64,000 nucleotides of DNA. Origin: Paramacrobiotus metropolitanus (Eukaryota; Tardigrada; Eutardigrada; Parachela; Macrobiotidae). Where the stretch lies: assembly GCF_019649055.1 (NCBI RefSeq), contig NW_026570277.1, forward strand, positions 310,001 through 374,000, read 5' to 3'. The notes beneath the pieces are model-generated. The model was not told the DNA's origin. It did no database searches and worked only from the letters and a program-made list of their open reading frames with translations. Position 1 is the first letter of the stretch. Each line of letters opens with the position of its first letter. The translations under genes and the position numbers were made by a program. Of the stretch, positions 1 through 64,000 are shown piece after piece.

Positions 1-1
1 T

Positions 2-3000
2 GTGTATCGTTTCTCCACACGATGCCGAAAATGTGACTCCCGGTATCTGTACGACATGTACCTGGACAGGAGAGTAACGAATCGCTATCATTACTACGAC
101 GAAAAGCGCAAATATGTACGAGTGTCGCAAGATGTGATGTGGAGCCGGGAGTTATGCACCTTGTTGGTTGAATCAATGTTGGTTTTGATTTTTTTTATGT
201 TTTATAATTCCCGGTGCTCAGGTTTACCGGAATTTTATTACAGACTTCATTGCCGCGCATCGTTTGAAGGGTTCACTACGATGTATCGGGAATGTTTCGG
301 CGCTACAAACAGTAAGCATCTCGTGAACGCATTTCGCCTAGCAAGCGCTTTTATACCGCACGGCAATTTCTCAATTAAGGGTGTAGTTCTGTTAGTACTT
401 GTCGCGCGCCGTTTGGTACCCGTCAGATACTACAAACCGTGCATCTGGCTTGAAGGATTTTGCCCGGTACATAGTACCAAATTCGGGAACATACACCGAT
501 ACACGGGAACTCTGCTGTCGTGCAACCCTAAACACTTTTTGCATTGCTTCCATCATATTTTATAGGCAAAGGATTTGTTTACGTAGGCGTGAAATCCTCT
601 GCGCGCGTAACATCCGGTTCGGGAGATATTAATGAAATGTAATTCCAAAAGTTTAAACGCGCGGAAGCGTACCCAAAGTCTCAATATGAACCGATGCTCA
701 TAAAATTTTGCACGAAAACACAGATCACTCTAAAGATCGTTTTGGTACCGAACCAACTATCTACCATTTTTTTCAAATTTTAAAATATATTCAAAAATTG
801 TAAAAGTTAATTTAAAATTTGAAAAAAATGGTAGAAGCTGGTTCGGTACCAAAACGATCTTTAGAGTGATGTGTGTTTTCGTGCAAAATTTTCGTACCAA
901 AAGTAGTGTGCATGTTTGTGCAAAATTTAAAGAGCATGGGTTCATAATGAGACTTTTGGTACACCTCCGCGCGTTTAAACTTTAGGAATTTTATTTCATT
1001 AATATCTCCCGAACCGGAAGTTGCGCGCAAAAAGCGGTTTGTTCGCCTATGTATACGAATTGTTTGGTTACAAAATATAAAGCAATGGAAAAAAGGTTTT
1101 GGGAGCGCGCGACAGCGTAAAGTGCCGTAGATGTATACCGATTTGGTGCTATGTAGTATGTACCGGGCGAAATCCCTTAAAGCGGACAAAGGGTTTTTTT
1201 TATCCGTTTGTAGTAAAACCTAGACCTGGAATACAGCTCAGCTGATCAATAAACTGATGGCTTTTGTAGATTGGAACAACCATTCCACCGCTGCGGCATT
1301 CTTTGCTCACGAAATTGAGGACGAAGTGCGCGGAACACAACTCCAAAGCCTAGGTTTTGAAAACGACACCGATATTGACAGTATTTTACCTGCTATTGAA
1401 ATTGCTCGTTGCGCGTCCTATTATCCGCACACACCGTCTGTAAAATGTCGAGAGCGAGCATGTGGCATTTTATGGGCTGTTGACGGCCTACATAAAGTTG
1501 GCTTCGAACACTGCAGCTTCGTGCAGGAGGTACTGTATCTTCTACAATTTTGCGTAGTTATGCGCTATTGGCACGGTCTATAATCACACAAACATCAAAG
1601 AAACTTAAGCTGACGGCAGTTGTGTTTGCGTTAGAATATGGTGGAGAACGTTGATTTGGTGAACTACCCCAACATATGCTCAAACGAACCACTACCAAAT
1701 AAGGGAGAAATCTTCTGCAGTGAGCACGCCGAGATTGCAAAGTCGGTGAATATTCCAACGAAGCGTAAAAATCTGAATCGCGAATCTTTAAAGTCTGCAG
1801 CATTGCACCTGCAAGGTAATTTTGTAAGCAGGCGCACTGGCTGTTGTATGGAGTATTTTGCACTAAGCGAAATCTTCCGCGTTCAGCGTATCATTTTAGC
1901 GCTCATAATACGAAAGTTTCAGTTTACTGAAAGCGCTCCGCAATGACCTAGATCCCGTATTTATGTCTGAAGGCTTTACATAGTAAGTTGTCATTTTAGG
2001 AATGTCGGCAATGTTGCACAGTTTGCAAGGAAGATCAATTACCTTGCCTGAAAATAAAGAATGTGGCGCAGCATCTGAAGACAGTTCCGTAGTCAGCACT
2101 GGCGGTGATTTTTCGACAACTGAAGACGAAGCAGTTGAAAGTGAAGCGTTTTTGTCACCATGTTATAAATACACAGGCAATACTCAGTTACATCCGCACC
2201 GATCAAGAGGATACCTGTTCATTATACGAGCCTGTGGACATATTGATGCCTTTTCTCCATTGTATAAGTAAGTACGGCCGTCGCATAGCTATAATGTTGT
2301 TACATACTAATATTATTAGTATGTACATAAGCTAAAATAGTGCAACCTCTTTAGTAAATGTTATCCGGTTGAGGAAATTCCTCTTACTAAAGCTCACACC
2401 AAACACAGTTATGCCTTTAACTGCGATATAATCATTAACTCTGCGGCTTGGTTAAAACGGTTCATATACGTAGAGTACATCATAAGCTATTAATACGTAA
2501 TCTTTAAGAAACTAACAGATACTTTTGCAGGGCAGAGTCCGTGTCACAAGTTTTCCTTATTGTTGCGGCCTGGTTGTACCAAACGCTGAAATCTATCCCG
2601 CCGGAGAAGTGGGGGTCCATCTTTATTGCTTATGACAACATGTGCAAATTGGATTCTTTGAAAGCTTCAAAACTCCCACTTCCCCTACCCAAGCCTTTCG
2701 ATACCATGTGGAGCGCCGTAGGAAAAGTTATCGACAAGTTCCACTTGGACAACCATGTCGGGCATCAGTGTCATACCTATTATAATCCCGCTCGGATTAT
2801 GGAATCTCACCCGACTCTGAAATCAGCGAATACGCAAGCGTGTGAACAGACGAATGCCTGGCTGGGACGTTATAAATTCGCGCTGCTTAAGATGACCAAT
2901 TATCGTCAGCTCTTTTTCCTGCACAGGCTGATTAAGAGGCGCAACTTGTACCTGACGAAACTGCACTCGGTTGTGCTCAGCAATGAGATGCCGCTGGATT

Positions 3001-3002
3001 AA
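2..3002 (+). CDS. KDZ-like transposase gene, 5' partial, five exons
   Basis: Proposed exons are 2-380, 1270-1529, 1635-1815, 2000-2267 and 2531-3002. All four introns are GT-AG and every join keeps frame, giving about 519 residues and a TAA stop. Exon 1 has a Cys pair followed by a Tyr-rich stretch (SRYLYD, RYHYYD), like the N-terminal Cys cluster of the family. Exons 2-3 carry a zinc-ribbon-like run (C..HC, then NICSNEPLPNKGEIFCSEH). Exons 4-5 hold HRSRGYLF, SPLYK, AYDNMCKLDSL, FHLDNHVGHQCHTYYNP and CEQTNAWLGRYK. This order recalls the Kyakuja-Dileera-Zisupton (KDZ) transposases and related uncharacterised proteins of corals and sponges. The family call is from recognition of pattern, not a search. 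The missing N-terminus lies left of the window. An extra intron inside 170-250 is possible. Intact splicing suggests a recent element or a host-adopted gene. Confidence 0.55.
429..1215. repeat. Long imperfect inverted repeat (foldback element) inside an intron
   Basis: Two arms of roughly 350-400 bp (about 429-780 and 812-1215) are reverse complements around an AT-rich centre near 796. Matching landmarks include TTCGGGAGATATTAATGAAA (left) with its complement near 1000, and GGTACCGAACCA near 738 with TGGTTCGGTACC near 839. The element sits wholly inside intron 1 (381-1269) of the KDZ-like gene. A related, more decayed copy lies at about 44,056-44,440. Confidence 0.75.
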
Positions 3003-3707
3003 GATTATTAAGTATCAAATAAGCTTCTCGCAGTGTTTTCTTGCTTTTAACACGATGGGCATTTTTGTTTCGTTAAAATATAACTAATTGGCTTAAATTT
3101 CTGAGCGACCAAATGCTGCTACTTTGAAAACTATTCCCACCGCTTAGCACAATGTAAGCTAAACAAAAAATATCTTGGCAAACTTTTTTATTACTCGAAA
3201 AACCATTGAAAATAAATCCGATACGCTAAAAATTTTAGAAGCATTTAAAAGCAAATGAAATGCTCATATTGCCGTCTTCAAACAAATCAGATGTATCTAA
3301 CTCAAGCTGCACACAGTGGCCTTATTACGCGCGCGATAGGCTACCTCGCACAATCTGTGATGAACAGAAGAATCCACTACATTTGCAATGTTAGATATAA
3401 GTACGCTGTATTTGTCTGGTTATTGTATGTTTCTCGGTTACACGCGCGATGCCTTCTGCGCCAGCCGTAGTTTGGCCAAATGCAGATCCCGCTTACTCTG
3501 TCATATATGCGAAATCTGTAAAAAATCGCATGCTACCTTCTCATTACGAGTATGTACATATCCACATAAGCATTTTTAGTGGAGCAAATGGAAATTCGAC
3601 ATTTTCAATTACTACAAGATGAATACCTAATACCGATCTAGTTCCATCCCGAGACTGCGGAGTGATCGAATACAGATGATGCTGGACTTCACAAAAAAAG
3701 GTGCAGT
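3003..3707. other. Unassigned sequence downstream of the KDZ-like gene
   Basis: AT-rich sequence with no convincing gene or RNA. I looked for a terminal inverted repeat matching the left side of the gene, but that side lies outside the window. Short open frames here show no domain. Confidence 0.4.
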
Positions 3708-4392
3708 GTGGGAGCATGCCGGCTGTTGAATATGCACCTGGTTCTATCGAGGTTCTATGGTGATTCTATGGAGGTTCTATGGTGGTTCTATGTGGTTCTA
3801 TGGGCGTCAGAGAAGAAGGGGCAGTGTGAGAGCATACCGGTTGGTGGTTGTGTACCTGGTTCCATTGTGGTTCTATGGTGGTTCTATGGAGGTTCTATGG
3901 TGGTTCTATGTGGTTCTATGGCCGTCAGAAAAGAAGGGGCAGTGTGAGAGCATGCCGGCTGGTGGTTATGTACTTGGTTCCATTGTGGTTCTGTGGTGGT
4001 TCTATGGAGGTTCTATGGTGGTTCTATGTGGTTCTATGGGCGTCAGAGAAGAAGGGGCAGTGTGAGAGCATACCGGCTGGTGGTTATGTACCTGGTTCCA
4101 TTGTGGTTCTATGGTGGTTCTATGGAGGTTCTATGGTGGTTTTATGTGGTTCTATGGCCGTCAGAAAAGAAGGGGCAGTGTGAGAGCATGCCGGCTGGTG
4201 GTTATATACTTGGTTCCATTGTGGTTCTATGGTGGTTCTATGGAGGTTCTATGGTGAATCTATGTGGTTCTATGGCCGTCAGAAAAGAAGGGGCAGTGTG
4301 AGAGCATGCCGGCTGGTGGTTATGTACCTGGTTCCATTGTGGTTCTATGGAGGTTCTATGGTGGTTCTATGGTGGTTCTATGGTGGTTCCAA
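3708..4392. repeat. 118-bp minisatellite, about 5.5 copies
   Basis: The landmark GGGGCAGTGTGAGAGCAT recurs at exactly 118-bp spacing (GCAGTG at 3821, 3939, 4057, 4175 and 4293). Within each unit a 13-bp subrepeat (GGTTCTATGGTGG or GGTTCTATGGAGG) recurs several times. Because 118 is not divisible by three, the open frames over it shift between units and are not coding. The array ends against a BTB-domain fragment at about 4,395. Confidence 0.9.
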
Positions 4393-4394
4393 CT

Positions 4395-4860
4395 GCATGG
4401 AACCACAGGCAGTTGTCGACGCTCAGCCGGACATCGATAAAGTTATTGCACATCGCCGCCCGCGCTTGTCCGCGCACATCAACGTGGGGATCACGTCGTC
4501 TAAACACAGCTCCTCCACTGCGTCGGTGTACAAATAGCTACAATAACAACGCTACATGCCCCAGTAGTCTTTACCAGGTACCACCACACAAACCTGAGCA
4601 TATTGGCAAAAGCGTCAGCGGGAACATCAGCAATAACGATTGGTTCCTCACAGGTTTCAGCCAAGTCTCCGTACAGCATGGCCTGGAACACGGGGCTGCG
4701 AAGACCCAGGACATACCTGCAAGGCACACGAACAATTGTGATGTGTACGGGAAATCAACACTTGCAAAGTGTGCAGTGTGCACTGCTCGTGCTTGCTAAG
4801 CGCATGAGCATGCACACGCTGAATGTGTGCAGCTTTCCCGCACACCAACTCTGTCGTGCC
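4395..4860 (-). pseudogene. BTB/POZ domain fragment
   Basis: On the minus strand from about 4,860, GKAAHIQRVHAHA is followed by YVLGLRSPVFQAMLYGDLAE, then IVIADVPADAFANML. A 56-nt GT-AG intron (4593-4538) joins NML to SYLYTDAVEELCLDDVIPTL and MCADK. This is the order of a BTB fold (AHKxVL, RSPVFxAM, Y(I/L)YTD). After ADKRGR the frame breaks: the continuation MCNNFIDVRLSVDNC lies in another frame. The sequence then runs into the 118-bp minisatellite. The N-terminal splice (GC-AG at best) is uncertain. BTB proteins often act as Cullin-3 adaptors; function here is not inferred. The next 230 bp, up to the Helitron array, shows nothing else. Confidence 0.6.
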
Positions 4861-5329
4861 ACTTGATCGAGCCGCAACAGTAAATCTTTTGCACTCAAAT
4901 CTGAAACCCGAAAAGCTCTTTTGTAAAAAACTTCTTTATCTACAGCCTGATACCAAAAAACAAGGGGAGAAGAAGAAGTTCAGTGTGCCCAAAAAATGTA
5001 AAGATTTGCTAGCATTCCTCATTCGCTCGCTCGGTGCCCAGTCAGCCAGTGGAGGGCGGATATAAATTATTATCACCACGCTGTAATATACAACTAGCAA
5101 CGACCGCGGCGCGTAGCGCCGCGGATCCAACCAAGGTGGATTAATTTGTATTTTGTAGTATGTATTTATTAAAAGGGTAGCATTTCAAAACTTAGCGGAC
5201 GCTCTTAAATGGATCACGTTAACCTTTTCAATTAAAAAACTCACTCTTCTGTATGGTGTGTTTAGTTTTTACGCAGAATATTTAACGCGGACAGTTTCAT
5301 GTACCTAACCGTTAGCATAGCCGTTAACT

Positions 5330-6170
5330 CTCGAGTTCCTCCTTTACTATCGTGCGATCACGTTATGCCGTTACCTCTTGCGTAGTAATGCCAAACTATT
5401 ACGCGGTAACGTTACGTTGATTACCCTCTGCAATAAAGATACGTGGCTTACCGTAGTAGATTTTCGCGTGGTAACGTTACGCTGTTAAATCTTGCGTGGT
5501 AAAGTTACGCAGCTTGTTCTCGCGCGGTAACGTCACTCTGCTTCGTCTCACGTGCTTGCGTTGTGTCTCCTACTGTCGCGTTCTTACGTTACTCCACTTA
5601 CTTTTGCGAGATAACGCTACGCTGCTTCGAGTGGTTAAGAGGCGCCGCTTACTTTTACGTTGTAAGATTACGTTGCTTACACTTGCGTGTTCACGTTATC
5701 GCGCTTACTCTAGCGTGGTAACGTTACCGTGCTTACTTTCGCTCGGTAAGGTTACGTTGCTAACACTCACGTTGTATGATTACGCTGCTTACTCTTGCGT
5801 GGTTACGTTATTGCGCTTACTCTAGCGTGGTAACGTTAAGCTTCTAACATCCCCGTGGTAACGGTAGGTTGCTTACTCCCGCGTGGTAGCGTTATTACCT
5901 TACTCTAGCGTGGTAACTTTACGCCACTTACTCTCGCGTGGTAAGATTACACTAATCGCTCTCAGTAGTAGGTTTAAGTAGCTTTCTCTACTTAACGCTA
6001 CCTAACTGGTAACCTTTACGCTACTTACTCTCGAGTGGAAACTTCACGCTGCTAACTTTCGCCTGGTAACATTACTTAGTTTACTTACGCGTGGTAACGT
6101 TTCGTTGCTTACTCTCGCGTGGCAACGTTATTGCGGTTACTCTAGCGTGATTACGTCACGTCGCTAAGCG
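5330..6170. repeat. Array A: degenerate 28-bp tandem repeat in unit 1
   Basis: Consensus pieces are CGCGTGGTAACGTTACGCTG and CTTACTCTCG, period about 28 bp. Each good copy carries the 10-bp palindrome GTAACGTTAC. Copies are diverged. Confidence 0.8.
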
Positions 6171-6179
6171 GTTCACTAC

Positions 6180-6665
6180 GGATTAGGTTAGGTTTATTTG
6201 GTCGGTTGGCTGGGTTCAGCCGGTTCACTGAGATTTGGTTGGGTTCCGCTGGTTCAGTAAGGCTTTGGTTGGGTTCAGTCGGTTCAATCAGGTTTTGGTC
6301 GGTTCACTGAAGATTATGTTGGGTTCGGCTGGTTCGGTAGAGTTTTGGTTGGGTTCAGTTGGTTCAATTAGGTTTTGGCTGGGTTCAGTCGGTTCAATCA
6401 AATTTTGGTCGTTTCACTGAAGATTAGGTTGGGTTCGGCTGTTTCAGTAAGGTTTTGGTTGGGTTCATTCGGTTAGCTAACGTTTCGGGTGGTTTCAGTC
6501 AGTTCACTAAGTTTTAGGTTAGGTTCAGCTGGTTCACTAAGGATTTGGCTGGGTTCAGTCGGTTCACTGAGATTTGGTTGGTTTCAGATGGTTCAATTAG
6601 GTTTTGGTTGGGTTCAGCTGGTTCATTTTGTTTAGTAAGTGTGTTCAGCAGGTTCACTATGTTTA
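6180..6665. repeat. Array B: 30-bp tandem repeat in unit 1
   Basis: Consensus pieces are GGTTGGGTTCAGTCGGTTCA and CTAAGGTTTT. The 30-bp period leaves frames open as ten-residue peptide repeats on both strands. Confidence 0.8.
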
Positions 6666-6849
6666 GTAAGTTTGTTCAGTAGGTTCATTTGGCTTAGCAA
6701 GAGTTTTGGTTCTGGCCAATGAGAGCAATTTGGAGGCGGGAGCGTTATGGACAGAGAGTTCTGTCTTTATAGTTAAGACTAGCAACGACCGCGGCGCTAC
6801 GCGCCGCGGTTTCCACCCAAGCTTGCGTTGCGCTATCAGCGATGACATG

Positions 6850-8335
6850 GTTACATTACACGGTTTACTTTTACGTGGTTTCGTTACGGCGCTACGCTGT
6901 TAACTTTTGCATGTCTATCGTTATGCTTCTTTGTCTGGCGTGGTTACGTTACGCCGCTTATTGTCTTCCGGTAACGTTGTGATGCTAATTCTCGCGTGTT
7001 TTCATTACGCCGCTCACTTCCAGGTAAATACGTTACTTCGCTTGCTCTCTTGTGCTTACATTACGCCGACTACTTTCACGTAGTACCATTACGTTGCGTG
7101 CTCTCGCGCAGTTACTGTGCACGCTTACTCTTGCTTGATAACGTTATGCTGTTAACGTTCGCTCGATTACGTTATGCCGCATGTTCTAGCATGCTAACGT
7201 TACGCGTTTACTCTAAAGTGGTAACGCAATGCTGCTTACTCTCGAGTGTTTACGTAATTCTGTATACTCTCACTTTCTTTCGTTTAGCTGCTTATTCTCG
7301 TGCTTGCGTTACGCCGTTTAGTCTCTCGTGTGACGTTACGCTTGCTCACTTTCGTCTGGTCATGTTACGCCGCTTTTTCCACTCGGTAACGTTACACCGC
7401 TCACTCTCTCTTGGTTACGTTACCTCGCCTACTCTCGAATGGCCACGTTACGCGGCTTGCTCTCTCGTGTTATGTTTTCTCGCTTACTCTCGCGCGCTTA
7501 ATTTGGCCTGTTCACTTTCAGGTGGTAACCTACGCTGCTTAGTCTCGCACGGTCCCGTCATGCAGTTTACACTCACTTGATAGCGTTACGCTGCTTGCTC
7601 TCGCACATTAGCGTTTCGGCTCTTACTCTAGCTTAGAAACGTTAAGGCGCTAACCTTTGCGTGGTGAAGTGGTGCTGTTTACTCTCGCGTGGTAATGTTA
7701 CGATGATTACTTTCTCGTGGTAACGTTGCGCAGCTTACTCTTGCGTGCTACCATTACGCTGCTTTCTCGCGTGCTTATTTTCCGCTATTTCGTTTCGTGT
7801 ACTTATGTTACGCGCGACTACTCCGCGTGGTAACGTTACGCTGCTAAATCTTGCGTGGTAACGTAACGCTGCCCACTCTGGCGAAGTAATGTTATTTCGC
7901 TTACTCCAGTGTGGTGACGTAATGCATATTTCTCTTCCGTAATTACGTTACACAGCTTACTCTCGTGTGCTTATGTTTCGTCTCTTGCATTCGCTTACTC
8001 TCGCGTGCTTACGTTCTGCTGCATATTGTACTCTCGAATGGTAACGCTACTGCACGTACTTTCGCGTAAGAACGTTACGTTGCTTACTCTCGCGTGGTCA
8101 CGTTGGGCCAGTTACTCTCTCGTGATTACGCTACGCAGCTTCCTCTCGTGTGCTTACGTTTTGCGTCCTCCTGTCTTGTGCTCACGTTACGCTGCTGAGT
8201 CTTGCGTGTTCACGTTACGCAGCTTACTTTCGAAAGATAACGCAACGCTGTTTACTCTCGGGTTTTTATGTTACGCCGCTTACTTTTGCGTTGTGACTTG
8301 TAACAATACTTCGCTTACTTCCGCGGTATAACGTC
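6850..8335. repeat. Array A in unit 2
   Basis: About 50 degenerate copies of the 28-bp repeat with GTAACGTTAC cores. The open frames over it are by-products of the repeat. Confidence 0.8.
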
Positions 8336-8339
8336 ACTA

Positions 8340-9165
8340 ACTTCAGTAGATTCACTAAGGTTTTGGTTGGATTCAGTCAGTTTGCTAAGGTTAGGTTAGG
8401 TTCATTTGGATCAATAATGTTTAGGGTGGGTTTAGTCGGTTTACTGATGTTTGGTTTAGTTCGTCTGAATCTTTGACTAAAGATTCAGTTGGGTTCAGTT
8501 AGTTCATTTAAGGATTGGGTCAGGTTCAGTTGGTTCATTAAGGATTAGGTTGGGTTTAGCTGGCTCACTAAAGTTTTGACTGGGTTCAGCTGGTTCATCA
8601 AGGGTTCGGTTAGCTTCAGCTGGTTCAGTAAAGTTTTCAGTTGGGTTCAGTTGGTTCACTAACGTTTTGGTTGGGTTCAGTCGATTCACTACGGATTAGG
8701 TTGGTTTCAGCTGGTTCACTAAGGTTTTGGTTGGGTTCAGCTGGTTCATTAAGGTTAAGGTTGGGTTCAGCCAGTTCACTAACTTTTCGGTCGGGTTCAG
8801 TTGGTTCACTAAGGATTGGGTTGAGTTCAGGCGGTTCACTAAAGCTCAGTTTGGATTCACTAAAGTTCAGGTTGGGTTCAGCTGGTTCAGTAAGGTTTTG
8901 GTTGGGTTCAGCTGGTTCATTGAAGTTTTAATTGGGTTCAGCCAGCTCACAAACTTTTCGGTCGGGTTCAGTTGGTTCACTAAAGCTCAGGTTGGGTTCA
9001 CTAAAGCTCAGCATGGGTTCAACTGGTTCAGTAAGGTTTTGGTTGGGTTCATACGGTTCACTAAGTTTTTGGTTGGGTTCAATTGGTTCATTTTGTTCAG
9101 TAAGTGTGTTCAGCAGGTTCACTATGTTTATTAAGTTTCTTCAATAGGTTCAGTTCGTTTAGTAA
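8340..9165. repeat. Array B in unit 2
   Basis: About 27 copies of the 30-bp repeat, ending in a conserved tail (GTTCAGCAGGTTCACTATG) that precedes every type-a 5' end. Confidence 0.85.
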
Positions 9166-9242
9166 GTGTTTCGTCCTGACCAATGAGAGCGATTTGGAGG
9201 CGGGAGCGTTACGGACAGAGAGTTCTGTCTTAATAGTTAAGA

Positions 9243-12200
9243 CTAGCAACGCCCGCGGCGCTGACGCGCCGCGGCATCCAATGAAAGAAAAAACATCTAC
9301 TGCTTTTGCTGAATCGAAGGAAAGATCAGTACTGTTTTTGATGTACTACTGGTTGCAAATGAGCTTGAAAAAGCAGGACCGCCTACTGTACCAGCGAGTT
9401 TTATCAGTTATTTTTATTTTGTCAAGATCATTCCAAAATCTCCCGATAAACAACGTTTTTGGTTCGCTTCTTCCCAGCCGGAAGCAGCACCTTAATCGCA
9501 GAAAACTTTCGTGCCAGTGAAACGCAACATACAACTGACCGTGACAAAACACAGGAGATTTCAAAACAATACCGACATTGCTAAATGTTTGCCCTTCTGA
9601 TTTATTAATTGTCATTGCAAAAGCCATGCGGACGGGAAACTGAAGCCGATCAAAACGAAAAGGCATAAAGTCACCTTTAGCCTGCAATTTTATTCTGGGT
9701 ATCAGGACACGCTTGCCTTTGCTGGTTCCAGTAAGCACTTCACAGTCAAGCGTATGATGCAAAAGGCGCCGAATTATTAATTTCTACCCATTGCATAGTC
9801 CATGTTTCGTGTCAAGATTTCGTACAAGCGTCACCACAGTTAGCACTTTCAGAGTAAGTTTGTGTGGAGGCAGTCCGTTGACTCCGTTCGGCGTGAGCGT
9901 GTAAAGGAATTCTTCAGGAAACTCTGTCGGATCCTCCCCCTCTTCGCAAGTTATACTATCAATGCTCTCATACGTAACTGCAGCTCCCTCAATTCTTTCG
10001 ACTATCTCGTCATTAATTTCCAGCGTTTCTTCATTGGTGGGGCAAAGGATGACACTGCCCTATGGCTTTTCCGTGTTGTCTACTGGAATAATATCCCCAA
10101 AAACCTCTTGGATAATGCTTCCTGTAAGTTAATTTTCAATTTCACGGTTTGCCAAGGCAAAGTAAGCCACTTAACTGAAGCTGTGTTCCAAACCTTAGTA
10201 AGTTTGTTAAAACTTAGAAAACTACGAAGATTTGGATGAGTTAATGTATTATCAATATTTTAGAAGGATGTATTATCAAATGAAAACGAAATCCGGGGTA
10301 ACTGCTCTGAGGTATCTGAACTGATGCAGGTACCTCAGAGTTCGATTCGGGAACTTTGATTTCGTCGTTTTCGTCTACGGGGAGCTTTCCTTCACCAAGA
10401 CCCAACAGCCAGTGACAGAATTCCTCTTGGCCATTCTCCGCGCGCAAATTCTGATGCAGCTTAAAAGTTTTAAAGAGCCGCCATAACTGGGACCGTTTGA
10501 GAGAAGCAGCCAGCTGTTGGGTTTTGTTTCCACGTTCAATTACTGGCAAAACCTGTCTAAAATCGCCACCAAGAACTATAACTTTTCCCCTAAAAGGTAG
10601 ATCGTTTTGCATTAGTTCAAGAAAGCTGACGTCAATCGTCTCCAGAGCCATAGCAGATGACATCGGCGCTTCATCCCATAAAAATACTTTAGCATTGCGC
10701 AGCTTGACGCCTAAATGGTTACGACTTGATACGGCGAGGCGGGAATTGCTTTCTAATTTGAGCGGCAACCCTGTGCCAGTGTGCACCGTAGTCCCACGTG
10801 GCAGTAAATTTCCAGCAATTCCTGTGATAGCCATGCAAACAACAGAAATACCTTCCCCAGTTAACTGATGAGCAATGGCGGTAAATACAAAGGTTTTTCC
10901 AGTTCCACCTGGAGCGTCAACAAAAATGCAACGTTCGTTGGATCTGTCATGAACAGCGTCCAGAACTGCGTTCGCAACTGTTTTCTGTGCTTCGTTCATC
11001 GAAGCAAACTTTTCGCCACCTTTCTTTGTCTCTGCTTCCTTATCGCTGATTTCTTCTTGAAATTCTGAGGGACGGGGAGGCTCCGGAATTTGATACGGAC
11101 GAAGAAGGCTGACACCAAATGAATCCAGGCGTTTGTTTACATCGGTGTACGCAAAAAATATGGCTGCATCCGGTGTGCGGTTACGCCTGAAGTCTTCGCT
11201 CCTAGCCTGGTTGTAAGTCTGCCATAAATTACGGGCATCCGAGGGCGGAAGGTTACCATAGATCAGGATTGTCACAAACAGGCATCGCATAGCAGCTGGC
11301 ATAGCAGTCCCAGAAGCTTCTTCCATACACTGAATCCAGTGGTCGCTGTTCTCCAGCAACCCTCGTGCTCTCGCTGAATCCTCAAATGTAGCAAATGTCT
11401 CGCCATTTACCGATTGAAGGTCTGTAAAGCTTAGCGGCCCAGTAACATGGAGCAAAAGAAGGCGCAAGTAGAAACGTTCATAGTCCCGTGGATTGACGGC
11501 ATACGTGCGACCGATGATTCTTCCCCCCGTCTCGTTAACGCGCTTTTTCCAGGCACCTCTTTCAAAGCGATATTTAATTGGTATGTCGTGATACAGTATT
11601 GACCTGGCATCTGCATCATTTTGGTTGAGCTTAAACCATGCGGTGAGCATAGTGTCACGGGTAGAGGCGCTTTCCACAGCAGTTTCTTCTACTCCCGCGG
11701 CGAAATACACATCTTGTTCGTTAGGCTTGTGCACCGGCAATCGGACTAGAGTATGCGACATCGCGTGCATTTCGTACTTGCTGAGCCGCCAATGCGCTTC
11801 CGAGGCGCTGATGTACCGCGAATCAACGAACGCTTGAATTTCATCCATATTGAGGATTTTGTTGCTGCTCGAATCGGTCATAGTGATAAGGGCAACGTCG
11901 TGGCCTTTAAAAATATACTTGTAGAGGTACTTGAAACTTTTGATCGTAGCGCAAATTTTAACGTTGATGTGACAATCGTAATTCAGAAGAAGGTACGGAT
12001 TATATGGCACAATCCATTGATTGTCAACGGTGCGAGTGCCAACTGTGATGGTTCTGCCTGAATCCCTTCGCCGGTATTCGGGGTATCCGTCCTTATTTGG
12101 GTTGGTCTCCGGGCAAAAAGCTTTTAGGAATTTTGCATGACATACTCCCGTCTCTTTCATGCATACAGAACGGGGGATAATCTTTCCGCATGGCCCGTGT

Positions 12201-14809
12201 ATCATGAATTTTTTTATGGCTTCGTATAAACGCGGTTGCTGTGTCGGGTCCGGAATCTCGCAGCGGACAACTTTGTCAATGGTATCAGTGTCCACTCGGG
12301 CGTCTCTCTTATCCACAATCAAGAGAAGGTGGCAGTGAGGAAGGCCACGTTTTTGAAATTTAATGGTCTAAAAAGTTTATAAGGTTTATTACCCGGTGAA
12401 CCAAAACAAAAACTTTATTGAGGGCAACGAAATCAATTTTGCTTTTGTGAGTCCCAAGTATATTATTTCAACACTCACCATACAAAATGCGTCAACTCGG
12501 CCAAAAATTTCGCGGTTTTCAATGTCTTCCAGCAGAAATTTCAGCTTTAGCTTGAAGACCAGGTCAGGAAACTTTGGAGACCAGACTTTGGAAACCAGGT
12601 CAGGTCTGTCAGTAGCTTGTTGTCCCGGGTAAAGGTTATCCTGAATTTCAGACCACCTGGGGTCACACGTCATTGTCAAAAAAAGAAACGGTTTTCCAAA
12701 TTTCCGACAAAGAGACATAGCATCCGGGTAATTCTGACGCATTGCTCGTGGGCCTCCAGCAAAGCTAGAGCTCAGTACCACGGTGCGCCCTGGCGAAGCT
12801 TCGTGCGCCGATGCCGCCGACGCTAAATAATCAGACAGCCCTTGGTACGTTTCCACTCCCAATTTCTTTTGTTGCAGTCTCTGATACTGCAGGCGAGACC
12901 CTTCTACTTTAACGTACGAATCGACCAAGTACTGTTGGAACAATTTTTTGCCGCATAGGATTGGGTTGAAGTTCCCATGGTCAGCAATCCGGTAGCTATA
13001 GAACTGCCAAAAACATCGTAGTAAGAACTTCTTAGGCGACGGTTGGCTGCAGGCTAAATGGTTTTGCAGAAGGCAATAGCTTAGTTGGACCAACCGTTAC
13101 AGTAAGCTTATAGTTTTACTGCAGCGGTTTTAATGGATGTAAGTTTTTGCAAAGATAAGTAAATTTTCTTAAGTTTCGCAAAAATCTGGTGGCTGCTCAG
13201 TTCTCGGCATTAGAACAGCTTGACTACACCCACCTCCAACTGGGATATTTCGCTGCGCCCCCGAGTCCGCTCCATTTCTGGGTGGAAGCCTTTAGTCCCA
13301 AGCGGGAAGAATAACGGATAACACATTGGCTCGCAGTTACCATTCAAGGTGGGGATCGTTTTCTGTCTAGTAGATTTGCAGTGGACTGCCAGACAATGCT
13401 CCGGGAAGCCTCCCTCATTCCCACCGACTATAATGGCCGCAACCTCGTTACTCGTCGGCGCTGCGTACTTACTCCTTGGTTTTCGCCGGTTGTTGTCGAA
13501 AAGGAGTTTTACTTCCAGTGGTTGGCGGTTATCTTGCTGAGCTTTCTGTAATTCCTCTTTCTCTACTTCATGCATCATTCGATAAGCTGCAGCGAAGGGG
13601 TTAACGGCTCTTATAACCGCTTCCAATTCATCAAGTGTTTTAAAATCCTGGTGCTTGTTCTGTTGATTAGTTACGCGAACCTCAGCAGCATCGGCGCTAT
13701 CAAGGAAATATAGCTGCCCGTATGACGGTTCTTTGTCAGTTTCTGCTTTTGCAGGTCCAAGAAAATGGTACAGCTGACCTGATATTCTGTATGGACAGGG
13801 CCCGCGTCCTGGTGGCTTGTCCAGTTTTGCCACATTAGAGGCAAAAGCCAGTGAGCTGTTGTACTGTCTTATATGCTCCAGAAAGTTGTTGCTAGCCGGG
13901 TGTTCCCCGAGCAGAAGCGCCTTCAAAAGCTGGGGAAATCCTTCCGGTACGACAGGATCCAACACGACTGCACCTTTTTGACAGCAAGTCGTTAAAATGT
14001 TTTTGTCCTCGCCAGTCAACTCAGCTTCAAAATGCCTCGCTCCACAGGCAGAACAAACGCAGTCCATAGGCCCCAGTTCCAACAGTGCGGTGTGTGAATC
14101 AGAGTACTGTTGAGCTTCGAACCGTCCAGATTTTTCAGTTTTGTTTTCTTGCCGTCGACTTTTATGCTGCCAAGCATCGTGACGTAACCGGTCGAGACAT
14201 TCACTTTCAGTTTCGTTCAGTCTCTTTTGATGCTTTCTTTCTGAGTTTTCCAATTGCTGGCGCATTCGGTCGTCCCCTGACATATTTTCTCGCCATGTTC
14301 GAATTCTCTCCATTCCTGTCTTCGGACCGCGCGAACTGCTGAGCTGCTGACCCTTTAACAAATCTGGAAAAGGTATCATAAAAAAGCCAACACTCAATTT
14401 CTATGCGAGATGCAGAAAGACAATCATGGAAAGAGAACAGTATTGCTTTTCTTACCGTAAATAACGGAGAGCTGGGAGTCAAATTCCACTTCGTGGAGGA
14501 GCGTCTGGCATGTTACAGTTTTAACCCCAGCAACTAACCCACTGACTTCAATAAATCCACGCTAAGGTCCGAGAAACTGCAGTTATACCCGGTGCGCTTA
14601 ATGATTCTGGAGATAGTATCAAAGCATAACTTGTGTGTGTGTGTATCAAAGCATGACTTGTGTGTGTAGTAAGTGTGTTCAGCAGGTTTACTATAGTTTG
14701 TGAGTTTGTTCAGTAGGTTCAGTTCGTTTAGTAAGTGTTTCGGTTCTGACCAATGAGAGCGATTTGGAGGCGGGAGCGTTACGGACAGACAGCTCTGTCT
14801 TAATAGTTA
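9243..14809 (-). mobile_element. Helitron unit 3, the only coding unit
   Basis: The 3' terminus is CTAG at 9243-9246 with hairpin GCGGCGCGTCAGCGCCGC. The 5' side ends at 14809, where the minus strand reads TAACTATTAAGACAG; the expected leading TC is missing compared with unit 2. The Rep/helicase gene fills the unit and no satellite array is present. The 5' flank (14,650-14,809) matches the type-a 5' end of units 1, 2, 7 and 11, so this is the coding relative of the array A/B units. Confidence 0.85.
9428..14556 (-). pseudogene. Helitron Rep/helicase (RepHel), disabled copy
   Basis: Exons on the minus strand: 14363-13234, 13003-12479, 12367 to about 10,270, and 10121-9428; a further 5' exon ending near 14,456 is likely. 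Exon 1 has a CxxC...CC zinc-finger-like element (CSACGARHFEAE) and the Helitron N-region (YNSSLAFAS, YRISGQLYH). Exon 2 has LFQQYLVDSYVKVE and Rep motif FLFLTMTCDPRW. The splice to exon 3 builds FQKRGLPHCHLLL, the HUH metal site, followed by the catalytic-Tyr region YLYKYIFKGHD. The helicase follows: Walker A DAPGGTGKTF, Walker B LWDEAPM, GDFRQVLPV, then ILCPTNEE, LPPHKLTLKVL, and QFPVRMAFAMTINKSEGQTF. Lesions: in-frame TAG at 10062-10060, TAG at 9786-9784, and a frameshift near 9515-9526, after which ARKFSAIKVLLPAGKKR continues in another frame to a TGA at 9430-9428. RepHel cuts and joins single strands in rolling-circle transposition. This copy should not make a full protein. Confidence 0.85.
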
Positions 14810-14884
14810 CAAGCAGGACGCGCGGCGCTTACGCGCCGCGCTGACGCGGCCACGGTTTCAAACGGCTCAAAAGTGTGAGTACCA

Positions 14885-17800
14885 CACGCGTGCCCTTCAG
14901 TGACCCAAGGCTTAAAAGGCCTCCGGTAACTAAAGGTTCTTCAAGGCGGGTACCGCACGCGTGGCCTTCCGTGATCAAAGGCTTAAAAATTCTTCGGCGA
15001 CTCAAGGTTTATTAAGGCGAGTACCGCACGCGTGGCCTTTGGTGATCAAAGGCTTATAAGGCCTTCAGTTACCAAAGTCTTAAAAGGCCTTCGGTAACTA
15101 AAGGCTTAATAAAGCAGGTACCACACGCGTGCCCTTCGGTGACCAAAGGCTTAAAAAAGCGGGTACTGCACGCGTGGCCTTCGGTGACCAAAGGTTCAAA
15201 AAGGCGGGTACCACACGCGCGGCCTTCGGTGACCAAAGGCTCAAAAAGGAGGGTACCGCACGCGTTGCCTTCGGTGACCAAAGGTTCAAAAAGGCGGGTA
15301 CCACACGCGCGGCCTTCGGTGACCAAAGGCTCAAAAAGGAGGGTACCGCACGCGTTGCCTTCGGTAACCAAAGGTTCAAAAAGGCGGGTACCACACGCGC
15401 GGCCTTCGGTGACCAAAGGCTCAAAAAGAAGGGTACCGCACGCGTTGCCTTCGGTGACCAAAGGCTCAAAAAGGCGGGTACCGGACGCGTGGCCTACAGT
15501 GACCAAAGGCTCAAAAAGGAGGGTACCGCACGCGTTGCCTTCGGTGGCCAAAGGTTCAAAAAGGCGGGTACCACACGCGCGGCCTTCGGTGACCAAAGGC
15601 TCAAAAAGGAGGGTACCGTACGCGTTGCCTTCGGTGACCAAAGGCTCAAAAACCCAGGTACGGCACGCGTGGCTTTCGGTGACCAAAGGCTCAAAAAGGC
15701 GGTTACCGTACGCGTTGCCTTCGGTGATGAAAGGCCCAGAAAGGCGGGTACCGCACGCGTGGCCTTCGGTGACCAAAGGCTCAAAAATGAGGGTACCACA
15801 CGCGTGGCCTTCGGTGATCAAAGGCTCAAAAAGGCGGGTACCGTACGCGTGGCCTTCGGTGATGAAAGGCTCAGAAAGGCGGGTACCGCACGCGTGGCCT
15901 TCGGTGATCAAAGGCTCAGAAAGGCGGGTACCGCACGCGTGGCCTTCGGTGACCAAAGGCTCAAAAATGCGGGTACCACACGCGTGGCCTTCGGTGATCA
16001 AAGGCTCAAAAAGGCGGGTACCGGACGCGTGGCCTACAGTGACCAAAGGCTCAGAAAGGCGGGTACCGCACGCGTGGCCTTCGGTGACCAAAGGCTCAAA
16101 AATGCGGGTACGGCACGCGTGGCTTTCGGTGACCAAAGGCTCAGAAAGGCGGGTACCGCACGCGTGGCCTTCGGTGACCAAAGGCTCAAAAATGCGGGTA
16201 CCACACGCGTGGCCTTCGGTGATCAAAGGCTCAAAAAGGCGGGTACCGGACGCGTGGCCTACAGTGACCAAAGGCTCAAAAAGGAGGGTACCGCACGCGT
16301 TGCCTTCTGGTGTCAAAGGTTCAAAGGCGGGTACCACACGCGCGGCCTTCGGTGACCAAAGGCTCGTGCTGAGGGTACCGCACGCGTTGCCTTCGGTGGC
16401 CAAAGGTTCAAAAAGGCGGGTACCACACGCGCGGCCTTCGGTGACCAAAGGCTCAAAAAGGCGGGTACCGTACGCGTTGCCTTCGGTGATGAAAGGCTCA
16501 GAAAGTCGGGTACCGCACGCGTGGCCTTCGGTGATCAAAGGCTCAGAAAGGCGGGTACCGCACGCGTGGCCTTCGGTGACCAAAGGCTCAAAAATGCGGG
16601 TACCACACGCGTGGCCTTCGGTGATCAAAGGCTCAAAAAGGCGGGTACCGGACGCGTGGCCTACAGTGATCAAAGGCTCAAAAAGGCGGGTACCGCACGC
16701 GTGGCCTTCGGTGACCAAAGGCTCAAAAAAGCGGGTACCGCACGCGTGGCCTTCGGTGACCAAAGGCTCAAAAAGGCGGGTACCACACGCGTGGCCTTCG
16801 GTGATCAAAGTCTCAAAAAGGCGGGTACCGCACGCGTGGCCTTCGGTGACCAAAGGCTCAAAAAGCCGGGTACCACACGCGTTGCCTTCGGTGATCAAAG
16901 GCTCAGAAAGGCGGGTACCGCACGCGTGGCCTACAGTGATCAAAGGCTCAGAAAGGCGGGTACCGCACGCGTGGCCTTCGGTGACCAAAGGCTCAAAAAA
17001 GCGGGTACCGCACGCGTGGCCTTCGGTGACCAAAGGCTCAAAAAGGCGGGTACCACACGCGTGGCTTTCGGTGACCAAAGGCTCAAAAAGGCGGTTACCG
17101 TACGCGTTGCCTTCGGTGATTAAAGGCTCAGAAAGGCGGGTACCGCACGCGTTGCCTTCGGTGACCAAAGGCTCAAAAACCCAGGTACGGCACGCGTGGC
17201 TTTCGGTGACCAAAGGTTCAAAAAGGCGGGTACCGCACGCGTGGCCTTCGGTGACCAAAGGCTCAAAAAGCCGGGTACCGCACGCGTGGCCTTCGGTGAC
17301 CAAAGGCTTAAAAAAGCGGGTACCGCACGCTTGGCCTTCGGTGGCCAAAGGCTCAAAAAGGCGGGTACCACACGCGTGGCCTTCGGTGACGAAAGGCTCA
17401 GAAAGGCGGGTGCCGCACGCGTGGCCTTCCTTGATCAAAGGCTCAGAAAGGCGGGTACCGCACGCGTGGCATTTGGTGACCAAAGGCTTAAAAGGCCTTC
17501 AGTGACCAAAGGCTTCAAATGCCTTCAGTGGGTAAAGGCTTAGAAAAACCGTCGGTGACCAAAGGTTTAAAAGGCTTTCGGTGACCATAGGCTTAAAAGG
17601 ATTACGGAACGTACCACGCGCGTGGTCTTTGGTGATTCAAGGCTGAAAAAGGCGGGTACTACACGCGTAGCCTTTCGTGACCAAAAGCTCAAATGGGCGG
17701 GTACCTCACGCGCGGCCTTCGGTGACCAAAGGCTTAAAAGGGCAAATACCGCACGCGGGACTTTCGGTTACTAAAGGCTTAAAAGGTGGTCCTGTAAGGT
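14885..17800. repeat. Array C: 45-bp satellite, about 54 regular copies plus diverged edges
   Basis: The 45-bp unit starts GGTACCGCACGCGTGGCC and continues TTCGGTGACCAAAGGCTCAA, with a KpnI site and an MluI site in most copies. Each unit contains the imperfect 19-bp dyad GCCTTYGGTSACCRAAGGC. Regular spacing is clearest at 15,069-17,483. Because 45 is 15 codons, four or more frames stay open: 804 codons on the minus strand and 788 and 408 on the plus strand. I treat these as non-coding. Confidence 0.95.
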
Positions 17801-18007
17801 AATTAAAGTCTTAAAAGATGGTACCGGTAAGTAAATGAAAGTTACCAGGTTTTTTAAAGAACTAATGTTTGGAAGCTTTGTGAGGAGCAGTGCTGAAGCT
17901 GGGATCCGGTTTATCAGGCGAAGGTTTTCACAGGTGAAGGTACTAAGTTTCGGAAACTTGGTAAGGACAAACGCGCAAAAGCACAGGTTTAAGGGGCTGC
18001 AAAAGCT

Positions 18008-18122
18008 TAAAACCCGCTAGGCGGGTTCTGGCCAATGAGAAAGGTTAGGCTAGTTCTGGCCAATCAGAACGTTTTGGAGGCAGGAGCGTTCCGGAATAAC
18101 GGTTCTGCTTTAATATATAGGA
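18008..18122 (+). promoter_or_regulatory. Promoter-like block at a Helitron 5' end (representative)
   Basis: On the plus strand the order is CCAAT box (GGCCAATGAGA, then GGCCAATCAGAACG), GC-rich box (GGAGGCAGGAGCG) and a TATA-like TTTAATATATAGG about 50 bp further on, directly before the next unit's hairpin. The same order occurs at the other 5' ends (6778, 9242, 14809, 19891, 20674, 23283, 24059, 24837, 27118, 28844, 29702, 31163, 33576), with single or double CCAAT boxes; that at 19891 is degenerate. Read this way the promoter points out of its own unit into the next. On the minus strand the TATA-like sequence is the unit's own 5' tip. Activity is inferred. Confidence 0.4.
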
Positions 18123-19891
18123 CAAGCACAGCGCGCGGCGCTTACGCGCCGCGCTGCAGTACAGAGGCTGTTCCGGTCCGCCAACAATTCCAAGTAAACA
18201 GGTTTCCAAATTTCAGTGAAATCGAAGGGGTTTTCGCCGGGGCCAGGTTTACACAGAAAGCTTTAGCTGCGGAAGATTGAAAAAGTGGATTCCGCAAACG
18301 CAAATTTCGGTTGCAAAACCTTAAATGGTAACATCTGGCACATGCACCTTCCAGTTACAAAGCCGAAAATGTTTCATCCGGCACACGCAACTTCCAGTAA
18401 CACAGCCTTAAAATATGAATCACACGCACCTTTCAGATACAAAGCCTAAAAGGTTTCTTCCGGCACACGCGCCTTTCAGATACACAGCCTAAACTTGTGG
18501 ATCCCACACCCACCTTTTTGCAACAAAGCCTTAAAGGTTTCATCCGGCACACGCATCTTTCAGTTACATAGCCTAAAAGTATGAATCACACTCACCTATC
18601 AGTTACAAAGCCGAAAAGGTTTCATCTGGCACACGCACCTTTCAGTTATACAGCCTAAACGTCTGGATCTCGCACACGCACCTTTAAGTTACAAAGCCTG
18701 AAGGTTTCATCCTGCACATGCACCTTTCACTTCTACAGCCTAAAAGTATGGATCTCGCACACGCACCTTTTAGCAACAAAGCCTTAAATGTTTCATCCGG
18801 CACACGCATCTTTCAGTTACATAGCCTAAAAGTATGTGTCCCGCACAACCGCTTTTCAGTTACAAAGCCCAAATGGTTTCATCCGGCACACGCACCTTCC
18901 AGTTACTCAGCCTAGAAGCATGGATCTCGAACACGCACCTATCAGTTGCAGAGCCTAAAAGGTTTGATCCGGTACATGCACCTTTCGGATACAAAGACTA
19001 AACCAGTTGATTCCGCACACCCACCTTTCGGGGCAGAATCCTAATCTGCGGCAACCCGCAAACGCACCATTCCCAAGAGTTAAACCGTTTCCAAAGCTTA
19101 GTCACTTTAGAAGCGAAACTGATAGTGTTGATGATCTGGTTGTTCTAGCTGATCTAGTATTTCTGTGTGAGCAGGTGAATTCGGCTAAATACGTGAAAGT
19201 TTTCTGTATAAAGCTTTGGAAAGCTTAGTGCAGACCATGGTCTTGTAGCAATAGGTTTGAAAAGCGGTGAACGCTTGAAAGCTTTACAGGCGGTTCTGGC
19301 CAGTTAGAAAGGATTGGAGGCGGTCGGGTGACACACATACTGCGTTAATTGCGCCTGGTTTTGGACGATTTAGCTGATCTGGCAGTTCTGGCTCATTCGG
19401 TAGTTCTAGGTAGTCTGGTAGTTTTGCCTGATATGGTAGTTCTGGTTTATCTGGCTGATCTAATAGTTCTGGCTAATCCGGTAGATATGGAGGTTCTGGC
19501 TAATCGAGTAAAAGTTTACTAAAACACTAAGGTTTCGAAACCTTAGTAAGGGCGACGGCAATTTGGTAATTATGGCAGATCTAATTGAATTGGCTAATCA
19601 TTTAAAGATTTGTTACGGTACTAAGGTTTCGAAAACTTAGTCAGGACCAAAGCTTGAGGAAGCATCTAGTTAATCGGTCTGATCTGGTTAGTCAGGCAAA
19701 GTTGGTACAGATACTAAGGTTTTGAAAGCTTAGTAAGGCAAACGCGTAAAAGCCCATGTTTGGAAAGCTGTAAAAGCTTAAAAATCCGTACACTAAGATC
19801 TGGCCGATCAGAAAGGTAAGGCTTGTTCTGGCGAATCAGATTTGAAGGCGGGATCGGTCTCGCACAGAGAATCCTGCTTTAATAAACTGGA
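18123..19891 (-). mobile_element. Helitron unit 5 (type III 3' end, array D)
   Basis: The 3' end at 18123 has CTTG plus hairpin and the type III flank with GCTGCAG. The 5' end at 19891 reads TCCAGTTTATTAAAGCAGG, a type shared only with unit 14. The interior carries array D, then short GT-rich degenerate repeats (TCTGGCTGATCTGGTAGTT-like) at 19,360-19,720. Confidence 0.8.
18290..19060. repeat. Array D: about 43-44-bp tandem repeat in unit 5
   Basis: Consensus pieces are CACACGCACCTTTCAGTTAC and AAAGCCTAAAAGGTTTCATC. Unlike array C the period is irregular, and no long frame stays open. Confidence 0.8.
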
Positions 19892-20674
19892 CAAGCACAG
19901 CGCGCGGCGCTTACGCGCCGCGCTGCAGTGCAAAGGCGGTTCTTGTTGGCTGGGCTCTTTTTGCTAAACGAATCGAAGTGAAACGGTTTTATATGCTAAA
20001 TAAGTCTTATTGACAAAGGAATACAGTTAATGTATCTAGAAACAGGTTAAACCGAAATTCTTGTTACAAAACGCTTAAACAGCGTGGACAAATATTGCGT
20101 AATTTTCGGTTACCAAAGGTTCAAAAGAGCGAGTACCGCACGCGTCGGCGTGGCCTTCGGTGATCAAACGCTTAAAAGTGTGGGTACCGCACAAGTGTCC
20201 TTCGGTGGCCAAAGGCTCAATAAGGCGGGTACCGCACGCGTGGCCTTCGGTGACCAAAGGCTCAAAAAGGCTGTTACCGCACGCGTGGCCTTCGGTGACC
20301 AAAGGCTTAAAAGGGCGGGTACCGCACGCGTGCCCTTCGGTGACCAAAAGCTTAAAGGGTGGGTGCCCAAAGTTTGTTAAGGTAATTACAGTTATCAGGT
20401 TCGTTAAAGCACTAAGGTCTTGAAGTTTTGTAAGGAATAAAGCTAAATGTGAGGTTCGGTTTATCAGGCGAAGGTTTTACAGGTAAAGGCACTAAATTTC
20501 GGAAGCTATGTAAAAATAAGGGCGTAACAGCACAGGTTTAAGGGGCTGCAAAAGCTTGAAAGTAGCTAGGCGGGTTTCGGCCAATCAGAAACGTAAGGTT
20601 GGTTCTGGCCAATCAGAACATTTTGGAGGCAGGAGCGTTCCGGAATCACGGCTCTGCTTTAATATATAGGAAGA
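19892..20674 (-). mobile_element. Helitron unit 6 (type III 3' end, short array C)
   Basis: A compact 783-bp unit. The 3' end at 19892 is CTTG plus hairpin with the type III flank GCGGTTCTTGTTGGCTGGGC. About six array C copies lie at 20,100-20,370. The 5' end at 20674 reads TCTTCCTATATATTAAAGC. Confidence 0.8.
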
Positions 20675-20939
20675 CTAGCAGCGACCGCGGCGCTACGCGG
20701 TGTCCAACGATGGTGGGTTAATTTGTAGTTTGTGTTTACCAAAAGGGTAGCATCAAACTTTTGAGAGGTACTTGGCAGTGGACTTGGCAGTGAGCTTAGC
20801 TGCGGTCTTTAGCAGTGGCGGATCACGTTAATCTTTTCAACTAAAGAACTAACTCTACTCAGTAGAAGAAATTTAGTTTCGACGTAAACAGTTAACGCAG
20901 ACAATTTCATGTACCTAGCCGTTAGCATAAAATTGAACA

Positions 20940-22200
20940 CTTGCGTTATCACGTAGCGCCATTTACTCTCGTGCGATCACGTTACGCCCTTACCTCCTCC
21001 GTGGTAACGTTATGCCGCTGACTCTCGCGTGGTAACGTTACGCTGGTTATTCTCTGTAATCAAGTTACGTAGCTTACTTTCGCGTGGTTCCGTTACGCCG
21101 TTTACGATTGAATGGTAGGATTACGTTGCTGATCTTGCGCGGTTACGTCACGCCGTTTACTCTTTTGTGGTTACATTGAGCAGCTTACTCTCGCCTCTTT
21201 CGTGGTTACATTGCGCAGCTTACTCTCGCGCCGTAACATTACGCTACTTCCTCTGGCGTGCTTGTGTTACGCTGCTTTGTCCCGTGTACTTACGAAACGC
21301 CGCCTATTCTCGCATGGTAACGCTTGCTGGTAAATCTTGCGTGGTAACATTACATTGCTTCGTCTCGCCTGATTACGTCACGCTGCTTCGTCTCGCATGT
21401 TTAAGTTATGCATCCTACTGTCGCTTTCTTCCATTACACCATGTACTCTCGGGAGATAACGCTGCGCTGCTTACTCTAACCTGGTTACGTTACACCGCTT
21501 ACTTTCGGTGGTAACGTTGCGCAGCTTACTGTCGCGTGATAACATTACACTGCTTCCTCTCGCGTGCTTATGTTACGCTGCTTTGACTCGTGCACTTATG
21601 TGACGCCGCCTACTCTCGCGTGGTAACGTTGCGCTGCTAAATCTTGCGTGGTAACGTCACTCTACTTCGACTCACCTGCTTACGCTACGCCGCTTATTTT
21701 CGGTGGTATCTGTTGCGCAGCTTACTTTTCTGTGTAAAGTTACGCTGCTGACTCGCGCCAGATAACGCTGTGATGCTTACTCTCCCGTCGAAACAATAAT
21801 CCGCTTACTCGCGCGTGATTACGTTACGTTGACTGTTTTCAAGTTGTAGGATTACGCCGCTTGATCTCGCGTAGTACGATTACGCTCGTTACTCTCTGTA
21901 ATAAAGTAACGTAGGTTACTCTCGCGTGCTTACGTTACGCCTTTCGCGCTTGCAAGTAAAATTGTGTTGTTTATTCATGCGTCGTGAAATTACGCTGCTC
22001 ACTCTTGTGTGGTTACGTTGGGCTGCTTACTTTCGCTTGCTAACATTGCGCCGCTTACTCTCGCGGTATTATGTTGCGCTGCTTACTCTCGCGTGCTTGT
22101 GTTTCGAGGCTTGTATTCGCTCACTCTCTAGTGGTAACTTTTACTGCGCGTACGTTCGCGTGGCAACTTTACGCTAGTTACACTGCGTGGTTACGTGACG
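20940..22200. repeat. Array A in unit 7
   Basis: Degenerate 28-bp repeats with GTAACGTTAC-type cores, about 45 copies. Confidence 0.8.
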
Positions 22201-22204
22201 TCAT

Positions 22205-23190
22205 GAAGCGGTTCACTAAGTATTAGGTGAGGTTCAATTGGTTCAGTGTTGTTTAGTTTGGGTCCAGTCGGTTTGATAAAGATTAGGTTAGGTTCTTTTA
22301 GTTCAGTAATGTTTAGGTAGGGATTAGTCGGTTCACTATTAGTGAACCGACTAATCCCTACCTAAACATTACTGAATTTAGGTTGGGATCAGCTGGTTCA
22401 CTAAAGTTCTGTTTGGTTTCAGTAGGTTCTCTAAAAATTTGGTTGAGTTAGGTTTATTCACTAATAATTTTGTTGGGTTCAGTCGGTTGACTAACTTTTC
22501 GGTTGATTCAGTTGGTTCAGTAAGGTTTTAGTTGGGTTCAGTCGGTTCAATGAAGATCAGATTGGGTTCGGCTGGTTCAGTAAGGTTTTGGTGTGGGTTT
22601 AGTCGGTTCATTAACTTTTTGGTTGGGTTCATTTTGTTCAGGAAAATTTTAGTTGGGTTCAGCCGGTTCACTAAAGATTAGGTTGGGTTCGGCTGGTTCA
22701 GTAAGGTTTTAGTTGAGTTCAGTCGGTTCATTAACTTTTGTTTGGGTTTAGTCGGTTCATTAACTTTTTTGTTGGGTTCAGTTTGTTCAGTTTGGTTGGG
22801 TTGGTAATTTTGGTTGGGTTCAGTCGGTTCACTGAAGATTAGTTTGGGTTCGGCTGGTTCAGTAAGGTTTTAGTTGAGTTCAGTCGGTTCATTAACTTTT
22901 TGGTTGGGTTCAGTCGGTTCACTGATGATTAGGTTGGGTTCAATCGGTTCATCAACTTTTCTGTTGGGTTCAGTCGGTTTATCAACATTTTTTGGTTTGG
23001 GTTCAGTTTGTTCAGTAAAATTTTGGTTGGATTCAGTCGGTTCACTGAAGATTAGGTGGGGTTCAGCTTGTTCAGTATGGTTTTGGTTGAATTCAGTCGG
23101 TTCATAACTTTTTGGTTGGGTTCAGCTGGTTCATTTTGTTTAGTAAGTGTGTTCAGCAGGTTCACTATGTTTAGTAAGTTTGTTCAATTG
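22205..23190. repeat. Array B in unit 7
   Basis: 30-bp repeats (GGTTGGGTTCAGTCGGTTCA plus CTAAGGTTTT), interrupted by a perfect 37-bp-arm palindrome at 22302-22376. Confidence 0.8.
22302..22376. repeat. Perfect palindrome with 37-bp arms inside array B
   Basis: Arms 22302-22338 and 22340-22376 are exact reverse complements around a single T at 22339; the centre reads GGTTCACTATTAGTGAACC. The left arm is ordinary array B sequence in the normal direction and the right arm is the same sequence inverted, so it looks like a recent fold-back duplication. Confidence 0.9.
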
Positions 23191-23283
23191 GTTCGCTTTG
23201 TTTAGGAAGAGTTTTGGTTTTGACCAATGAGAGCGATTTGGAGGCGGGAGCGTTACGCACAGAGAGTTCTGTCTTAATAGTTA

Positions 23284-24059
23284 CAAGCAGGACGCGCGGC
23301 GCTTACGCGCCGCGCTGACGCGGCCCACGGTTACAAACGGCTTAAAAGTGTGGGTCTAAAGGCCATCAGTGACCAAAGGCTTAAAAGGCCCTCAGTGAAC
23401 AAAGGCTTAAAAGTCCTTCTGTGACCAAACGCCTAATAGGCCTTCAGTGGGCAAAGGCTTAGAAAACCGTCGGTGACCAAAGGATTAAAAGGCGTTCGGT
23501 GACCATAGGCTTGAAAGGCCTGCGGTGGCCAACGTACCACACGCGTGGCCTTCGGTGACCAAAGGCTCAATAAGGCAGGTACCACGCGCGTGGCCTTCGG
23601 TGATCAAAGGCTCAAAAAGCCGGGTACCACACGCTTGGCTTTCGGTGACCAAAAGCTAAAAAAAAGCGGGTACCGCATGCGTGGCCTTCGCGGACCAAAG
23701 GCTCAAAAGGGCGGGTACCGCACGCGGGACTTTCGGTTACTAAAGGCTTAAAAGACCGTACCGGTAAGTAAATTGAAGTTATCAGGTTTCTTAAAGAACT
23801 AATGTTTGGGAGCTTAGTAAGGAGCAATGCTGAAGCTGGAATCCGTTTTATCAGGCGCAGATTTTCACAGGTGAAGGTACTAAGTTTCGGAAACTTGGTA
23901 TGGACAAACGCGCAAAAGCACAGGTTTAAGGGGCTGCAAAAGCTTAAAACCCGCTAGGCGGGTTCTGGCCAATGAGAAAGGTTAGGCTGGTTCTGGCCAA
24001 TCAGAACGTTTTGAAGGCAGGAGCGTTCCGGAATAACGGTTCTGCTTTAATATATAGGA
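23284..24059 (-). mobile_element. Helitron unit 8 (type II 3' end, short array C)
   Basis: A 776-bp unit. It has CTTG plus hairpin and the GACGCGGCCCACGG flank at 23284-23335, degenerate 26-45-bp array C repeats at 23,345-23,765, and 5' end TCCTATATATTAAAGC at 24059 with two CCAAT boxes. Confidence 0.8.
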
Positions 24060-24837
24060 CAAGCACAGCGCGCGGCGCTTACGCGCCGCGCTGCAGTGCG
24101 AAGGCGGTTCTTGTCGGCTAGGCTCTTTTTGCTAAACGAATCGAAGCGAAACGGTTTTATATGCTAAGTAAGTCTTATGGAAAAGGGAATACAGTTAATT
24201 TATCTAGAAACAGGTTAAACCAAAATTCTTCTGTTACAAAACCCTTAAAAGCGTGGACAAATAATGCGTAACCTTCGGCTACCAAAGGTTTAAAAGAGCG
24301 AGTGCCGCACGCATGGCCTTCGATGACCAAAGGCTCAAAAAGGCGGGTACCGCACGCGTAGCCTTCGGTGACCAAAGGTTCAAAAAGGCGAGTACCGCAC
24401 GCGTGGCCTTCAGTGACCAAATGCTCAAAAAAGCGGGTACCGCACGCGTGGCCTTTGGTGACCAAAGGCTTAAAAGTGCAGGTAAAGCACTCGGGGCTTT
24501 TGGTTACTAAATGCGTAAAAGTTGGGACCGCAAGGTTTGTTAAGGTAATTAAAGATATCAGGTTTGTTAAAGAACTATGGCTTTGAAGCTTAGTAAGGGG
24601 TAAAGATAGATAAGAGTGGGATCCGGTTTATCAGGCGAAGGTTTTTACAGGTGATGGTACTAAGTTTCGGATACTCAGTAAGGACAAAGACGTAATAGCA
24701 CAGAGTTAAGGGGCTGCAAAAGCTTAAAAGTTGCTAGGCGGGTTCCGGCCAATCAAAAACGTAAGGTTTTTTCTGGCCAATCAGAAGGTTTTGGAGGCAG
24801 GAGCGTTCCGGAATCACGGTTCTGTTTTAATATTATA
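24060..24837 (-). mobile_element. Helitron unit 9 (type III 3' end, short array C)
   Basis: A 778-bp unit close in structure to unit 6. It has the type III 3' end at 24060, array C at 24,270-24,520, and a 5' end at 24837 reading TATAATATTAAAACAG with the TC lost or altered. Confidence 0.78.
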
Positions 24838-25029
24838 CAAGCACAGCGCGCGGCGCTTACGCGCCGCGCTGCAGTGCAAAGCCGGTTCTTGTCGGCTGGG
24901 CGTTTTTGCTAAACGAAACGAAGTGAAACGGTTTTATATGCTAAGTAGGTCTTATTGAAAGGGGAATACAGTTAGCTAGAGACGGGTTTGTAACCCGAAA
25001 TTCTTCGGTTACAAAACCCTTTAAAGCGT

Positions 25030-25915
25030 GGACACATCACGCGTGGCCTTCGGGTACCAAAAGCATAAAACGGCGGGAACCGCACGCGTGGCCTTCGGTG
25101 ACCAAAGGCTTAACAGGGCGGGAACCGTACGCGGGGCCTTCGGTGACGAAAGGCTCAAAAGGACGGGTACCGCACGCGGAGCCTTCGGTGACCAAAGGCT
25201 TAACAGAACGGGTACCGCACGCGGGGCCTTCGGTGATCAAAGGCTCAAACGGACGGGTACCGCACGCGGGGCCTTCAGTGACGAAAGGCTCTAAAGAACG
25301 GGAACCGCACGCGGGGCCTTCCGTGACCAAGGGCTCAAACGGGCGGGTACCGCACGCGGGGCCTTCGTTGACCAAAGGCTCAAACGGACGGGTACCGCAC
25401 GCGGGGCCTTCGGTGACGAAAGGCTCTAAAGGACGGGTACCGCACGCGGGGCCTTCCGTGACCAAGGGCTAAAACGGGCGGGTACCGCACGCGGGGCCTT
25501 CGTTGAACAAAGGCTCAAACGGACGGGTACCGCACGCGGGGCCTTCGGTAACGAAAGGCTCTAAAGGACGGGAACCGCACTCGGGGCCTTCGTTGACCAA
25601 AGGCTCAAACGGACGGTACCGCACGCGGGGCCTTCGGTGACGAAAGGCTCTAAAGGACGGGTACCGCACGCGGGGCCTTCGTTAACCAAAGGCTCAAACG
25701 GACGGGTACCGCACGCGGGGCCTTCGGTGACCAAGGGCTCAAACGGACGGGTACCGCACGCGGGGCCTTCGGTGACGAAAGACTCTAAAGGACGGGTACC
25801 GCACGCGGGGCCTTCGGTGACCAAGGGCTCAAACGGACGGGTATCGCACGCGGGGCTTCGGTGATCAAAGGTTTAAAATGGCGGGTACCGCACGCGTGGC
25901 CTTCGGTGACCAAAG
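25030..25915. repeat. Array C, CGGGG variant, in unit 10
   Basis: About 19 copies of a 45-bp unit (GGGTACCGCACGCGGGGCC then TTCGGTGACGAAAGGCTC). The GC-rich variant forms its own homogenised block, so array C has been amplified locally more than once. Confidence 0.9.
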
Positions 25916-25974
25916 GCTTCAGGGGTGGGTGCCGCAAAGTTCGTTAAGGTAATTAAAGTTATTGGGTTTGTTAA

Positions 25975-26722
25975 GACGTGCAAGAGGGTCTGCAGTGCAC
26001 TCTGCAGTTTGCTTCGGTCTATTCGCTATCGTAATTCGGAAAAGACTGAAAAGAGATGAATAGATTCGAGCAGGATACACAGTATTTGCTTTTCGCCGCA
26101 TGGCCCGGTTTGTATGCAATCGACTGTGTGGTCAAGCAGTCTTCGTGGGCCGACCGACTGACCGAATGGGTGCCGGCAGGCTGGCAGACAGAATGCTCTC
26201 TGCGTAGCTTCAATGGTCACTTGCCTGTTGTACTGAACTTTGACGCGATAGTGGCTTCTAATTTATCAAGTCCAAGAAGATATTCCTGTTATAGTGTACA
26301 TTGTCGGCATCAAAGTGAACAGGAAGACAATTACTCGCGCTATCCGTTGCACTAATTTTTATCTCGATATGACGTCGCTTTCGCACGGAATTTTGGTTTA
26401 AAATTTTGTTTTTGATAGTTCTACAGCGTTTTTTTCGAATTTTTGAAAACCCTCCTAGCAACGGATAGTCGACATCAAGATCTATCATAAGGCGATGTAT
26501 CGTCCTAACCGGGTGAATAGTGAATATTTTTACCGGGGTCGAAGCAAAAAATTAATTTCCCCATTATTTTGTTAATGACCGCACAAAACTTCATAGAAAA
26601 ATTCTCAGGTGTTAGCACAACATCTTGGTGGCATACGGCAGTAGTCAAGTTAACCGTACATTAACCACCGAGCGCACACTAAAAATTAGCGCAAGGGGAC
26701 CATATGTTGGGTACCCCTCGTC
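25975..26722. mobile_element. TTAA-flanked insertion in unit 10
   Basis: The segment is bounded by TTAA at 25971-25974 and 26723-26726. Sister units have GTTAAAGCACTAAGGTC at this point; here GTTAA is followed by the insert and then TTAATGTACTAGGGTC, so one TTAA was the target. The ends GACGTGCAAGAGGG and CCCCTCGTC are weakly inverted. TTAA targets are used by piggyBac and Kolobok elements. No transposase is encoded; short frames of up to 99 residues lack recognisable domains. A captured host fragment is an alternative. Confidence 0.6.
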
Positions 26723-26905
26723 TTAATGTACTAGGGTCTTGAAGCTTAGTAAGGAATAAAGCTAAATGTGAGATTCGGTTTACATTAACCACCGAGCGCA
26801 CACTAAAAATTAGCGCAAGGGGACCATATGTTGGGTACCCCTCGTCTTAATGTACTAGGGTCTTGAAGCTTAGTAAGGAATAAAGCTAAATGTGAGATTC
26901 GGTTT
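26658..26905. repeat. Exact 124-bp tandem duplication
   Basis: 26658-26781 is repeated without visible change at 26782-26905. Each copy spans the right end of the TTAA insertion and part of the Helitron 5' region, so the duplication came after the insertion. Confidence 0.9.
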
Positions 26906-27299
26906 ATCAGGCGAAGGTTTTACAGATAAATGCACGAAATTTCGGAAGCTTATTAAGGATAAAGGCGTAACAGCACTGGTTTAAGGGGCTGCAAAAGCTT
27001 AAAAATCGCTAGGCGGGTTCCGGCCAATCAGAAACGTAAGGCTCGTTCTGGCCAATCAGAACGTTTTGGAGGCGGGAGCGTTCCGGAATAACGGTTCTGC
27101 TTTAATATATAGGATATACAAGCACAGCGCGCGGCGCTTACGCGCCGCGCTGCAGTGCAAAGGTGGTTTTTGTCGGCTGGTCCTTTTTGCTAAACGAATT
27201 GAAGTGAGACGGTTTTATATGCTATGTAAGTCTTATTGAAAGGGGAATACAGTTACTGTATCTACAAACGTGTTAAACCGAAATTCTTCGGTTACAAAA

Positions 27300-27535
27300 C
27301 GCTTAAAAGAGTTGACACATCATGCGTGGCCTTCGGTTACCAAAAGGGTTAAAAAAGCGGGTACCGCACGCGTGGCCTTCGGTGATCAACGGCTCAAAAA
27401 GGCGGGTACCGCACGCGTGGCCTTCGGTGATCAAAGGCTCAAAAAGGCGGGTAACGCACGCGTGGCCTTCGGTGACCAAAGGCTCAAAAAGGCTGGTACC
27501 GTACGCGTGGCCTTCGGTGACCAAAGGCTCAAAAG
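27300..27535. repeat. Array C block in unit 11
   Basis: About five 45-bp copies, truncated at the switch to array B. Confidence 0.85.
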
Positions 27536-28745
27536 GATCAGGTCAGGTTTAATTGGTTCACTAATGTTTAGGCTGGGTTCAGTCGCTTTGCTAAGGATTA
27601 GGTTTGGTTTTTTTGGGTAAATAATTTTTAGGTTGGATTTAGTCGGTTCACTGATGCTTTTAGTTGGGTTGATTTGTTTCACTGACTTTTAGGTTGGGTT
27701 CAGTCGGTTCGCTAACTTTTTGGTTGGGTTCAGTTGGTGCAATCAAGTTTTGGCTGGGTTCAGACAGTTGGTTGAAGATTACGTTCAGTTCGGCCGGTTC
27801 AGGAAGCCTTTGGTTGGGTTCAGTCGGTTCAATCGGGTTTTGGTTGGGTGCTGTCAGTTCACTTAGGATTAGGTTGGGTTCAGCTGGTTCACTAAGGTTT
27901 CGGTAGGGTTCCGTCGGTTCGATAACTTTTCTTTTGGGCTCAGTCGGGTTTGGCTGGTTTAGCAAGGTTTTGTTTGGGTTCAGTCGGTTCGCTAATTTTT
28001 CTGTTGGGTTCAGTTGGTTCGATCAGGTTTTCGTTGGGTTCAGGTTGGGTTCGGTTGCTTCAATCAGGTTTTAATTGGGTTCAGCTGGTTCACTAAGGTT
28101 CTGGTTGGGTTCAGCTGGTTCACTAAGGTTTTGGTTGGGTTCAGTCGGTTCACTAACTTTTCGGTTAGGTTCAGTCGGTTCACTGAAGATTAGGTTGGGT
28201 TCTGCTGGTTCAGCAATGTTTTGGTTCGGTTCAGTCGATTCACTAACTTTTCAGTTAGGTTCAGTCGGTTCACTGAAGATTAGGTTGGGTTCTGCTGGTT
28301 CAGCAAGGTTTTGGTTCGGTTCAGTCGTTTCACTTAGGATTAAGTTGGGTTCAGCTGGTTCGCTAAGGTTTTGGTTGGGTTCAATCAGTTCGCTAACTTT
28401 TCGGTTAGTTTCAGTTGGTTCAATCAGGTTTTATTGAGGTTCAGTCGGTTCACTAAGGATGAGGTGTGTTCGGCTGGTTCGCTTACTTTTCGGGTGGGTT
28501 CAGTTTGTTCAATTAGGTTTTGGCTGGGTTCAGCTGGTTCACTAAGGTTTTGGTTGGGTTCAGTCGGTTCACTAACTTTTCGGTTAGGTTCAGTCGGTTC
28601 ACTAAAGATTAGGTTGGGTTCTGCTGGTTCGCTAAGGATGAGGTTCTGTTGAGTCGGTTCACTTAGGTTTTGGTTGGGTTCAGCTGGTTCATTTTGTTTA
28701 GTAAGTGTGTTCAGCAGGTTCACTATAGTTTGTGAGTTTGTTCAG
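27536..28745. repeat. Array B block in unit 11
   Basis: About 38 copies of the 30-bp repeat with some higher-order repetition (a near-60-bp pair of units near 28,140-28,340). Confidence 0.85.
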
Positions 28746-28844
28746 TAGGTTCACTTTATTTGGTAAGTGTTTTGGCTCTGCCCAATGAGAGCGATTTGGA
28801 GGCGGGAGCGTCACGGACAGACAGCTCTGTCTTAATAGTTAAGA

Positions 28845-29702
28845 CAAGCAGGACGCGCGGCGCTTACGCGCCGCGCTGACGCGGCCCACGGTTTCAAGCA
28901 GCTTAAAAGTGTGGGTGGGTACCGCACGCGTGGCCTTCGGTGACCAAGGGCCTAAAAGGCCATCGGTAACCCAAAGGCCTAAAAGGCATTCGGTAACGAA
29001 AAGCTTAAAAGGCCTCCGGTAACCAAAGGCTTAATAAGGCAAGTACCGCACGCGTGGCTTTCGTGACCAAAGGCTTAATAAGGCGGGTACCGCACGCGTG
29101 GCCGCGTGGCATTCGGTGACCAAAGGCCTAAAAAGCCTTCGGTGACCAAAGGCTTGAAAGTCTTCGGAGGCTAAAGGCCTAAAAGCATTCTGTGACCCAA
29201 AAGCTCAAAAGGCCTTCGGTGACCAAAGGCTTAGTAAGGCGGGTACCGCACGCGTGGCCTTCGTGACCAAAGGCTTAATAAGCCTTCGGTGACCAAAGGC
29301 TTGAAACGTCTTGGGAGGCTAAAGGCCTAAAAGGTCTTCGGTGACCGAAGTTTTGGAAAGCCTTCGGTCATCAAAGGGTACAGCTTCTGCGTGAAAACTA
29401 CAGCTTCTTTAAGGTTTGTACGCTAAAAAGTCGTAATGCTGGTTTTAGCCAATCTAGTACCAAGGTTCGAAAGCTTGATAAGCGTTAATGCTGAAGGTAG
29501 GATTTGGCTATTCAGGTAAAAGCTTGCATAGGTTTCAAAAGCTTCGAAAGGACCAAGCTAAAGGGAGTATCTGGTTCATTTAACGAAGTCGAAAAGTCTA
29601 AAAGGCTGTACAGGCATAAAAGCCCTAATGCTGGTTCTGGCCAATGAGGAAGCTTTGGAGGCGGGAGTGTGACGCACAGACAGCTCTGCTTTAATTAAAT
29701 GA
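28845..29702 (-). mobile_element. Helitron unit 12 (type II 3' end)
   Basis: An 858-bp unit: CTTG and hairpin at 28845, diverged array C copies to about 29,370 (period 26-45 bp), then a 5' end at 29702 reading TCATTTAATTAAAGCAGAGC, different from the others. Confidence 0.78.
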
Positions 29703-31163
29703 CAAGCAAGACGCGCGGCGCTTACGCGCCGCGCTGACGCGGCCCACGGTTACAAACGGCTTAAAAGTGTGGGTCTAAAGGCCATCAGGGACCAAAGGCT
29801 TAAAAGGCCTTCAGTGACCAAAGGCTTAAAAGGCCTTCAGTGACCAAAGGCTTAAAAGGCCTTCGGTGACCAAAAGCCTAACAGGCCTTCAGTTGGCAAA
29901 GGCTTAGAAAACCGTCGGTGACCATAGGCTTAAAAGGCCTTCGGTTGCCCACGTGCCACACGCGTGGCCTTCGATGATCAAAGGCTCGAAAAGACAGGTA
30001 CCGCACGCCTGGCCTTCGGTGTCCAAAGGCTCAAAAGGGCGGGTACCGCACGCGGGGCCTTCGGTGACCAAAAGCTCAAAAAGACGGGTACCGCACGCGC
30101 GGGCTTTGGTTACCAAAGGCTTAAAAGGCCTTCGGTGACCAAAGGTCTAAAAGGCCTTCAGTGGGCAAAGGCTTAGAAAAACCGTCGGTGACCAGAGGTT
30201 TAAAAGGCGTTCGGCGACCATAGGCTAAAAAGGCCTTCGGTGGCCAACGTACCACACGCGAGGCCTTCGGTGACCAAAGGCTCAAAAAGGCGGGCACTAC
30301 ACACGTAACCTTTCGTGACCAAAAGGCTCAAAAAAGCGGGTACCACGCGCGCGGCCTTCGGTGATCAATGCTCAAAAACGCGGGTACCACACGCCTGGCT
30401 TTCGGTGACCAAAGGCTCAAAAAGGCGGGTACCACGCGCGTGGTTTTCGCTGATCAAAGGCTCAAGAAGGCGGGTACTACACGCGTAACCTTTCGTGACC
30501 AAAAGCTGGAATGGGCGGGTACCGCACGCGTGGCCTTCGGTGACAAAAGGCTCAAAAAGGCGGATACCGCACGCGTGGCCTGCGGTGACCAAAGGCTTAA
30601 AATGGCGGGTGCCACGCGCGTGGTCTTCCGTGATCAAAGGCTCAAAAAGGCGGGTACTACACGCGTAGCCTTTCGTGACCAAAAGCTCAAAAAGGCGGGT
30701 ACTACAGGCGTAGCCTTTCGTGACCAAGCTCAAATGGGCGGGTAGCGCACGCGTCGCCTTCGGTGACCAAAGGCTTAAAAAGCAGGTACCGCACGCGGGA
30801 CTTTCGCTTACTAAAGGCTTAAAAGGTGGTACCGCAAGGTAATTAAAGGCTTAAAAGACGGTACCGGTAATTAGATTAAAGTTATCAGGTTTCTTAAAGT
30901 ACTAATGTTTGGACAGCTTAGTAAGGAGTAATGCTGAAACTGGGATCCGGTTTATCAGGCGATGGTTTTCACAGGTGAAGGTACTAAGTTTCGGAAACTC
31001 GGTAAGGACAAACGCGCAAAAGCACAGGTTTAAGGGGCTGCAAAAGCTTAAAACCCGCAAGGCGGGTTCTGGCCAATCAGAAAGGTTAGGCTGGTTCTGG
31101 CCAATCAGAACGTTTTGGAGGCAGGAGCGTTCCGGAATAACGGTTCTGCTTTAATATATAGGA
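29703..31163 (-). mobile_element. Helitron unit 13 (type II 3' end)
   Basis: The 3' end at 29703 has CTTG and the GACGCGGCCCACGG flank. Array C is at 29,755-30,870, mixing 26-bp and 45-bp spacing. The 5' end at 31163 reads TCCTATATATTAAAGC with two CCAAT boxes. Confidence 0.8.
29755..30870. repeat. Array C block in unit 13
   Basis: Mixed 26-bp (AAAAGGCCTTCGGTGACCAA) and 45-bp forms. The dyad core is kept while the KpnI/MluI part is dropped in the short form. Confidence 0.8.
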
Positions 31164-33576
31164 GAAGCACAGCGCGCGGCGCTTACGCGCCGCGCTGCAG
31201 TGCAAAGGCGGTTCTTGTCTGCTGGGCTCTTTTTGCTAAACGAATCGAAGTGAAACGGTTTTATATGTTACATAAGTCTTATTGAAAAAGGAATACAGTT
31301 ATTGTACCTAGAAACAGGTTAAATCGAAAATCTTCTGTTACAAAACGCTTAAAAGCATGGAAAAATATTGCGTAACCTTCGGTGATCAAAGGCTTAAAAG
31401 GGCGGGTACCGCACGCGTGGCTTTCGGGGACCAAAGGCTTAAAAGGTCTTCGGTGTCCAAAGGCTTGAAAGCCTTTGTTTACTAAAGGCCTTCGGTAACC
31501 AAAGGATTAAAAGGGCGGGTACCGCACGCGTGGCTTTTGGTGACCAAACGCTCGAAAAAGCGGGTACCGCACGCGTGGCTTTTGGTGACCAAAGGCTCGA
31601 AAAGGGGGGTACCGCATGCGTGGCCTTCGGTGACCAAAGCCTCAAAAAGGCGGGTACCGCACGCGTAACTTTCGGTGACCAAAGGCTTAAAAGGTCTTCG
31701 GTATCCAAAGGCTTGAAATTCTTTGGTTACTAAAGGCCTTCGGTGACCAAAGGCTTAAAAGGGCGGGTGCCGCGCGCGTGGCTTTCGGTGACCAAAGGCT
31801 TAAAAGGTCTTCGGTGTCCAAAGGCTTGAAATCCTTTGGTTACTAAAGACCTTCGGTGACCAGAGGATTAAAAGGGCAGGTACCGTACGCGTGGCTTTTA
31901 GTGACCAAAGGCTCAAAAAGGCGGGAACAGCACGCGTGGCTTTCGGTGACCAAAGGCTCAAAAAGGCAAGTTCCGCACGCGTGGCCTTCGGTGTCCAAAG
32001 GCTGGAAAGCCTTTGGTTACTAAAGGCCTTCGGTAACTAAAGGATTAAAAGGGCGGGTACCGCACGCGTGGCTTTCGGTGACCAAAGGCTCGAAAAAGCC
32101 TTCGGTGACTAATGTCCTCAAAAGGCATTTTGTGACTAAAGGCCTAAAGGACCTTCGGTGACCAAAGGCCTTAAAGGCCTTCATTAACCAAAAGATTAAA
32201 ACGGCTTCACTGACCAAGGGCTTAAAAGGCCTTCGGTGGTCAAAGACTTAGGCAACCTTCGGTCAACAAAGGCCTTAGGGTCCAAAGGCTTTCGGTAACC
32301 AAAGGCCTGAAAAGCCTTCGTCGACCAAAGGATTAAAAGGCGTTTGGTTACCAAAAGCTTAGATGGCCTTTGTTGACAACAAGCCTTCAATTACCAATGG
32401 CTTAAAACAGTGGGTGCCGCACGCGTAGCCTTCGGTTGTAAAGGGCTTGAAACGGATGACACCGCACGCGTGGCCTTCTGTAACCAAAGGACTTCGGTAT
32501 GCAAAAGCGCAGACGGCTGTCGGTGACCAAAAATTAAAAGCCTTTCGGTTGCCAAGAGCTCTGGTGACCAAAGGATAAAAACCCAGCAGTAGTCAAAGGC
32601 TAAAAATGCCCCCATTACCCGAAGGTTTAAAACGCCTTCAGTGACCAAGGTCTTAAAAGGTCTTCGGTGACCAAAGGCCTTCCGTAACCAAAGGCCTAAA
32701 AGGCCTTCGGTGACCAAAGGCCTTGGGTGGCCATAGGCTTGAAAGAACTTTGGTGTGAATAGGCTTGAAAGCCTTCGGTGACAAAAGGCTTAAAAAACCA
32801 TTGGTCAGAAAAGGCTCGAACGGTCTTCGGTTACAAAAGGTTTTCGGAGACCAAAGGCTTAAAAGGCCTTCGGTGATAAAACGCTTATTAGACCTTTGGT
32901 TACGAAAGGCTTAAAAGGGTGGATTCCGCACGCGTGGCCTCAGGAGACTAAAGGCTTCAAAAACCATGAGTGATCAAAGGGTTAAAAGGCTTTCGGTTAC
33001 CAAAAGCTTAGAAGGCCTTCGGTGACAAAAGGCCTTCAGTGACCAAAGGCTTAAAAAAGTGGGTACCGCGCGCGTAGCCTTCGGATGTTAAGGGCTTGAA
33101 AGTTTACGTTCAAAGTTTAGTTTACGAATCTTTCCGGTTGCTTTAAAAATCTTTTGAAAGCTGAGTAGTGGGTTTGAACACGGCACTTCTGGAGGGTACA
33201 GGTCGAACTGGGAGCACAGTTTGATCTGGTAGAGTATGATGTGGTACAGCTGACTTAAAAGATCTGATGGTTCTGGTAGATCTGCTAGTTGTGGCTGATC
33301 TGGTGATTTTGATAGTTCTGGCTGATCTGGCAGTTTTGGCTAATCTGGTGGTTCCGACTAATCAAGGAAAAATTGGTGCAGGTACTAAGGTTTCGAAAGC
33401 TTAGTAAAAGCTTTTGTCTGTTAGCAACGAATGTAAAAAAAGGCTGTACAGGCCTGAATGCCGTACGACCGGTTCTAGCCAATCAGAAGGTATGGATGGT
33501 TCCGGACTTCTGGCCAATCAGAAACGTTTGGAGGCGGGATCTGTTCGAACAGAGAGTCCTGCTTTAATAAACTGGA
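31164..33576 (-). mobile_element. Helitron unit 14 (type III 3' end), right end of the array
   Basis: The 3' end at 31164 has CTTC in place of CTTG. Long diverged array C is at 31,370-33,110, then GT-rich degenerate repeats. The 5' end at 33576 reads TCCAGTTTATTAAAGCAGG, as in unit 5. Host T follows at 33577. Confidence 0.8.
31370..33110. repeat. Diverged array C in unit 14
   Basis: Short-form repeats (GGCCTTCGGTGACCAAAGGC with AAAAGG spacers) dominate; 45-bp forms occur at 31,500-31,690 and 31,880-32,080. This is the most diverged block in the concatemer. Confidence 0.75.
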
Positions 33577-33586
33577 TATATATACT

Positions 33587-34260
33587 AACAATCCTACCAA
33601 CGCCGTTTCTTTCCCCTTTATGGAAACCTAAACCGCCCAACGCCCATTTTCACACAATAGCTTAAAAAATTCGTAAAATAGTGCAGATTGGCATGGGCGA
33701 ATTCAATTGCTAAAATCTTTGCAATGAAATTTTGAAAACGTTTTCGAAATAAATTTCGCTAATTGGCTGTTTCATCATTGTGGCATAGCAACATCGTAAG
33801 ATTATCACTATCCTACCAACGCCGTTTTTTTCCCCTTAACGGAAACTCAAACAGCCCAACGCCCATTTTCACAAAATAGCTTAAACAGTTCGTAAAATCG
33901 TGTACATTGGCATATGCGAAATCGATTTATAATTAATTTTCGAGTACATGAACATTTTCATGTACTTGCCTAAGTACATAATTAATTCTTTAAGTACTAT
34001 CAGTATCACTTATTACAGTACAGTACGGTAGTATTACGATTGAAGGTACGCGATAAACTGAAAATTTATAAAATCGTGTAGTTTGGCATAAGCGCATTCA
34101 ATTGTGAAAATCTTTGCAATGAAAGAATGCATGCATGCACCCGTCTCATGTAAAGTAAAATAAAAATTTGAAATCTGTTTAATTAATTAATATAAATCTA
34201 AATCAAATTAAAAAAATTTTTGGAAAGAATTTCGTTTATTGGCTGTTTTATTATGGCAAA
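33587..34260. repeat. Direct repeats of about 215 bp right of the Helitron array
   Basis: CCTACCAACGCCGTTT followed by CCCAACGCCCATTTTCACA begins at about 33,592 and again at 33,809. Part of the unit (AATTGTGAAAATCTTTGCAA ... ATTGGCTGTTTTAT) recurs at 34,070-34,250, split by other AT-rich sequence. No gene seen. Confidence 0.7.
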
Positions 34261-34522
34261 ACATGTGTTTGGAACTACGTAACTCAGCATATCGATCCAT
34301 AATTTACCTAAACTGTTACCTAACAAAACAAAACCTCTCTCTTATTTTTCCGAAAGAACGTAAAGGGCATTAAATGAATGAGGAAATAACAAAAACAGTT
34401 AACCAAAAATAACTTCTCTTTCCTTTAATACAATAAGTTGACTTTTCCAGGAGTATAAGTATAGCGGAACCCAGAACAATAACATACAGAAATGTTAAAA
34501 ATTACAATACGGGAAGTACGTT

Positions 34523-34837
34523 TTATTTTATTTCGTATGATACTATTATGTACAATTCTAATTTTATCGTTTTAACTTTCCCTATTCTTTTCAAATCTAA
34601 GATTACTTTTCGGCTCACAAACACTTCCTGCATTGCTTGAGAGATTGTGTAGCCGAAAGCTTTACAACCGTTGGCCTGAAAACCGTTATGGGTGCAGCAT
34701 CCGGCAAGGAAGCTATTGTAAAATAAGATTTCCACCCATGTACTGGTGGGAAGGTTAACCGATCCCGGTTTGGCGAGCTTTCTCGTTTGATAAGGTGCAG
34801 TGTTTTGATTGACCTTTGTCAAAACGCCGATTTCCAT
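34523..34837 (-). CDS. Hypothetical small protein (104 residues)
   Basis: A single open frame with ATG. The middle contains FYNSFLAGCCTHNGFQANGC, with three Cys, then KAFGYTISQAMQEVFVSRK and a basic tail. I do not recognise a domain. It could be the last exon of a split gene or chance: the flanks are AT-rich and no splice signals are compelling. Low confidence that it is expressed. Confidence 0.2.
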   Translation of the reverse strand: MEIGVLTKVNQNTAPYQTRKLAKPGSVNLPTSTWVEILFYNSFLAGCCTHNGFQANGCKAFGYTISQAMQEVFVSRKVILDLKRIGKVKTIKLELYIIVSYEIK

Positions 34838-36689
34838 AAATCTTCGCCGTTATTGTAGCTCTAAACTTAAACCAACTACGCCATGTTTTGCACCATAAAC
34901 CAAAGTTCTTTAGTTGAATACCACTGTTTTCTAAAATTGCCGCTCGGAAATCTTAAGTTGATCGGCATAGCGAAATACATTTATTAGCAATGTGCAATTG
35001 TGCACTCAGCTGTAACACCAGGTGATAGATGGTACAGAAAAATTTTCAGAAACCATTATTAAGTATTCCGCCGGCATTTTTACTGCGAAACCTATTACTA
35101 AAAAGAAGGGAGTGCTTAATAATTATTTAATCAAGATAATATTATAACAGAACAATAATTTACAAAAGGGGAATGCTACTGCTGTGTTAAGTACGTTGCC
35201 TTTTAACCCGCGGGCGGACAGAGATTTTGGTTGTTTTTTTAATGTTTAAATTTTAACTGTAAAGTAGTGTGCCCGCGCTTGCACTTTTGTTGTTATGGCG
35301 GCTATTGCCCAATAAACACACATTTACAAAAGTAAACTACAAAAATATTTATAAATTCTAATGAATTAATTAATTATTTAATTTTTTGTTTTTTTGAAAT
35401 TTTGTACGATGCTTTAAAAACGTCTAAAATTATTTAGTTTGTCTCAAAAACTTTCGTTTTCTGATCTTTTCATCCTCCGACATAGGAACTGAAGCCGGAG
35501 AACTCGTATATAGATAGTTCGTTCCTACGATTTCGGTTTTTCAGAATTCTCGTACTTTGTTTTACAAAGTATGTCAAAAATGGACTTTACTGATTAGATA
35601 AGTTATTTAATAGTATTTTGGAAACCTTTCCGAAACTGCCACCAACGTTAGCTAAACATTGGCATGAATTTTCGCCCGTCACAGAGAAGGGAGGAATTTA
35701 TGCCGATTGGGCAGCGCGGAAAGGGATTTGATTTTCGCCGGCTAGACAAAAGGGAAGAATTCTGCCGATAAAACAAATAGGAAAGAATTTTCGCCGGCAG
35801 ACAAAAGGAGAGGGATTTTTGCCGGTTAGTCAGTGGCGAAGGGATTTTCGCCGGTTAGATAGAGGGGAAGGAATTTTTGCCGATCAGACAGAAGGGGAAT
35901 AATTTTTGCCGGCCAGACAATCCAAATATGGATTTTGCCAAGTCGTTTAAAAGCAAAAATCCCATTCTGAGTTTCTAAAAATTCGACGTTTGCAAACCGA
36001 GGCCGAAGGCCGAGGGTTGCCTTGTATAGGAAGATACAGCAAGCATTAGAGCTTCCTGCTCAGAGTGGCAGAAGTTCTTATAATGTGTACAAGGTGTCTT
36101 CCAGAATATATTTAGCAGCTACGGATGTCTGGCCAACAAGCACTGCGGGGGTTTAGTGGATCATTCGCAGATGCTGCACCAGATGGTGCCGACTGAAGAA
36201 CTATTGTGGCGATGAACGTCGGGGTCGGGAACATGGTGTTACCGGTCACTGCTTATAAATCTGGTGCTACTACATTCTCTATGTCTCTGTAGCCCGCTGG
36301 GAAACCGAAACCGGACGCTGAGAGTCTAGTGCCGGCATACACACGGGCTAACCGGGATCCGCGATCACGAATGGAGAAATATATCCGGCATGAATTGCTT
36401 CCACCGTTTGGTAGCGGTCTTTGTGCACGTTTGTAGCCGGCAGAAAGATTGACAGGCTGGCCAACGTCAAAAGGAGGAAGGAAATTTTAGAGGAAGGAAA
36501 TTCTGTGCGGTCAAAAGGAGGAAGCAAATTTTTGAGGAAGGAAATTTTCTGGAGTCAAAAGGAGGGAGGAAATTTTTCGGGTCAAAAAGAGGAAGGAAAG
36601 TTTCACGTTCAGGGACATTATGATAAGCTTTTGACGAATCGAATTTTTATACCCAACTCCGGGTAGCGCTTTGAAACATGTCAACCGCT
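34838..36689. other. Intergenic repeat-bearing region
   Basis: No supported gene. At 35,690-35,935 a 30-45-bp repeat recurs about seven times (GATTTTTGCCGGTTAGACA-like, with GAGGGGAAGG). At 36,465-36,605 a purine-rich repeat (GTCAAAAGGAGGAAGGAAAT) recurs about four times. CGAGGCCGAAGGCCGAG at 35,998 echoes CCTCGGCCTTTGGCC near 54,543. Confidence 0.5.
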
Positions 36690-37529
36690 TCACACGAAAA
36701 AGAACAAGAAATCCAAAGCAGAAAGTCCATTCAAAAACAAGAAACAACAAAAAATAACGAAGGAGCAAGGAACATCCGTGGAAATTGATTTGTGGATGGG
36801 ATAAAAATACCCATGCGGATGACTGCGGTCGACATGAAATCCACAACTTCTCCATGGCTGTGATATGCCGAAAGAACCGTCAAAACTAAACAGTAACGGC
36901 ACGTTTATCGATGAACCGGGATAAAGCGATCTACAAGAGAAAAAATAATTTCGCAGCCGAAAAAAAATGCGTTGGTGACCATTCCTGGAGAACGTCTAGA
37001 TAACGGAATTAGCAGAAACTAATTCAACGCACCGTTGCTCCTAATGCTCGTCGGGTTGACCATTTTTTGTACTGCAGGGGAAAAACCACGGCGACAAAAC
37101 GATTAATCGCCAGGCAAGTGTTGGAATTATATGTTAACTGCGCGTTAATCAGACCTAAGCAATTCACAATCGCACAGGATGTCGTCGTTAGGAACTCCAT
37201 GCGTCCGTTCAAGCAGATGGTCAAGATGTTCAATAGAAAATTTACAGCGCACAAACTAGTTTCGAGAATAATGGTATGTAGAATTAAAATACCGGAAGCA
37301 GACCACCGCTGCGGATAAGTACAATAAGAAGCAACACCAAAAGCAGGGCACCGATGTAGCACTCTGCCAGTGAAATGGCGCACCACACTTCCAGCTGGTC
37401 TTTGTAAACAATCCAGGCTGGTTGCTGTGTAGTGTTAATGGCTGTCGAGCTAAGTAGATATGTCGAATTCTTGGGCATTTTAACCGGGCACGGATCCAGC
37501 ACGTTGTGTCGCCGGTATTTGAATGCCAA
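36690..37529 (-). pseudogene. Rhodopsin-like receptor, decayed copy 1
   Basis: The minus strand from 37,529 encodes a short N-terminus with an NST sequon, then PAWIVYKDQLEVWCAISLAE and TM1. A frameshift in intracellular loop 1 follows (7 nt shorter than the sister copy). TM2-TM3 continue in another frame with LAINRFVAVVFPLQYKKW, where NRF replaces DRY. The TM4-7 exon survives only as GSFGISQPWRSCGFH and part of TM5, with frame loss after that. The TM6-TM7 part is missing. Confidence 0.65.
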
Positions 37530-38087
37530 CAGGCAAACAATCTCTTGTGCAGTAAATCAGTAGAAAAGTCTGTAACGTATTAAGTGAAAACAAAACTTCA
37601 CTAACTATTGGAAGTGTTCCGACGGCAAAAAATTAAGAATGTAGAAATACTTGCTTTGCGTCAACGTTGGACCGTCGAAAAGAGAGGACCATCGTGCAGG
37701 TTGAGCATTCTGGGCGGGAAATTATAGGGTAAACTGCCGTTTCATTTTCTGACAGAAACTGTACAGCAAACGATAAATAATGTCTCTGCGGCTTGTTAGC
37801 CATAGGCTACTTTGCCACAGTTTGAGCGGCAAGGTAGCTGGTTGACTATTTTGCCCCACAGTGCGCAAGAAGGCAAAAAACATAAGAATGAAACATAAGA
37901 AACCACGAGAATATAAGGAAACACTGAAAACATAAGATAACATAGGAAAACATGAGAAACCAAAATAATATAAGAAAATGTAAGAGCACCATACGAATAA
38001 TACAAGAAAACCAATGAGAAGCTGCATCTTTTGCAAGGCGAATGCGAGCGCGGAGGAGGCGGAGGAGAAGGTGGAAGGTGAAGGCTA
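37530..38087. other. Spacer with A-rich degenerate repeats
   Basis: 37,865-37,985 carries loosely repeated AACATAAGAAA-like words. No gene is supported; hydrophobic open frames on the minus strand come from the complementary T-rich run. Confidence 0.4.
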
Positions 38088-38243
38088 CAAGCCCGTCCGG
38101 AGTTAGAGCACGATAAAGAACAGCTAACGCATAATAAGCGCGATGTTAGCGCTTAGTCGATAGCCACTGCACTACAGTTGGCGCAACTCATTAATTTACA
38201 TTGTTCGCTGTTCTCTATCGTGCTCTAACTCCGGACCGGCTTG
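38088..38243. mobile_element. 156-bp inverted-repeat MITE with TA target
   Basis: The ends begin CAAGCCCGTCCGGAGTTAGA and CAAGCCGGTCCGGAGTTAGA (opposite strand). They match over about 37 bp with two differences. TA lies directly outside both ends (38086-38087, 38244-38245), as in Tc1/mariner-type elements. Confidence 0.8.
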
Positions 38244-38662
38244 TATTCCTAAATAGCCAAAGCAGCTAAATGGCTATTCCATCTTACTATTGCGGCAAAA
38301 TAGTGTACCAGCTGCAAACCCGCAGGCTGCGGCAAAATAGCCAACAGGCTATCTGGCCGCAGATACTGGCAAAATAGTAAAAGGCTATTTTGCCGCAAAA
38401 ATTGCGGCAAAATAGCCACTCCGCTTTCGAATGGTATCGGGTCAGCATGCCTGAGGAAGCTCCACGGATCGGAGCCGGGAACGTAGCTTTGATAAGTTAA
38501 CAGCGAAGTCAGAGTGACGGAAATGCTTTGGTCTTGAGTGTGCGCACCTGTAGTTGTTGAGACGCTTGTGGCTAAATTAAAGTAAATAAATACACAAAAC
38601 AAATAACTGAAAAACAATGCTGGACTGCTCTTCTTAAAAACTATTTCATTCATACGGGTAGG
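38244..38662. other. Cluster of GCGGCAAAATAGCC words
   Basis: The 14-bp word GCGGCAAAATAGCC or its complement recurs several times in 38,270-38,420 and again near 37,800 and 39,650-39,700. No gene seen. The long minus-strand frame here is not supported by domain content. Confidence 0.45.
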
Positions 38663-39078
38663 CAGGCCCGTAGCGAGGTCCGAAGGAAGGGGGGTGCGCA
38701 AATCGGCTGCGCCAGTTGCGCCCTTTTTAAGTTCGGTCTGCGCCCACTGCGACCGTATATTTAAGAGTCTGCGCCCCTTGCGCCCCGCATTTCCCTTGGA
38801 CTTCGCTACGGCTCTGCTCCCGTTGCACAGCCGACAGTCCAGGCCAAAGTCTACTGTGTGCAAGATTCCGAAATTTATAAAACATTTTATACAAATTTAA
38901 CGCGGCACCGCCCTTGCGCCACGGGCGCACTCGTTTCGGCGCCCGATGCGCCCTTAAAAATCCCTTGAATTTTGTGCCCGCGCGCCCGTGCGCCAGATTC
39001 GGGCGCAAAATAAATTCAGAAGTTAGCCGAGGAGGGGGGTGCGTGCGCCCGTGCGCACCCCCCCTCGCTACGGCCCTG
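38663..39078. mobile_element. hAT-type non-autonomous element (416 bp)
   Basis: The left end is CAGGCCCGTAGCGAGG and the right end reads CAGGGCCGTAGCGAGGGGG on the minus strand. The flanks CGGGTAGG (38655-38662) and CGGGTATC (39079-39086) match at six of eight positions, the 8-bp duplication size of hAT elements. The interior is rich in TGCGCCC words with no coding gene. Confidence 0.65.
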
Positions 39079-39127
39079 CGGGTATCATAATGGTCGCAAC
39101 AGTTTTGGATAAGTGGCTTACCAAAAC

Positions 39128-39240
39128 GAATTTTGCTTCCCTAAGAAACCTAAGAAAACTAAGAAACCTAAGAAACCTAAGAAATATAAGAAAACCTAAG
39201 AAGCCCTAAGAAACCTAACAAAACTAAAAAACCTAGGGTC
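39128..39240. repeat. Short tandem repeat CCTAAGAAA
   Basis: About ten degenerate copies of a 9-10-bp word. Confidence 0.8.
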
Positions 39241-39244
39241 AGAA

Positions 39245-39402
39245 ACTAAGAAAACCGAAGATGGCCAAAATGAGCAGTTGCCGAAATAAGCGTTGGCCGA
39301 ATTGAGTGTTGGCCGAAGTGAGCCACGGCCGAAATGAACGTTGGCCGAAATGAGCATTGGCCGAAGTGAATCTGTGCGGCCGAAATGTAACGCGGCCGAA
39401 GT
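39245..39402. repeat. Short tandem repeat GGCCGAAATGAGCGTT
   Basis: About nine degenerate copies of a 15-17-bp unit. Confidence 0.75.
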
Positions 39403-40023
39403 GATCGGACGCGACTGGCCTCCACCCCCTTACGCGTCACCGGTTACATGGTTGTACTCCACAGACACTGTACATACTTCAAAATCGTCACAATAATTCT
39501 ACAAATTTTTGCAAAATAATAAGTTGATGAAAAAATATTTAGGAATTTACTGCTACGCTTCGGTCATACAGTGCCCGCCAGAAGCGAGTGCACTTTCCTA
39601 GTATTGCACAACTGCACTTTGTAGGCTGGGTTTGTGCAGTGTGCGGCAAAATAGCCAACCAGCTATAGTGCCGCATATTGATCTTACTGCGGCAAAATAG
39701 CCTTAGCCATTCGAAAAGGTTCTTACGTTCCAAACTTTCTTTGGCAGACAGGTATCAGCGTCGTCCCATCCGGTCTATTTCCGTCAATGCGAGGTAATTG
39801 CGATTATGAACGAAAAATGTAACGCCTTAGTTAATCGTAAAAATCACACAAAAAAAGAGGGTTTTACACTGAAAAATACAAGGGTGCTTTAATGTCTTTA
39901 ATTTAGAACATTCATGTTGTGATTAAAAAGCGAGAAAAATGTATTCTCAAGTTCAGTTTGAGCCTAGTGTATGCGCCTTTCACCTTTGCCTCATCTGGAC
40001 GGGCCGTGATATGGTTTTTTTTA
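39403..40023. other. Spacer with one dispersed repeat
   Basis: 39,545-39,605 (TGCTACGCTTCGGTCATACA ... GAGTGCACTTTCCTA) is repeated in reverse orientation at about 54,365-54,420 in a midasin intron. No gene is supported. Confidence 0.5.
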
Positions 40024-42308
40024 TTATTGCGTCGGTCCAGTATTCGGGTTTCCCTTTAAAATGTTACGGACCCATCGAACAACGGACACTAAACCATTTC
40101 GGTATCCGTCACTGAGAGCGAAGAACACAACCTAAAAACACATTATTATTGTCAATGCACCGGTTGTAAGGGGCGCAGTGCACCCATATCTGTATGTAAA
40201 TATATTATGACGCATTTACCGGTGTCATTGCGAAACCTAACACACTGCAATTGCGGACGTAAAGCTCAGCTTTACGTAAAGCTCTACAATGGGGTCATTT
40301 TGGTAGAAGTGCAGATTGAACAACGCCAAGATGACCATGGGGTAATAACAAGCGATATTCCACAGAGAGAACACACAGAGAACACCTGCAAATTTTTTTC
40401 TTCGCTGCTGCTTCTTCTTATCAAGTAGCTCTTTCCGGGGAGCTAATGGCGATCGTTTCCATGCATTGTAAGCGGAATGCAGGAGCATGCTCACATACAG
40501 CGTCAGCTGCATGGCATGGGGGACATACACTGATAACGCGCGCAGCACAGGATGGTAGCGCCATTGTGGATCTTCATGGAAGCCGCAGCTGCCCCACGTG
40601 CCTGATAGTCCGAATGACCCGCCGACTTCCAACAGTACCGGAATGTTGACAACCATGCCAAGCGCCCAGGCTGAGCCAATCTAGATACACCGATGAATTC
40701 AATGAGGTGGCCGCGTCGACAACACACTTCGTAAAATAAATTTATTGGGCCATTGTGCGTAAATTATTTGTTATTATTGGTTAATATAACTGCGTCGATT
40801 TATGAATTTGGCAAAATGCATCTACACGCTTTTCACTAGCCATGGACGATAGCGCTTTTCCGGTAGTCCATGTTTTGTAGCGGTGTGGAAAAACAACAGC
40901 CACAAAACGATTGAGATTTAGACAAGCATTGGTAAAGTGAATTACGTTCGTCGTGATTAACAGCAGACCATTGACGTACTGTAGATGCATATTTCTTTGG
41001 GAGGAATGTACGGCGTCCGTTAAAGTAACCACCAGGATATTCAACGGGCAGTGAATGGTGCATGTGGCGTAGTGCAGTGGCACTGATGTCACGAGAATGT
41101 TGTGTCCGCTGTGACCTCTATGTGGTGTGTTGTCCAGCATAGCAACTGCGGTTGCAGTGTGCCATTGTTGTCCTTCGTACGTACAACTCGCTAATTCTCC
41201 CTTGCTGGTGAAGGTCATCTGGCTGGCTCTCCGAGTCCAGCATTCACCAAACTCTTTCCACGCCGTCCGTCTCACTGCGCTCTTCATGCCTCATCCAGGC
41301 TGATAAGCATCCGCACGGCTTCTTGATCCACTGGAATCTTTCATCCTTTCACCACGTTCCTCGTTCATCATTTCAGAGACTGTGCCTTGTCACTGGCACC
41401 GTCGCTGGCGTCCACGGCTGTCTGGCTTCGCTCACCCCTCTGCCACGAAGGAACCGTCGGTCTTCATGCTTCGCCCATTTCCCAGGTGCGTCGCCGAAAC
41501 CAATTCTCTTCCTTGGCTGGGCAGCCTTAAGCAGACGTATATCTTGGTCACGGGTCTCACGGAGGAACGGTACTCGTCCGCCTCTCCACCGTCGCGGCTT
41601 TCCCAGCTGCCTCCACAGGTGCGGCACTTCTCCTCCCGCCCTGCTTTCCCTCGTGGATCCCATCCACGATCAGGCACTCATTCCCAGCACACGTTTTACA
41701 TCCGATGGATGGAGTTGTTATGCCTCTCCCTCGCTCGTCGATCGCGTCGTTCCGGCAGTAAAGCAGCATACATTAACACCTATACGCCACAAGTACTGAC
41801 ATCCTTCACGCCACTGTCACGCCTTGAAGGTGGCGGCATAATGTATTTATTATGAACCGCCACTGAGGGCGCAAACAACCAACTAATCGTTGTCATCAGG
41901 ACAACAATGGCACACTGCAACCGCAGTTGCTATGCTGGACAACACACCACATAGAGGTCACAGCGGACACAACATTCTCGTGACATCAGTGCCACTGCAC
42001 TACGCCACAGTGCACATCGTGAAGTCCAAGAAAGCTGTATGGAAAATCAAAATACCCGATGCTCGTTTATGAGCTTTTATGTGAACGAGTACAGTGAAAA
42101 ATATCAGGAACAAGACACTGCCCAAGTATGATTCCGATAGAGAAAGGGTGAACCAGATTGTCATCTGATATTTATAGACTATCCATGCCGGCATTGCGCT
42201 AGTGGAGTTCGTGCTGCTGTTATGCAAGACATTCAGCATTATGGAGGTATTGGTCGTTGTATTTGTCATTAGTTCGGGAAAAAGTTGGCTTGTGGCAAGT
42301 AAAGGCAC
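40024..42308 (-). pseudogene. Rhodopsin-like receptor copy 2, split by a transposon
   Basis: Exon 1 starts at 42308 with a sequon-rich N-terminus (NTTTNTS, NSSTNSTS), PAWIVYKYQ and TM1-TM2. It is cut at 42015 by a 947-bp element and resumes at 41062 with CTIHCPLNILVV, TM3 and LNRFVAVVFPHRYK. Exon 2 (40680-40220) gives TM4, GGSFGLSGTWGSCGFH, TM5 and TM6 (CYYPMVILALF). Exon 3 (40131-40024) gives TM7 and tail (VVFFALSDGYRNG) to a stop. Other lesions: small indels after TM2, and a 17-bp insertion near 40,262-40,285 that frameshifts the end of exon 2. It shares structure with the copy at 44.8-48.0 kb. Ligand unknown. Confidence 0.75.
41063..42009. mobile_element. 947-bp transposon with 113-bp inverted ends in a receptor exon
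   Basis: The ends begin TGTGGCGTAGTGCAGTGGCA on each strand and match for about 113 bp. GTGCA (41058-41062 and 42010-42014) is duplicated at the borders, and the sister receptor has a single GTGCA there. A plus-strand frame (41323-41799) has a stretch SLVDPIHDQALIPSTRFTSD followed by GW.CY, weakly like the ISXO2/Merlin DDE region, but it is broken and uncertain. Superfamily unassigned. Confidence 0.85.
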
Positions 42309-43360
42309 TGGAATGGAGAAAGTATAAAGTAGAAACCCAATGCACTAAAAAGAACTAGAAAGTAGAAACCCAATGCAATAATTATTTAACTTTCTATACC
42401 AGCTGGTAGACGTTCAGCAGATGCGATGTCAAAACTTTAAAAACATTTATTTTTATTTTATTTGTCGAAGGGCAGTTTCGGTTATCCATCACGATTATTC
42501 AAAAATGCCGGTGGGCTTGAGAAGTAGCTGAACATAGTAAGTAACCGAGAAAAGAACTACAAACATATACAATACTCGTACACGTCAAAGTGACGGGAAA
42601 ACCACCGCTCTCTGAGACACATATAATGAGCAAACAAACAACCAAAAATTACATCAAATTAATAGTGTCGGCTAACCGATCTGAAACCAGCAGTCAACAA
42701 ATCTTCGAAGAATCTGATGACCGCGGTTGCTAACTTTTCATTATCTGTATCAAAGCGCAGAGAGTGATTACATGTTTTCGACTTCAGGTAACCGCTAAAT
42801 TGTGGAGACGTCTCTGCAGTTTTGCCAGCATGTTATTGCAGCAGAGAAAACGATTTTCCGACGCTGTTCTTATGAAGGCTCTAAAAACAGTTGTAAGCTA
42901 TCTGTAGTACATATCCGGGCGCATCGAAAACGCCGCTTTGAACTTCGGAAAGCCATCTCCCGGTTGCTGTTGGCAAAGGCCAGAAAAATTACGAAAAAAA
43001 GGTATTTGATTAGAAATTCGTCTTACAATGATTAAAAAACAATAGACATTGATATCCTTGTCGGTATTTCGGGCTTGGCACCCGTTGTACCCAGAACAGT
43101 TGGCACATTTAAGCTACTACAAAATCCTTGAAAAAAATCTCATCTTCGCAAGAACGTGTGTCATTTTCACATGGCGGTGCTCAGATAAGCGACCGGAACA
43201 ACTGTTGTTTGTATTCAATACATTGCTGGTTGTCTAGCTTTGTTGGTAGTGATGTTTATTACAAAGGTCTGTTTGTGTATTTTGTGTATTTTAACCGTGC
43301 CGTGACAAAGTACAAATCTCTGAGAACGAATCCTTCGCCGCTGTAGCGGTGTGGTTACGA
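42309..43360. other. Unassigned region
   Basis: No supported gene. AAGTAGAAACCCAATGCA is repeated at about 42,329 and 42,359. Open frames of 60-77 codons show no domain. Confidence 0.35.
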
Positions 43361-43532
43361 GAGCGGAGCCTGGTGCATCAGCATCACACGGGACTGCGGT
43401 TGCTGATGGTGCTGACCGTTGGTGTGTGCGTATGCTGGATTCCGTATGAGCTGAATTACGTGCTGTAGCACATGACGGGTCACCAAAATTTACTGGTCAA
43501 CTTTCTTTTGTCGACACTCTGTAGGTAATGTG
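43361..43532 (+). pseudogene. Receptor-like TM6-TM7 fragment
   Basis: The plus-strand frame reads LRLLMVLTVGVCVCWIPYEL, a TM6-like CWxPY segment, then NYVL and a TAG at 43466-43468, then HQNLLVNFLLSTL, TM7-like, ending at a possible donor GTAATG. Opposite strand to the other receptors; a relic or a mis-read exon. Confidence 0.3.
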
Positions 43533-43689
43533 CAGAGTGCAGACTGTTATGGCTTAATACGAGTACTTAATAAGTGCTTCTGTTGTTAATTGCTAACATA
43601 TTGGGTGATCTTTTATTCTAACCTGAACCTTTAGTTCAACATTTCAGTACAGTTACGGTACATACATAGATGGTTTAACGCTCAGGAAC

Positions 43690-43890
43690 ATGTATTCGAT
43701 GGCCTTTCTATTTTACTGGTATTCTGCATTACGTGTGTAATCAGCTGTGCTAAAATCCTCGCCGGCAAAAAAACTTTCGTGATAGCAATGATTTTCGTTG
43801 TAATTTCAGCGGTAATTGCTTCATGTTACGTAAAAATTACCAGAATAATTGTAAAATTTGGCACTGCTATATCGAGAGGGCTGAAGTTTC
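43690..43890 (+). other. Hydrophobic open segment, possible membrane exon
   Basis: The frame reads LSILLVFCITCVISCAKIL and then FVIAMIFVVISAVIASCYVK, two membrane-type spans with a basic end, resembling TM4/TM5 of a receptor. It has no start codon in frame and no clear partner exons. Confidence 0.2.
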
Positions 43891-44055
43891 TCTGAACAGA
43901 AAAAATCAAATCGCCCTGATGAATGCAAAATTTTTACAACTTTTCCATTTGAACTATGCTGTCTACAGCGACAAGTTGATTTATGCCTTGTTAGTGCCAA
44001 CTTTCGTCAATGTGCATGCCATAAATATAGCATAAATAGATTTTTAAACTAAATT

Positions 44056-44440
44056 CGTGTACATGCACGAAGTACATCACTTTCGCGCACTCCCAAACCC
44101 GTTTGTTCGTTTGTTTTATAATATTCTGTGGCCAAATGTTTTGTATACATCGGCGTGATAACCGTTTGTGCGTGCAACATCCGGTTCGCGAGTTATAACC
44201 ATAAGAAAATTCCAAAAAGTTTAAATGCCTTCAGGTGTACCAAAAGTCTCATTATGGACCGATCTCCTTCTGGTTTTGCACGCAAATGCACATAACCATG
44301 AACAAAGTTTTTACACCGATCCACCGTTCTTGCATGTTTTTCAAATTTTAAAATGAATTTCAAAAGTTTTAACATTCATTTTAAAATTTGAAAAAATCAT
44401 GGAAGTCTGGATCAGTGTAAAACCAATGTAAAAATTAAAC
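44056..44440. repeat. Second copy of the foldback family
   Basis: It shares CATCCGGTTCG, GTGTACCAAAAGTCTCATTA and TTTTTCAAATTTTAAAAT in the same order as the 429-1215 element. Central arms of about 65 bp remain inverted around 44,362 and the right arm is truncated. Confidence 0.6.
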
Positions 44441-44788
44441 AACATTATAAGCAGTCATGTTGCAGATACTGCATTATATGAAAGCAATTAGAAAAGTCAT
44501 CGGTCCGATGGGCGTATCGCAGGTTGAAAGCTAAACGCCAGCGCAAAGGGCTTTTTACCTCAGTGATCACTAATCAGCATAATTATTGAACAGTGTTATC
44601 AGCATTAATTAGAGTTATTAGTGTCAAATTGTCAATTGCAGTGAACTGTATGTGAAGGACTATTGTTTATTTAGCGTTACATCTTTCACTGATTTACTAC
44701 AGTAATGAAGAATAAGTGGAGTACGAGTACCAAACTCCAACGTATGTAGGTAGTTAGGTACAAAAGTGCTAACGGACACTTGGACAGT
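44441..44788. other. Spacer, nothing recognised
   Basis: AT-rich sequence between the foldback copy and the 3' end of the minus-strand receptor gene. Confidence 0.4.
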
Positions 44789-47700
44789 CTAATTTGAACT
44801 GCCAGGATATGTCCTTGTTGCTAGAGCGATTGATTTATCCCCCTTATTTGAATTTCTCTCTAAAATGCCTCGGACACGTCGGACGAGGGACACCAAACCA
44901 CTTCGGTACTCTTCACTGAGCACGAAGAACACAACCTGAAACATACACCGCTTATAATGAGTTTAAAAAAGCAGGTTGCACCGATATACGAAATTGCACG
45001 CATCTACAATTACCGGCGTCATTGCGAAACCTAGCACGCTGCAATTGCGGACGTAGAGCTGTACAATAGGATCGTTTTGGAACGAACGCAGATTGAACGA
45101 CGCGAGGATGACCATCGGGTAGAAGCAGACGAAACTCCACACGGAGAACCCGAGCAGCACACCGGCGAATGTCCTCCGTTGCAGCTGTTTCTGCTCCAGA
45201 ATATCGTTTCTGGGAGCCAACGGCGATCGTTTCCATGCTGTGTAGGCGGAGTGTATTAGCATCCACAGATACAGCGTCAGCTGGAGGGCGTTTGGCGCGT
45301 AAACTGCTAATACGCGTATTACTGGGTGGTAGCTCCAGTGTGGATCGCGGGGATTTTCGTGGAAGCCGCAGCTGCCCCAAGTGCCTGAGAGCCCGAATGA
45401 CCCACCGATTCCCAAAAGGACCGGAACGTTGATTAATATCCCAAGCGTCCACGCTGAGCCAATCTAAACACAAACCAATGTAATTCAACCAAATAATTTT
45501 ACCAATATTTTTGATCATTTAACAATATAATTATTATAACAGATAAATTCAGTGGTCTGAAATCTGATGATAGTGCAATTAGTGCTAACATAACAATCTC
45601 GAAAAAGTCGCGGAACAGAAACCAAAAAAAAATAGTTCAGTTTTTTTTCAATTTTTGGTCAGTTTAAGTATAAGAAAGTTTTATGAACAGGTAATTTCGG
45701 GTCACAATTCGCCGGCTATTCTTTCTCTTTCATGGAAATCTAATAATGTCATTAGATTATTTTTTTGAAATTCTTGAATGAAGCTGACTATATCAGAACG
45801 AGTTATTTCTTATCAGTTCGGTTGTTATTAAAATATAATATTTGATAAACCGGTAGGTAAAAAAAGTCGATGGTACGCGAAAATTTGGTAGCTTACAATG
45901 CTGTACAGTGTACATAAGTTATTAATTTTGGTTAGTAACTCGGTTCCAATCTCAAAATTAACCCTCCAGCGAGCGGTACCCGAAGGAGTGCGAGTTTCCT
46001 TTTGAAAATCGGGATTTCCCGATAAAAAAATTCAGTTAAGAAAGGGAATTTTTCGTGAGCTTGTCCTGACCATAGGTCAGCGGTGGTGACTATGTCGTTT
46101 GCCAACACCAATGCCCATGGACAGTCTACAGCTTAAAAATGTTTAATTTTGTAATAATTAGGCAAACGGCAATTACGTAAAAGCAATAACTTAACTAAGT
46201 AGCTAAAAAAAAGTGCTTTAATACAACAGTATGGAAGTGGTCAACACACTGACCACTGGTCAGCAAAAAAAACTAAAAGCTGACAAAACCCGTTTCCATG
46301 TATTTTGACTACTATTACCCGATAGAATACATAAACAAAAATGTTAACGATATTTCTTTGCCATAATGCTTAATACAATTGCATGTGGTACTGCACAAAA
46401 CACTTTTTATGAAGTTTGAAATTACACTTGCTGCATTTCGGGCAAGCGTAGCTGCCTTTATGATGCCTGCATCGTCCGCGGTTGCACTTTCCCTGGATTT
46501 GGTCGCAGGTGGCACTGTCATAGACGGCGAAGATGGTGCAACTGCAGTGCTGATAGGCGCCGATTCAGATATAAGCTATCACTATGCACTAGCAATTTTT
46601 GAAAAGCACCTTAGCCGGAAGTAACCCGCAAGACTGCCGCTAAGGTCAGCATCGCCACTAGCATTGTGCACATTACAGTTTGCATAGAATACATAAACAT
46701 AAACTGCTATTTTCAAATGCCAGAGCCTGGTCAAATTTAGAATTCTTCTGTTTTCCAAAGCTACCGGGCTCCCTCAATTTGTTTGTGTGCACCGCTAGCG
46801 TAGGTAGAAACGCGGCAATGCGCAAAAGTGCTTGAACGTTTTTTTGTCCGGAGGCGGACAACGTTTGAAATGATTTTGCATCTTCGCCGACCGCCCGGGG
46901 TGCTGGCCTGAAAAAAAGCTTTCTGGATTTTGCCAGCTTCCGAATGACGTTCTGACACCTGCAATCGTGTGGCACATGGCTGTGTACAAACCGACAGCAG
47001 CTTGATCCGATTAAGTAATAAAGCGCTGCTGTCGCAGTTGCACCCGCCCGTGTATTCAAGACCCTTCACGGGCAATGGTGTTAGCAGACGACACACGTTT
47101 TTGACGGACTGTGGTCATCTATGGTTCAATCTTCTGAACCCGTGTTAAGCGTTTTTAGATAAAACGTCCTCACTTGTACCTTGTTGATTTATCTCCGGTT
47201 TAATTATTCATTCACTAATTAGATAATTAACAAGACCTACGACAGCTAGAAAAGTCCAAAAATTAACGATTTTCGCGGACTTGCCGTTCGTAATTAACTT
47301 CAGACAATAGTTTCAACTATATTTTTACTGCTGCTTAGAAGCCCCTTTTTGATTGTTATGGTATGGGATAACGATTAACTGTTGCCAATCGCTGGGGAAA
47401 AATTTCCAAACAACTTGTCGTTTCCAGACACCAATGCCCGTCAACGGGTTAATTAACCGAAATATTGGACTAACTCGTTGTCTGCTTACCATGGACAATA
47501 TGGCTTTTCTCGTGGTCCAAGCCTTGTACCGATGTGGAAAAACAACTGCCACAAAACGATTGACTGCCAGACAATCATTAGCATAATGAATGATATTCGT
47601 CGTAATCAAAAGCATACCATTAACGCAGATGCAGTACTTTTCCGGGAGGAAGGTAGTGGTACGGCGACCGTTGTAGTACACCACCAGAATATTCAACGGG

Positions 47701-48018
47701 CAGTGAATGGTGCACATCGTAAAGTTCAAGAAAGCTGTGTGGAGAATTAAAATACCCTGTTGCAGGTTTGTGAGCGTTCACGTGAAACAGCACGGTAAAA
47801 AATATTAGGAACAGCACACTGCCCAAGTATGTTTCGGACAAAGAAAAAACGAACCAGATTGACAGTTGGGATTTGTAAACTACCCATGCCGGGACTGTGC
47901 TGCCGTTCTTGCTGATATTATGCACGTTATTTAGCACTGCTGAGTCATTGGCTGCTGTATTCAGAATTTTTTTCTGACTGTGATAAAAACGTGTTGATGA
48001 TGGCGTAAACAAGTGCAC
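44789..48018 (-). CDS. Rhodopsin-like G-protein-coupled receptor copy 3, nearly intact
   Basis: Exons on the minus strand: 48018-47490 (N-terminus, TM1-TM3), 45463-45014 (TM4-TM6) and 44935-44789 (TM7, tail, TAG). Introns are GT-AG (2,026 and 78 nt) and phase 0. Landmarks are PAWVVYKSQLSIWFVFSL (TM1), CTIHCPLNILVVYYNG (TM2), CLAVNRFVAVVFPHRYK (end of TM3, NRF for DRY), GSFGLSGTWGSCGFHE (extracellular loop 2), CFYPMVILASF (TM6, CFYP) and MTPVVFFVLSEEYR (TM7, in place of NPxxY). One base too many in loop 1 (near 47,755) breaks the frame between TM1 and TM2; the sister copy reads through there. The protein would have about 374 residues without it. The frameshift may be real decay or a base-call error. 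Function: membrane receptor, ligand unknown; possibly orphan or chemosensory. Confidence 0.65.
46370..46558 (-). pseudogene. Cys-rich C-terminal fragment like that of piggyBac transposases
   Basis: Inside the large receptor intron, the minus-strand frame reads KCNRGRCRHHKGSYACPKCS followed by KCNFKLHKKCFVQYH and a stop. The spacing CxxC...YxCxxC...C...CFxxYH resembles the cysteine-rich domain closing piggyBac-type transposases. The catalytic core was not found nearby, so this is a fragment or a chance resemblance. Confidence 0.35.
46680..47100 (-). other. Unassigned overlapping open frames in the receptor intron
   Basis: Three minus-strand frames of 64-128 codons overlap. One has CNCDSSALL and CTQPCATRL, with possible splice sites (CAG/GTGTCA, TTTTTTCAG). 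No domain recognised; probably remnants of the same inserted element. Confidence 0.2.
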
Positions 48019-48904
48019 CAGTAAATTTATTCGTCAAGTAACTGCACCAGCTGGTGAAGGTCGGCAAATTAGAAATTAACAGAGCGATCATTATATGAAA
48101 GCCGAGAACGAAATAACAGGAACTTTACCCATGATTTCCCCGCCAGCAATAACCAAAGCTGCGACCATTTGGTTCCTGTCATGGGTACCGAAACGCAACG
48201 GCTTCTCCCTTTTCCTTCGTTCTAAATACGCATACTTCAGTATGCGTAAGCAATTTTGGCATACCTGAAAAGATAACCTTCCGACTGTTCGGCATAAGGT
48301 TGTCCGTTGAAGACGATGAAAATTGCTACATAAGGAATTTTCTTCAGGCGACAACGATGAGCATATAATCAGCCAAAAGACATATCCGAACGTGCATCGG
48401 CTCGTGCTCCATGGCATTCAACGAATCATTAGCGACAATTAGCACAGCTATTACGCAAGTGTAAATGAAATTTAGTATAAGTCCCAGTCTTATCGTGGAA
48501 GTGTCGTTAAGTGTCGCATGTAACGGTACAATTTACAAAATGACTTGTTTGTTGGTTTCTATGTCAGCCGGTACTGCGGTGAATATCTAAAGACAGTCAC
48601 TCGGAGGTCGTGAAAGTGAAACACTGCGCTGGATTTTCCGGTCGTGCAAAGTACGCGTGCGCATTTTCCACCGCATTACTTCATTATCCGTACAAGCAGG
48701 TTTCTTGCGTGCGTTAACGTTGGCTAAATGACGTTTCGTATTTCCACGAAACAATACGTTTTGTACCATTTTTTGCGCATCCTGATTACAGGAAGAAACC
48801 ACCTCGTTCGGAAAGGCTTGACTAAGTCCCTCATCGAAGGAAACACTCTACAGTATACATGCAACGACCGTTGTTATGCGTTCACACTAACCAGCGGTTG
48901 ATGG
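48019..48904. other. Unassigned region between receptor and secreted-protein genes
   Basis: A 108-codon minus-strand frame (48417-48091) begins with a hydrophobic span (TFGYVFWLIICSSL) and has a basic stretch (YLERRKREKPLRF). It might be a receptor loop and helix relic, but no partner exon was found. Confidence 0.25.
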
Positions 48905-49255
48905 CTAGAGAGTCGAGTGCTCACCACACTGCGCCTTCTGTTCGGCGGTACAGGTAGCACCAGCCCGTTTGCAGGCCACCGGCAGGGTCGGCGCAGGAAC
49001 TGGCAGACCGGGAGCCGGCACAGGCACACTCGGGGAAGGAACAGGAACACTGGGAGCAAGGGCATTCGGAGTCGGGATACCGGGAGCAGAAACAGGGACA
49101 CCAGGAGCCGGTGCATTCGGAAGCGGGGCACTGGGTGCCGGTACGCTGGGGACCGGTGCTGGAACACCCGCCAACGGTGCAGCTGCTTGACAAGCGAAGC
49201 GTAGCGTGTTGGTGCCGGCGCAGGCGACAATCAGGATGAGAGCAATGGTCTGCAT
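48905..49255 (-). CDS. Small secreted Pro/Ala/Val-rich protein
   Basis: A single-exon frame of 116 residues. I chose the ATG at 49255 because the next residues form a clear signal peptide (MQTIALILIVACAGT, Cys, small residues). A 43-codon upstream extension is open but overlaps an inverted-repeat element. The middle is a run of PAP/VPxP pentad-like repeats (VPAPSAPLPNAP, VPVPSPSVPVPAPGLPVPAP). The C-terminus has a short Cys module, ACKRAGATCTAEQKAQC. It is likely extracellular and extended, with a small disulfide knob; mucin-like, cuticle or matrix roles are guesses. No homologue recognised. Confidence 0.5.
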   Translation of the reverse strand: MQTIALILIVACAGTNTLRFACQAAAPLAGVPAPVPSVPAPSAPLPNAPAPGVPVSAPGIPTPNALAPSVPVPSPSVPVPAPGLPVPAPTLPVACKRAGATCTAEQKAQCGEHSTL

Positions 49256-49343
49256 TTTGACAGGAATAACTTGTAAAGGTAACCGACGGTTAGCAGCTGA
49301 ACTTGGAGATTTTTTTGGGTATTTTGAAAGTTTTCGTGAGGTA

Positions 49344-49510
49344 CAGCTTAGGACAAAAAAGACGCATAATCCCACCCATAGCATTCCGAACGCATGCGGC
49401 GCAGTGCGCTGTACGACTCAGCTAAAATATCCGGTTGTCGTACAAGTGCACTTGCCACATGCGTACGGATATCTGGGTATGGGGCTATGCGTCTTTTTAG
49501 TCCTAAGCTG
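49344..49510. mobile_element. 167-bp inverted-repeat MITE with TA target
   Basis: The ends read CAGCTTAGGAC on both strands. The arms match imperfectly for about 75 bp (AAAAAGACGCATA shared). TA flanks both sides (49342-49343, 49511-49512). Confidence 0.8.
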
Positions 49511-49512
49511 TA

Positions 49513-50311
49513 AAGGACTAAAGGTAGTGTTTTATCTTGCTTATATATGGCCAGACGAAATTGCAAAGTTTCGTAAGTGCAAAGTCTCTTTAGCTCGAAA
49601 ATCATTGTTTTGCGGCAGGCGGTATTCAGTATTAAACGCCAGTGGTAAATTGGAACCTTTCGGATATCAGTGGATGTAAAGTTGTAAACATAAGTTTTAC
49701 TTGTAAAAGGAACATTGTGATAACTTGGATGACTTTTTTAAAACATTGATTATCTGATTGCGAAAGTGGAGGCAAAACACGCTAAGAAAACACAAATTCC
49801 AATGGATGTCGAGACGTGTAAAGCTGACGCTAAGTGCGTAAAATGAACCGAATCAAGTGAATAACATGGATCGGATCAGAGCACCGCACATGCACGCGTG
49901 TATTACGTAGTAGTAGGCATACATCAGACTGATCAGACTCATCAGAGCACAGACTGACGTGGCACGTCCGACTCCAATACCATACCAATTCATAATTCCA
50001 ATGGAACCGGAAGTGGTTGCGGCTGCCCATTTATCGCAGCCTTGATGGCATTCCCAACCGTAAATGCCATTGCGCAACGGTAGACGATTTTATTCCGTTC
50101 TCAGTTCTGGCGTGCTCACTTTACCGTTTGCTTTGCAGACATTTCCAAGTGCTTTGAAAGTCAGAGTTTGATCGTATTCTTTGAGCCATTCGTAATGAAA
50201 TATTTTCTTTACTGCCGTGAGAATCATCTGGAGAATTTTAGCGTGTAAAAGTCTTACACATTTTCTCCGCCATCTGAATGCCCGTTGAGTGAATCGGCGT
50301 GCTGCGCAGTC
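49513..50311. other. Region upstream of midasin
   Basis: A minus-strand frame of 74 codons (50077-49853) contains a membrane-like span (VGRATSVCALMSLISLMYAY) after a CHQGC motif. It could be an exon of an unrecognised minus-strand gene, with the neighbouring 97-codon frame (50383-50090). The shared promoter region of midasin should lie here; no core promoter element is clear. Confidence 0.25.
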
Positions 50312-53300
50312 ATGGACGCTGCTGTGGAAATTGCTGCAACAGCTCATACTTTGCCAGATCCGGTACGCCGTGTGATATAGCATCTGCAGCGTGGTTTTCT
50401 TTTTTTCGGTGGTGTACCAGTCTTGCGTATCAGTTCGACATCTTCATCCTACAGGCATGCTACGTTGCGCCGTCCAGTTACGCCGAGCAGATTGCCAGCG
50501 CCGAGCTCTTCATCCAGCACGGGAAACCCGTCCTGCTCTGCGGACCGACGGGCTGCGGAAAATCCGCGCTCCTGCACCATCTCGCCGCTCGGCAAGGCCG
50601 GAGCGCCAGCCGGGACTTGATCACCATCCAGCTGTGCAAGGACGCCGATGGCCGCGTCAGTTCAAGCACAATGCTGTCAAACAGGGGTTCGCGTCTGATC
50701 GCGTTGTTTCTTGATCTTGCAGGCGCTGCTGGGTTCCTATCACTGCACCGAGATCGGCGGCGAATTCAAATGGGTGCCGGGAATTTTAGCCAGAGTAAGG
50801 AATGATTGATATTTTTACTATCATTTTTTATGTCAATTATTTTTTTCGGATTTTTTCTCAGTTTCTTAGGTTTGTATTTTTATCATGTTTATTTCTTTTG
50901 TTCTTATTTTGTTCATTTTCATTAGCAGTTTTTTGCTGTCCGTTTAGCCACTGTCTTGAAAACTGTTTTTATCCTTTTTGTGAATTATTTGTTAATTTTT
51001 TTGTTTTCCATAACTTTTAAAATTATAAACTGTGACTAGTTTTAGATTGTTTTTTATAGTTGATTCCATCTTTGTTAACATTTTGCATTTTGCTGTCTAT
51101 TTTTACCATTTTTTTTATTAACGTTATTTTGGATTGTGACGTTTATTATTTTTGAATTTTCGTTTTTATATTGCGGTACAATGACATTGACACTAGAAAA
51201 GTAAGGTTTCGTGGTGGGATGCACGCACAGGTTGTGATGAATTCGTGCTGGGTGATTCTGGACGATCTGGACAGCGCGCCGATGGACGTCGTCTCGGTCT
51301 TATTGACTCTCATCCAGACCGGCGCCCTGAATATACCAGAGATCGGTTCCACGATACAAGCAGGCGACGGGTTTCGAATATTCGCCACTTTAAGGTTTTT
51401 TCATTTTATTTTTTTCCGATTTTATTGTGGTTTTCACTGTTGATTTTTTTGCTTCACAGGACACACGATCCGTCCATCCAGCAATCGCACGTCGATCCCA
51501 GCTTGTTCAGTCATTTCAAGCGGATTTATCTGGAAAAACTTCCCTCGGATGAAATTTTGATGGTGGTTATTATTTGTGATATGGATTTTTTTTAGAAAAC
51601 AATCTATTTATTTTTATTTTTAGATCAGTCGTCGGCTGTTTCCATCTCCGTCCATGCAGACCTTCCTCCCGGAATTGCTGCGCATTTTCAGCACAGTGAC
51701 GAATGCCGCGGAAATCGCCGATATGGATGCTCGGCGCTGTGTTGCTCATCGGCTGATCTCGCTCAGGTTGGAAATATTAATATGTAACAATTTCCAAATG
51801 TTTTCATTTCCTGTCTTAATTAAATTTTTAAATTATCATTTTTACTGTTTTGTCTACTTTAAAAACGATGCAGTCTCTGTTGTGGCTGTTAGCGGACCTT
51901 TGTTAATTGCAGAGATTTCTTAAAATCCTGTCAGCGAATATCCTCTTATTTATCTTTAAATTCCCGTGCGTATGCGGAGATTCTTCTACAAGACGTCTGT
52001 GATTGTTTCGTGGCCTTCGTTCCGGGGAAAGAAGCGCGTCTGGCCTTGGCGCGGCAGTTGGGTGTCTTTCTTGGATTACCGAGCACTGATGTACGTATCT
52101 CAGTACCTGTATCTGTAGGCGGGACATTGGGGATTTTTACATCTTTATAATTTTCTCTCTACTTTTTCTGTAATTTAGGATTTCTTTCATAAATTTTTTA
52201 AACTTTTGTTATGAGCTGCTGCTGCAGGTGGACTACAATCTCGGCAAACGCCAGCCAGTGGTGGTTGACAGCAGCCCAAGTGATTTTCGTGTGGGACGAG
52301 TATCTCTCGCGAAGGTGCCATTGATCGAAGTGCAGCCAAGCACTGGAGCGATTTCTCTCAACAGTCGACCGGTGTTCTCGCTGCATCCGTCGGCCTGCCG
52401 CTTACTGGAGAGCTTGTGCATGGGTGTGGCGCACAACGAAGCCCTTCTGTTGGTCGGGGAGACGGGGACCGGCAAGACGACCTGCGTGCAGTATCTCGCC
52501 GAAAAGCTCGGTAAGTTAGCGTAAATTATTTTTCATGATATTTTTCTAAATCATTGTTATTTTCCAGAATAGTTTAAAATTAACTGCAAAATATTCTTTC
52601 TATTTTTCTTGATTATTTTCAAAATTACTGTTATTTCTTGATTATTTTTAAATTGTTTCGAATTCCAACTTTATGTTTTAATTTTCAATATCTCAGCGCT
52701 GAATGTTTTTAATGCAGGTCGGAAGTTGCACGTGATTAATTTGAGCCAACAGGCGGAACTGACGGATATCCTGGGTGGGTATAAACCCATCGAAATGGGG
52801 CGGGTTTTTGCCGAGCTGCAGGTCGTCTTCTTGGATCTCTTCAGGCGAACATTTTCCCTCCAACAGAACGTGGTTTTTATCGAGAGAGCCCAGGTACAAA
52901 TCAACAAATAATTTTCACAGTTATTTTTAATTTTTTTAGAATAAGAGCTGAATAGAATAAACATAAAATTGTTTAGAATAAAAATAATATAAGAATTTAT
53001 TTTTAGAATTTTTGTAGCATAATTTTTTCAGAGTAAATTTTAAATTAGCTAGTATAACTTGGAAATGCTAATGGAAAAAGTTAAATTTATTTTTTGCATT
53101 GTGATTCACGCAATACTTTTCAGCATGACGTGTTCTTTTCAATAGTATGGTCGTCCATTTTTCTCAAGCGTGCGGGAGTATCACGCTGGAGTTGTTCAGC
53201 TGCTATCCTGCTAATTATTGATTTTTTGAAATTTTTGTAGAAAGCTTTACTACAGAAGGACTGGACTTTACTGGCCACAGCGATGCGGCATATTGTCAGT

Positions 53301-56300
53301 AGCTTCTCCAAGCGAAAAAACGCCGACGAGAAGCTGGTTGGTTTGTGGACTGATTTTGCTGAGAAGTTGGCTGTTGTGGAACGGCAGTTGACCGTGGCGA
53401 AGAGGAGTCTCCTCTTTACATTCTTAGAGGTAAACTGTCTTGTCGGCTTATAATACTGCCTTTTGTTAAAGGTAATAATTGCAAGAAAAATTAAAAAAAT
53501 AATTTGTAATAAAAGCGAAAATAAATGCAATAAAAAAAGAAGATAATATTTACAATAAAAAATTGTTGAAAATCCTTATTAGTCAGCAGCATTATTCGTC
53601 TTTTACGCAGGGAACGCTGGTGACAAGTTACCGCAGCGGTGAATGGGTGCTGTTGGATGAAATTAACCTGGCCACACCGGAGTTGCTGGCCAGCCTCAGC
53701 CATTTCATCGACAACACGCAAACGTCCTTCCTTCTCATTGATCGCGGGTATTTATTCTCTTTTTCCAATTTCATCACTTTCACAATTTCCTTACTTATTC
53801 TGCAGCGATGACATGCCCATCCGCCGGCATCCCGACTTCCGCCTGCTGGCCTGCATGAACCCGGCCACGGATCTGGGGAAGCGCGATCTGCCGGCGGCCA
53901 TCCGTAGCCGTTTCACCGAGATCTACTGCGATGATTTATCCGACCGCGGGGAAGTCCGGCAGATCGTTGTGGCGTATCTGCAGCCGTTGGCGTTGAACGT
54001 GGAGCTGCTGGAAAAGGTTGTGGAGCTGTTTTTTATTCTCAAGACGCTGGCCGAAACCAAGATGGTGGACGGCGTCAGCCATAAACCACATTACAGGTTG
54101 GGGAAATTATATAATTCTTTGGAGAAAAATTACAATAAGAAATTACATTAATTACATTAATTCATGAAAAATTGTTCAAAAATTTATTACATAAAAAATT
54201 ACATTAATTTATAAAAAGTGTCCAATAATAAGAAAAATAAGAATAACTTGATATTAATTGCTGGTAAATTATTTAATGATTTGTAAAAAATCAGAATAAA
54301 AATGATGATAAATCTTGGAAAATTATCTAATACTGTAAATTTGAGAAAAAATGGGATAACTTAATGCTAGGAAAGTGCACTCGCTCTTTGCGGGCACTGC
54401 ATGACCGAAGCGTAGCAGGACTATAACATAAGAAAAAATGATTAGCACGCATGGATTACCCCGTTTTACTTTAATCAATCCTCCTCGATTATTTAATGCT
54501 AACGTTCCGGTTGGTAGAGTTTTTACTATAGTGGCAAGTGAAACCTCGGCCTTTGGCCCCGGTCTGCAGCGAAGTTTATGAATAACCGGAATAAGTGTCT
54601 GAAAACGGTAAAACAATCATAATAATATTTATTTGGCTTTTGTATATGCAATGCTGTGCGCGGTCACCGACTCACCGTCACATAACGCAATTATGCACGG
54701 TAGGGTAATTTGACGCTGCAAGCCTGCACACGATCTGAATGGTCGGATTTAATGAACGCCGGTGGCAGCTATTAATAAGCTTGATAAAAAAAAATCAGGT
54801 TCCCGTATAAGGCCCAATTCCCAATCTAGCCAAAGATTACGTTCTGTACCATTCTGGTGATAGTGTCAGGGGAACACGACAAAAGTGTACTCGGGGCATT
54901 TTGGCTGGGTGGTGAATGCTTGGTAGTTGTCTTCGTTTCAAGAAACATGCCGCATATCAAACTGGCTGTTGTAACGTTTTCTGAAGGGTAAATAACCAGT
55001 TTGTTCAGGACATATGAATGCTGATGAAAACGAAGCTTGGTTAGGTCATGCTAAAACTCAAGGTGTTTCCCCTTACTCACACAAGATTTTCCATTAAAAT
55101 TTTTTTTATCTTGCCGCGCATTAAACGGACTTTTGTAACGTTTTCTAAAGCGTAAATTATTCGACTTCTTCGTTTTTATGAGGTGGCCCAACTGCCTGGT
55201 GAGCGAAGCGTGCTGCCAGAAGTGTCAGGTATAGCCATAAATTTAAATTAAATAAATTTAAAAATAAATTTTAAAAAAATAAATTTAAAAATTTAACATA
55301 AATTTAAATTTATGTTAAATTTAACTGTGTTCGCTGCATCTAGTGAATTACTCGATGACACCGATTTGAAAACGCTGAGGAAAAATTGACATGTTGATAC
55401 TCCCTCTATAGACTTACCTTTCTGATAATACAGTAGTAGTAAAAAACACCTCCTGTGACTGGCAAAACCGTCCCAAGGACATTCTGGGGGCTCCCCTGCC
55501 GAAGTCTTCTCAAGGATGACAACGTTTTTGTCATTTGGTGCATGACATGAAAAACATATTTATAAACATATCGGTGACCTTTTAAAAACTGTCGCCAGCA
55601 TTAGTTCTCATTCATAATTTCGCGAAATTCTCACCATAATTTAGCAACAAACATCGTCGTGTATATGTGCATTTGATTGCGATGACCGACGCACAGACAC
55701 CACATTTTTCATTATCCTTGAACATAGAATACCTTCGCCACTCTTCGGTCGATTAATTTCTGGAGAATTATCTGATAATTTGATTAGATTAAATGACTCA
55801 TTAAATGAGAAAAATTAGATCAAAAACAATATTAATTGCTAGGAAAACTAGAGAAAATTGCGGCAATTATTTATTCCTTTGCAGTCTGCGAACGTTTACG
55901 CAAGCCCTGAAGTTTGCCGTGAAAAATCCGATGGGAAAAGTTGTTCGATCCTTGTATGAAGTGGGTTGCTTGAGTAACTGGTTTGGGTTAGCATAAAATT
56001 AATTGTCGTGGTTTGGACAGGGATTTTGTCTGAGTTATCTGACGCAGTTGAGCCGCGAATCGCAGAGTCTGATGAAGAAAACCATTGCCGAGCATTTGTT
56101 CGGGGAAGTGAGATTGAAACATCCGGATTTGTCGCTGCGCCCGCCCCGTCCCACCGCGGGGCGATATGAGCTGATCGAAGGGTACTGGATCGCTTGCGGC
56201 CAGCTGGAACCGCTGGTGGACGAGAAATACATCCTCACCGAGACCGTCAAGAGCAATCTGACGGAAGTGGCGCGGGCCGTTTCTGATGGGTGAGTACTTG

Positions 56301-59300
56301 ACTTTTTTTCCCCAGAAATCTTTGTGCAGTTACATTACTTACATACTATGTACGACAAAAAGAGGTTTCAGCTTCGGTTTAACAAATATAGCGCAGATCC
56401 ACGCTTCTCTGTTCGAATCCAGTGCTAGCGATGAGATGCGCACTGGCTGTGTTCTTGTTTCACATCTCTCGCACCCATTTCTCGGGAATAACAAAACAGA
56501 ATCAGCCAAGCAATACAGCAAAAGGTGTAGAAAAAAATTCAAAACTTTTTAATACCAAACACGGGGTTGTTTATTGCGAACAGCAGAAATTAGTTGTAGT
56601 TGTTTTTCTCGTAGGCTTCAGCATAGGAATGATAGGACTGATATTACGCAGAGATCGTATGTTGTGTCTACGAGGAAGTTAAATGACTACAGTTTCTGCT
56701 GTTCGCCATGAACAGCCCCGTGTTTGGTATTAAAAAGTTTTAAATTTTTTTCTACACCTTTTGATATATGATTTGCATAGATATATTTCGAGATTCACGA
56801 AGCACGAGCGTTAGAATGTAGCGTGCGAAGTCAGTGCCAATGTTAAACTGGTGGCGTGTCGTTGCGAGGATAATTCTCGAACCGTGGACCGACTGAATCC
56901 TCTTTTTGTCGTACATTGTATACGAGGACATTTGGGTGCTGTGAACATACCCTGCACGATTAGGCTGGCGGCTAAATTTATAGCCGTTTGCATTCAGACT
57001 GTGATATCAGTAGCGTTGCGAGCTACGGCTAACCAGCTGTTCATCGCAGCCTAATCGTGCAGGGTATGTTCACAGCACCCAAATGTCCTCGTAATTCTGT
57101 TGTATACAGTAATTAATTTGTGTAATTAGGATAAAACTATCATGTAATTTTTGTACTGTAGTTTTATGGAGCAATTTAATTTGTGGGAATAAATGGGCCA
57201 ATATAATTCAAATGAAATTTAATCTTTGGTTATTTGACCGGGTAATATGGGCCAATATAATTCAAATGAAATTTAATCTTTGGTTATTTGACCGGGTAAT
57301 TTAATTGTAATATTTTAATGTTTAAGATTTACTGGTACAGTATAGTTTTCTTTATTGCTGCAGTCTTTTTAATTTTATGTAACGTTTACATAATAATAAA
57401 ATACATTTGTAATTTAAATTGTCAAGTATCTGTATTCTGTAGCCGTATAATTTTAGCGTGAGATTGAGTTGTATCTGGAAATTTAATTGGAGTAATTTAA
57501 CCATGTAATTTAACTAATTTGCGTAAAAGCGTGCAATTAAGATTGTGTGATTAGACAAGTGCCGGTGCTGCTGCAAGGCGAGACGTCCATCGGGAAGACG
57601 AGCTTGATCACGTGGCTGGCCAGGGCCACCGGCAACCGCTGCGTGCGCATCAACAACCACGAGCACACCGACCTGCAGGACTACCTCGGGTCCTACCAGC
57701 CCAACGAAGACGGCAAACTGGTCTTCTGTGAAGGTCTGCTTAACGAATTATTTTGCGATGCACAACGGTAGTTATCTTGTGATTAGGAATTCTGGTGGAC
57801 GCCGTGCGGAAAGGCTACTGGATTATCCTCGACGAACTGAATTTGGCGCCGTCCGACGTTCTCGAGGCGCTAAATCGGGTAAATCATACAAACAAACTCA
57901 AATGCCAGCTTTTCCTTAATTTATCAAAAAATCAATATGGATATTAAAATTAATATGAAAATAAATTGAAAATAATATGGAATATTTCTTTGCCTTGCAG
58001 TTGTTAGACGCCAATCGTGAGCTGTTCATCACGGAGACGCAGCAGATTATCCGCGCTCATCCCCACTTTATGTTGTTTGCCACACAGAATCCGCCCGGCT
58101 ACTACGGTGGTCGCAAAGTGAGAGTTTTAGTTGGAAGAAAATTCCCTGCGCTTGTATTGTACATTTGCTTTGCTTTGTGTAGGCGCTGTCGCGTGCCTTC
58201 CGCAACCGCTTCATCGAAATGCACTTCGATGAGATCCCGCGCGAAGAGCTGGTAAAGATCTTGCAGCAGCGCTGCGATCTGCCGGAAGCCTATGCCAAGA
58301 AGATGATCTCCGTTATGGTCGACCTACAGGTAAATCAGAAGTATCTGCAATTTATCCTAAATATAACTTACAGAGCTTTATTTTTATTTATTTATTTATT
58401 CTTTATTTTATTTTTATTTTAAATTTATCCTGTATTTATTTTAAATTTATTTTAAATTTATCCTCTGTGGCTTTATTTTAAATTTATCACAAAAAATTCT
58501 CTAAATTCTCTGCCATCTATGAATTGTTTTGCATTTAGACGCTGCGGAAGAACAGCGGGATTTTCGCGGGAAAGCAGGGATTCATTACGCTGCGTGATCT
58601 CTTCCGCTGGGCGGAACGCTACCGCCTGGCGACGGTTCCCGCTGGAAATCAATTCTACGACTGGTCACAACATCTAGCCGAACACGGTGAGACCGACAAC
58701 ATTGTTGGAATTTCATTTATTTTAATTTGAAGTACCCGTAATTGAGTTATTGTCATTATAATTTTTAAAAATATTGTTCTTGCTTTTCTATGAGTGTATT
58801 AATTTCTGCGTATCTAGTAACTGGATTATTTTTTTGGATTTGATTTACTTATGCATCAGGTTAATTTGTGCTGTTTAATTCAGGCTTTATGCTATTGGCG
58901 GGACGAGTGCGCCGGACCGATGATGCCGACGTGGTGAAAAGTGTTGTGGAGAAGCACTTTAAAGTCAGCGTTAGTTCGGAGCAGTTATTCGGTTCCTTTG
59001 GAGCACTGCCCAGTTCCATCAGCAGTCAAGCGGTCGCACAGGCCTTTAAAAATTCCCATTCGGAGCAACTCCGGCATCTGGTGTGGACGTCCAACTGGCA
59101 GCGCTTGGTGGTGCTGGCCGGTACGGCGCTGCAGTACGGCGAGGCGGTGCTCCTCGTCGGCGACACGGGGTGCGTCCAGGAATTTCATTTTTATAATTTT
59201 ATTTTAATGCACAATTTTTCTTTTTATTATATCATTTTATTCTTTTTTGATCTTGTTTATTTTGACATTTTTCCTAAGCATATTATAGCCTTGCCATACT

Positions 59301-62300
59301 TTTCATGCTTTTCTACCCGTGCTTAGGTATTTTTGAGTGTTTATAATTTTTTTGTAGATATTTTTCCGTGTATTCTTCCCGGATTTTACACGTTTTTAAT
59401 TTTTTGTTTTTTATATTTATCAATTTTATTTGTACATATTTGTCTATCTTAAAAACTTAGTAATAGTAGTGGAATTAAATTAGGAATTAAACAAATTTGG
59501 AAGTTAAAATAGAAGCGTAGTTTAAAATGCTTCCGATTAATTTAGCTGCGGAAAAACCACCGTCTGCCAGTTATACGCGGACCTTAAACAACAACCGCTT
59601 CTCTCCGTCAACTGCCACATGAACACCGAGACCGCCGACTTCCTGGGCGGTCTTCGTCCCGCCCGCCATTCCAGCGCTTCCGGGGCGCTCTTCGAATGGA
59701 ACGACGGCCCGTTGGTGGCCGCCATGCAGCAGGGCGCCGTCTTCCTGTTGGACGAGATCTCCCTGGCCGATGATGCGGTCCTCGAGCGCCTCAATTCGCT
59801 CCTGGAGCCCGAGCGGACCGTCGTCCTGACGGAGAAGGGTGCCGCCGCCGCGGGCGGGCGTCTGGATGTCCCGGAGGTTTGCGCGGCGCCCGACTTCCGC
59901 CTGGTGGCCACCATGAACCCCGGCGGGGATTTCGGGAAGAAAGAATTATCCCCGGCGCTGCGTAATCGGTTTACCGAAATCTGGTGTCGGAATTTGAATA
60001 TCCCGGGTGATTTGCGGCTGGTGATGGAGCAGAATTTATGGCCGGAAGCTGGAATTATGCGCGGTGCTTTTATCACGGCGATTTGTGAATTTATCGAGTG
60101 GATGGTGCAGCAAAATAACAGGTTGGTGTATGGCTGGGACTCGAGCTGGGCCATCTTTTAAACGAAATAAAATTTAAAAGTGGAAAAGTACTGTTTTAAA
60201 ATTTATTTTCCGAATATTTTTCTGTTTTAAACAAAGAAATCAAATGAGTTTACTATTTATAGGTACAGTACTTATTTTCCATTTAAAATTAACGGGATAG
60301 ACTGGTTTGTAACATGCCAATCTTTATGGCTACTTTGAAAATTGTTGCTGCTCCTTGGTTTGGCCCGTTTTCGAAGTGTATAGGTTCATTAGAAAGCTCA
60401 TAAATCGCGCTTTTTAACAGATAGATTTTCAAAAGCTGCGCTAAAAGCACAAATGCTATGGAAACGTTTTTATTGTGTGCGCCCTAAAAAAATCTTATTC
60501 AAGCACCAAATCGAACATCTTCAGGTTTGATGTCTTCAGCTGAAACATAAAATTATTTTACACACTGGATTTATTTGAAAAAATCTTGAATGAAAAGCTA
60601 AAAAGATATGAATTTTTGAACATAGAACTAATTCTTCTTACTGTGAAAACCACTGAGCGTTGGAGTTCGAATGACTCTATCGCAAAACCAAGAAAACCCA
60701 GTGTGTATAATAATTTCCTCTTTCCAATGGTACCAAGAACAGCCAATTCCATTGCGGAAATGGAATGCAAGATGCGTAAAACTGTAGAAACTTTATTCCC
60801 AGTAAATTAGGGTTTTCGTGTTTTGAAAATGGTCCGTTGCATCGGTGCACGAGTTTGAGCAGACAACCACGCTACCTGCAGGCTGCGCATGGCATTCATG
60901 AAATCGCAGTCCGCGCACGGTCGCACCGCTACGCAGAAACGCAGCCCGCGTGCGGTTGGGTATACTTCAATTCGATTTGTGGTGGCAGCTACGTGAATCG
61001 AACCGTACAGCTGCACCCGTGCGTCATTTTAGACCCCCGGTACCTTTTGGTTTTAGAAAGATTTGTTTTTCTATTTAGTTTCTGTGCTTTTCAAAGGAGG
61101 TCTCATTTTAAAGAGCATTTTTTTCTATTCTAGAAAATGTGGTTACTGTAACTTCTCTAGGAAGGAAGCAAAACCAGTCTATCGCCTTAAGAAAGGAAAT
61201 TTAAAATTTTTTTCCGAATATTTTCTCTGTCATAGACAAAAAAACACATTAATATAATAATAGTAATTACTGTTTTCGACATTTATTAATTTTTGTAGTA
61301 TTTTAATTAATCGGCATTTAATCTGACCAGTTTCTCCACGGTCCACCTAAAATTATTTCAATAATTCGAATTTAAAAATTTCAATTTTTCATTGCAACCC
61401 GTTTCAAATGCTGGCAGCCCGGCTTTAATTTTCGAATCTTTGATTTGAAGCGTGAAATGTGCACCGTTAGAAATTAATTTAAATTGATGAATGAAACTGA
61501 ATAATAGTTAATAAACTAACTAAGCTATTAATTATTAAATGACATTTCTGTCCTAGGTTACTGATCAGCACGCGCGACGTGATGAGCCTGATTAAATTCA
61601 TGAATGCCTTCGTGTGCGCCCCGCCGGAGGGATTGTGCCGTTCCCTGAGCGGTCAGCCGCATCTGGCGTATTATCACGGATGCCTCACTGTCTTCCACAG
61701 TCTGCACAATGAAATGGACAGCGAACGGATTGGGCAGTTTATTGGCGCACAGTTCCACACTGATGTCTTCGCTCCGTATTTTGCTGAACTGGGAATTGCG
61801 CTTCCATTGGATTTATCTGGCGAATTATTGGTCGATAAAGACGAGTATTTTGGTGTTGCGCCGTTTGTCGTCAAAAAGAATCCGGTAGGAGTATTTTTTG
61901 AAGAAAAATAAAATTTAAAAATAATTAGAATAAACCTCATAAGAAATAAAATACCAGAAAAACCTTCATTGATATAATATAAAAGTAAATTCTACTAAAA
62001 ATTAAAATTAATCTTAAAAAAATATGTTATACAGATAAATAAACTACATCAAAAAGAAATGTTTGCGGTGGTAAATGTGTAATGAAACCGGTATATTTGT
62101 AGAATGCGGTGCGCGCTGTCCCGGTCAGTTACAGTTTCGACGCGGACAGCGTTAAGAAGAATTTATTGCGGATTATTCGCGGGATGGCCGTGACTAAGGG
62201 CGTCCTGCTGGAGGGATCGCCGGGCATCGGGAAGACCAGCATCATCACCGCCTTGGCGCGGGCCTGCGGCTACGACGTCGTCCGCATCAACTTATCCGAG

Positions 62301-63620
62301 CAAACTGTAAGCCCGCCACGTTTTTCCGTTTGCAGTCCAAGTTAAATTGAAATGAATTGATACAAATTATTAAATAGAATATAATAAATAAGAAAATAAA
62401 AATATAAATAAGAATATAAAAATAAGAAAATTATTTTTTCTGGGCAGGATATAGCGGAATTGTTCGGCGCCGACATGCCGGTGTGCGACGCTAGCAGCGA
62501 AGGCTTATTCGCGTGGCGCGACGGCCCTTTCCTGCAGGGATTAAAGCGCGGCAGCTGGATCCTGTTAGACGAACTCAACCTGGCGTCCCAGTCCGTTCTA
62601 GAAGGCCTGAACGCCTGTCTGGACCACCGCGGGGAAGTGTTCATCCCCGAACTGAACCGCACCTTCACCGTCGACACGCAGACCACCCGCATCTTCGCCT
62701 GCCAGAACCCCCTGGCCCAGGGCGCCGGCCGCAAGGGCCTCCCCAAATCCTTCCTGAATCGCTTCACGCAGGTGCTGATGGAGGCGTTGAGTGACGGGGA
62801 TTTGTTGGAGATCTGTTGTCGGATGTATCCCGGCGTGGAAAAGGTCACGGTCGAGCGGATGTTGCTGTTTAACGCCGCGGTGGAGGAAGCGGTGGGGGCG
62901 GGGCAGGAGGGGCGGCCGTGGGAGTTTAATCTGCGCGATGTGATGCGCTGGTGCGATTTGCTGTTGGAGCGGGAGGGAAATGATGATGATGGGAAGTATC
63001 AAGCAGCGCTCGTGGATTTGCTGTATGCGGCCAGATTCCGCACCGTGCAGGATAGACAACTGGTACTCTTAAATTAATTTTAAATATATTTTAAAATTTA
63101 TTAATAGAGTTTAAGTAATTTATTTTTAAAGAAATAACTATTATTTCAAAAATCAGTCAATATAAAAATTGAAATTTATTTAGTCAGTTCAAATGAATTT
63201 CAAGCATTCAGTTTTGAAGTTTCAGCGGATTTTTAAAAAGCAGAATGAAAAATGTTTTGAATTTTAATAACAAAAATGATAACGTTGACGCTAAAAATGC
63301 CTGTAAATAATAATAAATAATCCGCGGTAAGTGCGAGTAATAATAAATAAAGAGTGCGTTATTTACCCATATGATTTGCGCAGATATGGCAGCTGGCGCA
63401 GGACATTCTGGGAATATCCGCAACGAGCCGGTCGGTGCCGGCGCGGCAGTTCTTGCGCTGCGAGATCACGGAATCGTACCTCCATCTGGGCGTGGTATCA
63501 CTGGAGCGAGGAAAATGCCCCACTGCGGACAGCGTCCTGGATCTGCAGCTGCTGCAGTCCCAGTCGGCGCTGCTGGAGAAACTGGCTTTCTGCGTCAAAC
63601 ACAACTTTGTCTCCCTGCTC
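50312..63620 (+). CDS. MDN1: Midasin, AAA1 to AAA5 part, 3' end beyond window
   Basis: Dynein-like AAA+ ATPase that strips assembly factors from pre-60S ribosomes in the nucleolus and nucleoplasm. Exons: 50312-50362 (tentative start), 50455-50655, 50723-50794, 51231-51394, 51460-51562, 51624-51766, 51913-52090, 52228-52510, 52718-52893, 53241-53429, 53611-53747, 53806-54096, 55885-55960, 56021-56289, 57555-57733, 57787-57878, 58001-58117, 58183-58329, 58539-58686, 58884-59169, 59546-60121, 61557-61884, 62103-62306, 62448-63062, 63384-63620. All introns are GT-AG and every phase agrees, giving about 1,754 codons without a stop. Five tandem AAA modules are present in order. AAA6, the linker, the acidic region and the MIDAS domain would follow outside. 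The long N-terminal domain of known midasins is not seen. Confidence 0.93.
50455..52090 (+). CDS. MDN1: MDN1 exons for AAA1
   Basis: Walker A is GPTGCGKS. LLGSYHCTEIGGEFKWVPG matches the conserved region after it. Walker B is WVILDDLD, with Asp where most modules have Glu, then a sensor-like GFRIFATLR. The helical lid continues through LISLRDFLKSCQRI to LARQLGVFLGLPSTD. Spliced from six exons. Confidence 0.9.
52228..56289 (+). CDS. MDN1: MDN1 exons for AAA2
   Basis: Walker A is GETGTGKT, then LTDILGGYKP. A helical insertion follows (KALLQKDWTLLATAM...). Walker B is WVLLDEIN, then HPDFRLLACMNPATDLGKR and RSRFTEIY (arginine finger region). The lid is SLRTFTQALKFAV. The last part, GYWIACGQLEP, links to AAA3. 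Confidence 0.92.
54097..55884. other. Large MDN1 intron with dispersed repeats
   Basis: It contains the reverse copy of the 39,545-39,605 repeat (54,365-54,420), a CCTCGGCCTTTGGCC word at 54,543, and an AT-rich palindrome at about 55,290-55,325 (AACATAAATTTAAATTTATG core). No gene. Confidence 0.55.
56345..56920. mobile_element. Inverted-repeat element in an MDN1 intron, outer borders
   Basis: TACTATGTACGACAAAAAGA at about 56,345 and its near complement (TCTTTTTGTCGTACATTGTA, to 56,920) form about 25-bp inverted ends. A second inverted repeat is nested inside. Coding content not seen. Confidence 0.45.
56520..56762. repeat. Nested inverted repeat, arms about 80 bp
   Basis: The left arm begins AAAAGGTGTAGAAAAAAATT; the right arm is its complement with few differences, and both contain AATACCAAACACGGGG. 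Confidence 0.8.
56923..57091. mobile_element. 169-bp MITE with perfect 44-bp inverted ends, TA target
   Basis: The ends read CGAGGACATTTGGGTGCTGT on both strands and are identical for about 44 bp. TA flanks both sides (56921-56922, 57092-57093). Perfect arms suggest recent movement. Confidence 0.85.
57185..57300. repeat. Direct repeat of about 59 bp in an MDN1 intron
   Basis: GGGCCAATATAATTCAAATG ... TTATTTGACCGGGTAAT occurs twice in tandem (about 57,193 and 57,249). Confidence 0.8.
57555..58686 (+). CDS. MDN1: MDN1 exons for AAA3
   Basis: Walker A is GETSIGKT, then RINNHEHTDLQDYLGSY. Walker B is WIILDELNLAPSDVLEALNR. The sensor is FMLFATQNPPGYYGGRK and the arginine region SRAFRNRFIEMHFDE. 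The lid is FITLRDLFRWAERYR. Confidence 0.93.
58884..61884 (+). CDS. MDN1: MDN1 exons for AAA4
   Basis: Walker A GDTGCGKTT is split by the intron 59170-59545. DFLGGLRPAR follows. Walker B is VFLLDEISLADDAVLERLN. The sensor is FRLVATMNPGGDFGKKELSP and the arginine region ALRNRFTEIWC. The lid continues in 61557-61884 (STRDVMSLIKFMNAF). Confidence 0.92.
60122..61556. other. MDN1 intron with a probable degraded insertion
   Basis: GATAGACTGGTTT at about 60,296 and its complement at about 61,174 face each other, and a TTTTCCGAATATTTT-containing segment of about 45 bp occurs as a direct repeat at 60,205 and 61,210. A GC-richer stretch (60,840-61,040) lies between. No coding gene recognised. Confidence 0.4.
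62103..63620 (+). CDS. MDN1: MDN1 exons for AAA5
   Basis: Walker A is GSPGIGKTS, then RINLSEQTDIAELFGAD. Walker B is WILLDELNLASQSVLEGLNA. The sensor is TRIFACQNPLAQGAGRKGLP and the arginine region SFLNRFTQV. The lid is WEFNLRDVMRWCDLLLE. The last exon leads toward AAA6. Confidence 0.93.
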
Positions 63621-63625
63621 GTAAG

Positions 63626-63909
63626 TAGAGCCCCCAAACAGTATACTGTACTGCCGTATACGGCATACTGTACGGCACAACAGTACGTAACCGTAGTGAA
63701 AATTGGTACTGTAACGAAAGTGCCGTACGTAACCGTAAGCCAAAAACACGGTTTTACAATGGGCTTGCCGTATACGGTACTGCCGTACGTATACGGTATA
63801 CCGTACGGTCAATCCAGTTAGTTCTGCCGTAACCGTACCGTAGCCGTAGGAGCCGTAAGCGGAAACCGTACGTAGCCGTACAAAAATTTGTTACTGTTTG
63901 GGGGCTCTA
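63626..63909. mobile_element. 284-bp hAT-type MITE inserted at an MDN1 splice donor
   Basis: The ends read TAGAGCCCCCAAACAGTA on both strands, fitting the YARNG start of hAT elements. The 8-bp duplication CTCGTAAG is exact (63618-63625 and 63910-63917). The interior is a dense mix of CGTA, GTAC and GCCGTA words with many small palindromes. Confidence 0.88.
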
Positions 63910-64000
63910 CTCGTAAGTGTCGTACAACCGGGATAATGAAAATATATAAATAGTAATAAATAAACGTTGAAAAAGAAATTTAAAAAAATGTATATCCAGT

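Follow-up and report, generated by a model that had tools for sequence, protein, structure and literature searches.

Both tandem Helitrons and the insertion of Helitrons at the 5' ends of other copies have already been published. Head-to-tail junctions are described for bats, plants, and silkworm (PMC5876387, PMC4067079), and the accounts of tandem Helitrons propose either read-through or consecutive insertion (PMC4067079, PMC2267711). In the maize r1 region, two unlike Helitrons abut at a G/T junction that was read as the product of consecutive insertions, with the order, at the 5' end (AT) or at the 3' end (GT), left open; this case, as presented, is a dimer and carries no footprint of order (PMC2267711). 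FoHeli elements of Fusarium and Metarhizium are reported to insert into one another at the 5' end or close to it, with three in tandem and with duplicated 5' termini, but they have Helitron2-like termini and form short runs (PMC5148889).

The elements of the tardigrade Paramacrobiotus metropolitanus share with fungal HELPO-type canonical Helitrons, as these are described, a 3' hairpin, a CT[A/T]G tip, insertion at AT without target-site duplication, AT-rich flanks, and RepHel-type reading frames; unlike in that type, roughly half of the 3' ends examined here continue into a further copy (PMC4289320). The published profile of Helraiser likewise includes A^T insertion, an AT-rich preference that is strongest on the 3' side, and rare TT, AC, and AA targets, whereas it is not known to include a preference for resident 5' ends (PMC4778049). 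Compared by description with the bat, plant, and silkworm arrays (PMC5876387, PMC4067079), those found here hold up to 14 unlike units of 0.78 to 5.6 kb and bear nested 3-nt footprints. What is new is the length of the array, its mixture of units, and the footprint at +3.

The array in the window and the identity of its units

The window is a 64,000-nt stretch of contig NW_026570277.1 (positions 310,001 to 374,000). On its minus strand, from 33576 to 5094, 14 Helitron units of unlike size (0.78 to 5.6 kb) and single orientation tile 28,483 bp exactly, with 14 5' cores alternating with 14 3' ends. This confirms the head-to-tail run of 14 Helitrons proposed by the sequence-only reading, the array reading 5' to 3' on the minus strand. 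The same reading had the units joined without filler. Of 13 junctions, 8 are exact, but four bases (TATA) precede TCC at the U4/U5 junction and three (TCT) are added at U8/U9. It also listed two 5' ends without TC (14,809 and 23,283), to which a third, at 24837, must be added. The CTAG and CTTG tips and hairpins that it described are each present in 13 of the 14 units: there are nine CTTG, four CTAG, and one CTTC (U1, at 31164), and a fuzzy search recovered every hairpin except that of U8 (20675), which is degraded.

Beginning at the 5' side, and with all units on the minus strand, U1 (31164 to 33576) starts with TCCAG after a host A and ends in CTTC. It is followed by U2 (29703 to 31163; 5' TCCTATATATT), U3 (28845 to 29702; 5' TCATTTAATT), and U4 (27119 to 28844; 5' TCTTAACTATT), each ending in CTTG; the CTTG end of U4 is of the CTG class, and U4 belongs to the three units, out of 112, that combine both classes. 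U5 (24838 to 27118) carries its four extra bases ahead of TCCTATATATT, U6 (24060 to 24837) starts with TATAATATT, without TC (by hand reading, TCC is missing), and U7 (23284 to 24059) starts with TCCTATATATT, all three again ending in CTTG. U8 (20675 to 23283) starts with TAACTATT, its TCT missing, and ends in CTAG. The extra TCT of U9 (19892 to 20674), which is the piece missing from U12, precedes TCCTATATATT; U10 (18123 to 19891) starts with TCCAGTTTATT and U11 (14810 to 18122), which carries the longest 45-bp minisatellite, with TCCTATATATT, and these three units end in CTTG. U12 (9243 to 14809) starts with TAACTATT, also lacking TCT, U13 (6779 to 9242) with TCTTAACTATT, and U14 (5094 to 6778) with TCTTAACTATA; all end in CTAG, that of U14 being followed by host TTGTATATTACAG.

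The sequence-only reading took these units for Helitrons, and this identity is supported: they are canonical Helitrons (Helitron1) of one family group, mostly nonautonomous. TC lies at the junction or no more than 4 bases away in 11 of 14 units, the exceptions being U6, U8, and U12. The canonical Helitron 3' tip is CTRR, a form that CTTG does not strictly follow. CTTG does agree with the tip reported from Pleurotus, CT[A/T]G (PMC4289320). U12 has matches to Helitron_like_N and a PIF1-like helicase (PF14214, 7.8e-40, and PF05970, 1e-52) in separate open frames, along with an HUH-like HCH motif, and is thus predicted to encode both the Rep (HUH) and helicase functions. The profile search also returned a KDZ-associated CxC5 match.

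Insertion is between A and T without target-site duplication, as judged from both flanks and from paralogous empty sites. Of 39 host flanks, 36 have A immediately ahead of the outer 5' end; in four of the 39 the boundary was placed before an extra TCN, with A in three of the four, and the set leaves out the degraded-hairpin junctions L055, L089, and L011, the second L018 end, and false hits in minisatellites. The base after the 3' tip is T in all 77 distinct terminal 3' flanks, and T recurs at +8 in 81%; this set has 78 members (77 distinct) after exclusion of three dubious flanks, namely L049 and the second ends of L043 and L071, the last two being near-duplicate loci that are entered separately. 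A Helentron or Helitron2, for which the insertion rule is T^T or a T-rich site (PMC5148889), does not fit elements that are preceded by A at nearly all host boundaries (36 of 39). Nor is the array a repetition of one element: 7 of 54 adjacent pairs are alike (80% identity over half of the shorter unit), no excess over shuffles (mean, 4.8; 338/2000), with contig C7 as the exception.

The ends are true termini rather than one internal motif, a possibility that would demand that 5' and 3' ends never be found apart, because the two occur separately at host boundaries elsewhere in the genome and because at least 7 of the 30 pairs of flanks, once joined, have a paralogous counterpart that spans the join (40 of 753 candidates scored). 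At least four of these seven (L012, L058, L061, and L082) have the same length as the join, and the remaining three show small length differences; the joined flanks of L035 match partially across the join (about 80 bases, 80%). A search for the empty site of the window array itself found none. A pattern of hairpin, CTWG, and T has 124 matches in the genome, as opposed to 0 for a reversed control pattern.

Chaining and 3-nt displacement across the genome

The window array is no lone oddity in this genome. Among 166 examined 3' ends, 87 directly enter another 5' end, and a second long array, of 13 units, lies on contig C52. Of 170 3' ends located by a genome search, all were retrieved but five (C39, C84, C120, and two on C90); four spurious 3' ends were removed, and L021/L022 and L043/L071 each count apart among the 166. 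Curation of the junction list by hand removed 16 false calls, brought in L038, and changed the class of L019 and window U6; the 5' core search patterns cover types A and B, and all other types come from fetched loci.

The 87 junctions comprise 66 that are unshifted (one of them odd), 11 without TCN, 6 with an extra TCN, and 4 others, so that displacement by 3 nt is the most frequent shift. Among 5' types grouped as good targets at +3, TCN is missing in 11 of 49, and the remaining types never lack it (0 of 38; Fisher P = 0.001). The grouping was made with most displaced units already known and takes in two "N" units that have a base other than T at +3; without the two reclassified rows, the counts are 9 of 47 and 0 of 38 (P = 0.003). 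At host-facing 5' ends, missing TCN was found in 0 of 39 (P = 0.017).

Insertion is at A^T, in A/T-rich flanks with an ATTA-like block downstream, and the 5' ends of the elements bear a similar block. Ranked against host T positions by a weight matrix built from host 3' flanks only, the +3 site comes within the top 0.18% for 5' ends of the TCCTATATATT type, within the top 1.8% for TCTTAAC, and within the top 4% for TCTTACAT; eight 5' types have tips that fall in the top 6 to 14%. From site preference alone, resident 5' ends would receive only about 3 to 6 of every 100,000 insertions (340 positions assumed), versus the 52% observed, and stepwise growth at these ends must therefore assume an extra targeting step. 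Palindromic target sites were considered and rejected: strong inverted repeats occur at C52 and C7, but the mean over 31 loci was not above that of re-paired flanks (49/300; folding energy, 8/100).

In 5 of 11 displaced units, the missing trinucleotide is found upstream, in the manner of nested brackets: U9 to U11 lie inside U12, two pairs are on C52 (one nested in the other), and two are on C10. With displacement and trace labels entered by hand, shuffling across runs reached five brackets in 18/20000 cases (17/20000 after later fetches), and shuffling within runs gave five or more in 1134/20000 (1108/20000), the latter making the bracket evidence modest. No clear partner trace was found for the other six displaced units (U6, U8, two on C5, one on C22, and one on C80, where a candidate partner bears a different letter), and 7 of 12 extra-trinucleotide traces have no partner. 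Of three predictions written before retrieval, those for C5 (two traces) and C22 failed, leading us to drop universal bracket pairing, and that for C10 met no partner up to 326,000.

Routes of array growth

We consider it moderately probable that the array was built stepwise, by intact copies inserting at the 5' ends of older ones. A RepHel transposase would join the new copy between the A and T of an A^T-N4-6-ATTA site, and since the copy's own 5' end (T-C-...-ATTA), presumably also the position of the donor nick, resembles this site, new copies would often land exactly at an older copy's 5' tip or, where the match is best, 3 nt further in. The asymmetry of the target motif would give every new unit the same orientation, and each new 5' end would serve as the next landing site. 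Recognition of resident 5' ends by the enzyme, growth on the 5' side at exact junctions, and most insertion orders are what this scheme would entail. Of the units in the window, those whose best relatives are most remote (72 to 76%) are U8, U13, and U14, as expected for U13 and U14 if these are the oldest, a pattern confounded with unit type; across all adjacent pairs, the closer outside relative belonged to the 5' unit in 28 and to the 3' unit in 26, giving no signal of an age gradient.

Read-through (end bypass, or rolling-circle multimers), in which the 3' hairpin is ignored, two or more units are copied and inserted as a block, and further rounds follow, has been proposed for bat and silkworm arrays (PMC4067079); we think it unlikely here. 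Arrays share unit order above shuffles at 80% identity (24 versus 10.5; 40/2000 and 11/1000) and at 88% (2 versus 0.17; 15/1000), three neighboring units on C7 are 91 to 92% alike, and the U6-U7 pair resembles a pair on C5 (89% and 88% over about 0.5 kb each), with a displaced 5' end leading both pairs. Sharing is nonetheless at shuffle level at 85% (2 versus 1.0; 281/1000) and at 90% comes down to one junction pair, both within C7, while neighbors are usually unlike (the 7 of 54 above) and block copying of the C52/C154 dimer is rejected by identities of 94% in one unit and 84% in the next. Insertion at the 3' tip (CTWG^T), one of the routes offered by the sequence-only reading, appears less probable still. 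The downstream host T-N-ATTA would remain a good site, since the retained flank still matches the weight matrix, exact junctions are identical under either growth side, and the maize dimer was described with both routes open (PMC2267711); yet this route requires G^T, whereas nearly all host-facing ends (36 of 39) show A^T, and the 3-nt footprints sit within 5' ends, making the 3' tip less supported than the 5' tip.

The sequence-only reading favored stepwise growth plus recombination, and it is the stepwise part that finds support. Circles or ectopic copies might join residents by homologous exchange, or unequal crossing-over might expand arrays: units have minisatellites and termini in common, Helraiser circles with joined ends are documented (PMC4778049), and U4 combines both end classes. 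Class-mixed units, which register exchange between end classes and not within one, nevertheless give no signal (2 of 89 in arrays, 1 of 23 among solo units), and recombination does not predict the displacement at +3, so we regard it as improbable. False chaining during assembly is very improbable, because best relatives have a median identity of 87% and reach 95% or more in 6 of 110 units; moreover, contig C57 spans 949 kb, and other contigs, for the most part large, carry the 13-unit array and many shorter runs.

Stepwise insertion at resident 5' ends leads to a broader proposal, which we advance tentatively: that the transposase may recognize resident 5' ends, at the tip and at +3, the 5' terminus then being the place where the donor is nicked as well as a landing site favored some ten-thousand-fold, and that one-way arrays may be ordered records of insertion. 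With the 3-nt footprints, and with 5' ends that resemble the target, the side of growth becomes testable, and this genome, where roughly half of the 3' ends examined are chained, is well suited to the test. If 5' ends are indeed favored targets, arrays would keep the time order of their insertions and, serving as sinks, would limit damage to the rest of the genome.

Layout of the array and nature of its ends

Fourteen Helitron units tile 28,483 bp of the minus strand from 33576 to 5094, bearing out the head-to-tail run in a single orientation that was proposed by the sequence-only reading. The 5' core of each unit (U1 to U14, numbered 5' to 3') is closed by CCYGCCTYCAAA, and the 3' ends carry the claimed hairpin, which is GC rich, and the claimed CTTG or CTAG tip, save that the hairpin is degraded in U8 and one tip is CTTC. 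The claim that no filler separates units stands for the 8 of 13 junctions that are exact but not for the 5' junctions of U5 and U9, which contain four (TATA) and three (TCT) extra bases, respectively. Rather than two 5' ends without a leading TC, there are three (U8, U12, and, by hand reading, U6), each without its first three bases (TCN). The outer flanks, ...TATATATA upstream of U1 and TTGTATATTACAG downstream of U14, look as expected for one A^T insertion.

In U12 (14809 to 9243, minus strand), different open frames match Helitron_like_N and a PIF1-like helicase, the protein family search having covered U12 and a few flanking frames only. Minisatellites of 26, 28, 30, and 45 bp abound in many other units. 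Most of U11 consists of a 45-bp minisatellite in about 60 copies (15086 to 17784), and related 45-bp arrays are present in several other units. U5 contains a 124-bp tandem duplication (26657 to 26906; 100% identity), and U8 contains a perfect inverted repeat whose two 37-bp arms flank one base (22302 to 22376). Beside the array is a 118-bp tandem repeat of about 6 copies (3689 to 4389; 92% match). Elsewhere in the window are a duplicated 54-bp unit (57193 to 57300; 100% identity) and a frame (2 to 565) matching CxC5, the KDZ transposase-associated cysteine cluster (E = 1.2e-6).

The hairpin-plus-tip pattern has 124 matches (100 of them listed) in the 169.8-Mb genome, and its reversed control has none. 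With repeats removed, a search tolerating up to two mismatches listed 170 3' ends, and one tolerating up to three listed 84 5' cores of types A and B; loci were fetched around all but five of these 3' ends. Among these loci are solitary ends adjoining host DNA, so the two ends do occur apart and are not one internal motif. For 30 loci with both flanks, the flanks were joined and searched against the genome; with 40 of 753 candidates scored, 7 of the 30 (L012, L042, L056, L057, L058, L061, and L082) matched paralogous sites over 97 or more of the 100 bases across the join. At L012, L058, L061, and L082, at least one match has equal lengths of both sequences compared; at L042, L056, and L057, lengths differ by a few bases, and L035 matches partially (80%). 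The clear cases confirm the ends and the absence of target-site duplication, and these ends are true termini. At L012 (contig C53), a diverged direct repeat of roughly 19 bp occurs in both outer flanks; because the joined flanks have an equal-length match at a paralogous site, the repeat is probably preexisting and not a target duplication.

Chaining and the insertion target

The genome-wide search of ends and runs advocated by the sequence-only reading also revealed that chaining is common: in the fetched loci and window together, 87 of 166 3' ends run directly into another 5' end. One run, on contig C52, has 13 units; another, on C10, has at least seven unit starts (the 3' end of the last was not found), and one on C322 has at least six units if the partly unfetched 36584 to 44028 counts as one. 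The window array is the longest run among the loci examined, yet not alone. As in U12, long stretches bearing Helitron_like_N lie within runs (C10:304746-312745 and C322:36584-44028); this domain has 79 matches in the genome, some being fragments of one gene.

All 77 distinct terminal 3' flanks begin with T and are A/T rich at flank positions +6 to +10, with T at +8 in 81%. The final base is A in 36 of 39 outer 5' flanks, including three of the four whose boundaries were placed ahead of an extra TCN. A target matrix derived solely from 3' flanks was applied to host DNA in the window and to element 5' ends; when left out in turn, real flanks had a median rank within the top 6.3% among T positions in host DNA. 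The 5' tips of eight element types ranked in the top 6 to 14%. For the position 3 nt inside the 5' end (+3), the rank was the top 0.18% in the TCCTATATATT type, the top 1.8% in the TCTTAAC type, and the top 4% in the TCTTACAT type, as against 27 to 30% in TCATT types; three tested types have no T at +3. By these ranks, the element 5' end looks like an insertion target, with +3 the best spot in three types.

Footprints, possible block copying, and age order

Among the 87 junctions, 66 are unshifted (one odd), 11 lack TCN, 6 have an extra TCN, 2 have four extra bases, and 2 are otherwise shifted. TCN is missing from 11 of 49 units in types grouped as having a good +3 site versus 0 of 38 in the remaining types (Fisher P = 0.001; dropping two hand-reclassified rows leaves 9 of 47 and 0 of 38, P = 0.003), in a grouping that was made after most displaced units had been seen and that includes two N-type units without T at +3. 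None of 39 host-facing 5' ends lacks TCN (P = 0.017). Reading runs 5' to 3', five pairs form brackets, in which an extra TCN is followed further 3' by a unit without that same TCN: one in the window (U9 to U11 inside U12), two on C52, one nested in the other, and two on C10. Five or more brackets arose in 18 of 20,000 shuffles of labels over all positions (17 with later-fetched loci) and in 1,134 of 20,000 within runs (1,108 with these loci). Six of 11 displaced units are without a clear partner, and 7 of 12 extra-TCN traces without any. Of three partner predictions written down before further DNA was retrieved, those for two traces on C5 and for C22 failed in the newly fetched DNA, and for C10 the search up to 326,000 revealed no partner. 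The bracket model thus holds for some cases at most, and the remaining displaced units must be explained by lost traces or another source of missing TCN.

Arrays may instead have been copied as blocks or local multimers, in which case neighboring pairs should recur in the same order. Such sharing exceeds shuffles at 80% identity (24 versus about 10.5; 40 of 2,000 and 11 of 1,000 shuffles) and 88% (2 versus 0.17; 15 of 1,000), but not at 85% (2 versus 1.0; 281 of 1,000); at 90% it is 1 versus 0.05 (50 of 1,000). The 90% pair lies inside the C7 array, where the strongest case for a true multimer is provided by three adjacent units that are 91 to 92% alike (L008, 1002068 to 1009927). At 88%, the other pair matches U6-U7 to a pair on C5. 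Block copying or local multimers may therefore explain C7 and possibly U6-U7; as a general rule they are not shown. Adjacent units are alike in 7 of 54 pairs, as in shuffles (338 of 2,000). Of the stepwise growth plus recombination favored by the sequence-only reading, stepwise growth is supported, not proved, but recombination between end classes is little seen: only 3 of 112 units mix both classes, which speaks against much exchange between them in a test blind to exchange within a class. An age proxy gave no direction over all adjacent pairs (28:26). The most distant best relatives in the window belong to U8, U13, and U14 (72 to 76%, versus 82 to 93% for other units), a pattern that fits old 3' units but is confounded by unit type.

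Proposed self-targeting and related arrays

If site preference acted alone, 3 to 6 of every 100,000 insertions would be expected to hit a resident tip (assuming 340 such positions), as against roughly half of the 3' ends examined. Some active targeting, or else a copying route that has escaped notice, is needed in addition. We prefer the inference that the enzyme that nicks the 5' end to start transposition would also leave or hold 5' ends as acceptors.

Head-to-tail junctions and tandem Helitron arrays are described in plants and bats (PMC5876387); the arrays of bats and silkworm have been explained by the termination signal being bypassed, and in bats and maize unlike Helitrons lie immediately side by side (PMC4067079). 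In maize, two Helitrons meet at a G/T junction that leaves both insertion orders possible (PMC2267711), FoHeli self-inserts at 5' ends, and Metarhizium has a run of three (PMC5148889). Helraiser prefers A^T, with AT-richness greatest on the 3' side (PMC4778049), an active wheat family has an AT preference (PMC13286980), and Pleurotus tips are CT[A/T]G (PMC4289320). A search of titles, opening parts of abstracts, and text passages, with most subscription papers outside its reach, returned no report of a +3 footprint or a run of 14 unlike units. The window array is real and belongs to a known kind; it is mixed and of unusual length, and its self-targeting signature, supported but not proved, is testable.
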